Position numbers and translations under genes: made by a program
Shown: positions 1 through 64,000 of the stretch, piece after piece
Layout of the letters: every line of letters begins with the position of its first letter
How positions within the stretch are numbered: position 1 is the first letter of the stretch
Assembly (NCBI GenBank): GCA_905221615.1
Contig: CAJNDT010001010.1
Span: 37,255 to 101,254 of the forward strand
Direction of reading: 5' to 3'
Source of the DNA: Symbiodinium sp. CCMP2592
Lineage: Eukaryota; Sar; Dinophyceae; Suessiales; Symbiodiniaceae
Length of the DNA stretch: 64,000 nucleotides
Notes under the pieces: model-generated
The model's database searches: none
The model's input: the letters and a program-made list of their open reading frames with translations, nothing else
Told to the model about the DNA's origin: nothing

Positions 1-106
1 GAAGCTCCTGGTTGATGCTATCCGTGGAAGTACTGTGGCTTACGAGACAGAGGCCAGGCTTTCAAGAACTCCACGCCTGAGGAAACACATTTTTAGACCT
101 TGCTAA
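1..106 (+). CDS. Possible last exon of an upstream gene (partial)
   Basis: An open frame enters from the left edge (codons from base 2) and stops at TAA 104-106 after 34 codons. The peptide is hydrophilic and basic, starting KLLVDAIRGSTVAYETEARL, with codon use like that of the other exons here. Further stops follow at once (TAATAGAGTGA). No family is recognised. It may be the 3' end of a gene that begins outside the window, but a chance open frame this short cannot be excluded. Confidence 0.3.
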   Translation, partial: KLLVDAIRGSTVAYETEARLSRTPRLRKHIFRPC

Positions 107-619
107 TAGAGTGATTACAGGTTCTAGGTGAGGTTGCGCCATGTCGCTGAAAACACATCCATCCATTGGCTCCAACTTTGTCTTGTGTGCTTTTACAGGG
201 AGATTTACGATGTCTTGTAGGCATCAATACGAATCCGCCGGATGCTTTTGTTAGGCTTGTCTAACAGGGTTCAGCCCAACCCCGAGTCATGTTGGGGATT
301 CCCGTGTAATTTTGTGTTGTGTGGGGGGGGGGGCGGCTAGGGCGTAGAGTCGATAATTTCAAAAAACCCGGCATGGGCGAGCTGTATTTCGGAAGCATAT
401 CATGTAGCTTGACCTAAGGCGCATAATACTTTGATTGGATGTGCCCAGTGCTGAGATGTAGGTGAACGTTTTGAGGTTTCAGGAATACATAATGCCTGGG
501 GCTCAGGGTTTGCAGGTTCTGGGACTGCCGTGATGCATCGGTGACAGGTTGCTTCTGTGCAGTGCTACAGCTGTTCCTACACTCGAAGGGAGGACGTAGG
601 GGCTGCCTTGGTCCCGCCA
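107..619. other. Non-coding stretch with probable 5' region of the ankyrin gene
   Basis: No coding frame is supported. It holds an 11-base G run near 324-334. A pyrimidine-rich tract ending in AG at 561-562, upstream of the ankyrin start, could serve as a splice or spliced-leader acceptor. Dinoflagellate mRNAs are known to receive a trans-spliced leader; the site itself is inferred. Confidence 0.4.
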
Positions 620-2047
620 ATGTTGCGCGTGTGGAGTGTTTCAGGAGACGAGCTGGCAGCTTTGACTGCTGGCGAAGTGGAAGATGTTCAGGCATTGAAG
701 AACCGAATACGGGAACAGCGGGGCATCCCTGTTTCTATACAGGCATTTCTGCATAACCAACACCGGTTAGATGTTTTTCAAGAGCTCGAGGTGCCCATGG
801 AGTTGCAGCTGATCCAGGAGTCTTTCCACGACAAGTTACCAGGCACACTCGCTCGAAACATGACGAATATGGAGTTGATCGAGTATGCTGCCACAACAGG
901 GAATGAGGAAGTTGCGCGCCGGTTGTTGGATGCAGGCGCTGACAAGGACTGCAGACAAGACGGCGAGACCGTGTTGATTCGCTCGGCTGCTGCAGGTCAT
1001 GTGGGGATGGTGAATTTGCTGCTGGGAAGATCTGCCAGTGTTGACCTCTCTCGACGTGACGGGAAGACAGCTTTGACTTGCTCCTGTCAGAACCAGTATG
1101 TGGAGGTTTCGCGCTTGTTGCTGCAAGCGCGTGCCAACCCTCACTTGTGTGACCTTGATGGCAAGGCACCTTTGCCCCACGCAGCTCTGCAAGGGCATGT
1201 CCAGATCTTGGATTTACTTTTGGAGCACCGTGCAAGCGTGAACCAACCGTCCCAACCCAGTGGCAGAACCCCTTTGCTTGACGCCTGTCGGATAGGTCAT
1301 GAGAGGGCTGCATGGTTGTTGCTGCAAGCGCGTGCCAACCCTCGCTTGCATAACCTTGATGGCAAGGCACCTTTGCTCCACGCAGCTCTGCAAGGGCATG
1401 TCCAGCTCTTGGATTTACTTTTGGAGCACCGTGCAAGTGTGAACCAACCGTCCCAACCCAGTGGCAGAACCCCTTTCCTTGACGCCTGTCGGAGAGGCCA
1501 TGAGAGGGCTGCATGGTTGCTGCTGCGAGCTCGGGCTTGCCCAGACTCGCAAGACTTCTCCGGCTATTCGGCCTTAGACTATGCAGCTTGGCAAGGGTGT
1601 GTTGCGATCGTGAAACTGTTGTTAGAGGTTGGCCCAAAGGATGGCTTGCGTTCTGCAAGCGGCTTGCGAGCTCTTCACCATGCCTTGGTTCCGGGCAATC
1701 AATTGCATGCTGCGGAAGTCGTGCACTTGCTTCTGGCCGCAGGTGCTGGAAGGGAATTGCCAGATGGCCTTGATGCCATGCCTGCCCTCCATCTAGCGTC
1801 CATGAACGGCCAGACTTCGATGGTACACTTGATGCTCCAGGCTGGGCTGGACAAGAACCTACAGGACCATGAAGGCATGACAGCAATGATGGAGGCATCG
1901 TGCGAAGGCCAAGTTGACGTTGTGCGATTGCTACTTGGGGAGAATGCCGATTGCGACCTGCGGGACAAGGAAGGCATGACGGCCCTGAGTCACGCAAAGC
2001 GTCAAGGACATACTGAGATCGTCCGCCTGTTGGAAGCAGGTCAGTAA
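620..2047 (+). CDS. Ankyrin-repeat protein with ubiquitin-like N-terminal leader
   Basis: A 475-residue protein that probably acts as a protein-binding scaffold; no partner can be named. The frame is open from an ATG at 557, but the ATG at 620 is preferred because the protein then opens MLRVWSVSGDELAAL, the leader typical of dinoflagellate ankyrin proteins. Residues 1-70 resemble a ubiquitin-like fold (MLRVWSVSG, then KNRIREQRGIP). From about residue 80 to the end lie 12 ankyrin repeats of about 33 residues with the usual G-x-T-x-L and LLL-x-x-A cores. Repeats 3-4 and 5-6 are near-identical at DNA level (201-bp period, 1115-1315 and 1316-1516), a recent internal duplication. The stop TAA (2045-2047) lies just after AGGTCAGT (2038-2045), a good GT donor, so the protein may continue in a later exon. 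The open frame on the opposite strand is a shadow. Confidence 0.88.
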   Translation: MLRVWSVSGDELAALTAGEVEDVQALKNRIREQRGIPVSIQAFLHNQHRLDVFQELEVPMELQLIQESFHDKLPGTLARNMTNMELIEYAATTGNEEVARRLLDAGADKDCRQDGETVLIRSAAAGHVGMVNLLLGRSASVDLSRRDGKTALTCSCQNQYVEVSRLLLQARANPHLCDLDGKAPLPHAALQGHVQILDLLLEHRASVNQPSQPSGRTPLLDACRIGHERAAWLLLQARANPRLHNLDGKAPLLHAALQGHVQLLDLLLEHRASVNQPSQPSGRTPFLDACRRGHERAAWLLLRARACPDSQDFSGYSALDYAAWQGCVAIVKLLLEVGPKDGLRSASGLRALHHALVPGNQLHAAEVVHLLLAAGAGRELPDGLDAMPALHLASMNGQTSMVHLMLQAGLDKNLQDHEGMTAMMEASCEGQVDVVRLLLGENADCDLRDKEGMTALSHAKRQGHTEIVRLLEAGQ

Positions 2048-3076
2048 AAAGCTTGGTGGATTGCAGCACCGAACAATTCGGGGACAAGGTACTTCTACCT
2101 GAAAATCTTCCATTGCATCTACTCCTCGACCCTGAACCGACGGAAGGAATCTACTCCCAGAGCTTCTTCGCTAAGAGACAGAAAGATACAGAAAGGAAGG
2201 GCTGCAAAAGCATTCAGTTCACCTGCAGAATCCTGCGGAGAGAAAGCTTAATTTATATTGCAGTATACAAGTTTGATCACGACATGGCAATTCCGCGGTT
2301 CACCCCCGTATGCCCTGAACCAGCTTCAGTTCTATTTTGGGCACTAAGGTAGATCCTTCAAGCAGGATGATGTTTCAACTTTCTGGGGTTTCTACTCTTG
2401 GCTGAAGTCAGTATAATTAGCATTTTGCGCTGGAGACTAGGGAGAAGCTTTGGCGCTTTCACCGGTTCTCGCAGCCAGAGTTGGTATCCATCCGTTTATT
2501 TTAATGATATTGCCGTACGTTGCATCTTGTGTCCGCCGCTTGGGATGTAGGGCTAGGGTTTTCTGGGATTTCGGGTTAAGGTCCCTCTCAACAAGTAGGG
2601 TCCCTGAACCTTAACCCAAAAGTCTAGGCAGCCACTCATAGTAGGGTCTGCTTGTAAGACTTCGAATTTATTTTCTGCCGGTCCTTTCAAGCAGAGAGTC
2701 CTCTCAAACAAACACACTGCCCACATGCTCAAGACTCACGACCTTTGTTGCAGGTAAAGTGTGGAAATGATACCAACGTCCTGTCTGTGAGATCCTTCTG
2801 TAAAGGGTGCTGAAGTCTCTAGAGAACGCGAAATCAAGGAACCAACATCCAGAAGACCCAAGTGGTATGGAAGGTTTGGAGGTGTATGGCGATTTTGACT
2901 TTAGCTAAGCTCTGACACTAAACCCTCAAAGCCAAACTCCCAAACCTTTAGGGAAAAAAGCCTCCCCAAACCCTAAAACCCCAAGCCTTTAAGGCACCGT
3001 CTTCTCCATTGAGTTCCTGGTCCACTCGAAGTTTGACATGATGCAGCTTGCTGTGAACCGAGGCAGGGCCGGTCCT
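2048..3076. other. Non-coding stretch with scattered telomere-like fragments
   Basis: No coding frame is convincing. A small hairpin lies at about 2572-2618 (GGGTTAAGGT against ACCTTAACCC). CCCTAAA-like runs appear at about 2920-2995. A short open frame at 2053-2352 has no coding character. Confidence 0.4.
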
Positions 3077-3077
3077 T

Positions 3078-3288
3078 CTTAAAGGATCATGGGACTCAGT
3101 AACTAGGGTTCCTAGGGTTCCTTTCAAGGGGCTACTATAAGGGATACCATAAGGGTACTAGAATATACTTAAAGGATCATGGGACATAGTAACTAGGGTT
3201 ATTATTGGGGTAACCATACTTATAATCACCTATAACCCCAAGTAAGGGACTTATAACTATAGTTACTAAGTCCCATGATCCTCCAAGT
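3078..3288. mobile_element. MITE-like element, family A (full copy plus left half of another)
   Basis: The full copy, 3167-3288, opens ACTTAAAGGATCATGGGAC and closes with the inverted GTCCCATGATCCTCCAAGT. A second left end, with no matching right end, lies at 3078-3110. The same inverted termini recur at 34353-34484, 45656-45776 and 55832-55945, which identifies a dispersed family of about 120 bp. No protein is encoded, so movement would depend on an enzyme from elsewhere. Confidence 0.75.
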
Positions 3289-3747
3289 TGGGGGTGTTTA
3301 GAACTTGCGAGCTGAGGGGTCGGGATAAAGGGTTCAGGGCTCAGGGTTTCGCTTTGGGGTTTAGGGCTTCGGTTTGGGGTCCGAAAAGTTAGACATTAGA
3401 GTCTCTGCCTTGCGTGCTAATTATATATGTGAGTGTTGCATCGAGTAGTGCTGCAAACTTGCCTGGCCGAGAGTTTCCTTTCGCAGGGCTACCCGGCAAT
3501 CGCAATAGGCTTGGATGCCACGGGGCTTAAGGCTTTAACGTCTCGGCTTTAGGTTTAGGGCTAGGGGCTTGGGTCTTCGGGATTTAGGGTTGAGAGTTTG
3601 AGGTTTATGTACGTTGGACCTTTAGGGTCTATGTGAGGTTCTTTTCTCCTTTCCCTACTAAAAGCCATACTGCAGCATCTGAACTCCAAACCTCAAACCC
3701 CCAAGGTTCGGCCCAAACTCTAAACACTGAACCCGTAACTCTCAACC
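3289..3747. other. Non-coding, TTTAGGG-like degenerate sequence
   Basis: The stretch is rich in GGGTTTAGGG/AACCCTAAA variants (3340-3610 and 3690-3760). No gene is supported. Confidence 0.5.
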
Positions 3748-6700
3748 CTAAGTCGTAAACTCCATGCAAACTTTTACTCCAACCCTCTTCCTGCTACATT
3801 TTAGTAGTCCTTCCCTCCAGTGAGTAGGCATCGAGGTAGAGCAGTAGAAATATCGTGGTGGGAATTGGGAAAAACTAGGAGTAACTAGCAGACATGTAGG
3901 AGAGAGTAGGAGTAAGAACAGCAGTAGCGGTAGAAGTAGCCCTAAGAGGAGGTGCATGGAGTGCAAGGAATAGGAAACTCAATTGAGAAAGGGGGAATAC
4001 AGGAAGAGTACAACTAGTCTAGAAGTGGACATGAGGGAGCTGGAATGAGACTAAGAGAATGAGAGTAGCACGTTTCAAAGAGGAGGACAGGGGGCGGAGA
4101 GAGCAGGAGTATGTGCAGGGTCAGTTTGACAGTAGGAGTCGGAGGAGAGGAATATGCGAACAAAAAACAGGGAGTTCGACTAGTTGAAAAGGTGCCACAC
4201 ATTGGGAGTAGGAGAGGAGGAAGGCAAGAGTAGAAATTAGCAGAAAAGGAGTAAAAGAGACGTACCAGGAGACGGCGAATAGGAGAGTGGGAGTAAGATG
4301 ATGGCATCTTACTAGCCTGTTATGTTAGTCTACTAATCTCCTAATCTTGTACTCCTATCCACCTACCCCTAGTCTCCGATTATTGCACTTACTTTCCTGC
4401 TCTGCCTCTCTTATAAACCTACTACTCTCTGTTGGGAAATCTACTTTCGATGCCTTGACAACATCATTTCTCTTACACTACTTTTCTCCTATCCCTAGTG
4501 TCGAATTCATCCTACTCCTAGGCAGCAATAGAGGAATAGGACTCGGAACATACAGGTAATGGGGTGGGAATATGATGGGGATCGGAGTCTACGCTTTGCT
4601 TTGTTCAATCCCATCATGTCACTCCACCTTTCTGCATTTTGTTCGCTTACTCTCCTACTCCTACCCTCTCGTTCCTCTATTTCTACCTTCTTGTATTGGT
4701 AACCTACCGTGGCTTTCCTACCGCTTTTCCACTCCTGCCCTCTGCCACTCTTACTCTCGCATTCGTACCTTGCTAGTCCCATGTTCATAGTCCTACTCTC
4801 CTACTTCCATGCTCATGCTCCTGTGGCCCTTTACAGATTCATTCTCCACGTTTTGTTCAAGTACCTTCTTTCCCGCTCTCAACTCCTCATTCTCCTACTT
4901 TCGGGGTGTCCTCCTCTCCTGCGGTCCTGTTTTAAAACTTTCTGGCTACTCTCCTACTCCTGCTCTTCTAACAAGACACTCTCCTACTCCTACTCTCTTA
5001 CTCGCACTCTCCCACTCCTACTCTTCTATTCCTTCGCTCTGATTCGTATTCTCTTTGCCCCTAGTCTCCTCTTCTGTTGGAATACTAACCTTACGACTAG
5101 TCCTACTCTCCTACTGCTACTATTCCATTCCTACTCCTACTCTTCTCTTCCTCCCCTTTCATGAGTGCGCATCGAGGTAGGGCAGTAGGAATAACAGCAT
5201 AACAGCAGTGGTAGAGATAGGGGCAAGACAAGGAGTACCAAAAGTGGAGGGACACGATGAGAACAGGAGTAGCGGTAGAAACTTTGAAGTAATTAGCGCT
5301 CAGCGGAGGTGTAGAGGGGGGCCGGTTTTAGGAGTGGGAAACGAATTCAGAGAGTAGAAGTAGAAGACTTGGACAGGTCGTCTAGATGTCGACATAAGAA
5401 AGCTGGAATAAGCATCAGACAGTATATCTATGGTGGCGGGAATTAGGAGAATTAGGATTAACTAGCAGACATGTAGGAGAGACTAGGAGTAAGATTAGGA
5501 GTGGCGGCAGAAGTAGCCCTAAGAGGAGGTGCATGGAGGGTAAGGAATAGGAAAATCAATTGAGAGAGGAGGAATAAAAGAAGAAGAGGACAACTAGTCT
5601 AGAAGTGGACATGAGGCAGCTGGAATAAGACTAAGAGAATGAGAGTAGCTCGTTTCAAACAGGAGGACGGGGGGCGGAGAGCATAGGAGTATGTGCCGGG
5701 TCAGTTTGACAGTAGGAGTCGGAGGAGTGGGAAGCGAATTCAGAGAGTAGAAGTAAAAGACTTGGACAGGTAGTCTAGATGTAGACGTAAGAAAGCTGGA
5801 ATAAGCATCAGACAGTATATCTATACTGGCGGGAATTGGGAGAATTAGGAGTAACTGGAGAGAGTAGGAGTAGGAACAGGAGTAGCGGTAGAAGTCGCCC
5901 TCGGAGGAGGTGCATGTAGGGTAAGGAATAGGAAACTCAATTGAGAGAGTAGGAATAAAAGAAGAGGACAACTAGTCTAGAAGTGGACATGAGGGAGCTG
6001 GAATAAGACTAAGAGAATGAGGGTAGCTCGTTTCAAACAGGAGGACGGGGGGCGGAGAGAATAGGAGTATGTGCCGGGTCAGTTTGACAGTAGGATTCAG
6101 AGAGTAGAAGTAGAAGACTTGGACAGGTAGTCTAGATGTAGACGTAAGAACGCTGGAATAAGCATCAGACAGTAAATCTATAGTGGAGGGAATTGGGAGA
6201 ACTAGCGTTATAAGACATGTAGGAGGGAGTAGGAGTAAGAACAGGAGTAGCGGTAGAAGTCGCCCTCAGAGGAGGGGCATGGAGGGTAAGGAATAGGAAA
6301 CTCAATTGAGAGAGTAGGAATAAAACAAGAGGACAACTAGTCTAGAAGTGGACATGATGAGGGAGCTGGAATGAGACTAAGAGAATGAAAGTAGCATGTT
6401 TCAAACAGGAGGACAGGGGGCGGAGAGAGCAGGAGTATGTGCAGGGTCAGTTTGACATTAGGAGTCGGAGGACAGGAATATGCGAACAAAAAACGGGGAG
6501 TTCGACTAGTTGAAAAGGAGCCACACATTGGGAGTAGGAGAGGAGGAAGGCAAGAGTAGAAATTAGCAGAAAAGGAGTAAAAGAGACGTACCAGGAGACG
6601 GCGAATAGGAGAGTGGGAGTAAAATGATGGCATCTTACCTGCCTGTTATGTTAGTCTACTTATCTCCTAATCTTGTACTCCTATCCACCTACCCCTAGTC

Positions 6701-8200
6701 TCCGATTATTACACTTACTTTCCTGCTCTGCCTCTCTTATTAACCTATTTCTCTGTTGGAAAAACTACTTTCGATGCCTTGACAACATCATTTCTCTTAC
6801 ACTACTTTTCTCCTATCCCTAGTGTCGAATTCATCCTACTCCTAGGCAGCAATAGAGGAACAGGACTCGGAACATACAGGTAATGGGGTGGGAATATGAT
6901 GGGGATCGGAGTTTAGGCTTTGCTTTGTTCAATCCCATCATGTCACTCCACCTTTCTGCATTTTGTTCGCTTACTCTCCTACTCCTACCCTCTCGTTCCT
7001 CTATTTCTACCTTCTTGTATTGGTAACCTACCGTGGCTTTCCTACCGCTTTTCCACTCCTGCCCTCTGCCACTCTTGCTCTCGCATTCGTACCTTGCTAG
7101 TCCCATGTTCATAGTCCTACTCTCCTACTTCCATGCTCATGCTCCTGTGGCCCTATTACAGATTCATTCTCCACGTTTTGTTCAAGTACCTTCTTTCCCG
7201 CTCTCAACTCCTCATTCTCCTACTTTCGGGGTGTCCTCCTCTCCTGCGGTCCTGTTTTATTACTTTCTGGCTACTCTCCTACTCCTGCTCTTCCAACAAG
7301 ACACTCTCCTACTCCTACTCTCTTACTCGCACTCTCCCACTCCTACTCTTCTATTCCTTCGCTCTGATTCGTATTCTCTTTGCCCCTAGTCTCCTCTTTC
7401 TGTTGGAATACTAACCTTACGTCTACTCCTACTCTCCTACTGCTACTATTCCATTCCTACTCCTACTCTTCTCTTCCTCCTCCTTAAGGAGTGCGCATCG
7501 AGCGAGGTAGGGCAGTAGGAATAACAGCAGTGGTAGAGATGGGGACAAGACCAGGAATACCAAAAGTGGAGGGGCACGATGAGAACAGGAGTAGCGGTAG
7601 AACCTTTGAAGTAGCGCTCAGCGGAGGTGTAGAGGGGGAGGGGGGTGGTAAGGAGTGGGAAGCGAATTCAGAGATTACAGTAGAAGACTAGGACAGGTAG
7701 TCTAGACGTGGAAATAAGAGAGCTGGAATAAGAATCAAGCATGATACATAGTGGTGGGAATCGGGAAAAACTAGGAATCATTCACATACGGGTAGGAGAG
7801 AGTAAGGGTAAGAACAGGAGTAGCGGTAGAAGTCGCCCTCAGAGGAGGTGCATGGAGGGTACGGAATAGGAAACTCAATTGAGAGAGTAGGAATAAAACA
7901 AGAGGACAACTAGTCTAGAAGTGGACATGATGAGGGAGCTGGAATGAGACTAAGAGAATGAAAGTAGCACGTTTCAAACAGGAGGACAGGGGGCGGAGAG
8001 AGCAGGAGTATGTGCAGGGTCAGTTTGACATTAGGAGTCGGAGGACAGGAATATGCGAACACAAAACGGGGAGTTCGACTAGTTGAAAAGGAGCCACACA
8101 TTGGGAGTAGGAGAGGAGGAAGGCAAGAGTAAAGATTAGCAGAAAAGGAATAAAAGAGATGTGCCAGGAGAAGGCGGAAAGGAGAGTTTGAGTAAAATAA
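3748..8200. repeat. Degenerate GGAGTA/TACTCC satellite with alternating strand blocks
   Basis: About 4.5 kb is built from GGAGTAGGAGTA-like hexamer motifs. Purine-rich blocks (about 3780-4310, 5165-6640, 7490-8200) alternate with pyrimidine-rich CTACTCC blocks (about 4340-5160, 6640-7490). Larger units are superimposed: 4014-5170 recurs at 6337-7490 with an offset of about 2324 bp, and parts recur again at 5590-5660, 5960-6070 and 7900-8160. The many Ser/Leu/Tyr-rich open frames on both strands are by-products of the hexamer and should not be taken as genes. Confidence 0.85.
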
Positions 8201-8212
8201 GGGGGAGGGCTC

Positions 8213-8273
8213 GAGTGTGCGCTCCTATTTGTTTCCAGTGTGCGCTCCATTTGCTTCCAGTGTGCGCTCTCCG
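8213..8273. repeat. Short tandem repeat, about 23-bp unit, about 2.5 copies
   Basis: CAGTGTGCGCTCC recurs three times in tandem (about 8215, 8237, 8259) with TTTGCTTC-like spacers, at the right edge of the GGAGTA satellite. Confidence 0.7.
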
Positions 8274-8565
8274 GTGCGTTTCGAAGCAGAATTGCTGTAC
8301 ATGCCAAGCAGTGATGTGAAAAGCGATTCCATCTTCTTTCTCTAGGTACCCAAGGCGGACCCCTTGTTGCATTTCATCTTGAGTGATACCGAACATGTCA
8401 TCGTAAGCTTCAGTTGAAGTTAGAAGACTGGCCCATGTGACAGTGGCAGTTGGCTCGTGGCAGCGGTTCAGCCCACATTCGTCGGAAGAATTGTGCTAGG
8501 GAGTACTGCTGCTCTGGATTGCGGCCTTTCGTTGTCCTTCATGTAGCAAACAGTGCTGAGCCTGT

Positions 8566-9104
8566 GAACCCTCGCAAAACCCTAAACCCAAAAACCCTAA
8601 ACCCCTGAACCCTAAACCCTAGTCCCTGAACCCCCAGCCCCTAAACCCTAAAACCCTAAACCCTTAAACCCTAACCCCTAAACCCTCCTTAAACCCTAAA
8701 CCCTAAGCCCCTAAACCCCTAAGCCCCTAAACCCCTAAACCCTGATCCCTGACCCCCCAACCCCTAAACCCTAAAACCCTAAACCCCAAAACCCTAAGCC
8801 CTAAGCCCCAAAGCCTAACCCCTAAACCCTAGACCCCTAAACCCCCAAACCCTAATCCCTAAAATCCGAAACCCTAAACCCTCAAACCCTCCCAAAACCC
8901 TAAACCCCTAAACCCTAAACCCCAAAACCCTTAAACCCTTAAACCCTAATCCCTGATCCCTAAAACCCGAAACCCTAAACCCTGAAACCCTCCCAAAACC
9001 CTAAACCCCTAAACCCTAAACCCAACCCCAAAACCCTAAACCCCTAAACCCTAATCCCTGAACCCCTGAACCCTAAACCCTAATCCCTGAACCCCCAAGC
9101 CCTA
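8566..9104. repeat. Interstitial telomere-like array (degenerate CCCTAAA)
   Basis: About 540 bp of AAACCCTAAACCC with frequent one-base variants (CCCTAATCCCTGA, CCCAAAACCC). The parent heptamer CCCTAAA is the plant/dinoflagellate telomere type. The degeneracy argues for an old internal array rather than an active chromosome end. Confidence 0.85.
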
Positions 9105-11022
9105 ACATTTCAACCATTTCAAATCCTTTTGCCTTTGTCCGAGGGCCAGGATTTTTTAACCATTTCAACCATTTCAAAATGGTTGAAATGGATGAAATGG
9201 ATGAAATTCTTGGCCCTGAACTCCCGCAGAAGCCCAAAACATTAAAAATGGTTGAAATGTTTGAAACGGTTGAAATGGTTAAAGTTTTTATCCATTTCAA
9301 CCATTTCAACCGTTTTGAAATGGTTGAAATGGATGAACTTTTTAACCATTTCATCTATTTCAACCGTTTCAACCATTTCAACCATTTCAAATCCTTTTGC
9401 CTTTGTCCGAGGGCCAGGATTTTTTTAACCATTTCAACCATTTCAACCATTTCGAAATGGTTGAAATGGATGAAATGGATGAAATTCTTGGCCCTGAACT
9501 CCCGCAGAAGCCCAAAACATTAAAAATGGTTGAAATGGTTGAAATGGTTGAAACGGTTGAAATGGTTAAAGTTTTTATCCATTTCAACCGTTTCGAAATG
9601 GTTGAAATGGATGAAATGGATGAACTTTTTAACCATTTCATCTATTTCAACCGTTTCAACCATTTCAACCATTTCAAATCCTTTTGCCTTTGTCCGAGGG
9701 CCAGGATTTTTTAACCATTTCAACCATTTCAACCATTTCGAAATGGTTGAAATGGATGAAATGGATGAAATTCTTGGCCCTGAACTCCCGCAGAAGCCCA
9801 AAACATTAAAAATGGTTGAAATGGTTGAAACGGTTGAAATGGTTAAAGTTTTTATCCATTTCAACCATTTCAACCATTTCGAAATGGTTGAAATGGATGA
9901 AATGGATGAACTTTTTAACCATTTCATCTATTTCAACCGTTTCAACCATTTCAAATCCTTTTCCTTTGTCCGAGGGCCAGGATTTTTTAACCATTTCAAC
10001 CATTTCGAAATGGTTGAAATGGATGACATGGATGAAATTCTTGGCCCTGAACTCCCGCAGAAGCCCAAAACATTAAAAATGGTTGAAATGGTTGAAATGG
10101 TTGAAACGGTTGAAATGGTTAAAGTTTTCATCCATTTCAACCATTTCAACCATTTCGAAATGGTTGAAATGGATGAAATGGATGAACTTTTTAACCATTT
10201 CATCTATTTCAACCGTTTCAACCATTTCAACCATTTCAAATCCTTTTGCCTTTGTCCGAGGGCCAGGATTTTTTAACCATTTCAACCATTTCAACCATTT
10301 CGAAATGGTTGAAATGGATGAAATGGATGAACTTCTTGGCCCTGAACTCCCGCAGAAGCCCAAAACATTAAAAATGGTTGAAATGGTTGAAATGCCTTTG
10401 AAACGGTTGAAATGGTTAAAGTTTTCATCCATTTCAACCATTTCGAAATGGTTGAAATGGATGAACTTTTTAACCATTTCATCTATTTCAACCGTTTCAA
10501 CCATTTCAAATCCTTTTGCCTTTGTCCGAGGGCCAGGATTTTTTAACCATTTCAACCATTTCGAAATGATTGAAATGGATGAAATTAGTGAAGTTCTTGC
10601 CCCTGAACTCCCGCAGAAGCCCAAAACATTAAAAATGGTTGAAATGGTTGAAACGGTTGAAATGGTTAAAGTTTTTATCCATTTCAACCATTTCAACCGT
10701 TTTGAAATGGTTGAAATGGATGAACTTTTTAACCATTTCATCTATTTCTCCCGTTTCAACCATTTCAACCATTTCAAATCCTTTTGCCATTGTCCGAGGG
10801 CCAGGTTTTTTTAACCATTTCAACCATTTCAACCATTTCGAAATGGTTGAAATGGATGAAATGGATGAACTTTTTAACCATTTCATCTATTTCAACCGCT
10901 TCAACCATTTCAACCATTTCAAATCCTTTTGCCTTTGTCCGAGGGCCAGGATTTTTTTAACCATTTCAACCATTTCAACCATTTCGAAATGGTTGAAATG
11001 GATGAAATGGATAAACTTTTTA
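9105..11022. repeat. Tandem satellite, about 270-290-bp unit, rich in inverted GGTTGAAATGG motifs
   Basis: Eight units are marked by GAGGGCCAGGATTTTTT (starts near 9141, 9409, 9696, 9972, 10258, 10528, 10796, 10941). Spacings are 268, 287, 276, 286, 270, 268 and 145, so the last unit is truncated. Each unit contains runs of CCATTTCAACC and its complement GGTTGAAATGG around perfect dyads such as CCATTTCGAAATGG, plus a unique core CTTGGCCCTGAACTCCCGCA. Because the inner repeat is 9 bp, several frames stay open on both strands (MVEMVE, NHFNHF, KWLKWL). These are not credible proteins. Confidence 0.92.
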
Positions 11023-11370
11023 CTGCAAATACTAGCACTACTAGTTTTAGTTACTACTGATAACTATACAAGTCTTACTATTCCCTTCTGGTACTAACCT
11101 TCTGGTACTAACACTGCTAATACCGATGCTAGTACTACCCCGAGCGTATACTCACATAGACCCTAAAGGTCTATGCCACTTGAGGTTTATGGGGTTCGGG
11201 TCCCCGGAACGTCTGCAACAGTGAGGACAAAAAGTACGTTAAAGTTTCAGTCATCGCAGCGGTAGCGACAAAGACAAAGGCAGTATCAGTGCCCTCCCTG
11301 CAAAAAACGAAGCTAGAGCTTCTAGCTTCAGCCAACAACCTCTCTTCTTGTCTCTGCTCTCTTCTATTTG
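11023..11370. other. Non-coding spacer
   Basis: The spacer begins with TACTA/ACTAG-type degenerate repeats (11025-11135). No gene or element is supported. Confidence 0.4.
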
Positions 11371-11410
11371 TATATATGTATATATGTATATATATATATA
11401 TATATACTCG

Positions 11411-11449
<39 letters not shown>

Positions 11450-11474
11450 ACCCCCCCCCCCCAAGATCCACGCC
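11371..11474. repeat. (TA)n followed by a poly-C tract of about 50 bases
   Basis: TATATA-type sequence (11371-11406) is joined to C39-A-C12 (11411-11462) and then CCAAGATCCACGCC. The same arrangement, inverted, occurs at 13817-13884, with the shared flank GTGGATCTTGGGG. Confidence 0.9.
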
Positions 11475-11499
11475 ATCGTGGTTCTTGGGGCATGGGGCG

Positions 11500-12690
11500 C
11501 GCGAAACACTGCTACGCTCAAAAAATTCCAAAATTTCCAACCCCAGAACTCACGAAACACTGCAATGCTCAAAAAATTCCAAAAATTTCAAAATTCTGGC
11601 ATCTATGGCCAGGACGGGTGCAAATTCCTTAAAACTTTGGAATTTTTTTGAGCATAGCAGTGTTTCGTGAGCTTGGAGGCTGTAAAAAGTGTATTTTTTT
11701 TGAGCATTACAGTGTTTTGTGAGTTTTAAACCACGAAACACTGCTATGCTCAAAAAATTCTAAAATTTCCAACCCTGAAACTCACGAATCACTGTAGTGC
11801 TCAAAAAATTCCAAAAATTCCAAAATTCTGGCATCTATGGCCAGGGCGGTGGCAAATTCCTTAAAACTTTGGAATTTTTAGAGCATAGCACTGTTTCGTG
11901 CGTTTCAAGGCTTGAAAAAGTTGGTTTTTTTGAGCATTACAGTGTTTTGTGAGTTTTAAACCACGACACACTGCTATGCTCAAAAAAAGTGAGCCTTGAG
12001 GCTGTGAAAAGTGGTTTTTTTGAGCATTACAGTGTTTTGTGAGTTTCAACCCACGAAACACTGTAATGCTCAAAAAAAATCAACTTTTTCAAGCCTTGAA
12101 ACGCACGAAACACTGCTATGCTCTAAAAATTCCAAAGTTTTAAAGAATTTGCCACCGCCCTGGCCATAGATGCCAGAATTTTGGAATTTTTGGAATTTTT
12201 TGAGCATTACAGTGGTTCGTGAGTTTCAGGGTTGGAAATTTTGGAATTTTTTGAGCATAGCAGTGTTTCGTGGTCAAAAACTCACAAAACACTGTAATGC
12301 TTAAAAAAAATCAACTTTTCACAGCCTAAAAGCTTACTTTTTTTGAGCATAGCAGTGTTTCGTGTTTTGAAACTCACAAAACACTGTAATGCTCAAAAAA
12401 AATCAACTTTTCACAGCCTCAAGGCTCACATTTTTTGAGCATAGCAGTGTGTCGTGGTTTAAAACTCACAAAACACTGTAATGCTCAAAAAAAATCAACT
12501 TTTCATTTCCTCAAAGCTCACGAAACAGTGCTATGCTCAAAAAATTCCAAAGTTTTAAGGAATTTGCCCCCGTCCTGGCCATAGATGCCAGAATTTTGGA
12601 ATTTTTTGAATTTTTTGAGCATTGCAGTGTTTCGTGAGTTCTGGGGTTGGAAATTTTAGAGTTTTTTGAGCATTACAGTGTTTTCTGATG
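11500..12690. repeat. Nested palindrome cluster (about 1.2 kb) built from a TGCTATGCTCAAAAAA motif
   Basis: CACGAAACACTGCTATGCTC and its complement GAGCATAGCAGTGTTTCGTG occur many times in both orientations. Outer arms pair at long range: about 11502-11660 is the reverse complement of about 12525-12690, and about 11735-11910 pairs with about 12095-12270. Each arm shares a GGCATCTATGGCCAG core. The centre (about 11960-12090) and 12270-12524 carry extra shorter copies. There is no coding capacity. It looks like successive insertions of a foldback or MITE-type element into itself. Confidence 0.85.
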
Positions 12691-13816
12691 TCCAAGACAG
12701 GATATACTGATATACCGTATCACAAGATAATTGTGTGCTTACAACCGTTGTCAGGGACTGGAAGTACTATTTTGTATGTCTTCTGGAACAGCAAAGGTTT
12801 TCATTACTCTGGTTTGATAAGTATGAACAAGGCCAGCCTAGTCGTGACATAGTTTATTTCATGTTTGTTTTCGGAGGTTGGTAGATCTATGGCGGCAGCG
12901 GCACTGGCTCTAGTACCTGAGCTTTCTCGAAAATGGCTTTGGCCCTTCTTTGGCGAGCTTCACCGCCTACAAATCCAACGCCGTAACAATCGCAAGCCTA
13001 TCCAGAACTTGTTTCATTTCATATTGAATACTGTAGGAAACGGTTTGCATTTGGCTATCATCAGAAACAATGGAGACTTCCTATTCGGTTTCCTACGATA
13101 CATGAGTTTTCATTCAGTTAACTCTTATTGATGCTGTTCTATACCCCGGAGAAAAGTCGTAATTAGTCTTGCTTCATGTTTGGAAGGTTGCAAGAGCTCT
13201 CTTACGTGTTGCTGCAGACGAGCCTTCTTGTGCGCCCGCATATGCACATGAACTTTTCAACTCCAGGGGAGCTTTCCCATTTCTTATGAAGCAAAGAACA
13301 ACTATTGGAGTGTTGCTTCAAAAATAAACGGGCTCGTATATTCGACTTCCTTCATGTATAATGGACAGGACATGAAAGGAGCTCTTTGTATTTCGTAACT
13401 CTTAAATCAAATGCTAGAGCGATTAGGCCGCATCAGAATCGGACGCTTCACGAGCAGCGGGAAAGAGATGGCCCACGCACACAGACGTCTTCGTAAGAGA
13501 GACAATCGTATTTTTATTATTAGAGGAATGTTGACAAATAACACACCATAAAATGCAAAAACAACGTGGTTTTTTAGTATTACATGAACAAAATTAGCAC
13601 GCATTCCAGCATTTCAGCTTCTCCAACACATAAACTACCATAAATCCGCGGCCGAGATTCGGCGCCAGATTTTTACACATCGCGCCTTGCAGCAGCACGG
13701 TTTGCATGCACATGAGGTAAAGCACGATTGTATCGGTATTTACGGTGTTTTCGGTATATATGAGTTGTCGACCAATGTAGAGAAACAACCTGTGGAATAG
13801 CATGGAAGAGTCGGGT
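12691..13816. other. Non-coding, AT-richer stretch; possible upstream region of the CLC gene
   Basis: No exon is supported. Two weak frames were noticed: MAAAALALVPELSRKWLW from the ATG at 12889, and a basic peptide from the ATG at 13411 (MLERLGRIRIGRF). Either could be a 5' exon of the CLC gene, whose first supported exon is at 14056, but neither shows a CLC motif. Confidence 0.3.
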
Positions 13817-13843
13817 GTGGATCTTGGGGGGGGGGGGGGGGTG

Positions 13844-13888
<45 letters not shown>

Positions 13889-13980
13889 TTATGTGTATAT
13901 ATATATATAGATATAGAGATGTTATCTCTCAATCTCTCTCTCTGTCTTGCTCTCATCCTTCTGTCTCTTTTTCGCTTTCT
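13817..13980. repeat. Poly-G plus (TA)n tract, then a CT-rich tract
   Basis: GTGTGGATCTTGG leads into a 16-base G run (13826-13841), then ATAATATATA (13849-13884), then CTCTCTCT-type sequence (13918-13980). The first part is the inverted counterpart of 11371-11474. Confidence 0.85.
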
Positions 13981-14055
13981 CGCCATGTTTGAGATGGTTT
14001 GTTGACATTCTTAGCGTTGTTTTTCTCCGCGGGGTCAGTGTCATCTGAACGGAAG

Positions 14056-14910
14056 GTGGAGTTGGCCTTGGGTTGGTGACCTTGGTCTCCCTCGCAATGA
14101 TCTTCGCCGCGGTGGCTACGTCTCTGATCCATGGCGCTCTGGCATGGATTGCAATTCAGCGCCGGATTGTTGGGTTTGGGGTATGTCAGGGAACCCTTCG
14201 CTCGGCTTGTCTGAGTGCGAGCACCGAAACTCGAAATAACCTTTAGCCCCTGGAAAGACAAGACTGTCTTGCCGATGAGATCTTGCAGAAACACTGCCTA
14301 TGGTCCGAATGCTCATTAGTAGTCTGGCTCCCCCACGAATTTTTGCCCTTTATCTTTTGGGGTTCCTTTGTTGAAGCTAAATAGCCGGAAAAAGACTCCC
14401 CTTATTCTTAAGGGGCTACTGGAGAACCTAGTATGACAATGATTCCCCGCAAGCCCTATTCCCATTATGAAGGCATCAAGGCCCTTCTATCACATGTTGC
14501 AAGGCTTACGCCGCAAGCTGAAGGCTCGGGCCCATGTCACATTAAGACATGGCCTGAGTCTCGACTGACTACTGAACCCGAAAGTTTAAACCCTAAACCC
14601 TAAACCCTAAGAAAGAAATACAGTGAAGGCCGTTGACCCTAAAATCCAACGCATCCTCGCACGGCTGATGACCAGCTCTGCGAGCCGAAAGCCCTCTGAA
14701 CTTCGACACATGAAGAGATCCTACGTCCTCAGATTCACTTTCCCACAGCCGGGACCTTAAAAGCCTTAAACCCAAAATCCTAAAGCCGCAAAGCCCTAAA
14801 CCCCAAATGTGTCACTAAATCCTGTACCCTACGCGCTTCTCCACCAAGCTCAAAGAACCCACCGAGGGATCGCACCGGACTGCGGCGGGTCGGGCTCTGT
14901 GGAGAACAAG
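14056..14910 (+). CDS. CLC gene, first supported exons (helix C/D region and selectivity loop)
   Basis: Exon 14056-about 14173 starts after GGAAG|GT. It encodes a hydrophobic helix (LVTLVSLAMIFAAVATSLIH) ending in WIAIQRR, as expected just before the AP-x-x-GSG loop. Its 3' end is uncertain: GT donors occur at 14069-14082 by frame, and 14173 gives the required phase. Exon 14856-14910 encodes APDCGGSGSVENK and ends AAG|GC (GC donor). In the family this loop is GSGIPE. Here the Ser that contacts chloride (GSG) is kept but IPE reads SVE. The intron between them (about 14174-14855) contains a CCCTAAA run and a coding-like 45-codon frame at 14624-14760 that does not fit CLC. Confidence 0.65.
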
Positions 14911-17900
14911 GCAGTCTGCTGCGAGGTTTCGCCTTTCTGGAGCGTATGGCCTAAGTTAGGGCCCCAAACACCTGTGGCTTTGAGGCTTTGGGGATGTATA
15001 CTGCTTAGAATCGGTATAGCCAAGACTTGCTGTGCAGGTCCTATTGTCGGAAGAATAAGCCGGGCAAAATTTACGTTTGCCAGAGTAGGGCTCGGACATG
15101 ACACAGCAGTAACAACCCCAAGATTGCAGATTCTGGAGGGTTCAGGTGTGTAATGGTTTATGAAACCCCTGAGATCCCAGCGTTTGCCACAGCCCTAAAT
15201 TCCAGAGTTCCTGCAGGCCTGAGCCCTCCAAGAACGTTTGCTGCAGGAGGTTGCTCTGAATTACGAGTCTTGTTTGTATGCTAAATACGAAGAAATCCGC
15301 CCGGAGAGGAATTGGGTCGAAATGAGGGCCAGCCCCGCATGAGTTGTTAGTTCATTCTCGACCTGCCCAGAGCTGGCTCAACGGCTTCAACATGTCTGCG
15401 CAGTTTACCAAGCGCTTCTCGGCGGAGCTTCGTGGGGGTAGAGGTCTTCAGGCTACCACGGTTGAGGGTGCAGGGATTGGGCTTCCGTGATCAAAGCAAT
15501 ACATCACAGAATCATCAGCACTCCTGTTTCTGTGCTTGCAATCCACACCATAGTCACCATCACCCCCGCCACTACTTCCCTCATCATATCCACATCATCA
15601 CCGTCGTCATCGTCATTATCGTCATTTTCGCGGTTACCATCACCACGATAACCTGGCTAGCATGTTTGGAAGAGGCAGGAGCGACAACTTGCTGATCGAA
15701 GCTGTAATCGTCTAGAATCTAGCTCATCTTCGCTCCAGGAACTTAGGCAGAATCGAGACCAGTCACCCTTTTCAACCCCTTCACGTCCCTCCTTTCACGT
15801 TCCCTCACTGCTACTATAAGATGCCCTTCAACACACTTTCTGTAAGCCGTTTTGGAAGCCTGGAATTTCCCGAGGCAACCTTGTGGTCCGCGCGGTGGCC
15901 GTGATCCTGTCCAATGCAACCGGCTTCCCCGTTGGACGGGAAGGGCCGACTGCAACCCGGCTCACTGAGCCCCAAACCCTATAAAGCCCTGCCAGAACTG
16001 AAGCATAAAACCCCCAAGCAAATAAATTCTAAACAAGTGTAGACCCCAAACACCAGCCAAGAACCCCAACTCTCGACTCAATCCCTGCACTCAGGCCCTT
16101 AAGTCTTTCCAAGGTGACAATGGGAAGCAACATGGCCTTCCTTCTCTGCCGCGCTGTGGCCGAGACACGCTCTTATGCCAAGGACCACAAATTGAGGTTT
16201 GAGGATTTGAATCCAGGTGTGGGGCTTACATGTTTTGGTTGGATTTGGGGCTTGAGTCTTTCGAGTTGATCTCCTGGGGTTTGTATGAGGCTTTTCGGTA
16301 AGCCGGTAAGAAACTTGGTGAGCGCACAGTTTGGCTGCTACTGTGGGATGGTGCGAGTGGGAGACCTATCTCACACAACACTTCACAAGCATGACCCTGC
16401 CTCCAGCATGTTGTTGAGAAGTCCCCAAACCCCAGAGGACTCAACCCTGCAACAGAAAACCTCGCAACACCAAATCCCGACACCAAATCACGAACCTCTG
16501 TACAACTCCAATCATATGTGTCGCTTGTGAAAATATCGAACACTGTTCCACTCTTTCAGACCCTTCGTAAGATTGAAAAGGCTGCAGGAGACGCATCTAT
16601 AGAACCCGCAAAAAAATCAAGAGACCCTATGGACATCTTGGAAACGCTCATATTGCAGGGAACCATCGTGCTTTGTTAGCCCCAACAAAACTGGTGCAGA
16701 ATAACATGCAGCATTGAAGGAAGCCGGGCATACTCCTGAAATTCTATTTGAGGCCTAGTGGTGCCTGAACCTAAACCCACACCGCCGTAAAAGTGTTGTA
16801 GGATCTTGGTCTTCGCCGCTACATGGAATTGAGGGGGACCCTTAAACCCCACCATCCCGCCCCCCAAACTCCGAAGGGGAAACCCCTAAACTCGTGAATC
16901 CCAAACGCCTAAACGGCATGGAATCCATGGAGTAACCCATTTAGCCCGTTTAGGTCCCTTGCAGGGAGCCTTGTGCAAAAACAAACTTCCAGCAATCATT
17001 CCTGCGCGCTCGTCTCAGGAGTGGGTGGACTTGCAGGGCGGCTCACCGGGTTCCTGGGTTGTTGAAATCAGTGGAGATCGTGTAGGGTTTAGTGGCAGCG
17101 CTTTCAGTTGGCTTCTTTGCGGCGTTTTGTGGGTAGGTGTTTTAGAATGCTAAGATTCTCTAGTTTTTCTTTTATTAAAGTGGCCAGAATGTCTCTTTTG
17201 AGAAGTAGAGCCTTGCAGGAACACCCGCACCCCGAAGACTCACCTGACTCCAAACTCTCAACCCCTAAGCCCCACACCCTACAAGTCCAGAGGTTATGGT
17301 GTGTAATGAGCAGCACCTACACTTCGCAACCGTCGCGCCGCATCGTCACAACAGCAATACTAGCAAAGCAAAGCCTCCAACAGCGCAACTGACGCCATTA
17401 TCACCCGCGTTGAAACTAACTCGAGATGAAGATATGCAACGATGTGGGCAACACACTTTTCGCAGCCCTTATGCCCGGCAGGGAGCGATGCTCGTTTTGA
17501 ACCGGCGGTTGCGCCAATCTAGGCACTACACGCAAACATCGGCAGCTTTGCTGCTTCGCCGTTATTTACCGGATGCTTTCGCCATGGAGAGGTCGGCGCC
17601 ACCGCAGGAGTACCTCGGCAAGCTGGCAGACATTGTGCATGAAGCCAGGCGTGCACCATCCTTTGAAGGCTCGCGTGGCAAAAGCCGAAGAGCTAATGAG
17701 CATGGTGAGATGCCATGTACATCTTGCGGGCAGTACGTTCCCACCGACGGGTTCTCTCCAAGAAAAAGCTGCTGCAAAGGATGTGAATCATTGAGATCTC
17801 TCGAATATCATCGCACATTGCGAGGGAATGCAAGCCGTTTGGTCTGTTCAGCACGGTCACGGTCGAGAAAGAAGGGCTTGCCTTGCAGCTTACACAGAGA

Positions 17901-20900
17901 CGATATCTTCGAGATGGTGCTAGAGCAGGACGGGCGATGCCACTATTCCAAAGTTCCGATGGAAATTCTTCTACCCCACTCCAACTGGCGCATGTCTTTA
18001 GAACGGTTGAACAATTCTGTAGGCTATGACCGTCAAAACTGTGTGCTGATAGCAGCTGAGTTTAACTCAAGCGACTATAGCAGGTTCGAGGGTGTGGATG
18101 TCGAAGATGTGCATGGCACAGCCCAGTGGTCAGTGGACAAAGTGCAGTTCCTGTGCAGTGCATACAAGCCGCACGTGGACGTCCAGGTGCTCGGGCAGGA
18201 TGTCATCGATGCCCATCGAAAGCCGTTCTTGTCAAAAGCACAAGCACCGTACAGCTACCAATATTTCAGAACACTGCGAGGCAGGTCGGCCGGTTTAGTT
18301 TCACATGCAAGAGACCGAGCTAGAAAAAGGGGTCAGGTATGCGAGATCAGTCACACAGACATCCCCCAAATGCTTCTGGAGCAGCAAGGGCGCTGCTTCT
18401 ATTCTGGAGTTGCGTTGCAATACAAACGCCCTCACACTGATTGGGTCATGTCCTTGGAGCGCCTTGACAACAACTTAGGCTATATAAGAGGGAACTGTGT
18501 CCTTATCGCGGCAGAGTTCAACACGACTGACGCCAGCAGCTATGCAAAGAGTGAAGTCCACGGGTCATCGCAATGGTCGCTTGCGAAAGTGATGCATGTT
18601 TGGGGCAGGGCGGGCTTTCTTTGAGGTGGAGCTCCCAACATTGACCACGGTTGGAAGACGTGATCTGCCTTGTTCGCGACAAAGATGACGCCAGCACAGC
18701 TGAAACCTTTGATCTGGTTGTTCTGGTTGAGTTCTTTTCGGAGCTGCTGACTGTGGTCACTGCGGGTCGCCAGGACGGAATTAAGACAAGGCCGTACGCT
18801 TTTATGCATTCCCACAGAATTCCATGGCAAACTTGTAGATATCGCGCAGCTCATGTGGCAACGTTACTAGCGGCTTGCTGGCCCAGTGCTACATAGCACC
18901 CCGCCGTCATGCAAAGCATTGCTTCTGCGCTGCGAGGTGATGGCACACTTGAACAACCTGTTGCTTGTCCCAACCGTCGCTGGACCGGAAGCGGGCGCAG
19001 TGGCTGGATGCGTCGATACACCAAAAGCCCGACCTGGGCAGAGTGCATCATGCGTATTTCCGCTTTTGCAGAAAGTTCCATGGAGAAAAGCAGATATGAC
19101 CGCATGCCCTCGACTTGCAAGGGAGCATCGTGTTTGGAGTTTGAGGATTCTCCATGAGGCTGCGTGGTACGGTGCCACTAAACAGGTTCAGCTTGTTCGA
19201 TGCACTCCTTACATCTCAATGGTTGAGGGTTCAGGGCTCAGGGGCCCAGGGATCTACAGTTCATGGATTCCCCGGGGTGTGGGGATTCGGTTTGAGGGTT
19301 GATGAGCATGCTACATGTCCCTACAAGCTGCCAATGGAAGTCCAGCTGGAGTTTCGGGGTTTCGTCAATTTACGGTTAGCGTGGCCATCAGGCCTGCAAG
19401 AGGTGTGCTGAAGTAAGTACACTGCGAAATGAGCATCATCCATTCATTTCTCGACCACTGCCTCCGGAGTGTTAAAGATATGTTTCTTCACGCTGCATCT
19501 CCCCTCTACAAACCCCAAAGTGAAACCAAGCGGGCTCAAGTTTGCTGAACACAGACCCGAGTGCCCGAAACCTGCAATCGCAAGCCCTCTCACCCAAAAA
19601 TCCTATCCTTACGTACTGAAGTAGCAGAGACTTTTTGGCAGAAAGCCTAAATTCCGAAGCCTTAACCCTTTTCGGGCCTCACGGTTGAGGAGTTTTGAAA
19701 TTCAACAAGACAGAGACTTGGGCCCTACTGTAACTTCCAGGTGCATTGGCTGACGAGCGGTTCTTCGCGCGTGCCGCGCGGGTGGCCTGTGTCGTTGGCG
19801 GCGCGTGCCATGGCCCTAAGGTCTAAGTCGCACTCACTTAGGCCGTCATGTGCCGATCTTGCCAAATGGGTGATGAATTAAATGCAAAGCTTGAGATCTG
19901 AACTCTTTGGGTGTTTGTTGGTTTGGTTTGCCAAAGCACTCAACCGAGAATCTGCGGGCAACACCACAAGCCTCCAACATGTTGATATGCGTCTATGACC
20001 CCAGGTATGAGACTTTCCCAATCCATTGTGGCCCAAGCAGGACGCTCTTTTGGGGTCGCACGAGGGAAACGATACAAATTTTAGACCGAATACTGTTCAT
20101 TTGCGGACAAAGCCCATAGGACCAGGACGTATATGACTAGATTTCAATGATTCCTTTGCTGTCTCACTAGAAAGAGCACCAAGAGCCCGATGCCACCCCA
20201 GGTGGGTTTCTGTTTGCATGCTTCTAATTTCGTGAATAGGGGTGGTAAGATGGGGTCCGGGAGTTGTTGTAGTGGTTTTAGGCGCTAGTAGGCAGACTTA
20301 CCACATCAGTGAGAAGAGCTGCCAGGTGCAAATCCTGAAAGCGTGCACTTGTCGTTGTAATGCGGACTTTCTACACAGGGACCCTACCAACAATACTGGG
20401 TTATGATAGTTCAAGCATTCAGTTGAAGCGCAATCAGGATTCAGCTCGAGTTCCAGCCCGTAAATCCTGCACCCTAGGTGTGGGATGGCGATGATCTTCG
20501 ACTCACCTTTGGGCGGGATCTTGTACATGCCGCCAGTCTCAGAAAGCTGGTGCTCGAGGTTCGCCAGACTTTAACGTGTTTGGTTTCGGGTTCTGGGTGC
20601 TTCGTAGCTGAGCGGATACACTTTACACTTTTAGGGATAATATTACCCACTATAAAGCTAAAAGTGTACACCTTTTTGGGCTTACGAACTCAGCAACTAA
20701 GGATGGTTCTGGTAAAGGCTGGGGCGTAGTGCAGGCGGTCAGATTGAGAGCCGGGTTTAGGCGCTCAGGGTTCCTTGTGCCAAGAAGGCTGGCAGTTCAA
20801 AAAGTTTGCCCTCGTTAATACATGGGAGTACCCGAAGCTGTGAGCATTGCACTGTGGGGTCATGTCTCAAAGGGCTTGTCCTGCGGTGTAGGGGAATGGG

Positions 20901-23900
20901 CTCCCATCTGCATGTTAGCATGGAAATTCCGCTAGAGGTAAGCGAAGTCTGGTTACGCCGTACTTGATCCATCCTGTTTGGATGCCGGGAAAAATCCTGC
21001 TCCGTGATTTCCGACTGGATGCAGCCCGAACAACTGCTTTGAAACCTGCGAAAACCACTACCACACACCCGAGAAGCACGAAACCAAAGCCAGAAACCTG
21101 AATGTCTCAGTCCGTTAATTTGAACCCAAACTCCCAGCTCAATCTGACTAGTTAGGCCCTGGCTCCTAGGCCTGGGATAGCATGTCACTTCCCCAACCAG
21201 ACTGAAACAAGCTGATCACGAAGGTTCGAGGAAGTGACGAGCGTCTCCTGGCCTGTGGAGCTCACGTTCAAGGCTACCCGAAAGACTGAGCACTGAGCAA
21301 CGGGGCGGAGTTTTAGTTTAAAGTCTCCGAGTTTGAAGCTTCAGGCTTATCAGGGTATCAAGTTTCACGTCAGGTTTCAACGTTCGGGGGTAAGCACCAC
21401 GGCCAACTCCTAGATCGTAATGACCATGAACTGCAAGCGCCGTTCACGCAGGAATTCCAGTGCCTAAGCCCGAAGCTACTCTGGCACTGTGTTGGAGGTT
21501 TGCCTTTGGGCTTCAAGCTGCTTCTAGGCTTAAGTGGCTTCGGTCCCTGGGAGTACGAATATGGCATCATTATAAAGCATGCAGCTGCTGTAGTATCCTC
21601 TAATAAGAACACAGCATCCCTTCTTTACGGGCTATTCCTGAAGCGATAGACTTCCTAAATGCCGCGGCTGCCGTCTCTTAAAACCCTCAAATCTCAAACG
21701 TCTTAAAACCCTACTGGATGCAAAAAATCAGCAAGAATCAGCAATCCCTGAACTCCAAACTCTAGACTCCACACCCTCGGACCCCAAAACTCCCAAGCCC
21801 CTAAACTCTGAAGTCTACGCCTTGGTCTATAGTACATCTCTAATCCTTCCTTGCAGCTTATGGAGGCGGTGGTCGGCTGCACGATCTGCTCCTCAGTCAC
21901 CTGCTCAGCATGGTCGAGGCTTTGCTTGTGCTTCTTCTGGGTGATATGGGAGTTTCCGAAAATTGGGGGGGGGGGGGGGGGGGGGGGGGGGACCTTATCT
22001 TGGGGTCCTTATAAGAAGGATCCTGCTCTTCAGGGTATTATAATATTAGGGCCCCCTGTTTTTTTGGAAACTCCGAAACTTCTGAAGGCCCAACTTGGAC
22101 CAATATAGGGGCCATAAGAATCAATTACTTATATATTTTTGGGGTTCCGTATGATAATTATAGCATACTGGGCCCCAAAAATCCTATTCCAATTCTTGAG
22201 GCCTCTATATGAGATAGACTTGCGTACATACGTACACCGCAGCAATAGCTCAGTTGCCTCTTTGGTTTCAGCCTTCGGGTTGAGGCAGGGAAGATTCGGA
22301 TTTAGCTCACAGGCTCCACACCTCAGCAGACTCCCCCCAAACCCTAAACCCTAAACCCTGGTTAAGGGCTTAGGGTGCCCTGAAGCCTCTGATTTTGGCT
22401 TATTGGGCTGCAGAACCCAGCAAAATGCACCCGAAAGGCTCAAACAAAGTAAACCACATAAGGCGATGAGGCCAGCTGCAGGATTTGTAATGCGTATCCC
22501 TTATCCCAAAACCCTGTCATAATTAGAGCAATAGTTGCCCGACTTTCTGCAAGGCTCTCCAAACTCTTGAAATCTTGAAATCTTAAACCGAAAAATCGCT
22601 AAACTGTGGCAGCACGAAGGCCTCAAGCCTCCAAAGCCTACAATACACCCGAAGCCTTAAGCCAAAGCCCGACACAGCAAGCCTGATTTCCCAAAGTCGC
22701 AATTCTGAACCGCCAGAAACCTAAAACCCCACATGTCCAAGACACCTTAAACCCTAAACGCCAATCGGTCCAAAAAAGGTGTCTTATGCCTTGCTGAGAG
22801 TTTGCCAGTCGAGCATCCGGGATCCTCGGTGGCAGATGGTGGCTGTGCTTGGGTGTATCGACCTCGTGCTTAAGGTGCAGTCTTTCAGGTTCAGTTCAAG
22901 GAATAGTCGGGATTTCAGGCTTTTGGATTCTCTGGATTCGGGATACGCGTTACCTTAACAGAATTGCACTTGTAACCCAACTAAACATCCCACCAACTAT
23001 CGATCAAAGTCTCATAAGTTGCGCATAGTCGCGTTCTAAATACAGTTCCAGTTTGTTTGCAAGTATCCCGAACCTCTCAGGAGGGTGTCAGGAATTCACG
23101 GACTCTGCTGTGCTCTCAAAAACGTCAATTGATCGGACAAGCTCCTTTTTGCACAAAGACGTTTCAGCCCCTGAGCCTGTGTCGTACATTGAGACGAGAT
23201 GCGCAGAGATGGCTTTTGACCCGACTCAAGCACATTGACGGGGACAGTTGAGGTTATTATTATAGGGTTTCAAGGATTAGGAGTGCAGGCTTTCTATAAG
23301 GGCCTCGGGCGTAGAGAATGCCAAGCCACAAAGCGCGACAGCTCACGTGCGGCACGTCGGAATTTCTTGGTTCTTGGAGTCCTTGCATGAGCATTCTCAC
23401 TTTGTTGCAGGGCTGGATTTAACCGAAAATCCCGAGAACCAACCGCTGCTTCTCAGTACCTATACATGGTTTCAATGATAAGGATGCTCTATCTCAACTT
23501 CATTCCCTCTTATATTCTCAGAATACGGAGAAGCAGTTCGACGAGACTACGTTATCCTTCAGGAACCAACAACCAGCGGCATGCCGTAGCCGCTCTGTGC
23601 TTCGAGTTCCAAGTTTGTAAGGAGCGTAGGGTTTCGGAGTTGCATCGCTCTGGTGCCGAGGAGTTCGTCATCTTCGAGATGTGGCACCTTGCTCCTTCAG
23701 GATGGGCGAATTGCAACTCCGTGTTCAGCTTCGGCTGTAGAGTGTCGAGTTAAGTAAGGGTAAAGTATGGTAAAGTTCAGGGGTTTAGAGTTTAGGGCTT
23801 GGGGCCACCTGAAGAGCAGGAGAGGTTGACATGTTTGTAGATTTGGCTCATCGGGAGGCACTTCCGAGAGACCTCGTTCAAAAAGGGCTTGGGGCGTCGG

Positions 23901-26900
23901 GCTTCATTGGGGTTTAGGGATGTATAGGGTGCATGGTCGTTCGTGGTTTAGAGAAGCGAGAATTTGACTCTGCAGTCTCAATATTCCAAAGGCTGTAAAC
24001 AGTACAGTATTCACATCCCTCGTCCTATCGTCAGCATCACTTTCCACATCACCGTCTCGCCGGCTTTGAGGGCTTTTGGAGTTTAGGATAGGCCTGGATG
24101 CAAAAGGGTTCAGGGTATGAAGGTGGTTGAGCTCAAATGTGCAAAACCCGGCACTTCGGCTTCGCCAAGCTCGTGCGTCAGATAAGACGACCTTGGAGCT
24201 TTGAATGTGCTCAAGAAGCGTGGCCCTTAATAAGTGAAGTAGGATTTGGGAAGAAGGGTTCCTTCGGAATGGGTCTATAAGGGCTAATATCAGGGTACGG
24301 CAGAGGTTCTGGGATCTGGGGGCTTTCATAGTTCGCGTAGGCTTGTGGAGTACCTTACATATTAGATCTTATTATGCGCACCTTTGTATTTGAGGTTAGG
24401 ACTCAATCTGGGCCGTCAGCATTTAGGCCCAAATTTCGGCTTAGATTGTGTTGTTGGCACCTCCCTGCTTGACATGAATGGCCCCAAGGGCCCAGAGTTT
24501 GGGTAGGGCTATTCTGAGGGTGCTTCGCGGGTGCTACCAAGGTACCACAAGGGTACTCTAACGGTTATCTAAGCAGGAAGTGCGACACCAACGACCCTAT
24601 TCTCATGCTTATCCGGGAACCCAACTACTCACACTTGGAACATCATTATCCTCATACCGCTGGCATACACTAGAAACAACGAATCCTAGCCCTAATTATC
24701 CCATATTATCCCTAATCCATGTCTACTTTCTGGGGTTCGCTGTAGACCTCACTTACAACAAAGGCTCTGTCACCCAGAAGTCCAGGGCGCCCTCAGACCC
24801 GAAGCCCGCTTGAAGACTGACACCCTGAGCCCTGACCCGAAACCCACAGACTCCAATATCCCTTAATTATGGAATATTCCTTAAATCATATGAGGGATCC
24901 TACTATAATTTAAGGTATATTCCTTAATTAAGGGATATTGGAGTCTCTGGGAACCCTCAACCCTTGTTCTTGCGAAGTAGGAGGCAAAACTCTAAAACCT
25001 ACACCGAGACTGAGGTATGGCACCAACCATCCGGATTTTTCTTACATTGATTTCCCGGGCTTCATCATCTTATCTGCAATTCTGGGAGTTTTCGCCCCGT
25101 TGCACACAAAGCTGTGCCTCAAGGCGCTGGGGAGGGGTTGGGAGTTCTGGGGAGGTTTTGATGATGATGTAGGGGTTTCGGGCTTCAGGCCTTCAGTGTC
25201 TTAGGGGTTTAGACTTAAGGAATTTGTTTTCCGATACATCTAGGGGCTAGTCCCGAAAGCGAGTAATTAACCATTCTGCCTGCCACCTGTAGAAACCTCC
25301 AAATAGAAGTCGAAAGTTCATGGCTGCAAATGAATTGGGGCAGCATGGGTCGCAGCTTTCTGCACCAAATGTGTTGCAGGGAGCTTCTTTCTATCGTGCT
25401 TTCGTCTGCGCATGCAGCGAGGATGACATTCAGTAAGGAATAGTCTTCAACTGACAATATATCAGCAACCTTGCAAGCGCTCTCCCTCACAAGGTGCGAC
25501 TACAAATAGACTTAACCCCCCCCGAAACGCCATTGCACTATGAAACCCTCGGACCCTAAACCCACGCGCTTCTCGACGACCCGAGCCGAAAGAACTCGAC
25601 GGCTTGCGGGTTGCAATACCGGATTTTGCCCTGTCAGGTGTGTTCTAGCCCATAAAACAAACCTGCAGAAACCCGCGGGAAGATGCTATAGAAACCGCCT
25701 ATGACAACCCTAAACCCTCAAGCCTACAGTGTGAGCGCCGAAATCCTACACTCATACAAAAACTCTGGTAGGTCATGGATTGGCGCAAACGCATCCATTC
25801 CGGACCTCTTCTTAGCAGCCTGGTCGGCTTGAGGGGCTTTCTCACAGAGCCCAGGTAGGGGCCTTACTAATTACCTATACTGTTTTGGGGGCTCCGTATT
25901 TTAATGATACTAGAAAGGAGCCCCGAGGCTTCTAGTTATTTTGGCTCCTACATTAGTTTGCCTTGATCAGGGAGATCTGGGAGAACCCCCAGAAGCGCCC
26001 AGAAGAGCGTAAACGAAGCCTGGAAGGATTTCTCGGAAGTGTTTTGACTCATTAGTCAGGAGCTGGGGCGACATCTGGGTCGGATAGGCCACCCTTGTTG
26101 TTGAAGAGGTTGCCCGAAGCCTTGAAACTCTAAGCCCAGGACACTAATCCCCAAACCTTATTGGGAGACCCAGTGCACCCTGAAGGCATGAGTCGTTGAG
26201 GTGCTTGTCAGGATGTAAAGCTTTGGTGCTCGGAGTTTCGGCGAGACGGTATGGGAGTGTAATGGAGTGTAAGCATCTATAAGGTTAAAACCCAAAAACC
26301 CAGCACTAAACCCGTAAACCCGGATCCTGCAGCATTTCGTGCTTTAGGGCTTTTGAGCTTGAGGCTTCAAGGGGTGAATGCCAGAACACAGAAGCCTCAA
26401 CGCAAATCCCCGAGCTCCACAGCTATAAATTCCTGATCTGGCACATGAAACCCGCAAACCTTCCGAATCCTGTTCTGACGGACGCAGGCCTGCAAACAGT
26501 CACAAAGGCGAAGCACTCGAGACCGACGTCCTGCCCTCAACGCAACCCTTGCTGTATCCTTAGATCCTGAGCCTTTCTGTAGATCCTAAACCCCGTCGAA
26601 GTCCTACTAAATAAACCCTAAACCCTAAACCCTAAACCTAAACCGGCAAGGCCCAAACCGTTAAACCTGAGTCAGAGGCGGATCGAGAAAAGCGAAACAC
26701 TCAAAACCATGGAGCCCAAGGCCTCAACTGAAGTTTCAGGGGCCACCCGCAACTCGACCAGCCCTAAACCCTAAACCCTATATTAGGGTTTAGGGTTTAG
26801 GGGTGGCAGGTACCCTCTAGTAGAGTCCGGAGTCTAGAGCCTATAAACCCAGAATTGCGCAGCATTTCGGGAAAAGGGTCCAGTGTTTTGGAGCTCGAGG

Positions 26901-29900
26901 AAAATGTCAGCCTTGGGCCAAAATGGCCGACACGGTTGCCTATGCTGCTCTTTGTGCCGCAGCTCCCTGGTCGAGATGAATTTGGGTTTAGGGCTCAAGA
27001 TGGAGTTTAGGGCTTTTGGGTTTAGGGACTGGGGTTCTTCAGCCCAAAACTACCACACAACAACGCACTCTAACTTCTTAGCAGATTTGTCCCTCACTTT
27101 TGGCTCAAGCGCTTCGCCCAATCCACCGTCGCAGCCGCGAAAAACCAGCACCAGCCGGGAGACCATCGTCGAATGTTTCTGCCTCGATTCAGTTTCTAGT
27201 TTTCACCCACGCAAACCGGCGAATTCAGGTTGACAAGCTCCGGGCCCGCATTGGGCATGCGGCCCTCCTCTGACTTCGAGAAACCCTGAAACGGACCTAG
27301 GTCTTTGACTGGTGTGTTTCGGATGTTCCCCCTTCGCCTTTGCGATGTCTAATTTTGTTGACCTGGGTGCGTGCCTTTTGCTGTGGCAGCTCTACAGTAG
27401 CTGTTGATGTTTTGAAATGCTACTTTCCAGTTCTGCATCTTTCCGTGTGGGTTGTGCTCCCTCGTCTTCGCCTGCCTGGAGAGAAACGATGGGCGCAGAC
27501 ATCCTTAGTCTGTGCAATAATCTAGCGCGACAGGTGGAAAATTCCTTGCATTATCCCATAGACGGTACCGCCACCTCATGTCGCCGGCAAGCCAGCTGGG
27601 ATTTGCGCTGTTGTTCTTGATTCTTGCATCAGTTCCAGTTCCTTCTTTGAGAATCTGTTCTTCCCTTATTCGAATATACGATCTGCGGTTCAGAAAACAT
27701 GCCAGGACGATTGTGCAAATTCCGGGAAAGAGCGGCATTTGTGAGCGATATGATGTGCATGCATGCATGACACTTCACGACATGTCGCAGGAATGCATGG
27801 AGAGGTTTTATTCCTTCAGTGCATGCAGGCATGCAGGCACTTTTGCCGATTTCTGTCTAGCGAAACATTCACAAAGCTTGCGTGTGTGCCATGACATCTT
27901 CTTCGATAGAGCAGTTGAGCACGGTGTCCGAGCTCGCGCGAAAGATCGGCTCGGTGGGAACCCGAAGATGGGGTGGACCTGGGGCCCGGCGAGATTCCCG
28001 CTGCCATGAAGGCGGGTGAGGCGGTCATGGGAGGTGGAACATACAAGCATGCGCCTCATGCAGCTGCCTCGAGCGCCAAGGTGGTTGGCACAGCACCTCT
28101 TCGATAAATCGGCAGCGGAGTTTCGGGCCCCCGCCGGATTTCACAAATGTGGTGCGATTCGTATGCATGGCGAAAATGCCCATGCCTCAGGACTGCTATG
28201 CTAAACGATGTAACCACATATGCCAACAGGCGCTTAGATCCCTCGACCCTCCAAGAGGCTGCCGATCTGAAGCCAGCGCAAGCCGCTGCATAATATGGGT
28301 TTTGCGGCTTTGATTTTCCATGCCCCATGGGCATGGCCGGCATGCCAAAGCATGAGGGGTTTTGGCTGAGTTCCGTGTGTTGATCGTATTTCTTTGTGTC
28401 TTTCTTTTAACTTTGTGCATCTGGCGGTTGTTGCAGGTGCGAGTTGCCTGCACGAACTAGTTTTGTCGGTGGGCCTTTTTCTGTTCCCGTGCTCGTTTTC
28501 TTCTTCGCATTCTTCCCACAGCTTCTGCTTACTCTGATTGTCGGGCCCGTTGTGATACTGGCACGAAAACTGTTAGCCAGTTCTGTCGCTGGTTGCTTGT
28601 CTGTCATTTCTTTGTAGCTCTTGCGTTAAAGTGAGCCGTGTGTGGCTTGCCATCATTTTGCTGTCAGTGGGTACCACAGCACTCCACAGAAAGGCATAGA
28701 GCCAAGCTTTTCCATATATCATAAATGCAGCTGTGTGTAGTCGTTTTGTGTAACTACGATCCGGTCTTTTCTTGGGTGGAAAGACACTCATGAGCCGCTA
28801 CATGTGCAAGCGTAGTGTCCACTAATAACAACAATAAGCTGAGCTGCCACTGTGTGTGATAGCATCAGGTGCTCCACGTGTTGAGTTTGTTTACAAAAGT
28901 TTTGTATTTGCATAGTTTATGTGCGCATGTGTCTGTGTGTACGCATGTCCATGTATACACATCTAGATATGTGCGAGTGTTACTATATTCCTTATGTGTA
29001 AAGTGGAGTTGTTGGCACACGGCGGCTCCACACCAAATTGCACCACTTCCCTTACTACCCCAACCCATGGCACTGTAGGCTTTGTCCCCTTCTGGTTTTG
29101 ACCACAGGCCTAGCAGATTTTAGGTGAGAGTTCGGGGTCCCGAAACAGAGAGCCTTCCGCCCACGAAGCACCCCGATCCAAAAGCCCGAAGCCCAAAGCA
29201 CTCTCGAACTTCACCTTGTGCCCAGAGCGCGTAGTGTTTCAATGAGTATCGGAAGAAAGACAACAACGCTACTTCATGCAGGCCTTCAGTGGTAGGATCG
29301 TGAAGCAAGATCCCCCGACATCGCCAAGATTCATTAATGTGATAAGACAGTGATGATTCTGAGGTTCACGGCACTTGGAGTTGACACATTTGTAAACCCT
29401 AGAACCGCAGCCTCACACCCTCATCCCAGAGCCTGAATCCCACCAACACATGGACAAAGATCGAGCTGGCAAAGCCCTCGGTGTGCCACGAGTTCTGGTG
29501 TTGTTCTTTCGGGTTTCGGGATTGGGCTGGGGGTTTAAGGGCAAGATGTTTAGGGTTTAAGTTGAAGGTTTCGGGTTCATGGTCGAAGAGATGGTTGGGG
29601 CACCGCGAGGACGATCATGGCTGGTAAAAAGCCGTGCTCCGGGCTGAAATTCTCGGGAGAGTGCCACAGAATACGGACCCATGTTTTACGAGTATAACTG
29701 TTGCTTTATATGCAGTTTTAGAATCGCCTCCAACTTTACGATCGATGGTCTCAACCGTTTTCTGCGAGTTGATATTGTGTCTTCGGCCTTCAGTGTTCAT
29801 CCGGCTGCACGTATGTTTCTATATTACCTCGTTATGTATACTTTCTGGCAGTATGCGCAACACGGGCGCGCATGTCGTGGCTTACTGAAATAAAGTTAGT

Positions 29901-32900
29901 ATGTGCAAGGTGGAGACGGCCGCCAATTCGATACATCCGGAAAACAACCTACGCGAAACCCAAACAAGTTCTTGAGAGCCTGAAGCTTATGAGCAGCAGC
30001 GGCAGTAAGAAACATGACTGAATCCAATTTTCGGCCCCAGAACCCTAACCCGCCCGTCGCAAGACCCTGAGCCTCAATTCTGCCCTGAACTCGAAAATTT
30101 TTATGAGCCTTATGCGCGACACCTTGAACTAGAGGCTAAATGCACCCTCTTGCACGACTGAAGCCTTCTTCCAGAAATTTATCCCAGCTTTAACCTTAGT
30201 TCCTACAGGTCACTGTTGTTTACAATAAAGTTACCAAACCCTCACCCCCAACACTAGCCTTGCCTGCCGCGTGCGAGTGTGAGCCTGGAAACCCTAGGTT
30301 GTCGCGCTGACAAGCATCCTCGGCAGTTGTCAGGCTCTGCCGAAGCTGACATCCGAGCTCAGTTCCTTGAAGGGTTCCCTCAAAGGGTTCCTACAGGGAG
30401 AATCTAAGGGTACATAAGGGGCATAGGGTTTCTGAACTTTCAGTGGAGAGGGTAGGCAGGTCGTGAATCATGGTTGGGCGGGGGTGGTTTAAGAACTCTT
30501 CCGCATGCTCTGGTTTGAGTTTTGATCAGTGGTCGCTTGTTCGAGCTTTCGATGTGTAGACACCAAGCCCAACACCTTACCTTACGCTGCCCTCTCCCTT
30601 AAAGAAAATGAAGAAAGCCAAGGGAGGAGCCAGACGTTTAAAATCAAGAGGGGTTTTGAACACGCGCTTCAGAAAGGAGTTTGAATAAATAAACGCTAGT
30701 GATTCGTGATAATGTACCTATGTACTTTGTTTTTGAGCGTAGATCCCAAACAGTGAGCGCGACGACCATGATGACCACGACCACTGGGACCACCAGGACT
30801 ATCACGACGACCACTATGACCAGGACAACACTGAGACCACCAGAGACCAGAGACGACCAAGACGCACCAAGAAACCACCCAAAAGACCACCAGGACACCT
30901 CTGCATTACGGCCAAATTGCTTTCCTGGCGGGATTCAGGAAGTACTGAGCGGGATCCAGGACCACAGCCGAAATGCTTCCCCCAAGTGTTGGCGAGATTA
31001 AGAACTCGCCAGAGCACGGCCCGAAATGCTTTGCTCAAGCGCTCGCGCGGTTCGGTTGGTGGGCAAAAAAATATGCACCATGGCAAAGCGGGACACCGTT
31101 CGGAACTTTGTTAAGTCTACTCCAAAGCAGTTAAGGCCGTTGGAATGGTTTTGGGTGCAGGGTTTTATGTAGGGACCTGATTTCAGGAACCCTGGCCCTA
31201 TAACCCCCAATATAGTAGGATTCATACAAGGAACCCAAATCAAGGCCCAAGGTTTCTTAATCAGGTTCCTACATTAGCTCTTCGGCCGGGGGGCTTCAGG
31301 GAGGGTGGTTATGAAGTTATGAAGGCTTCCACAAAAATGCAGCAGTCGAAGTGGGAACCTTAATTCTGGAATCCTAGGCCTGAAATTCGCGAAAACCGAA
31401 ATTGCCCTGAAAGCCCTAAACGCAGCCCCAAAACCCCTGCCCCTTACAAGCCGTAGAGGACCCGATAGAGCCCTTCCTAGAAACCCAAAAGGCCCTTGTC
31501 TGCAGTTAAGTTCAGCACCAGTGTCCCGAAGGAAAAAACTTTAAACCCTTGACCAAAAACCATGCACCCCAAGCATGACAAAAACATACGCACAAAGCCA
31601 AACCCAAAAAGAAACCTCTCTGAGGTTACGTTCAGTACCAGTGTCCTGAAGGAGAATACAATCCAACAGCTTCCCTTCTGCCTCTTGGCGGAGGAGCTTA
31701 CTGGTAGCAGCTTTGTAAGGTTTCGGGATTTAGGGGTTTGGCGGTTTAGGGTTTAGAGGTTTTGCAGTTGCTGATCCTCAAATTGGATCAGGCTTTCATA
31801 GGTGCAGCGTCGTAAAGTTTTTACATGGTTTACAATTTATTTCGCACCATTGGGGGTTGAGGGCTCGCCTATGGCTTGGAAGGCCTACATCTTTTCGGTT
31901 CCTTACTACGAAATCCTTACATTTCCCCTCGAAAAGGTAGCACTGGTACGGTTTTCGGCAGGGCTTAATGCCCTCAGCCTTACGCATTATGCCCCAAGCC
32001 CCCGAGACCCAAGACCTCTAGACCCAGAAACCCTACACCTCAAGCAGAAATTAAGATAGCACGGTTCGCCTCTACCTGTGAACATAAGCAGCTCTAAACC
32101 TCCAGAGACTCCAATCTTCCTTGTTTGAGGAATATACCTTAAGTTATCGTAGGATCCCTAATGTGATCTAAGGACTATTCCTTTCTTTCAGGGATTTTGG
32201 AGTTTCTGGGCCCTAAGCCCAGACACTGAACCCTAAAACCCCCAACACTAAGGGTAAAATAAAGCCATTATATACCCATTATACAGCCAATTATGGGGTA
32301 GGGGTCCCTTTGATCAACCCTCAAAGCAACTAAGGCTGACGACTGCAGAAGGCGCCGTCAAGCGGCTTTTCAATCGCCGGCGACGTGGCGGCAACAGCCC
32401 AAAGGCTCCAACGTGGGGAGGCAAGGTTTGGGGCTTAGGGTTCAGGGTTCGGGGCTTGTTGGGGGCAGCTTTAAATCTGGATCCACATTCCAAAAAAACA
32501 AACACAAGCAGAACATATGTTGTACTCCAAAGCCCTGTTCTTATCATTACGGTCCCTATATTACATGCAAGGCTACCATCACAACAGGCGAGGAAACATT
32601 TTGAGAAAACTCTGTAAGTGGGTCGATTGTTCCAGCAAGCTCCCAACAGTTGACACTTGGAACATGGATTCAGAGGTTAAGGTTTAGGAGTTTAAGGTTT
32701 ATTGATACCCTCATTTTAATCTAGCAGTTGCCCATTTGCGCCCTAGAGCTTCCAAGCATATAGGCTTACGGCTTGCGCTTTGGGTGAACCTCGTGATCTC
32801 GGTGTTAGAGTATTTGACGGACGACCCCCACCTTAGTCGTTGAAGTTTCGGGGATGTCTGGGAGAGGGAGAGAGGCTTCATTCCTGGTAGCTGCGTAGCA

Positions 32901-33122
32901 TGGAAGCCGAGGAACCATGGGGCTTTCGGCCCCTCGCCGGCAGATCAGTGTGATAGCATTAATATCATAATATTATTATATATGAAAAGTATTTATGTTG
33001 AAAGAATATGAACCGGATTGCTCTTTTGAACAATTACAATTATTATTATTATTACTATTATTATTATTCTTATTATTCTTATTATTCTTATTATTCTTAT
33101 TATTCTTATTATTATTATTACT

Positions 33123-33155
<33 letters not shown>

Positions 33156-33709
33156 CTTATTATTCTTATTATTCTTATTATTCTTATTATTCTTATTATT
33201 ATTATTATTTCTATTATTATTATTTCTATTATTACTATTATTACTATTATTATTATTATTATTATTACTATTATTGTTATTATTATTGTTATTATTATTG
33301 TTGTTATTATTATTATCATTATTATTATTGAAATTAATATTATTATTGAAATTAATATTATTAATATTATTATTATTATTAGTCCTGCTGCTTTTGGAGC
33401 TCAAGCCGCTCAAGCCTGGCAGCCGGCTGCTTCCCCCTCAGCGTAAACTCTAAGCCCTAAAACTCTAAGCCCTGAACTGTAAGCGTGGTGGGGGTTGTGG
33501 TGGTGGTGGTCGGTGGCGGGGCGGTGGGGGTGAGGGTGGGGGTAGGGGGTAAAATAGGAAAGACGTGTTTCGAATGTCGTGTTTTGCAGGTATCCTGGGA
33601 GGTTTCGTTGCGCCGCTCTGCTGCACTTCTGCTGGCTACACGCCAATGTACGCAGCAGGCCTTGTTAAGCATGGCAGCGTATATGTATATACATATATAT
33701 GTGTGTGTG

Positions 33710-33750
<41 letters not shown>

Positions 33751-36700
33751 TTTCCGAATATCTGCAAACCAAGCCCTAAACTCCAACCCACCTGAGGAAA
33801 GTCGACGTCTCAATTTCATGTGACAGCTTTTCTTGCATCAGCAGGAGTCGCAGACAGGTGGTAGAGGGTTTCGAGGTTAAGAACTCTGGGGTTTAGGTTT
33901 GGGGGATGTGGGCATAAGGGCCAGGATGGGTTTCGGCAGGAGCATCGAGATTCTCTCGGCTCAACTTGCGTGTGCTACTATAGGAACCTGATTAGGAAAC
34001 CTTGGGCTTTCATTAGGGTTCCTTTACATGAATCCCACTATATTGGGGTTGTAGGGCCAGGGTTTCTTCATCAGGTTCCTACATTACTACTGAGTGCGGC
34101 CATCTTGTCAAGCAGGCTTGTACTGGGATGCTCCTGCAAAACGAGGGCGGGCAGCCCGCAAACAGCTTGCACTGAAGCCTTGTAGCGCCCTCAACAGTAA
34201 CCCCGAGCCCAAACTTTATTTGGTTTCTTTCCGGAGCTGTCTGTCTAAGACTCTGTGTGTTCTTGTTTAGGTGTTGGCTGGTCTTGGGTTCTGGTTTCTT
34301 GCAGAGGGATCTCCAGCAGAAGCTGTTGCTTGTCTTCCGAGGGGAGCGGAGGTCTACTTGGAGGTTGAGGGGACTTTGAAGTAGAGTTATTAGTAAGGTA
34401 ACTCTATATAGTTATATCTACTTACAACCCCAAGTAAGGAACGAATGACCCTACTTACTACGTCCCCCGATCCTCCAAGTAGAGGAGTCGTCCCGAGGCT
34501 TTTGTCGTACACCACTCTGAATATCGGTTTCGCTGGGCTGCCGGTGCCGTCTGGCAACTTCACCGGTACCATGCGCCTGGGCCGAAGGCTTAAACCACCT
34601 CAACCCTTAAGTGTCAATAGATTATGGGAGTTTCCGAAAGTAGGGGAAAGTACCCTAAATAGTGGGATCCTTATTATAAGGACTAATTAATAAGGACCCC
34701 CCCCCCCCAAATAAGGTACCCCTAATTTTCGGAAACTCCCATATACTTCCGGGAACCTCAAACCCACGATCGCAGACCCTTGGAGCTCAGGACAGGAGAC
34801 CACTTTTCTCTGAAGGTGATTGATGTCTGGATTTGGGGTTTAGGGTTCAAGTTGTAGGTTTTGTAACAAAATATAGTCAAGGACAAAGCATAGTCGGCAC
34901 CTTGCACCCAGGCAGGAAGACAAGCTTCTGTTGCAAAACAAGTAAGAGCAAGCATGAGTGCTGCAGTATGGGGACCGCGGTCACCACTTACTCTAGGCCC
35001 AAACAAGCCCTTTCAGGAGTTTCACGCGCACCCGATGCAAATGGAATTTCGCTAAGCCTGTTGTGAGGGTCCTGGCTACGACAGCTACGGATTGCTCCTT
35101 TGCATGTGGGTGGTTGTCAAAATTATGGTCCCTTTTTGGATACCCTAAATATTAAGTGCCGTACCAGATTAGGGACCCAAAAAGGGACCATACTTTTGAC
35201 AACCACCCACGTGGAAGTGGCAACCTTCGTTAGGTTATTCGCATGTCTCCCGAGCCTCAACCCTAGTGCCTAGCCTTCCCTAACTTACCTTTGGTTAGTA
35301 AGGGAATGAAGGAAAGGGGTACAATTATAACTACTATGACTACCAATCTTCCATTCCCTACTAACCAAAGGTAAGGAGTGCGAGCGTCGAAGCCCGAAGA
35401 CAGGAGCTGTGTCGGAATGTCTTCATTTGATGGAAGCGATCTGTTGGAGTCCTGTTTGTGCTTTCTTTGCTGCATAACATGTGCTGATCATATTACAAGG
35501 GCCTTAGGGTTTAGGGCTTAGGGGGTTAGGGTTTAGGGGTTTAGGGTTTGCCTGACTACTTAGAAAAAGATTGACCTTGTAATAGTCCGTAGAAAACTAT
35601 AGTACACAAGGCCCGGCTTTCAACATGTCGACTGCCGACTTACGCCATGTACACCCCTAAGCCCTGACCTAAACCGCAAACCCTACAGTGTCGGCTATGC
35701 CTACCGTGCGCGAGTGTGTGAGTTGAAAGCCGGATTTGTTGTTCTTATAGGGACCCATTTTAAGGGGGGTTATATGGGACGTCCCTATCCTAATATGTGC
35801 TTATGTGCTGTTTTTGGGCCCTATCTTACCCTCTCCCACCAAGATTGTGAACAAATGTCTATGCAGTTTGCGGTTCCACTCCTCAGACCTCGAATCACAC
35901 GCCTCGCCTGGATTGTCCGAGTGTGGCCGCTGCAACCCTAAAAGAACTGGGTGAGCATGTGCCTACTTGTCGACCCTGCCATCCGGGCTTGTCCTTGCGA
36001 AGTAGGAGGCAAACACCACCAAAAAAACACTGAACTCTGACTTCCAAACGCTTTCCTTGCGAGTTGAAACTCAGCGTTCCGCCGCATTTATACAAACCAG
36101 CCGCAGGGTCGGGTGCTATGGAGGCCTTTTTCATGAATGAAGCGATAGAATAGAACATAACTGACAGCAGACTACTAAGCAGATTCTCGTGCCAGAAAAC
36201 CCGCTCTGCTTTCCCAGGCTCCCATACCTGCCATACCTTACACCTCTATGCCTGGAAACCCTAGACATTGTGGTTCGTGCTCCCGAGGTTGATCGGCGGA
36301 CTGACAGGCAGACTCTTCGGCCGCTGCCAGGAATCTCGATTGCTAAAGGGGCGAAGGGCTCAGGCTCCCCCACAGAGATATGCTTGAAACGGATCCGAAT
36401 ACTATCTTTGTTTTGATTCACGAGGGCATGGGCTTGTAAGCTTTTTTGGCTGTACCTATAACATCATGAACCGCGTCGAACCCCCAAAAACCAAATCCCG
36501 AAACTTGGACCTCCACAGCTCGGGTTTTGAGCAGTATAGCACAGCGTATCGGCGTATCTCAATACCCCAGCTTTTGTCTAAAATGTTGTCCCGGCAAGAG
36601 CGAACTCTGCCCTTTTTGACATGGGCCCTGCAAGGATAGCTACTTATTGACTCGGTCACTGTCTTCTGGCCGTCTGCCTTTACCCATATAAGCATGTACA

Positions 36701-39430
36701 TGCTCTGGTGGAAAAAACTGGTCGAGTTCGTACGGGAGGAGTCGACGTATAAGCACCAGGGCCAGAGAGCGCAACATAATATAGGGGCCTAAATAGTTAC
36801 CAATAGATTTTTGGTTGTAATTATAGTCGTATAATCTACTCCAAAACCCTATTCTAATGATGAAGGCCCCTATACGAAACAACAAGCCCCTGGGATGACT
36901 CAAGGGGTCTCAGTGAAGGAATATGAGGAGCTCGCTACTTAGGGCGTACATCTTAATGCCGCATTGCCTGTACTGCGAAGTGCGCAAACCTCACAGCGTT
37001 TCCCTAATAGCAGAGTAGGCGACCTTTAACCTTTTTTGAGCAGTATCGTCCCTATATAACCCCTATATAACCAAAAAGGTTAACCTTTACTTCCCCATGA
37101 TACCCGACAAGTAGGTTTCAGGCAAGTCCGCAGACTTCGCCCCTTTCAAGAGCTGTTCAAGGCCAACTAGGCTCCCTGTTACAAAGAGCGGCTGGTAAAG
37201 GTCTGAATTCCGTCCAAGGCATCGCGATAACAAAATGAGGAAACCGCCATTAAAAAAAAACGCGTTGAGACTCTAGAAACCCTGAGCCCTTTACCCTAAG
37301 CCCATGACTCTTGACTCTACTTGAAGGGTCAGGCGACTTTGGGGATCAGGCACATCAGCTGTCAGCTATACTACAGGGGCTCAAGTATTTCATTACCAAT
37401 ACTAGTTGAGGGCTCCTTATTGTAATCATAGTATAGTGGGCCCCAAAGCCCTATTCTAATTATTAAGGCCCCTATTCTAGTTATATCTACTTGCAACCCC
37501 GTCAGGTACTAACTAGCATACTGGAACCCCGTGGTCCGTTAAGTAGAACTTGGACCCCAGACCCTCCACCCAGAACCCTAACGTAGGAACCTGATTAAGA
37601 AACCTTGGGCCTTTATTAGGGTTCCTTATGAATCCTACTATTTCGGGGTTATAGGCCCAGGGTTTCTTAATCAGGTTCCGACGTTAGGCACAAGAATCTG
37701 GACCCTAAACCCTGGAACCCTAAATCCCTTGAACCATAAACCCTAAACACCCTAAACCCTGGATCCTTATCCCTAAACCGTCAGCCATTCAGACTGAGGC
37801 ATTGCTACTGCCGGAGGCATCCTTCACATCTTCCGGGATCTATGCGATGGTAGGCCGCGACGGTTTAATATTTCTGGAGATGGGTGGTTGTCGAAATGAT
37901 GGTCCCTTTTTTGGGTACCCTAAATAATGGGTGCCGTATTATGATATGGATCCAGAAAGGGACCTTAATTTTGACAACCACCCAGATGTTAGGGAGTTAG
38001 GAGCCGGCGATGAAGGGTGGTTTTGGTTTAGGTTGGATTTGGTATTTTGGGGCTTTGGGCTTTGGGTTTAAGTCTTCGGGCTTGGGTGGGATTTAGGAGG
38101 TTCATTGCATTGCAGTGCGCGCTGTTGGATGCAGGGCTTTGGGCCACGGGGCTCGAAGGTTTCTGAGGTTTGGGCTCAGATATAAGGTCGTCGTCAACCG
38201 ATCACCGTGCATGGCGGCTTTTGTTGGCGGTAGCACCAGCTCCAGAAGACAAAGCCCCATGCATGTTTTTAGAAGCACCCTGAACCCCCGCCCCCGAGCC
38301 GAATCGTTCTTGTAGTGTTGTAGAATGTTGAAAACATTGCATTGGTGGCCAGGCCGTTGATGTCAACACTTGGCATGGATCCTAAACTGTGAAGTAAATC
38401 CGTCCCTAATCGGAACAAAGAAATGGAGACAAGCCACCCCCAGACCTCTTATATATAATCTGGGACGTTTGTCAAGGCAAGTATGGGCGTTGTGTCTCAA
38501 TGCTATGGTCAAGTTTGTATATACGATTTAGGTTTCTTGGGCACATGGGCTGCTTTGGGTAGGCATGTGACAATCAGAATCAGTTAAGCTTCTTGTAACT
38601 AACATGTTACAACAATTGAAGGGCTTGTGTGCGACTACCCACGATTCTTTCTCCAGTTCATAGATCCTCCAAAAGGCCCAAGGAGAGGGCTTAAGATGAA
38701 GAACAGATATGAGCTTTTCTAGAATTGTCCGTGCACCCGGTCACTGGCATAGCATTCTCCCCATGAAGGTGCTGCAGCAATGCTCTGCAGCTGCCCAACT
38801 GCAAGGAATGTGGAAGGTTATTAGCAGCGACTTTCTGACATAGATCTTAGTTGGGATTGTGGGGTCGCGAAAATTAGATGCACAGGGTTGGTGATCCTCA
38901 TGACACGGACCTTACCAATCAATAGTTCCGATCTTTTGATATGCAGTTTCGGGTTCTGTGAAACTCGCATCTAGCGATCCGTTGTCGGAATGTCGACAAG
39001 CACCTTCCTGCGAACTCGAATAACCTCCACCTGCATGCTGCAACCCTGTACACCCTACATGCCCGATGTGCAAGTCCGATAAATCTTGCAAATCCAGCAG
39101 ACCCTAGAACCAAAGGAAAAAAACAAAAGACCTACGCCTCATAAATCCTGTATGCCCCAAAACATCAACTCTTAACCCCAAACCTTACACACTAGACCCT
39201 AAACCCCTAACCCCTTACGGCTCAAGGTTTGGCTGACGGACAAGTTTGACCAAGCTCAGGCAGAACTCAAGGATTTGAAGCAGCAGGACCAGACAATTCG
39301 CGATGTCCAAAATTCAGTGGAAGAAGGTTTGGAGCTGCTCTATGCCATGCAAGCCACAAACGCAACCCAAAGCTCCACCATCGCTCGTCAGGTAGAAGGA
39401 ATGAGGGCGTGGATGTGGTGGCGACGGTAG
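14056..39430 (+). CDS. CLC-family chloride channel/transporter (multi-exon gene, reconstructed)
   Basis: CLC proteins move chloride (or nitrate) across membranes, as channels or Cl-/H+ exchangers. I assembled this gene from exons 14056-about 14173, 14856-14910, 15371-15437, 15875-15951, 16114-16216, 19741-19804, 20478-20528, 21224-21272, 21857-21918, 25015-25123, (candidate 25293-25437), 29660-29869, 36265-36330, 38116-38158, 38769-38816, 38886-38959 and 39227-39430. Phases agree at nearly all joins. Motifs come in CLC order: APDCGGSGS (for AP-GSGIP), GFPVGREGPT with the gating Glu, VGGACGMAMIFDSPLGGI, FEEVTS of helix H, a YN loop (YEYN), LPRLIGGLTGRLFG of helix N, and GAAAML. The second Glu of FEEV is the exchanger-type proton Glu, so an exchanger is inferred. 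Helices A-B, part of helices J-L and any CBS domains were not found. Introns use GC, GT or GA donors. No stop interrupts the joined frame, so I read it as functional; transcript data would decide. Confidence 0.82.
15371..16216 (+). CDS. CLC gene, selectivity-filter exons
   Basis: There are three exons. 15371-15437 encodes SWLNGFNMSAQFTKRF, the YLNG-type stretch that follows GSGIPE-K in the family. 15875-15951 encodes VVRAVAVILSNATGFPVGRE and GPT. 16114-16216 encodes VTMGSNMAFLLCRAVAE and a hydrophilic stretch ending LNPG. The GREGP Glu is the known gating glutamate of CLC proteins. Introns are 15438-15874 (GT-AG), which holds CAT/CAC-rich simple sequence, and 15952-16113 (GC-AG, 162 bp). Phases 1/2, 0/0 and 1/2 match across these joins. 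This is the most secure part of the CLC call. Confidence 0.88.
16217..19740 (+). other. Large CLC intron (3524 bp, GT-AG) hosting the HNH gene
   Basis: The donor CCAG|GTGT (16216/16217) and acceptor CCAG|GTGC (19740/19741) share TCCAGGTG. Joining them gives LNP-GALADERFF in frame and leads straight into the helix VACVVGGA. Inside lie telomere-like CCTAAA fragments and a complete HNH ORF on the same strand. Two other frames here, FQTLRKIEKAAGD (16560-16679) and 18651-18896, are weak and unassigned. Confidence 0.7.
17488..18624 (+). CDS. Tandem double-HNH endonuclease-like protein with treble-clef zinc module, nested in a CLC intron
   Basis: This 378-residue protein (stop TGA 18622-18624) is intronless. 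The chosen ATG at 17488 gives MLVLNRRLRQSRHYTQTSA, an Arg-rich amphipathic start like a mitochondrial presequence. The frame is open back to 17296, and the ATG at 17584 (GCCATGG) is the alternative. Residues 77-99 hold C-x2-C and C-x2-C, probably one zinc site. Two homologous domains follow (about 115-225 and 268-378). Each has RTLRG, a basic stretch (RSRKKG / DRARKRG), LEQ-x-GRC-x-YS, then MSLERLNNSVGY (first) or MSLERLDNNLGY (second) and NCVLIAAEFN. The ER-(L)-(N/D)N-GY-N-FN block matches the SIDRID-x-GY-N-V-N type of HNH nuclease known in phages, giant viruses and protists. The usual Asp-His pair reads Glu-Arg, so catalysis is uncertain. A nuclease, possibly mobile or organellar, is inferred. 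Confidence 0.75.
   Translation: MLVLNRRLRQSRHYTQTSAALLLRRYLPDAFAMERSAPPQEYLGKLADIVHEARRAPSFEGSRGKSRRANEHGEMPCTSCGQYVPTDGFSPRKSCCKGCESLRSLEYHRTLRGNASRLVCSARSRSRKKGLPCSLHRDDIFEMVLEQDGRCHYSKVPMEILLPHSNWRMSLERLNNSVGYDRQNCVLIAAEFNSSDYSRFEGVDVEDVHGTAQWSVDKVQFLCSAYKPHVDVQVLGQDVIDAHRKPFLSKAQAPYSYQYFRTLRGRSAGLVSHARDRARKRGQVCEISHTDIPQMLLEQQGRCFYSGVALQYKRPHTDWVMSLERLDNNLGYIRGNCVLIAAEFNTTDASSYAKSEVHGSSQWSLAKVMHVWGRAGFL
19741..21272 (+). CDS. CLC gene, helix F-H exons
   Basis: Exon 19741-19804 encodes ADERFFARAARVACVVGGA. Exon 20478-20528 encodes CGMAMIFDSPLGGILYM, the AAG-x-AxxFxxP-GG segment of CLC. Exon 21224-21272 encodes FEEVTSVSWPVELTFK, the helix-H segment that is FEEISS-x-W-x-LTWR in relatives. 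The first Glu of FEE is conserved in all CLCs. The second is the proton-transfer Glu of exchangers and is Val in channels such as ClC-0/1. Introns are 19805-20477 (GT-AG, 673 bp), 20529-21223 (GC-AG, 695 bp) and 21273-21856 (GC-AG, 584 bp). Splice phases match. Confidence 0.87.
20626..20672. repeat. Small inverted repeat in a CLC intron
   Basis: ACACTTTTAG and CTAAAAGTGT flank a core of about 25 bases in intron 20529-21223. Only one copy is seen. Confidence 0.5.
21857..25123 (+). CDS. CLC gene, helix I and J exons
   Basis: Exon 21857-21918 follows a TTGCAG acceptor and encodes the helix LMEAVVGCTICSSVTCSAWS, ending TCGAG|GC. Exon 25015-25123 starts AG|GTATGG and encodes YGTNHPDFSYIDFPGF, then the helix IILSAILGVFAPLHTKLCLK. 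Relatives have the same order: a helix after LTWR, then a loop, then E-x-P-FI-x-GV-x-G-x-F. The direct join keeps frame (phase 2 to 2). The 3.1-kb intron carries MITE families E and H back to back and one family-D copy. A second donor at 21941 with an extra exon 22779-22874 is an alternative I consider less likely. Confidence 0.75.
21948..22077. mobile_element. MITE-like element, family E (with a 27-base G run)
   Basis: The left end GGGAGTTTCCGAAAATTGGG runs into G27 (21965-21991). The inner part reads GGGGTCCTTATAAGAAGGAT and the right end TTGGAAACTCC. The same inner and end motifs recur at 34625-34742, 56259-56358 and inside the HIR gene (60975-61064). It lies inside a CLC intron. Confidence 0.75.
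22101..22212. mobile_element. MITE-like element, family H
   Basis: TATAGGGGCCATAAG at the left and the inverted TTGAGGCCTCTATA at the right enclose a GGGCCCCAAAAATCCTATTC stretch. Related copies lie at about 25855-25957, 36775-36876, 37371-37477, 42684-42792 and, partially, 57451-57552. It sits 24 bp after a family-E copy. Confidence 0.65.
22213..24846. other. CLC intron sequence without supported exons
   Basis: Three coding-like frames lack family support: 22779-22874 (VSYALLRVCQSSIRDPRWQM), 23089-23250, and about 24130-24225 (KTRHFGFAKLVRQIRRPW). A TTTAGGG-type fragment lies at 22333-22372. Nothing else is seen. Confidence 0.35.
24847..24953. mobile_element. MITE-like element, family D
   Basis: CAGACTCCAATATCCCTTAA and the inverted ATATTGGAGTCTCTGGG bracket GGATCCTACTATA. 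The same structure recurs at 32102-32210, 54231-54339, 58511-58619 and 63736-63844. Confidence 0.85.
25293..25437 (+). CDS. Candidate CLC exon (helix K region)
   Basis: An open stretch after GTAG|A ends AAG|GA (GA donor). It encodes NLQIEVESSWLQMNW, then CCRELLSIVLSSAHAARM. Relatives have a R-x-LE-x-LL-x-x-x-x-A helix here. It would need a GA donor at about 25132 in the previous exon to keep frame. The opposite strand also holds an open frame of 91 codons (25215-25490), so this call is weak. Confidence 0.3.
25438..29659. other. CLC intron(s) with unassigned coding-like frames
   Basis: The stretch contains a family-H copy (about 25855-25957) and telomere-like runs (26610-26640, 26762-26810). 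An exon-like frame at 27968-28107 encodes DGVDLGPGEIPAAMKAGEAV and could end at 28080 (AAG|GT, phase 0). If real it might be the luminal loop before the next exon. GCATGC-rich sequence lies at 27755-27840 and 28300-28350. No firm gene is supported. Confidence 0.35.
29660..29869 (+). CDS. CLC gene, helix L-M exon
   Basis: The exon encodes a YEYN loop, FRIASNFTIDGLNRFLRVD, FSVHPAARMFLYYLVMYTFW and QYAQHGR. CLC relatives have YN-x-LA-x-LF-x-x-x-x-AIRNLF, then FS-x-x-x-L followed by a helix and T-x-G. The 210-bp exon starts AG|AGT and ends CGC|GCATGT (GC donor), both phase 0, matching the next exon. The exact ends are less sure than the interior. Confidence 0.7.
31168..31274. mobile_element. MITE-like element, family B
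   Basis: ATGTAGGGACCTGATTTCAG at the left and TTAATCAGGTTCCTACAT at the right enclose GGCCCTATAACCCCCAATAT. It is inverted relative to copies at 33979-34085, 37579-37687 and 48015-48119. Confidence 0.85.
32102..32210. mobile_element. MITE-like element, family D (diverged)
   Basis: CCAGAGACTCCAATCTTCC and TTTTGGAGTTTCTGGG flank a core with TAGGATCCCTAAT. It is more diverged than the other family-D copies. Confidence 0.7.
33037..33388. repeat. Trinucleotide microsatellite (ATT)n with ATTCTT variants
   Basis: About 350 bp of ATT/TTATTC repeats. The long Leu- or Asn-rich open frames on the two strands are artefacts of the repeat. Confidence 0.95.
33660..33752. repeat. (TA)n and (GT)n microsatellite
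   Basis: GTATATATGTATATACATATA followed by GTGTGTGTG, ATATAT and ACACACAC between about 33670 and 33750; simple sequence. Confidence 0.9.
33979..34085. mobile_element. MITE-like element, family B
   Basis: TAGGAACCTGATTAGGAAAC and the inverted TTCATCAGGTTCCTA enclose the family core CTATATTGGGGTTGTAGGGC. Confidence 0.85.
34353..34484. mobile_element. MITE-like element, family A
   Basis: TCTACTTGGAGGTTGAGGGG at the left and the inverted CCCCGATCCTCCAAGTAGA at the right. The inner part shares the CTTACAACCCCAAGTAAGGA core with the copies at 3167 and 45656. Confidence 0.75.
34625..34742. mobile_element. MITE-like element, family E (with a C run)
   Basis: GGGAGTTTCCGAAAGTAGGG and the inverted TTTTCGGAAACTCCC. 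A run of C (about 34697-34708) takes the place of the G run in the copy at 21948. Confidence 0.8.
35105..35210. mobile_element. MITE-like element, family C
   Basis: ATGTGGGTGGTTGTCAAAAT and TTTTGACAACCACCCACGT are inverted termini around GGGTCCCTTTTTGG-type arms. Copies recur at 37880-37985 and 43739-43850. Confidence 0.88.
35284..35375. repeat. Foldback element with 24-bp arms (single copy)
   Basis: CTTACCTTTGGTTAGTAAGG (from 35284) pairs with CCTACTAACCAAAGGTAAG (to 35375) around a spacer of about 43 bp. It has MITE form, but no second copy is seen. Confidence 0.75.
36265..36330 (+). CDS. CLC gene, helix N exon
   Basis: This 66-bp exon, flanked by CCTAG| and CAG|GAATC (GA donor), encodes TLWFVLPRLIGGLTGRLFGR. 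CLC relatives carry GLF-x-P-x-L-x-IGA-x-x-GRL-x-G here, a hallmark of helix N that contributes to the chloride site. Both phases are 0, matching the neighbouring exons. Context: the next exon lies 1.8 kb away, beyond five MITE-like copies. Confidence 0.78.
36775..36876. mobile_element. MITE-like element, family H
   Basis: AATATAGGGGCCTAAATAGT and CCTATTCTAATGATGAAGGC then CCCTATA are inverted ends around TTTTGGTTGTAATTATAG. Confidence 0.75.
37011..37114. mobile_element. Short repeat element, family G
   Basis: The AGTAGGCGACCTTTAACC start, TATATAACCCCTATATAACC middle and CCCCATGATACCCGACAAG end recur at 47841-47955 and 58360-58470. The inner AACCTTTTTT/AAAAAGGTT pairs as an inverted repeat; the outermost ends are only weakly inverted. 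Confidence 0.8.
37371..37477. mobile_element. MITE-like element, family H
   Basis: CTACAGGGGCTCAAGTATTT at the left, AATTATTAAGGCCCCTATT at the right, with GGGCCCCAAAGCCCTATTCT inside. Confidence 0.75.
37579..37687. mobile_element. MITE-like element, family B (best-preserved ends)
   Basis: TAACGTAGGAACCTGATTAA at the left is almost perfectly inverted at the right as TTAATCAGGTTCCGACGTTA. The termini match three other copies. Confidence 0.9.
37880..37985. mobile_element. MITE-like element, family C
   Basis: GATGGGTGGTTGTCGAAATG and TTTTGACAACCACCCAGATG enclose the GGTCCCTTTTTTGGGTACCC core. Confidence 0.88.
38116..39430 (+). CDS. CLC gene, last exons (helix O-Q, then a coiled-coil tail)
   Basis: Exons are 38116-38158 (CALLDAGLWATGLE), 38769-38816 (GAAAMLCSCPTARN), 38886-38959 (LVILMTRTLPINSSDLLI; 3' end uncertain, a GA donor at 38960 gives the right phase) and 39227-39430 (VWLTDKFDQAQAELKDLKQQ to the stop TAG). 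Relatives read DPG-x-YA-x-x-GAAA-x-L-x-x-x-x-R then V-x-I-x-x-E-x-T then KWVGD-x-F. The last exon continues as a charged, Gln/Glu-rich helix that looks like a coiled coil and ends MRAWMWWRR. The paired CBS domains that follow in most eukaryotic CLCs are absent. Introns are 38159-38768 and 38817-38885 (69 bp), both GT-AG, and 38960-39226 (GA-AG). Confidence 0.72.
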
Positions 39431-40321
39431 AGAGACCGATCCAGCTCGAGGCAGTCTCTCCTCATTTCAATCGCGCAGTTCCTCGGGGCTACAATGCTAT
39501 TTCGTGACCTCTATGGAAGCCGAGACAGGGCAGGCCTTGAGCGGCAGATACGAAGTTGAGCCGCGCAAACTCCCAAGACGAATTTTGCCTGTATCACTAC
39601 TTGACAGCCATTGTCACTGCACACGTATCCAGGCCAGGCAGAGGCATTTTCCTGAGGTGTGGCTTAGAATTGCAGTCGTAAGGCCAGAAGTGTAAGTACA
39701 GATATTGCGGTCGCGGCGAAGCAGTTTCCAAGAGTGACTCCGGGGTCACCCAGCTTCGCACAAGCGTTGATCGGCTCGCAGAGGAGAGCATGGAAGTCCA
39801 AGCCAGATCCAGCTCAAGGGAGTCATTGTCGACCGGGATGGCCTTCAAGCATGAGGTGTCAACCGATGAAGCTTTCGGATGAACAGCTGGTGGCTTGCGA
39901 TGCAAAATTTGTTGAGGCATCGGGGTGCAGTCTGCGCTTGGGGTGAGCTCAGAGAGCCCCCTCGCAGAGCGGGGCGTTACAGTAGTCTTTCGCGACCCGA
40001 TGCAGCTAGGCGCGGCACTAGGTCACTAGGTGTCGCGTCATCGCACCGCTAGCTACATGATATTTCGTGACCTCTATGGAAGCCGAGAGAGGGCAGGCAT
40101 TGAGCGGCAGATACGAAGTTTAGCCGCAATTGCCGTCATACGGCCACAAGAGCAAGTACGGATACTGAGGTCGCGGAAGAAGTTTCCAAGAGTGACTCCG
40201 GGGTCACCCAAGCTCGGCACAAACTTTGATCGGCTCGAAGAGGAGAGCATTGGCAGAACATGCGGTCAACATACGCAGAGCTACGTTTTTTGTAAGACAA
40301 GCTCGCATTTCACAGCGGCAG
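39431..40321. repeat. Imperfect tandem duplication just after the CLC stop
   Basis: About 39499-39790 and 40062-40250 share TTTCGTGACCTCTATGGAAG, GAGCGGCAGATACGAAGTT, TTTCCAAGAGTGACTCCGGG and GATCGGCTCG. The first copy has about 103 extra bases (about 39566-39668). The second copy is open in one frame (40030-40338), the first is broken, and no family is recognised. Confidence 0.65.
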
Positions 40322-42683
40322 AATGGCACCTCAGCTGAGCGACGCCTGTGCTAATTCGCCGAACATGCACAATTTCCAAGGCCCCACGTCAGCACCATTC
40401 TCAGAAAATTCGCAATCTGACGAGACAAAACCTGAGCTGAACGTGAACAAAACTGCCATGAAAGGGTATGCAGTTTTGACAAGTGAAGAAGAAAGTGTTC
40501 GGCATGCACCGCGAGAACGGAGACTGGTAAATGAGTAGGTTTCACCTGAGATTAGCCTGGGCTTAGGTTAGGTAAAGTTGTCGTAGATGCCATGCCAGCT
40601 TTCATGTGTACGCTACCTTTGGTGTAAGCCTGTTCTTGATGTGTTGTCAAGTAGGTGGCACGGCTGTAACCCTAGGCAGTCAAAGTACTACTGTGACACG
40701 ATGTACTCTGTGGCCCTAACTTCTTGTTGATTGTTGCCTGTGAGTCGGATGCCTTCGAAGAGCAAATCCTTGATCGCTGTGAACGAGCAGCGACTCCCTT
40801 GAGTGAATTAGGATTAGCACGCTCGAATCCAGTCCTGAGTGGCCCTAACTTGGTGTTGCGCTGTGTTTGCATGCTTGGATTTGAGTGAGCTGGCTGTAGC
40901 AGTAGCAGTAGCACCGACGCGCACCGAGAACCTCGTCTGGCAAGTCCGAGTTGCGAGAGCGTTAACCCCTAACCCCTAAACCCTGAACCCAGCGAAGCCT
41001 TCAACCTAAAGTTGCATGCACTGAACCAGAGCTTTGAGGTCCGGCGGAATACACACATCCTTCCAGCTTACAAGACGGGGTCGGGAAAATTAAGTGTAGC
41101 ATTTCCTTCCAGTCTCTCTATCGTTATGGTTACGCTTCAACAGAGCCCGTAAGGCCTCTGCACTGCTATTTCAGCCAGAAGAACCATAGGTTTCGACTAT
41201 GAGACCATACATATACTCTAAATTCTCATGCGAGTGTGGTCTCGAGTTTAGGATAGGCATAGGGAGTCCGACCACTATTCATTTTCAACCCATGTTCCAG
41301 CTTTCTGAAACTCCCCGTAAATGTTTTCAGGCTTCAAGCACATGACCCTGGCTGTGGTTGTGTTCATCTGCCAGGCGCAAACATCCAGAACGCTTTGGTG
41401 AGGTTGCATGGCTTGTACAGGGCTGCTCCCTAAACCCAAACCTTAAACCCAGCAATTTACTTGCGAAGCAGCAAACTTGTCGGACTGTGACTGCTTTGAT
41501 CAGCACTACCCACCTCGGAGCATCGTGCGCAGGTAATAGATGCATGATCCTGATTGCTGCTGTTAAAGTTCTACTGTTATCGGTAATTTTGCCGCATGTT
41601 GTTTGGGCCTTCCCTTCTTGAGCATGGCTATTGGCATTCCCGCCAGACTGACTGCCATCTTAGTCATGGATGCCAGAGTTGTTTGTCATATGTTGTCGTG
41701 GCCCAGGGCATTCTCTGAAACTCTGCTTCCATCGCTCTTTGAAAGCCACTCAGGAGCTTGAAGATTGTCTGATGAGCACCACACATTGACATTTGGAAAA
41801 GTTAGGCTTTGCTCACCAGACCAAAGGCGCTACAAGCCCAACTATCATAGGGGCATCTGTGATTAGCAGTACTGATTCGGTGCGGTTCCTTGAAGCCTTA
41901 AACCCTAAACCCTGACTCGTATTGAAACCCCCAAATCTCCTGCCCACGACCGTGTAGGGTTGGCTGAGGCTTCAGCGTTTCCCTGTTTGGAGCAAGTAAG
42001 ATGTGGTTCCTGTGGTTGGTGTCTTTAGGGGGACAGCCAAGGGCAAAGCGGATCTGTAAGCCAGAAGCCCCCGATACACAACAAAGGTGATGGGCATCTC
42101 GTTCTCTCTTGCTCTCTCTCTCTTTCTCTCTTTCTCTTTGTCTCTGTATCTCACATTCTTATTCGCTCTTTCGAGTTTGCGGTTTGGGAGTTTGTGGTTG
42201 AGGAATTCTGAAGGTTGGGGTTGATTTGGGACCAGGTTCTCGGCTGCGATTAAATCCCTGCCCCTCACTGGGTCAGGCATCCAACAACATTGAACTGGTG
42301 CCGGTACTGATGCTGGCGGCACGCATGCAGCACTTATTTCGGTTTAGGTCGTATCTGCAGTCTACCGGTTCATCCTGTCCACGGTCACCGACGACTGTGT
42401 GTAATTGACACCGCAAGTATGCGAAAACGATTGGAAATGCAACGAGAAAACTACGAAATCCTTGAATTCGGAATCATGCAGTAGGAAACTTTGCCTGCTA
42501 ATCGCAAACGCATTTGGTTTTCGTAAAATAGTACGGGTTTCTCAGGCTGCTGCCCAAACCGAGGTAACGGTGTCCCTGTTCGTCCATAAGATTATCGGAT
42601 CTCCCATCGCTTTCGACGAGGCTTTGCGCAGCAATTCCAGCCCATGCAAGCTGAACTCCTGCATCCTACGAACACTGAGCCGT
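40322..42683. other. Non-coding stretch
   Basis: Weak frames lie at 40323-40538 and 41358-41621; the latter ends in a hydrophobic MILIAAVKVLLLSVILPHVV. Neither has splice or family support. A CT-rich tract lies at 42096-42155. CCCTAAA fragments lie at 40968-40985 and 41898-41915. Confidence 0.35.
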
Positions 42684-42792
42684 AATATAGGGGCCTTAAT
42701 AATTAGAATGGGGTTTTGGGGCCCAATATCTTATAACTAAAATAAAGAACCCCCAAAATAGTATTGGTGATTATTTGGGCCCCTATAGTAGA
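42684..42792. mobile_element. MITE-like element, family H (inverted copy)
   Basis: AATATAGGGGCCTTAATAAT and the right end TTATTTGGGCCCCTATAG, with GGGCCCAATATCTTATAAC inside. Confidence 0.78.
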
Positions 42793-43738
42793 CACCCGGA
42801 ACTGTCAAGAAGGACGGAGTGGTTCAGTAGGTACAGTAGTGATGGGGTGTAGGCTTGTTTAACCAATGCAGTTGACCTTGCCTACGCCCAAACCGGCAAG
42901 CACTAAAGTCCCAAACCCTAAAGCCTTCGAGCCGAGACCCACCTGCGAGCACCCCAATTAGATCCAAGTAGGGTCTGTCAGACGGCTGCCGCGGTTTCTG
43001 CTCGGGCCTTGTTCTTGCGAAGCCTTGTGGCACGCCCTGGAGTGAACACCTTCTTGAGGGTGTATGGGTATAAGCTTAGGGTCATTGGGGTGTAGGGTCT
43101 TTGGATTTCAGAATTATGGTTTTTCAGTTTCAGGGTTTAGGCTCTGGATTTCGGGCTTCAGTGTTTAGGGTGAAGGGTATTGGAACCCGAAGTTCTTGCA
43201 GAGAGCAAACTGAAAATCTGAGAAGCTTGCACCATCATAAGGCTAAGCCTAACTCAGGTAAATCGTCAATCCCAAAATTTTAATTTGCCCGAGATCCTAG
43301 ACCCCAAACACCTCTACAATTTCAGACATACACCCTAAACCCTGCGACCTGAGACCCCTGCAAGGCGCAGATCTTGCGGAAGAAAATGCATTACCTCTCT
43401 GCAGAGCCCTGTAAACCGGCATCTCGGTGACAGAAAGGGGCTGTGGGTTTAGAGTTTTGGGTTTTGGGGTGGCTTTTGAATTGTTTTCGTAGGGTTTGGG
43501 CATAAGCTAGTCACTAGCAGCTAGTATGAGGATGTTTAGTAGCGACTAAACGGGGTTACATGACTGTGTATTTCGACCTGTGCCTCTGATGCCCAAACTC
43601 TGGCAAGGTTTCACAGCAACCCCCAAACCCTAAAACCCTAAGCACATGCACCCCTAAACTCTAAGCCTCATCTCAAGATAAATATGCTCTTCAGCCTGAG
43701 CCACGGCCCACGAGAGAATCCCAACCCTCCAAACACTC
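42793..43738. other. Non-coding with telomere-like fragments
   Basis: TTTAGGG/CCCTAAA fragments lie at 43130-43160, 43330-43345 and 43625-43645. No gene is seen. Confidence 0.4.
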
Positions 43739-43850
43739 ACATGGGCGGTTGTCAAAATGAGGGTCCCTTTTTGGGTCCCTAATATAATACGGCACCTAAT
43801 ATGTAGGGTACCCAAAAAATGACCCTAATTTTGACAACTACCCACATGTT
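43739..43850. mobile_element. MITE-like element, family C
   Basis: CACATGGGCGGTTGTCAAAA and the inverted TTTTGACAACTACCCACATG flank GGGTCCCTTTTTGGGTCCCT. Confidence 0.9.
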
Positions 43851-45655
43851 TTCATCAAGTCGAGGACAAACCAGGCTTTAGGGCTTGATCTCTTGGGCAT
43901 GAAAGTCTAAATCTAAGCCCGAAATCCTAAACCCTAAGCCACACTCTGCAGCTCAACCCTATCTTCGTGTTTTCATGTTGGTCTCAGGTCCTGAAGCTTT
44001 GGGTCCAGGGGAGCTGATAGATAGAACAAGAGTAGTTGAGTAGTCACCCATTCCGATACCCGGGAGTCCTTCGGAAGCCCTCACAGGCCAGACGTGGAGG
44101 CGAATGGCTTATGTAAAGGTTGCAGGCGATTAATGGCCATGTTCCCTGATAAGCCCTAAAAGCGAACCTGACAATCTGCACCAGGTGACCCTGACTTTGC
44201 AAGAAGTTCAGGGCGTCTGGCCACCTTCAGATCAGCATAGTTAAGTCAAAGCTTCAGGGCATCTCAGGACCGTCAGCCCCGCCTTCAGACTCCAATCGCT
44301 TTCATCCGTCGACGTCGCTTGAACTATAGCCCGATCATTCTTGCAGTGAGAGAACCTTACACAAGGGCTCCCGAGTCTCAAAGGGCACTCAACCCTGAGA
44401 CGCTGAGCGCCTTGAAGCGTTTCAGGGCATAGGGTTTGGGATGTAGTATGTCTCAGATTCTAGAACCCTGCAGAACCTCTGAACCTCCCAAAACCCTAAA
44501 CCCGCTCTGAGAAAAGCTCTAAACTCTAAACCCTGCAAACACTATTCTGTTTTGGACTCCCCGTCTACTTTGTTGTCGAAAGCTTAGTTCCCCAATACCC
44601 AACCTTTAAACTGTTTGGGTTCTTATAGTTTAGTAGTGACCAGAAAGTTTAACCTTCTATTTCTGTGGCTTATAGGGGAAGTAAGAAAAGGTACCCTCGT
44701 CAGGGATGAGGAATTGTGGGGGCTTGTGGGTTTAGGCAGTCTGTGATTTTGACATTGGGCTTAGGTGGTATACGGATAAGGGTTTTGCAGTGTATGGATA
44801 AGGGCTTCGAGATTTGGGCGGCTTAATGGTTTTAGTTAGGGTTTGAGGGCTTTGGGATTTAGCCCTTGTTTAGGGCTTGGGGTTAAATCCCGAAGCCGTA
44901 AATTGAATCTCCAACCAAAAGGTGTATCTCCTCGTAACGTATCAGGGGATTAAGTAAGTAATTAGGGTTATATGTAACGTAAAACCTGTTACACGTAGAA
45001 TCAAGCATAGCTTCCTTACTTAAATCCCTTACAGTACCTTATGAACTCTTTCGAAACCCCTGAAGATTACCCTGTAAACGAAGCCTAGTCACCAAGCCCT
45101 AAACCCCCACAAGACCCTCACAAATCCCTAGCAAACCCCTAGCAGTCCCGACACACTTCGTCGAAACTGCGGTTAGAGTCTGGACACGCCTGCATTGTTA
45201 CAGGAACACTTATAGAACCTCTTCGAAACTCGTAACGGAATCAACATCCTTCTCAGGTCCGGCGCTTGGCAGCTCGGCAGCTCGTCGACGACCTTCCCGA
45301 GCAGTCTCGTCTTCCCGCACGGCCGACGTCTGCGCAGGTTCGAAGGAATTTGAGGGATTTATGGGCCGTTGGGGTTCTATAAGGGTTTATAGGGTTCTCA
45401 TAAACTAATAGCCCCAAACCCTAAACCCTAAACCCTAAACCCCCAAACCCTAAGTTCTAAGCTCTAAACTGATAAAGTTGTGGGTTTAGGGTTGACGCGT
45501 TTAGCGGCTTCCGGTTTCGGTTTAGGGTTGCAGGCTGTGAGGAGTCCAAGGGAGCCGACATACTTAAAGGATCATGGGACTTAGTAACTTTAAAGCTCCT
45601 TAAAGGGATCTATAGGGTTCCTTAAGGGGATCTATGGGGTTTAAAGCTTAGGGCC
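43851..45655. other. Non-coding, telomere-like fragments and a possible foldback
   Basis: GGATTAAGTAAGTAA (44951) and TTCCTTACTTAAATCC (45012) form a loose inverted repeat. A CCCTAAA cluster lies at 45415-45455. A left-end fragment of family A lies at 45562-45589. No gene is seen. Confidence 0.4.
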
Positions 45656-45776
45656 TACTTAAAGGATCATGGGACTTAGTAACTAGGGTTATTATTGGGG
45701 TAACTATACTTATTACATATAACCCCAATTAAGGGACTTATAACTGTAGTTACTAAGTCCCATGATCCTCCAAGTA
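45656..45776. mobile_element. MITE-like element, family A (best copy)
   Basis: TACTTAAAGGATCATGGGAC at the left and GTCCCATGATCCTCCAAGTA at the right, with AACCCCAATTAAGGGACTTA inside. A left-end fragment lies 70 bp upstream, as also happens at 3078-3288. Confidence 0.88.
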
Positions 45777-46480
45777 AGGCTTCCGAGAGGAGCATGTTTG
45801 GCATTCTTTTCTACGCACTCTTTCCACGACGTCATGCTGTCCATGCACGGCCAAGCTGAAAATCCGCTGTGACGCTACAAGCCTCGCGCCGTCGGTATGA
45901 TGGGAGTAGTACCGAAGTCTGCATCAATCATACTTTTTGCAGGTCCAACGGATACACTTTAACTCTTCGAAACTAGATCTTGCATGCAGATGGAAAAGAG
46001 CCCGTAAAAGTGAAACAAGTAGGAAATCCTCGAATTCGGATCGTGGTCATGGTCATCCGTGATGGTGATGCAGGTGGCGAGTATGACATTAGTAGTGACG
46101 GTTAGAGGTGATGGTGGGGATTCCGTTGATGTCATTGGTGATGTGGTTGTCGATGTTGCTGGTCCCCACCACGACAATGATGAGGATAAGGATGCCGATA
46201 AGGATGAGGACGGTGATCAGGATGAGGACGAGAGCCAGGGCGAGGATGAAGATGTGGACGACATTGGGTGGTGATGTTCATCATCACAGTTTCAAGCGGT
46301 GGTGATGGAGGTCTTTATGATCTCAGACAGGATGTGATGATGCTGGTGATGACAAACTGTTGTTGACGACGCTGTGGTGATTTGGAGGAGGAGCAGGAGC
46401 AGGAGCAGGAGCAGGAGGAGGAGGAGGAGCAAGAGGAGGAGGAGGAGGAGGAAGAGGAGCATGCGGTGGAGGAGGTGGTG
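45777..46480. repeat. Low-complexity GAT/GAC and GGAGCA tracts
   Basis: 46050-46300 is rich in GATGATGGTGATG and GACGAGGATGAG motifs. 46381-46475 is a (GGAGCA)n/(GGAGGA)n array. Open frames here are compositional. Confidence 0.75.
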
Positions 46481-46625
46481 CAGAGACCGTTGCACGATGA
46501 TTGATCACATTGTGGATGTATTTGGCAGGGTTTCTGATTTCTAATCCAATCCTTAACATGAGATGATCTCACTGCCCAGCTACTTTTGGGGTATGCACCT
46601 GTGCTCGTCGAAATTCCCTGAACAG

Positions 46626-47585
46626 GTTGCCGAGGCGCTGCGCGAGACGCAGGCACAAGCCTTTCTTTGCCAAGAGGTGCGTCTTCTGAAAGGCGTATTT
46701 CCTGCGCCGCTAGCACAAATATTATTTCTGCCATCTCTTGTTTGCAGAGTAGCCGCGCAGATGCTAGTTAGCGTTAGGAGCGATCGGGCCGTGATCCCTT
46801 TGTAGGGTTCGGGGAGGAAGCTGGGGGGTTGGAGGCCAAAAATACCTCAACCCCAAATCACTTAAAACTCCCTTGAGGGGCAAGCCCGAAAATCGTTTAA
46901 CCCTACCTGAACCCTGAATAACTTACCTTTTTAGGGTTCCTTATTGTGGTTTCTTCATATAAGTCCTTAAGACGCGCCTAAATTAAATTTCTTACCCCTT
47001 AACCGTAAACGAATTGTGGCCTTCGGGGATGGGTATCTTTGAGTTGGGGACCTTTAGGTCGTTTGGGGTTTTGGGCTTCAAGAGTGCTGACTTAAGCACC
47101 AGGGCGCAACAAGAGGCTTGCAACCCTGAATCCTGAAGCCTAAATTACACTCGCTTGTTTTTAGCGTCAGCCTGAAAGTGCAAATGCCTCAAGTGCCAAC
47201 CAAGCGGAGCGATCTCACAAGGACGTGGGAGAGTGGCCTTTCGCAAGAAAGAGCGGCCTGAGGCCTCAGAGGCCTGACAGGGAGCTGTTGCAGAACCATC
47301 CAGCCCCCATGGTGGACTTCCTCCGTGGCGTCTTGAAGCCCCCAGCACGAGCTACGTGGCCTGGCAAACTTCGGTGGCGGTTGGCCCCGAGCTTCCGTCT
47401 TGAACTCGCTGGCGAAGGCTGCCTGGCAGCTGATACCCTGGGCCTTTCCTTTCTTGAACCCCAGCTTGTGCAGGAGCCCATTATACTATAATTATAAGGA
47501 GCCCCCTCCCAATAATATGCTGAAGCCGCAGCAAGCTGAGATGGTTTATGATGGCTTGTGGGGCACCTGGCCCGATGCTCCCTGA
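46626..47585 (+). CDS. Possible small gene of unknown function (three exons, 5' end not found)
   Basis: Exon 46626-46676 encodes VAEALRETQAQAFLCQE and ends GAG|GTGCGT. Exon 47165-47473, after a TTGTTTTTAG acceptor, encodes 103 residues with strong G/C third positions, including APMVDFLRGVLKPP and SFRLELAGEG. Exon 47532-47585 encodes QAEMVYDGLWGTWPDAP and stops at TGA. All phases are 0. The second intron is only 58 bp, GA-AG, and contains a family-H-like remnant (TATACTATAATTATAAGGAG). The first exon faintly recalls the LQE motif at the start of endonuclease/exonuclease/phosphatase domains, as in LINE elements, but the rest matches nothing I know. Confidence 0.42.
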
Positions 47586-48014
47586 GCTCAGGACTGTCCG
47601 AACCTCTGAGCCCTTCAAGACCACCTGGCACCCGAAAGCCCCAAAATCTGAAGCCACACCTTAACCCCGCCCCCAACCCCAAACCTTACATCTCGCAAAG
47701 CCCTCGCAGCCCGGGAACCCTCTTCCTTACACCCTTAAAAAACACCAAACCCTTAACGGCGACACCAGCTCACCAAAAAAAACCTCGGTGCTAAACCGGA
47801 TTCAAGACCCGCATAGCCGGGCATAGCCTTAATACTACGCCTAGTAGTAGAGCAGGCAACCTTTAACCTTTGTTGGGATAGTATAATCCTTATATAGCCC
47901 CTATATAATCAAAAAAAGTTAACCTTGAGTTCCCCATGATATCCGACAAGTAGGTCAAACTGTATCAGGCTGAGGTTCTTGGGAGGTTTTGTAACGTGGT
48001 TACACAGGGACTGA
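47586..48014. mobile_element. Non-coding stretch with a family-G copy at 47841-47955
   Basis: The copy has GGCAACCTTTAACCTTTGTT, then TATATAGCCCCTATATAATC, then CCCCATGATATCCGACAAG. 47586-47840 is CCCTAA-like non-coding sequence. Confidence 0.8.
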
Positions 48015-48119
48015 TGTGGGAACCTGATTAAAAGAACCTTGGGCCTTTATTAGGGTTCCTTATATGGATCCTACTATTTTTCGGTCATAGGCCCAGGGTT
48101 TCTTAATCAGGTTCCTACA
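48015..48119. mobile_element. MITE-like element, family B
   Basis: GTGGGAACCTGATTAAAAGA and CTTAATCAGGTTCCTAC are inverted ends. The core GGGCCTTTATTAGGGTTCCT matches the copy at 37579. Confidence 0.85.
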
Positions 48120-51100
48120 GTAGAATACTGCTGATTCTGCAGACAACCCTTCCAACTCGCAACTAAGAAAGGAATCTGAGAACATCTTCTTAGCCCCTGA
48201 TGCACCCTAAAAGGGGCCCTAAGCCCCAAACCCCCAATTACAAACCCTTAAACCCCAAGCCGTTATAGACTTCTACATCTATAAATTTCTAGCCGGAGGC
48301 GCCCTTCTTACCAGTCTTCTCAGCACCAGGCGGTGAGTTTCGGGGCTGTGGCTTTGGGGGGGTAGAGGAGCCGTCAAAGGAACCCTTAGTGAACCCTTAA
48401 TTGAAGAACCCGTTGAGGGAACCACACAGGTTTTGACGCTGTTGTTTTTTAGGTGCCTTTGGTACTTAGCGTGTACGATGTTTTTGGCGAGGGGTAGTGG
48501 ATGTAGTGTCGAGGGTGGCTCTTGGAGTGGCTGTTGCCCTATAAACCTCAATCTTGCAGAATATGGCGGGCTCACCTGTAGGATGTTGGACTCAGTTTGC
48601 CTGGGCTGGAGTGTTTTAGGACTTTGGGATGCAAGGCTGGAAGTGCTCAGGTTTAATGGGAGCGGCTTTTGGCATTTGGGTTGAAGGGTTACTAGGCTGA
48701 GTCCTTCCGGGCTTTGGATTTTTGAAATTGATGGCGGTTGGGTGTAGGATGGGCCCTGCACCCCCAAACTCTACAATTCGAGATTGGCGTTTAGTATAAA
48801 GGGGCTTCCAGCTTCGGGGTGACATGTTTAATTGTCTTTAGCATCCCGGGTGAAAGAAGGGGTCTACAATTTATCGCTCGAAGGTTTAGTCCTTGGCTAC
48901 CGTATGGCTGAGGATTCAGCTACTGTTTCTAGACGGTCGGAGTGTTTGCAAACCCTAAACCCTAAACCCCTAAACCCAAATCCCATTGTAGTCCCTAGAA
49001 AAGCTGCCATAATCGACCCCCAAACCCTTTTTTGATGATGGAGGCCCAGGCTTCTATGGGTTATTGGTTTAGGGTCTAGGGTTTTACGAGTTTAGGGTTT
49101 AGGGGTTTACGAGTTTAGGGTTTGGGTTTAGGGTCTAGGGGTTTACGAGTTTAGGGTTTGGGTTTAGGGTCTAGGGGTTTACGAGTTTAGGGTTTAGGGG
49201 TTTAGGGTTTAGGGGTTTACGAGTTTAGGGTTTGGGTTTCGGAGGTTGAGAGTAGAGGGTTCCAGGCTCCAGGTGCGCCTAACTCCAAACTCCAAGCGAA
49301 CTTTCCGTGCTCCGTGATTTCCCAAAGCACAAAAACCAATCAACCAACAGAAACAGACCCTAAACTGACGTGTGGAGCCTTGCAAGCCTTGAGCGAGTGT
49401 GAGCGACGAAACTGAGACTGGCCTGGGCCACTAGCTTCGCCCTAAACTCCAACGTTGTAATCGGCAAGCCTTACATTGGGCCTCGTGTTCTTTAGGGAGT
49501 GCGTGGATGCCTCAGAAAGGCCATCACTAATGAAAAACTAAGATTATTTCACTTCTAACATCCCCACCCTAGCGCTTTGTCCTTCCTACACTCAAATCCT
49601 AAGACCTAAAGAACCCGAGCCTAAACCTTGAACCCTGGTGTTCCCGAGCACTCCAGGGATTCTCACGGTAGTCTGTGGGGTTGGGCACTCCAGGGATTCT
49701 CACGGTAGCCTCACGGTAGTCTGTGGGGTTGGGTCCTCCAGGAGGTAATCTCAGCGGGCGAGGAGTAATAGCTGACTTTAAATTCTATCAACCCCACATC
49801 GAGGATCAGCTAGCAAGGATAGGCACTGGCTTTAACGGTGACAATACAAGAATCTCGGTTGCAAGCAACAGTCTGCCCAAACGCAGTCGTCCCTTGTAAC
49901 TCATCCGGTGAACCTCGCAAGGCGATGGCCCACGAAGGCCAGTCCCGTGCATGGCTGAGGGCTTTAAGGATTTTGTTGGGCATGTGTGTTTCAACACTAG
50001 GCACTGAAAGGGGTAAGGTCCTGCTATCAGCCGAAGTCTTTAAGGTACGTGCACCTTCCCAGGGTCCAAAATCATAAGTCGTGAGTGCGAAACACCAGGC
50101 GTTCCTGGCAGACATTGGCAATAGGCAATAGTGATTCTAATCGCCACTTCATTTAGTGACCCCTCATGTTGCTGAAATGCCCAGGCGTATTAGCTCAGCA
50201 GCCCTGCAAAACCAAGCCTGGTTTAGGGTTTAGGGCGGATCCAAACCTGTAACCTTGGCAGTTGCATTCCACTTGGGGTTATAAGTAGTTATAAGTACTA
50301 AGTCCCATGATCCTAAAGCCCCAAAAGCCCTAAAGCCCCAAAAGCCCGAAACCCCAAAACCCTAAGCCCTAAAGCCCCAACACCTTGTTCTGATATTAAG
50401 GCCCCTTTGCTAAACGAGAAGCTCTGAAGGTGTTTAGGGCTGGCCCCGCGGACGCGCCTGGATGCTGCTGTACGGGCTGCCGAGGGAGGTGCTCTCGGTT
50501 TAGGGTTTAGGGGCAGCTGTGAGTTTCAAAAGGTGATGTAAAGCTTCAAATATCAAGGCTTCATCGGTTTGCATAACGGCCTCAGAAGGGTTATCGCGTC
50601 TAGAAAGTCTTTATGAGTGCATTAAAGGGTTTTCTGTGGAGGCGGGCGAGTTCGAGTGCTTGCGTTTTCCCGTTTAGTGTTTTCGGGATTTGGGATCCGG
50701 AACGACGGCACCCGAGACCCAACCCCCTAAACCTTGAACCCTCTCCGGCTCGATGCCAGCTCATCCAGGCGTTGTGCCAGCTGACAGCTTGGCCGACCCT
50801 CCCAACATCACGCTCCTCCTCTTGCATTCAGGCTTTCGGGGTTTATGGTTTTTGTGTCTAAAGTTCAGTTGTGTGTTCCGGGTCTCCGGGTTTGAAGTGT
50901 CCCTTCTGGTTATAAAGATGAGTTTCTTTGTTATAGCGCGCGCCCGGGGCTAGAGTGTTCAGCAGAAGCCGGGCCCAAACTAGCCGGAGTCCGACCTGTA
51001 TCACATAGGGGCTTCAAGACAAGATACTTAACAATCTAAATCAACATCCAAGCCTAGGGTTTGGCGGTTTAGGGCTTAGGGTTTGGACCATACACCCAAG

Positions 51101-51247
51101 ACCACGTCTTCGAGGCTCTCTCTGATGATTTTAACTGCGGCCGAGATCTTGCAGAGTAGACACGAACTCGCTGGTGGTTGCTTATGGGAGCCCTCCATAT
51201 TCTAGACTTGTACCCTATGTTACGGAGCACCCTCTAAACCCTTAGAC
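48120..51247. other. Non-coding, telomere-like arrays and small duplications
   Basis: A TTTAGGG-like array with a repeated GGGTTTACGAGTTTAGGG motif covers 49064-49245. A 46-bp tandem duplication (ACTCCAGGGATTCTCACGGT) lies at 49647-49740. A family-A right-end remnant lies at 50277-50320. Open frames here (for example 49838-50077, 50613-50861) lack support. Confidence 0.45.
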
Positions 51248-53213
51248 TAGTAAAACCGCAATTACCGCGGCCAGCTCCGGCACAGGGGATTCCGATGTGC
51301 TCGGGTTGACCCCGTGACATGAGGCTACTTGCTAGGGTTGGTGACTGGATAACCTACTTTCAAACGCTCCTGCTGATCATTCGAAAATCGAGTCTCAGGA
51401 TGATGACATGATATCTCCCAGCCAACATAAATCTGTAGCTTTATCAGCTACTCGAATCATCGAACTGTTGTGAACTTCCTGAATCAACCTCCAAATCTGC
51501 CTGCTGTGGGCTACTGGCGTTTATTGCGGTTCTGACCACAGCCGTCGGCATCGGTAGATTTCGGCAGGCCCAGACATTTGTGGGCTTCCTATTCAGCAGC
51601 TGGGTTTTTGAACTCAGTGTTGGGGCTTGCGCTTTGGGCTATGGATTGGGTTTGGGCACAAGGTTTTGTGAAGGCTGAGTTAAGAGTTCAAACGTTCAGG
51701 GTTTGGGGTTTAAAGTTCTCCGACAACCTAGGCTTCATGCAACAAGGTTTACAGTTTAAACTGGAGGCTGTGGTGTTGCGGTCTAGAGCTTAACAGGTCG
51801 CTGTCAGGACTCCCTGACTCATTTTGCCGGCCTTCCTTTCGGCTGAGCAGATGTTCCCTACTTCAAGAAGTATATAGACTTTGGCATGATAAAATCAAAA
51901 AGCGCGCCGTAGTGCCTGGCGGCCAGGAGCTTTCAAGAAAAACCTTCCTGTTTTGAATCTGTGGGGTGGGATGCGCAGTAACTCAAGTCCGTTCAAAAAG
52001 CACGCAACGCGGAAGCTGTTGCTTGAAAAACTCCGAAAGAGAGTATCCTGCACGTGCGGCACAGGATTTCCATGGAGGTGCGCACAGGCTGCGCGCGTTG
52101 GCTTCGGCAGTTTCGGGCTGCGCTGGGCAGCTTCGGGCAGCTTCGGGCAGCTTCGGGCAGCTTCGGGCAGCTTCGGGCAGCTTCGGGCAAAGGGCTGCCC
52201 GAAAGGGAAACCAGCTTTCGGGCACGTGCGCGGGCGGGAAGGCAGCATTCGGGCAATTCGGGCAGCTTCGGGCAGCATCGGGCAGCATCGGGCAGTAACG
52301 GGCGGCATCGGGCAGCGTCGGGGAACGTCGGGTGGCATGGGGCGGCGTATTTCGCAGCGCTTTGTCAGAAAATCCGCAGAAAAGCAGTGAATTACGAGTG
52401 GAACGGTGGCCACCAGTTGCCTTGTTCCTTCGGCTTCATTTGCAAGTTTTGAGCGTCCCGCAGCGCCGTCCGGCTAAGCCAAGAACCACCGCGTGGGTTC
52501 AAAACAGGCAGGTTTTGCTTCAAAGCTCCTGAAGCGACTGCCCACCAGGCACTACGGCGCGCTTTTTGATTTTATCATGCCAAAGTCCATATACTCTGAA
52601 GTAGGGAACATCTGCTCAGCCGAAAGGAAGGCCGGCAAAATGAGTCAGGGAGTCCTGACAGCGACCTGTTAAGCTCTAGACCGCAACACCACAGCCTCCA
52701 GTTTAAACTGTAAACCTTGTTGCATGAAGCCTAGGTTGTCGGAGAACTTTAAACCCCAAACCCTGAACGTTTGAACTCTTAACTCAGCCTTCACAAAACA
52801 TTGTGCCCAAACCCAATCCATAGCCCAAAGCGCAAGCCCCAACACTGAGTTCAAAAACCCAGCTGCTGAATAGGAAGCCCACAAATGTCTGGGCCTGCCG
52901 AAATCTACCGATGCCGACGGCTGTGGTCAGAACCGCAATAAACGCCAGTAAACCACAGCAGGCAGATTTGGAGGTTGATTCAGGAAGTTCACAACAGTTC
53001 GATGATTCGAGTAGCTGATAAAGCTACAGATTTATGTTGGTTGGGAGATATCATGTCATCACCCTGAGACTCGATTTCGAATCATCAGCAGGAACGTTTG
53101 AAAGCAGGTTATCCAGTCACCAACCCTAGCAAGTAGCCTCATGTCACGGGGTCAACCCGAGCACGTCGGAATCGACCCTGTCACCGTTGGCCGTGGTTTT
53201 GGCGGTTTTGCTA
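51248..53213. repeat. Large foldback element: 0.7-kb inverted arms around a 10-bp minisatellite
   Basis: The left arm is about 51248-51957 and the right arm about 52498-53213, reverse complements of each other. In 51578-51793 against 52669-52884 the translated frames differ by one residue in 71. The arms diverge more towards the loop, where the right arm has an extra GCAGTCGCTTC-like piece. The 540-bp loop holds CTTCGGGCAG repeats (about 52127-52190 and, degenerate, 52250-52350). The 145-codon frame in the loop follows the 10-bp repeat and is not a credible gene. There is no transposase, so a non-autonomous foldback element or a local inverted duplication fits best. Confidence 0.88.
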
Positions 53214-54230
53214 CCTTAGACCAACCCCTAAGTACCTGGAAGTCAACTAGAACTTGAGGTTGGAGACCCCGATGTAGGCTCGTGGTTCGGGACAGAGTTT
53301 AAGGCTGCGGGCTCCGGGTGGGAGACAAGGATATGTAGTTTGGGATGCATCGCTCTGAGCACCCTTGTTGCTAAAGATGACTTTGCAGAGGACCACGCCA
53401 TATATCACAACGTCCAAACCCTAAACCTGAACCCTGGCAGCCTCTAAGGTTTGGGGTTTTGGGGTTTGGGGTTTTGGGTTTCATGTTGAGGGACCTGAGA
53501 CAGACCTTGATGGTAGATCGGCTTTTCGCCCGTGAGTGCCATGGTGATACGGTGGATGATATAAATCCTGCATTACCCATAAAAAGGCATTTTCCATAAT
53601 TTCCATAGTTTAGGGTCATTAAGGTAATGCAGGATTTATATCATCAACCGTAGGATCTTTACTAGAAGGACTTCGAAAAAATCCGAAAACGAGCGGAATA
53701 AGTAGGCGGCGGCGAAAGGCTCCAAGCACGTGTTAGAAACTCAAGTTTGTAACCTGACGTAAACACGAGACCAAGTTCAGGTTGAGAGTTTGAAAGTTTA
53801 ACGTTTAGTAGTACGCGCATCCAGGGCCCAGAAGAGTACACATCTCATCTGCCGGGCCTACACAAGACCCTGAGGTGAGACTTTTGTGGTTTGTCGATTT
53901 GGCTGGTGGGTTTAGGGTTTAGGTGCAGGGTTTTTTTGCTCAGAACTTGACTTGGGGCTCGAATCTAAAGCTTATTCGAAACTTAAGCCCCGAACCACAC
54001 CTTCAACAACTGCAAATACTGATGAGACACTGATGAGATTTATGATGATCTATAAAAGCTCCGAAACCCTAGCCAGAGGCTTTAAAGTAGTTCCTTTTTG
54101 GGATTACCTTATAGGATTCTATATACGAACCCCAAAAAGGAACTACTTTGGGGCCTTTGGGAAAGCCTAAGCCCAGGATCCAGGCGGCAGCTCAGCCGCA
54201 GTTTGTTTGACCTATGTCAACTCCCTCTAC
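53214..54230. repeat. Non-coding stretch with two single foldbacks
   Basis: 53555-53645 has 23-bp perfect arms (GATGATATAAATCCTGCATT and its complement). 54084-54149 has arms AAAGTAGTTCCTTTTTGGG and CCCAAAAAGGAACTACTTT. Each is seen once. The rest is telomere-like and unassigned. Confidence 0.75.
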
Positions 54231-54339
54231 CCAGAGAGCCCAATACCCCTTAATTAAGGAATACTCCTTAAATCATATTGAGGATCCTACTATAGTTTAA
54301 GCTATATTCCTTAATAAAGGGGTATTGGGCTCTCTGGGT
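54231..54339. mobile_element. MITE-like element, family D
   Basis: CCCAGAGAGCCCAATACCCC and the inverted GGGGTATTGGGCTCTCTGGG are 20-base perfect ends. The core GGATCCTACTATAGTTTAAG matches the other family-D copies. Confidence 0.92.
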
Positions 54340-55831
54340 ATTTGTCCATGCCAAAAGCCAGCAGAAACCAAATGTGCTGTACAGTGTCTTTCGTGTTGTG
54401 GATGCTATAGGGCGGACACTATTGCGGGTGCTGACATGGACATTGTGCATGGGGTCGTCACAAGAATCCAGATTTCAGTTTCTGGAAGGCTCCGGCCTAG
54501 GCGATTTCAATTTTTTTTTGGGCGTGGAGCTCTTGAGGCAGAGAGGCTTTGGCGCTGTGAGGGCGGCTCGGGGTGTATACGTGTTTGGTTTCAGGCTCCA
54601 AGCGTGGGGTCTAGGGAATCTTGCTTTACCTTCAACTTCTTTGTTCCCCGACTACTCAGCTGGTCCATGGGTTGTAGTCAAGTCGGTTAGAGCCATAGGC
54701 GAGGTGACTACAGTTCGTAATGCTGGCAACAACCAGTGATAGTTGCAGTATGACGCAGAACTCTCGATTTATCTACAAATCAATGCGAGAGGGAAAAATC
54801 TACAAATCAACCCTTACGTCACGCACTGCTCGTTGAGAAGACACCTTTGACAACTCCGATCGGTTGCAGCACATGTTTGTTCAATCGCAGTCGGCGGACG
54901 TTTGCGCCCTTCTTTCGTGTCGGCACGCCAGATACCGTAAATGGGAACGTTTTGTCAACAAGGGGCCGTTGGATTTGAGTGAGGATCAGGCTTTCGGGCT
55001 TTTGTGGGTCCTTGTCCTTATGAAAACTCCCCTCGCTGCATGCACTTCGCAGGAGGTAGAGTTTGAAGACCCGCAGAGAGTAACTATGGAATACCAACCT
55101 GAACCCTAAACCCGACTCAAACCCTACGGAACCTACTCTTCTTGGGTGCTAACCCTTGCGTGGAAAAGCGAGTTCAGGGTCTCACGGTATGCCCCCCCAG
55201 CTCAGGACGCTCCGGCCGACGCTTTCTACGTGCTGTTCGCGAAAGCCCAGCTCAGAGCTGCTTGCGTTCTTACCGCCTCTCGTCTCGAATTAGCCGTGTA
55301 CATCCGAGCACCCTCCTAAACCCTAAACTTTGTGAATCCTTGAACCCCTAGGGCCCAGAAACATCAAGTGACCCTGTTTTTCGGGAGTTTTTAGGACGAG
55401 GTCTGCGGGTCTAATCCTGAAGGCTGCACAAGATGAACGGTCTGGAGCTTCCTGCGCTCTATTTAGGGTTTCGGGCTTAGGGCTTAGCGGTTTAGGGTAA
55501 GTCCTGATGCAAAAAAGGGTTTAGGGGTTTAAGCTGTCTCCCGTCACACGCACACCCACACACACACACACATCGGCTTCAGTACGGGTTCCAAACGAAA
55601 GGGTTTAGAGGTTTAGGGTTGGGGGGTCTAGGGCTTGAGTCCAGCGGGCACACACAGGGGTTTAAAGGTCTAGATGGGTTTAGGGTGTATAGGGGTTTGG
55701 ATGTTGAGTATACCAACTTCCCAGCTTGCCGTGAGTGTGTGCTACCGAAGACCTAGCCCTGAGTTTTCTGCTACCAAGCTGTGGGGTCGGGATATGGCAG
55801 GTAGCTGTCACGTGGAAGTTTTAAGTAAGCC
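54340..55831. other. Non-coding, one weak open frame
   Basis: 54873-55109 is open with mixed composition and no family match. A short (CA)n tract lies at 55548-55573 and TTTAGGG fragments at 55460-55720. Confidence 0.3.
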
Positions 55832-56358
55832 AACTTAAAGGATCAGGGGACTCAGGAAGTAAGGTCATGAGTACCCTAATCGGAGTTATAAGTATATATG
55901 GTTACCTTATTTGTTATAACCCTAGTTACTAAGTCCCATGAATCTTTTTTTTTGTGCCAAAATGTGGGCCTTACCCCTTCTTTTGCAAAGGCTAGGGGCC
56001 CTAGAGCCCATATGTTAGAAGGGGCCCCCACCCTGTAATAGTGCTATACTAGGAATATAATAGGGCCCTAATATAATCCTTATTGTCACTAATACAGGGT
56101 GGGGGCAGCTTCTAACCCATGTGAATTTAAGCCGTGACATCCTAGAGAGACCTCCAAACCCGAATCCTTCCATGCCTCAAATCCAAAACCCGCCCTAAAC
56201 CCCTGAATCCGAAATCTGGGACCTCGCCTGGATTGTCGGAGTGTGAGCTCCGAAATCTGGTAGTTTCCGAAATTGGGGGACCTTAATATAGTACCCCAAA
56301 TAGTAGGATCCTCTTTATAAGAACCCCAAAATTAGGCACCCGCTCATTTTCGGAAACA
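55832..56358. mobile_element. Cluster: family-A copy, single foldback, family-E copy
   Basis: 55832-55945 has CAACTTAAAGGATCAGGGG and CTAGTTACTAAGTCCCATGA (family A). 56010-56121 has 29-bp arms starting CATATGTTAGAAGGGGCCCC (single copy). 56259-56358 has TAGTTTCCGAAATTGGGGGA and ATTTTCGGAAAC (family E). Confidence 0.75.
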
Positions 56359-58359
56359 TCACGACCCAGGCTTCTGGCGACTATTACGGTGTCATCTCCC
56401 GTGCAGGCACGGCTTCGGACTTGGGGCTTGATGGGCTCAGGGTTTAGGGTTTCGGGTTCGGGGTTTAGGGTTTAGGGTTTAGGGTTCAGGGTTTATAGAA
56501 ATTGTTAAGGGTTTGGGTGCCAAAAACATTTTGGGCGAAACGTTTTGAGCAGGTGCAGGTTTTCTGACCGAAGCCTGATTCTGGATTCAACGCGCAAGGT
56601 ATCTCGACATTGCCAGCGTTTGCTCGGGACGCTTTGGTCAAAACTTATTGGCACCCAGACCCTTAACTGCCAGCCCCCCCCAGCCCCGGCCCTTGCCCCA
56701 AGGTGCAGCCCAGCTCCAGCCCCTAGCCCAGCACCGAGGCCCCTCTCAAAAAATTCAAAATGTGGCCGACAGAGGAAATGTGCTTGGGCTGGCTGGGGCT
56801 GGCAGGGGCCGGGGGACTGGCTGGCTGGCTGGCTGGGGTGGGGTGTGGGGCTGGGCTGGGCTGGCTGAGGGCGCAGTTTTGTGAATTTTGGGATTGGAAC
56901 CTGCTTTGAAATTTTGCAGAGTTTTGTAACTGGAACCTTGTTTGGAATTGGGAAAGTTTTATGACTGGAACCTGGTTTGGGGCTGGGTTGGGCTTGAAAG
57001 TGACGGTTTAGGGAGCTCAACACCAGCAGCGACAAGCAATTTCTATTTATTTCTTTCTTGAGGGTTTAGGGTTCAGGGTCAGGGTTTAGGGTTTAGGGGC
57101 TTAACCGGCGGACGTTATGGTGGAGGAAACCCTACAGTAAACCCCGCCCCCATCTCGGTTCAAGAGGGAATTGAAGAATTCAGCCGAAGATGGTGGAAGT
57201 CAGCTGATGAGCCCAAAACTGTTGGTTAGATTTTAGGATTCTGGCTTTAGGGGTGTAGGATGATCGCAGTCCCTGCTCAAAAAAAGGGGTCTAGGATGCC
57301 CTAAATCCCAAAGCCATGTGACCGGGTTTCGTCGATTACAAGTCCTAGTTGGGCTCGCAGCCGAACGAGTCGTGTGAGAGTTTGCACTTCTGACGTGTCT
57401 AGAAGAAATCGGAGTCTTTGCATCTGCAGTCAGCTGAGGGCTTGGACTTTCACACAGGGGCCCTAATAATTGGAGCAGGGTTAGGGGGTAGGTTACTATA
57501 GGGGATATATAATTACCTAAGCTAATTTGGGGGGTGCCTTATTCTTGGTATGGACTTCGATTTTGGGAGCCAGGGGCGGTTGGGCCTTGAGCTAAAGCCC
57601 TAAGCTTGGAGGCCCTAAACCTTAATGCTTAATTCCTGACGTCCTAAGCCAGTTCAGGGATTATGTATCACCATTTATCACTCTGATTACCAGCGGAAAG
57701 CATTCAAGCAGTGTCGAGTTCAAGATAGTTGGAACGCCAGCTTGTGCCTCAGGGGGTAGGGTTTAGGGTTTGCTGCATCGTTGAACACGACAGAACCCTA
57801 GCAGGCCATCGCTACTCGCTTCGCATGCCTTTCAGAACCTAATCTTCTGGCACCCTAAAGCTTGGAGCCCCCCAAAATATCCCCAAGCTCCTTAAACCCT
57901 GAACCTTCTTGATACATATTGCAACCAACTCAACGCTGACCCGAAGGGACAGCTGTGATGCCTGCAACCCTTCGGCCGAAATTTTGGGATGAAACTGCTG
58001 TTCACCTCGCGACACTTGAGCGGGCCAGCCACGTTGAATACATGATGCTTGCTTGAGGACAACGATGAAGCTATCACTTGAAAGTCTGTGAATTGAGTTA
58101 AATTGCCTTTGAGTTGTTAAAAATGGGTTGGCACTTTGTAGCTTTCATTGATCTTGTGCTTTCTAGCTAAACCACCCTTGTGGTTTGGGGGCTGGAAGGC
58201 TGAAAGAGACATAAAGAGACTTCACCGGAGCCTGAGCTGGTGTCTTTGATTTTTGGCCGAATCATGCGCCAATCGTTGAATCTTCGATGCTGAGACACTG
58301 CCAGCTGCGAGCATCGAAATGCTAAAGCTGAAAGCCTTCAACAACCCGAACGTCCACCC
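56359..58359. other. Non-coding, low-complexity and telomere-like
   Basis: TTTAGGG runs lie at 56440-56490 and 57060-57100, CCAGCCCC/GGCTGG-type sequence at 56670-56870, and a partial family-H copy at 57451-57552. Open frames are compositional. Confidence 0.45.
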
Positions 58360-58619
58360 TAGTAGTAGGGTAGGCAACCTTTAACCTTTTTTGGGTAGTA
58401 TAGCCCCTATATAGCCCCTATATAACCAAAAAGGGTAACCTTTAGTTCCCCATGATACCCGACAAGTAGGCCACCCATTCCAAAGCCAGCAGCTTTCGAT
58501 CCTCGCACTCCTAGAGAGCTCAATACCCCTTAGTGAAGGAATATGGCTTAACTTATGTAGGGCTTCATATTATGACTTAAGCTATATTCCTTAATTAAGG
58601 GGTATTGGGCTCTCTGGGC
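58360..58619. mobile_element. Family-G copy followed by a family-D copy
   Basis: 58360-58470 (family G: GGCAACCTTTAACCTTTTTT to GATACCCGACAAGTAGG) and 58511-58619 (family D: AGAGAGCTCAATACCCC and GGGGTATTGGGCTCTCT) are separated by about 40 bp. Confidence 0.88.
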
Positions 58620-59553
58620 TTGTGGTGTAGGATAGCGATGGATAGCGTAATTCCTCTTCGTTCCACAAAACCCCGAAGCCCTACTGTCCCAAAGGATTCG
58701 GAGGTCTGAGCTGGCAAAATGCCCCCAAATCGAAACAAATAGCTCCCCAGAAGTCTTTCTTTCAAGGATGTCCGTGCCTTCTGCCTTTGATGACTTCTGC
58801 CTTTAGTTTGTTTGGAGACTTGGTACTATTTCATCGGCACATTCTTGGAAGCGTATCACCTCAACCGACCACGAACCAATCACCTCGCCTGGCTTATCTG
58901 AGTATGAGAGCCGAACCCGAAATGTCTAGGGTTCTATGGTTTAGGGCTTAGGGTTTAGGGTACCCTAAGGTGACTGAGGAAGGCTCTGCCCTAGAGCTTC
59001 GCTGCCGGCATACACTCCAATTCGTGCTTAAAAAGGGTTTAGGGTACCCCCCATGGTTTGTGCTAATCACGTTCCGGGCATTTGGAGGCCTCGCGAAGAC
59101 TGCGATGGCCTTAGAGGAGGGCATGGAGCTGGAGCCTCTCCAGGACGGCTAGCAGGGCGTTTGGGGTTTAGGGTTTTGGGGTTAAGGCTTGCCGGCACAC
59201 ACCCAAAGCCCGTGCTGAAAAGGGTTAAGGCTTTGTGAAGGTGTTAATAATAATGCGCAAAGAGCCTTTGTGAAGGTGTTAAATAATAATGCGCAAAGAG
59301 CCTTAGCAAGTTAGAGCTTGTTTACAGGATCTGGAAGCTTAGAACCGCGAAATAGACCCTGGCAGAACTCATAGGTGGAGGATACCTGTCCGGGGTTACA
59401 GGTCGAGGGAAACGAAATCAGGGTTTTGTGATGAGTTCAACATAGCACAACACAGAGCCCCTAAAGCACTTCCATGATGCTTAGTTAACTGGAAATAGTA
59501 CATAAGTTCTCGTGTGTCTTGTTTTATGAAACCACATGCGTGTATTCCCTGTG

Positions 59554-59591
<38 letters not shown>

Positions 59592-60132
59592 TATACAGGC
59601 GTTTGTTGTTAAGTAAGTTTGGTTTACAAACGCACCTTCAACTCAACAAACTCGAGTCCGGAAACACAATGGTAGTTTCACCAAATGAAGAAATCGATCC
59701 AGAAAACTTAACTATAATCCCGTCCCAGTACTGTTCTACTCTACGACCTTACTACTGCCGACCCCCCACCTCAGTAGTCAACCGTCCCGTCACGGTCCGG
59801 GGTCTGAAATCAACCGATATTGTTATTGTAGTTGTAACTGAAGGTAACGGTAATTATCAACTGCAATTATGTCGTCTCGCATTGCGTTGTGTTGTATTGC
59901 ATTGTATTGTATTCTTATGGTATGCGGTGGCATGGTAAGAGGCGAAAGGTAACGTAGAGTCGTAGAGGTAGAGGTACTGTAGTGAATGTAGTATACCGCA
60001 GTGTCATGTAATGCCATGTGACGCAATGTAACGCAGCATAATGTCGTGTAATGCAATGTAATGTAACGTATCGTAACGGAATATCATGCATGTAGCTTTA
60101 TCAACTTTTGATGAGTGCTGCTGTGGCTTCAG
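58620..60132. other. Mostly non-coding; weak exon-like frame and simple repeats
   Basis: A frame after CTAAG| at 58970 runs to TAG 59150-59152 (VTEEGSALELRCRH) and may be an exon of the gene ending at 60258. A 38-bp tandem duplication (TTTGTGAAGGTGTTAATAAT) lies at 59230-59304, (TA)n at 59551-59588, and degenerate TTGTA/AATGT pentamers at 59880-60075. Confidence 0.4.
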
Positions 60133-60258
60133 GAGGTCGCCACAGAATCTGGAGACGACTTTTCGGAGGGCTCCGAAACCGATTCGGAGAGCGACGGTGA
60201 GAGGGAAGCTTTGGGAGCAAAGTCGTGCAGGAAAGAACCATCGTTTCTACACATCTGA
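60133..60258 (+). CDS. Last exon of an unidentified gene, acidic Ser/Asp/Glu-rich tail
   Basis: After the acceptor GGCTTCAG|GAG, 41 codons run to TGA 60256-60258. The peptide has SGDDFSEGSETDSESDGERE, then a short basic stretch. Third positions and acidic composition look coding. The protein family cannot be told from this tail and upstream exons were not found. It ends 213 bp before the start of the HIR gene on the same strand, the tight head-to-tail spacing usual in dinoflagellates. Confidence 0.45.
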   Translation, partial: EVATESGDDFSEGSETDSESDGEREALGAKSCRKEPSFLHI

Positions 60259-60471
60259 CCCAAAAAGAAGGGGGCAGAGCTTTGTGTGCAGTGCAGTGAC
60301 ATGAGCAGGCGGAAGTGTGACTTGACATTCATCCACCTGCTTCGGACGGCACGGTCAGCACAGCATGGCAAGATGAAACGTCCCTGCCTGAACCGAAGCA
60401 TTTGGGTTCCCAGGAAGGTTCCGCCGTCGTTGACATTTCCAATTCCTGCGCGGGCCGAGAGCGTAGAAGCC

Positions 60472-62273
60472 ATGTCTTGCTGCTGCTGTTCGTGCATCGA
60501 CACAGGGTCCGTCGGCGTGATTCAGAAGTTCGGGGAGTACCAAGGCTTGCAAGAGCCGGGATGCAGCTGCATTTGCTGGCCGTGCACGACCGTCTCGGGT
60601 GTCTCCCTGGCCGTGAACCAACTCACCTGCAAGTCGGACTGCAAGACCAAGGATAATGTGACGGTTGTTACGGTGACGGCCGTGCAGTACCGAATCCTCA
60701 AAGATATGGTGAAGGTGGCAACATTCGACATCGCCAGCCCGCACGATCAGATCAGAGCCGAAGTGGACAACGTCTTGAGGTCTACCATGCCCACCATGAC
60801 CCTCTGCCATAGTTGGGTAACATGTTACATGTTGATGGGTACAGGGAATAAACCAGTTTTCATGTTTAATACTATCCCAACCCTGCCCACCAGGACTCTC
60901 GACGAGAGCTACGAGGCCAAAGAGAAGATGGTGGCGGAGATCTTGGAGTCCGTAAGGCAAGCCATGGGCCAATATGGGAGTTTCCGAAAATCAGGGGTAC
61001 CTTGTTTTGGGGTCCTTATAATAAGGATCCTACTATTCAAAATCTCGGGTGCTATATTGGGTTCCGTAAGGCAAGCCATGGGCCAATACGGCTATGAGAT
61101 CGTGAACGTCCTGATCACCGATATCCATCCCGAACAGTCTGTGCTCAATGCCATGAACGACACTCAGCATCTGAATTAGTAACGAATAAGAACCCTAAAC
61201 CCTAAACCGTAACAACAATGAGCTATGAACCCCTAGAACTGAAAGTTTAGGCGTTTTTGCCGGCTGAACTGGCCCCCTGCACCCCAAGCTGTTGGGGGCT
61301 CGTGAACTCCCAAGCTCTTCTTAACCCCTGAAAACCTACCCTAACTTAGCCCTCCACCCCTGAACTCCTAAACCCCCTAAACCCTACGCCCCTAAACTCC
61401 TAAACCCCTAGACCCCAAACTCGCCAGCTAAGGAAATCAACGCCTCACGGAGAATGCGCGAAGCAGCTTTTGAGAAAGGTGAGGCCGACAAGCTTCTCAA
61501 GATCAAGGCGCAGAATGGGGGTTTATCGGTTGCAGGGTTTAGGATTTTAAGGTTTCAGAGGCCCAGCTGATCGGCAGAGTCTGGGTTCAAACAAAGGTTT
61601 CAGAGGCTTGGATGCAAAAAGTGTGTCTGGGTTGGGGATAGGTTTAAGTCTGGCAGCAGTGCTGCTTCCCAGATGATTGTGTCTGCCGGGGCTGCTTCCC
61701 AGCTGATGCTAGAGTCTGGATCCAATCAGGGGTCAAAGCTTCTTAGGTCTTGGTTCTTGTGCTTTAGGGGGTTCAGGGCTCTAGACTCTTCGAGCTTGGC
61801 TGGTGTGATAGAACGTTTTTGTTCCAGTGTAGGGTTTCAGACTAGGGTTGCCGGATGTACTTGTTTTTTTTCAGGGTTGGGCTTGGTGTGGGATGCCTCT
61901 TGTCTTGTCATAGTGTGGGATGCTGACGGTGGATTCCCGGCTTGAAGCTGAGGGCTAATCTTGCCCTCGATAGTCTCTGGCCATCTAAACTTTAGGGTTT
62001 TAGGGTTTAGAGTAATCTGTTCTTGAAGCTCGTTATGTCATTCGCTGTGAGGTATCTATTCTGCACGAAGAAAGTTGTGACGAGTGCTTGCACTCCTCTG
62101 ATACCACCTCTAGGATAGTTCCTTGCCGTCCCGAGAAAAATTTCCCTGAGAACATAAAGACCCCGTTCATGCTGCTTCGATTTAAGGGATGCGTGTTGGG
62201 TTCGTGTTGATGAAAGAAAACATGTGTATGAATGAACACAAGAGCGCACGCGTGCAAACGAAAACATACACAC

Positions 62274-62306
<33 letters not shown>

Positions 62307-63189
62307 TGTTCTTTCGTTCGTTCGTCCACTCCCTCATTCAATCATGCATTCCTGCCCTTCCGAAGTGCGTGGCGAGGCCTCAGAAGCTGATGCCGAAGCC
62401 AAGCGCCTGGCCGGCGTGGGCATGGCCAACATGCGTGCGGCCATGGCGCAGGGGTTCCAAGACTCCATGAAGTTCATGAAGGTGCTGCTAATGATATATG
62501 AATACAAAAGTCTTAATTCTTAATAACAATATAGAATAAGCTCTGTATATATATATATATATACATATACAGTAAACCCCATAAAGTTGGAAACCGGACC
62601 AAGGCCAAATAGTGCCGGGATTCCCTATACATTACTCTTAAGGGTTGAGGCTACTGGGTTTCCAACTTTTGGGCTTCTACCATATACATATGCATATACC
62701 AGTGAAGGAGAGTGGCATGAACGAGAAAGAGGCGATGCACATGATGATCATGACCCAGTGCCTCCTTCTGCACACAGCGTCGCTTTTTTCCATTGCCCTG
62801 TAGCCCCCTAGGGATGGCTTTAGGGTTTAGGGTTGGCTTTAGGGTTTAGGTTTGGTTTCGGGTTTAGGTTTCTTAGGGTTTAGGGTTGGCTTAGGTTTTG
62901 AGGTTGGTTTAGGGTTTAATGTTTAGGGTTGGCTTAGGGTTTAGGGTTGGATTAGAGTTTTGGGTTGGTTTAGGGTTTAGGGGTTTCTGTTCTCTAGTTC
63001 TAAGTACCCCCGGCTTCTGCTCTGTGATGGTGGAGGTATCTGGACACCTTGAAGGAGTTTGCTGGCAGCCACGGCTCCATCGTGGTCCCTCATGGGCCCT
63101 CGGCTGTCGGAGATCTGCAATCGCAGATTCGCGAGGGTTTTCTCTCTGCTGCCGGTCAACAACAAATGAAGGGCGGCCTTTTCGGATGA
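60472..63189 (+). CDS. SPFH/Band-7 protein, hypersensitive-induced-response (HIR) type, seven exons
   Basis: HIR proteins are stomatin/prohibitin relatives that oligomerise on the inner face of membranes and organise microdomains; in plants they act in defence and ion-channel control. Exons are 60472-60797, 60894-60956, 61071-61158, 61433-61507, 62377-62481, 62708-62757 and 63036-63189. Together they give 861 nt, exactly 286 residues plus TGA, the family's usual length. Seen in order: a Cys-rich start MSCCCCSC (possible palmitoylation; no Gly2 as in plant HIR), GVIQKFGEYQG, LEPGC-like QEPGCSC, CKTKDNVTV, AVQYRI, DNVLRSTMP, LDESYEAKEK, GQYGYEIVNVLITDI, NAMNEINASRRMREA, EADAEAKRLAG, MMIMTQYLDTLKEF and VPHGPSAVGDLQSQIREG. 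Donors are GA, GC, GA, GC, GT and GT, all with AG acceptors and matching phases. Introns 1 and 2 are multiples of three without stops. Confidence 0.93.
60957..61070 (+). mobile_element. HIR intron 2 (GC-AG, 114 bp) containing a family-E fragment
   Basis: The donor TAAG|GCAAG and acceptor TAAG|G sit at the same place in two identical 26-bp copies, 60949-60974 and 61063-61088, that flank the insert. Between them lies GGGAGTTTCCGAAAATCAGG, then GGGGTCCTTATAATAAGGAT, the left end and middle of family E; the right inverted end is missing. Removing 114 bp restores the uninterrupted HIR reading frame (VRQAMGQYGYE). Confidence 0.85.
61508..62376 (+). other. HIR intron 4 (869 bp, GC-AG)
   Basis: The donor AAG|GCGCAG and acceptor GAG|GCCTCAG restore LKIK-ASEADAEAKR. 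The intron holds TTTAGGG-like fragments and a (TA)n tract at 62274-62308. Confidence 0.85.
62583..62670. repeat. Foldback inside HIR intron 5
   Basis: AAAGTTGGAAACC (62583-62595) and GGTTTCCAACTTT (62658-62670) are perfect 13-bp inverted ends. A (TA)n tract lies at 62547-62566. Single copy in this window. Confidence 0.75.
62818..62990. repeat. Telomere-like TTTAGGG array in HIR intron 6
   Basis: GGCTTTAGGGTTTAGGGTT variants fill most of intron 62758-63035 (GT-AG). Confidence 0.85.
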
Positions 63190-64000
63190 GTTTCGTTGCA
63201 ATTCCAGGTGTCGCCGGCCCGGATTAAATTCCCAAAGCGCCGCTTCACAGAATTCATCGGTCCTGGCTAAGGGTTTAGGGTCCAGCACATGGGGTCTGAG
63301 ATTGAAGGTTTGCATTTGACCTTGATCTGCAGCAAGTTTGGGTTGAAGCTGTTTGGACGTTTCAATTCGGCCTTGAATGCCGGACGATAGTACTCGGACA
63401 GCCAGGTGCGTATACTTGTTTTGCAAGCTGCCTCAGTCGAAACGGCAGGGGGTCTTTGCCACTTGAAATTCGTTTGAAATTCTGAGCTTTTGCCTCTTCG
63501 ACGAAGACCGTCGACACAAGATGGCACGATATGGCACGAATACATTATTAAAAATTGTTCTTTCGGTCTCGGGTCTGATTCTTGTTGAAGTCAGTTTCTA
63601 TCTATCCAGAGTTCAGGTTTATTTGTTGACTTTGACTATATTTTTCTTGCAACGACCGTGAGACGACCATAACATTACGCCGTGGCTTTGCGTTCCAAAC
63701 CACTCGCGAACCCATGCGTTAGATGAGAAACGAAACCCAGAGACTCCAATATCCCTTAACTAAGGAATATTCCTTAAATCATATTAGGGATCCTACTATA
63801 CTTTAAGGTATATTCCTTAATCAAGGGGTATTGGAGTCTCTGGGAAGCTTCTTACGGCCGCGGAGCGATCGGACCTCTCGTTGATCTCGTCGGTGCCTGG
63901 CCTCCAGACTTTCGGCGGCATAGGTATTGATATTGAAACGGTATCTTGTTCAACCATACGGAGGGAGGAGGGAGATAATAATTTTCTGTATTTTGTTTAA
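63190..64000. mobile_element. Downstream region with a family-D copy at 63736-63844
   Basis: 63736-63844 has CCCAGAGACTCCAATATCCC and the inverted TATTGGAGTCTCTGGG. The rest has no supported gene; the frames at 62977-63545 on the opposite strand overlap the last HIR exon and are shadows. Confidence 0.85.

What the first reader, a model, noticed from the sequence alone, without database searches (positions are those of the whole stretch)
14056..39430. A CLC transporter gene hidden across about 25 kb as tiny exons
No exon exceeds 210 bp and none appears as a notable open frame. Yet CLC motifs (GSG loop, GREGP, FEEV, GGLTGRLFG, GAAAML) occur in the right order on one strand and the splice phases join. 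The protein is more than 95% intron at gene level. Standard gene finders trained on GT-AG introns would miss it.
Basis: partly seen in the sequence, partly recalled or inferred. Interest (0 to 1): 0.85.

Follow-up and report, generated by a model that had tools for sequence, protein, structure and literature searches.

The report
Real CLC transporter gene, tiny exons
The window holds a real chloride-transporter gene of a coral-symbiont-type alga (a Symbiodinium-like dinoflagellate), cut into about thirty tiny exons over some 53,000 bases; this is how these algae commonly build genes, only more extreme, and the protein family may carry an unusual change in its inner gate.

Summary
Splice-aware alignment to an Effrenium voratum CLC gives 30 colinear, in-frame exons over 2994-45316 (score 1562; 11 controls 369-422). 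Three more C-terminal exons start at 50430, 55206 and 56370. Core exons are 11-109 bp, introns average 1.4 kb, mostly GC-AG, and intron fills 96%. The 512 joined residues match Pfam Voltage_CLC at 163.9 bits, cut-off 24.8. Four exons match 78 of 79 residues, with three shared junctions, of a Symbiodinium microadriaticum 'CLC-B' record whose other 884 residues show no CLC similarity: that public model looks like a chimera. Intron-rich genes with GC/GT/GA donors are already documented for Symbiodinium, so the architecture is an extreme case of a known kind. Ser_cen, Glu_ex and Glu_in are kept, predicting a Cl-/H+ exchanger. The inner-gate tyrosine column is Asp in 85 of 85 rows, inferred from alignment and a predicted fold. 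No transcript of the locus was available. A nested HNH-like ORF and foldback repeats sit in the introns.

The parts
2994..3062 (+). exon, TVFSIEFLVHSKFDMMQLAVNR; first securely placed exon
   Evidence: exact in 19 of 31 homolog alignments; single-piece tblastn E 0.001
14056..14133 (+). exon, GVGLGLVTLVSLAMIFAAVATSLIH
   Evidence: exact in 27 of 31
14867..14910 (+). exon with GSG loop (Ser_cen), IAPDCGGSGSVENK
   Evidence: exact in 31 of 31
15371..15413 (+). exon, SWLNGFNMSAQFTK
   Evidence: exact in 30 of 31
15875..15951 (+). exon with GREGP (Glu_ex)
   Evidence: exact in 29 of 31; 3' junction shared with P0003
16114..16182 (+). exon, VTMGSNMAFLLCRAVAETRSYAK
   Evidence: start in 30, end in 10 of 31; both junctions as in P0003
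17019..17049 (+). exon, EWVDLQGGSP
   Evidence: start in 15, end in 8 of 31; both junctions as in P0003
17296..18624 (+). nested intronless ORF of 442 aa with two HNH/endonuclease VII-like stretches, inside intron 17050-19740 (not part of the CLC protein)
   Evidence: PHROG hits to 2.7e-28; 192 homologs at E<=1e-5
19741..19804 (+). exon, ALADERFFARAARVACVVGG
   Evidence: exact in 29 of 31
20478..20528 (+). exon, CGMAMIFDSPLGGILY
   Evidence: exact in 30 of 31
21224..21272 (+). exon, FEEVTSVSWPVELTFK (Glu_in)
   Evidence: exact in 31 of 31
21866..21895 (+). exon, AVVGCTICSS
   Evidence: exact in 29 of 31
22779..22820 (+). exon, VSYALLRVCQSSIR
   Evidence: exact in 29 of 31
23661..23683 (+). exon, EFVIFEM; 3' end uncertain
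   Evidence: start in 30 of 31, end here in 12, at 23677 in 19
25015..25123 (+). exon, the longest (109 bp)
   Evidence: exact in 26 of 31
25772..25814 (+). exon, VMDWRKRIHSGPLL; 3' end uncertain
   Evidence: start in 16, end in 6 of 31
26900..26961 (+). exon, KCQPWAKMADTVAYAALCAA; 5' end uncertain
   Evidence: end in 25, start in 13 of 31
30298..30361 (+). exon, VVALTSILGSCQALPKLTSEL; 3' end uncertain
   Evidence: start in 21, end in 4 of 31
31625..31679 (+). exon, YVQYQCPEGEYNPTASL
   Evidence: exact in 26 of 31
32335..32379 (+). exon, LTTAEGAVKRLFNR; 3' end uncertain
   Evidence: start in 31, end in 3 of 31
32912..32947 (+). tentative exon, NHGAFGPSPAD
   Evidence: exact in 2 of 31, one of them P0001
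34498..34572 (+). exon, LLSYTTLNIGFAGLPVPSGNFTGT
   Evidence: exact in 24 of 31
36288..36319 (+). exon, LIGGLTGRLF; 3' end uncertain
   Evidence: start in 30, end in 13 of 31
36425..36435 (+). tentative 11-bp exon
   Evidence: exact in 1 of 31; also in the P0002 alignment
37799..37853 (+). exon, ALLLPEASFTSSGIYAMV; 5' end uncertain
   Evidence: end in 31, start here in 10 of 31, start at 37817 in 20
38769..38789 (+). 21-bp exon, GAAAMLC
   Evidence: exact in 31 of 31
41331..41374 (+). exon, FKHMTLAVVVFICQ
   Evidence: exact in 31 of 31
42277..42318 (+). exon, ASNNIELVPVLMLA
   Evidence: exact in 29 of 31
42564..42620 (+). exon, VTVSLFVHKIIGSPIAFDE; its D lies in the Tyr_cen column
   Evidence: exact in 30 of 31
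43365..43418 (+). exon, AQILRKKMHYLSAEPCKP
   Evidence: exact in 24 of 31
45257..45316 (+). exon, VRRLAARQLVDDLPEQSRLP; 3' end uncertain
   Evidence: start in 28, end in 6 of 31
50430..50485 (+). C-terminal (CBS-region) exon, CLGLAPRTRLDAAVR; 3' end uncertain
   Evidence: start in 26, end in 4 of 31
55206..55274 (+). C-terminal exon, DAPADAFYVLFAKAQLRAACVLT
   Evidence: exact in 21, end in 30 of 31
56370..56417 (+). C-terminal exon, ASGDYYGVISRAGTAS; 3' end uncertain
   Evidence: start in 29, end in 11 of 31

Best explanation
The + strand carries one nuclear gene of a Symbiodinium-like dinoflagellate for a membrane protein of the CLC chloride channel/transporter family. Thirty core exons (two of them tentative) and three C-terminal ones, 11-109 bp each, spread over at least 2994-56417. 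They are joined by spliceosomal introns with mostly GC-AG, also GT-AG and GA-AG, ends (shown by homology and splice signals, not by transcript). The product has the CLC transmembrane domain and a C-terminal region matching the CBS part of its relatives. Because it keeps the outer gating glutamate and the internal proton glutamate, it most likely works as a 2 Cl-/1 H+ exchanger (inferred), with an inner gate changed by an Asp in place of the usual tyrosine (inferred). The introns are inflated by repeats, foldback elements and a nested HNH-endonuclease-like ORF.
Against: No transcript or long read of this locus was available. The start codon, the exon(s) before 2994, the exons in 45317-50429 and 50486-55205 and the stop codon are unresolved. 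Fourteen of the 33 listed exons are recovered exactly by fewer than 19 of 31 homologs, mostly because one end is uncertain; two (32912-32947, 36425-36435) rest on 2 and 1. The aligner imposes AG and penalises stops, so 'no stop, no frameshift' is partly built in. A recent pseudogene cannot be fully excluded.
Confidence: 0.95

Rival explanations
1. It is a recently silenced CLC pseudogene that keeps its exons but is no longer expressed.
For: No transcript of the locus was available; the exon before 2994 could not be found convincingly; symbiotic Symbiodiniaceae are reported to have more pseudogenization than Effrenium (abstract and passages).
Against: No in-frame stop or frameshift over 1,535 joined bases (partly built into the aligner); Ser_cen, Glu_ex and Glu_in intact; 78 of 79 residues equal to the congener in four exons.
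Confidence: 0.05
2. The motifs are chance matches picked out of a large search space of short open frames.
For: Single exons score near noise: the bare frame scan gave Voltage_CLC only E 0.092.
Against: 1562 versus 369-422 in controls; 15 colinear plus-strand pieces at E<=0.1 against none on the minus strand, and junctions shared with P0003.
Confidence: 0.005
3. The stretch holds two or more separate, partly duplicated CLC gene fragments rather than one gene.
For: The 11-kb first intron holds a 1.9-kb direct repeat, and unresolved gaps remain at 45317-50429 and 50486-55205.
Against: The placed parts of the protein follow each other in order with matching phases.
Confidence: 0.04

Closest known systems
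Effrenium voratum CLC (P0001) and relatives P0004 (Durusdinium trenchii), P0006 (unnamed source), P0007 (symbB record)
   Same: Nearest rows in the tree; 51-67% identity over 98-100% of the joined product; Asp in the Tyr_cen column
   Different: P0001 seems to lose the CBS reading near its C-terminus; the exon structures of these loci were not available
Symbiodinium microadriaticum / KB8 'CLC-B' record (P0003)
   Same: 78 of 79 residues and three splice junctions identical
   Different: Only these four exons match; residues 1-884 have no hit to the window at E<=0.01, only one marginal hit (E 0.94) to 103 CLC proteins, and no other Pfam domain
Plant CLC-a and animal CLC-7 / CLC-6 exchangers
   Same: Sequence match over the transmembrane domain; same fold for the relative P0001; Glu_ex and Glu_in kept
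   Different: 21-25% identity in the fold comparison with these three; GSGSVENK and GNFTG where they have G[SP]GIP and other helix-N letters; Asp for the central Tyr
Symbiodinium gene architecture as published (PMC5177918, table and passages)
   Same: Many small exons; GC/GT/GA donors
   Different: Here exons average 51 bp (published mean 109.5), introns 1,406 bp (504.7), gene at least 53 kb (12.9 kb)

Membership tests
CLC family (Pfam PF00654 Voltage_CLC) | Profile match above the curated cut-off | tested here: met
   163.9 bits against 24.8, profile positions 2-344 of 346
CLC family (Pfam PF00654 Voltage_CLC) | Ser_cen loop GSG | tested here: met
   GSG in exon 14867-14910; S in 83 of 85 rows, gap in 2
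CLC family (Pfam PF00654 Voltage_CLC) | Gating glutamate G[KR]EGP | tested here: met
   E in 85 of 85 rows
CLC family (Pfam PF00654 Voltage_CLC) | Central tyrosine (Y445 in CLC-ec1, Y578 in CLC-1); a conserved gating residue rather than what defines the family | tested here: inconclusive
   The aligned column holds Asp in 85 of 85 rows and Tyr in outgroups P0101 and P0102, but P0103 has its Tyr one column earlier. Structural end offsets put D516 of P0001 on 445 and 578 (residue numbers), if no gap falls there; coordinates could not be inspected
CLC family (Pfam PF00654 Voltage_CLC) | CLC fold | tested here: met
CLC Cl-/H+ exchangers | Internal proton glutamate (E203 in CLC-ec1) | tested here: met
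   Second E of FEEV; E in 83, D in 2 of 85 rows
CLC Cl-/H+ exchangers | Measured coupled Cl-/H+ transport | not testable with these tools
   Needs a flux assay
Eukaryotic CLC with C-terminal CBS pair | Two CBS domains | tested here: inconclusive
   Three exons match the C-terminal region of relatives, some of which carry Pfam CBS, but the region is incomplete and was not scanned as a whole
Dinoflagellate spliceosomal introns | GC/GT/GA donors with AG acceptor, G after AG | tested here: met
   21 GC, 6 GT, 2 GA of 29 donors and G after AG in 29 of 30 exons in the model; 24 of 32 and 27 of 32 when any donor is allowed and no G bonus is given (AG itself was imposed)
Retroposed dinoflagellate gene | Relict spliced leader in the genomic copy | tested here: not met
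   0 matches at up to 3 mismatches in the window (query recalled), as expected for an intron-rich gene

The most novel reading that the evidence does not exclude
The gene belongs to a dinoflagellate-wide CLC clade in which the inner-gate tyrosine, the partner of Ser_cen, has been replaced by an invariant aspartate while Glu_ex and Glu_in are kept. This would give an exchanger whose inner gate carries its own titratable acid, with altered Cl-/H+ coupling or pH dependence.
Probability: 0.4. Interest if true: 0.65.

Novelty: new variant of a known kind. Interest (0 to 1): 0.45.

Why it matters
A full transporter gene can occupy most of a 64-kb dinoflagellate window with no single open frame that reveals it, and the public model of a near-identical locus holds only four of its exons; transporters of coral symbionts may therefore be under-annotated. 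If the Asp at the inner gate is real, this large natural group would be a test case for how the inner gate takes part in Cl-/H+ coupling; as far as I recall, that residue has been studied mainly by mutation.

Tried and rejected
Rfam (0 matches at gathering score) and the tRNA scan (0) gave nothing. Plain frames with stops as X against Pfam gave Voltage_CLC only below threshold in one frame (E 0.092) and no CLC hit in the other two. Chance was rejected; of the three control assemblies scanned, one gave a sub-threshold GntP permease hit, E 0.16, the others nothing.

Rows dropped from the gene model: the P0001 alignment had 34 segments; I dropped four (540-561, 2196-2237, 2863-2913, 50984-50998) as unsupported. 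Exons before 2994 and in 45317-50429 and 50486-55205 were sought with several relatives; the answers disagree and are not claimed. The distant P0002 added spurious N-terminal exons. A low-complexity acidic tail candidate around 60133-60201 in four relatives is not claimed.

Retroposed origin: no spliced-leader relict. A mobile element around the nested ORF: 14-nt inverted arms at 17087 and 19170; 5 window matches against 0.41 expected at up to 2 mismatches, suggestive only. Short or AT-rich palindromes (around 13845, 26758, 33686, 59548, 62257) were not counted as foldbacks.

The own-genome search did not complete, so other copies in the source genome could not be sought. Literature: 16 papers hold 'dinoflagellate', 'chloride channel' and 'CLC', 12 listed, none on dinoflagellate CLC genes by title; 1 paper for Symbiodiniaceae, on sponge viruses; 2 for HNH endonuclease, on polinton-like viruses. 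Listings only, so absence from print is not claimed. The introner paper cited by a review is not held.

Full report
What was checked. The finding names CLC motifs scattered over 14056-39430. A six-frame scan shows them on the + strand in the stated order. Plain frames scanned against Pfam show CLC only below threshold (E 0.092; no CLC hit), so the exons are indeed nearly invisible one at a time.

Finding relatives. A padded query of a few candidate exons found 3 proteins at E<=10 among 577 candidates: an Effrenium voratum CLC (P0001), an MMETSP transcriptome CLC (P0002) and a Symbiodinium microadriaticum 'CLC-B' record (P0003). tblastn of these against the window showed the match running past the stated range at both ends (the output was cut).

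Gene model. I wrote a splice-aware protein-to-DNA aligner (donors GT, GC, GA; acceptor AG; three phases). With the first 560 residues of P0001 it gives a chain of 34 segments, score 1562; nine dinucleotide shuffles, the reverse strand and the reversed query give 369-422. After dropping four unsupported segments, the core model has 30 exons from 2994 to 45316, 11-109 bp, mean 51.2, 1,535 bases in all, without a stop in one frame. Its 29 introns are 105-10,993 bp, mean 1,406, median 840; intron fraction 96.4%. Aligning 31 homologs (of 104 held from the CLC searches) and recounting: of 33 listed exons, 17 are recovered with both ends identical by at least 24 of 31, and 19 by at least 19. In most others one end is firm and the other varies. 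Two (32912-32947, 36425-36435) rest on 2 and 1 alignments. The C-terminal exons start at 50430 (26 of 31), 55206 (22) and 56370 (29). The gene so spans at least 2994-56417, 53,424 bp for 1,708 bp of listed exon. The start, the stop and the exons in two gaps remain open.

Splice signals. In the model, donors are 21 GC, 6 GT and 2 GA of 29, and 29 of 30 exons begin with G after AG. Since the aligner favours these, I reran it with any donor and no bonus: 18 GC, 4 GT, 2 GA and 8 others of 32, and G after AG in 27 of 32, AG still being imposed. GC at third positions is 69.7% in the coding frame against 56.8% and 45.8% in the other two; exons are 57.5% GC, introns 47.5%.

Independent junction check. 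P0003 carries 78 of the 79 residues encoded by exons 15875-15951, 16114-16182, 17019-17049 and 19741-19804, with the same three junctions. So the window is from S. microadriaticum or a very close relative (inference). Residues 1-884 of that record have no hit to the window at E<=0.01, only one marginal hit (E 0.94) to 103 CLC proteins, and Pfam finds only Voltage_CLC at 866-925. The public model looks like a chimera holding four of the exons.

How it works. In 85 rows (84 homologs of at least 600 aa plus the window protein; P0101-P0103, the outgroup of the tree, set aside; 29 of the 85 were in the tree), Ser_cen is S in 83 with 2 gaps, Glu_ex is E in 85, Glu_in is E in 83 and D in 2. The helix-N phenylalanine (F357 of CLC-ec1; equivalence recalled) is F in 86 of 87 homologs and Y in one. 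These are exchanger-type residues. A published exchange cycle uses Ser_cen and Tyr_cen as the intracellular gate (passages of PMC7274781). In the Tyr_cen column all 85 rows have Asp; outgroups P0101 and P0102 have Tyr there; P0103 has Asp there and its Tyr one residue before. In P0001 this is D516. The printed ends of the structural alignments pair model 525 with 454 in most of the CLC-ec1 rows, and 527 and 529 with 589 and 591 of CLC-1; if no gap falls between, D516 sits on Y445 and Y578. Y578 as TyrC of CLC-1 was read in PMC6483157 (passages). Against this, the residue before the Asp is F, H, Y or W in 85 of 87 homologs, so a shift by one is the rival reading. For CLC-2 chains the same arithmetic gives 553, while the one CLC-2 paper looked at calls the residue Y559 in its own numbering (passages), which I could not reconcile. 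The substitution stays inferred.

Known context. The S. microadriaticum genome paper (table and passages) gives means of 21.8 exons per gene, 109.5-bp exons, 504.7-bp introns, 12.9-kb genes and donors GC/GT/GA, and says the pipeline was modified for them. A review (passages) cites a 26-kb intron in another dinoflagellate and introner-driven intron gain. Effrenium genes average 20 kb with introns 92% of a gene (passages). So this gene is an extreme example, with exons half and introns nearly three times the published means, not a new architecture.

Verdict.

Noticed in passing
17296-18624 (+): Intronless 442-aa ORF nested in a CLC intron, with two stretches similar to phage HNH / endonuclease VII families (best E 2.7e-28; no Pfam hit at E<=1). 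192 homologs at E<=1e-5; among the 120 listed, named ones are from Symbiodinium, Polarella, Durusdinium and Prorocentrum: a multicopy dinoflagellate family.
   Followed up: partly
17087-17100 and 19170-19183: 14-nt inverted pair GTTTAGTGGCAGCG / GTTTAGTGGCACCG flanking that ORF; possible element ends, not shown to be so.
   Followed up: partly
24843-24951, 35100-35216, 37577-37688, 43742-43844, 45656-45776, 54073-54160, 54228-54340, 56014-56116, 58510-58618, 63736-63844: Ten dispersed foldback repeats of 88-121 bp, more than one family, none overlapping a listed CLC exon. Of seven dispersed repeats folded, six form long hairpins (z -8.9 to -12.5) and one, 37002-37115, does not (z -1.3). MITE-like.
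   Followed up: partly
3842-5726 and 6170-8045: 1.9-kb direct repeat, 92% identical, inside the 11-kb first intron.
   Followed up: no
51248-51957 and 52498-53213: 0.7-kb inverted repeat, 94% identical, between C-terminal CLC exons.
   Followed up: no
557-2047 (+): Uninterrupted 496-aa ankyrin-repeat ORF upstream of the first placed CLC exon on the same strand.
   Followed up: partly
60286-61179 (+): SPFH / Band 7 ORF downstream on the same strand (E 1.9e-21).
   Followed up: partly
8577-9105, 49066-49239, 62809-62982 and others: Telomere-like arrays (CCCTAAA / TTTAGGG type) at many places in the window, and a 286-bp tandem array at 9106-10869.
   Followed up: no
P0003 (protein record, residues 1-884): The public S. 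microadriaticum 'CLC-B' model looks like a chimera: four CLC exons behind 884 residues without CLC similarity.
   Followed up: yes
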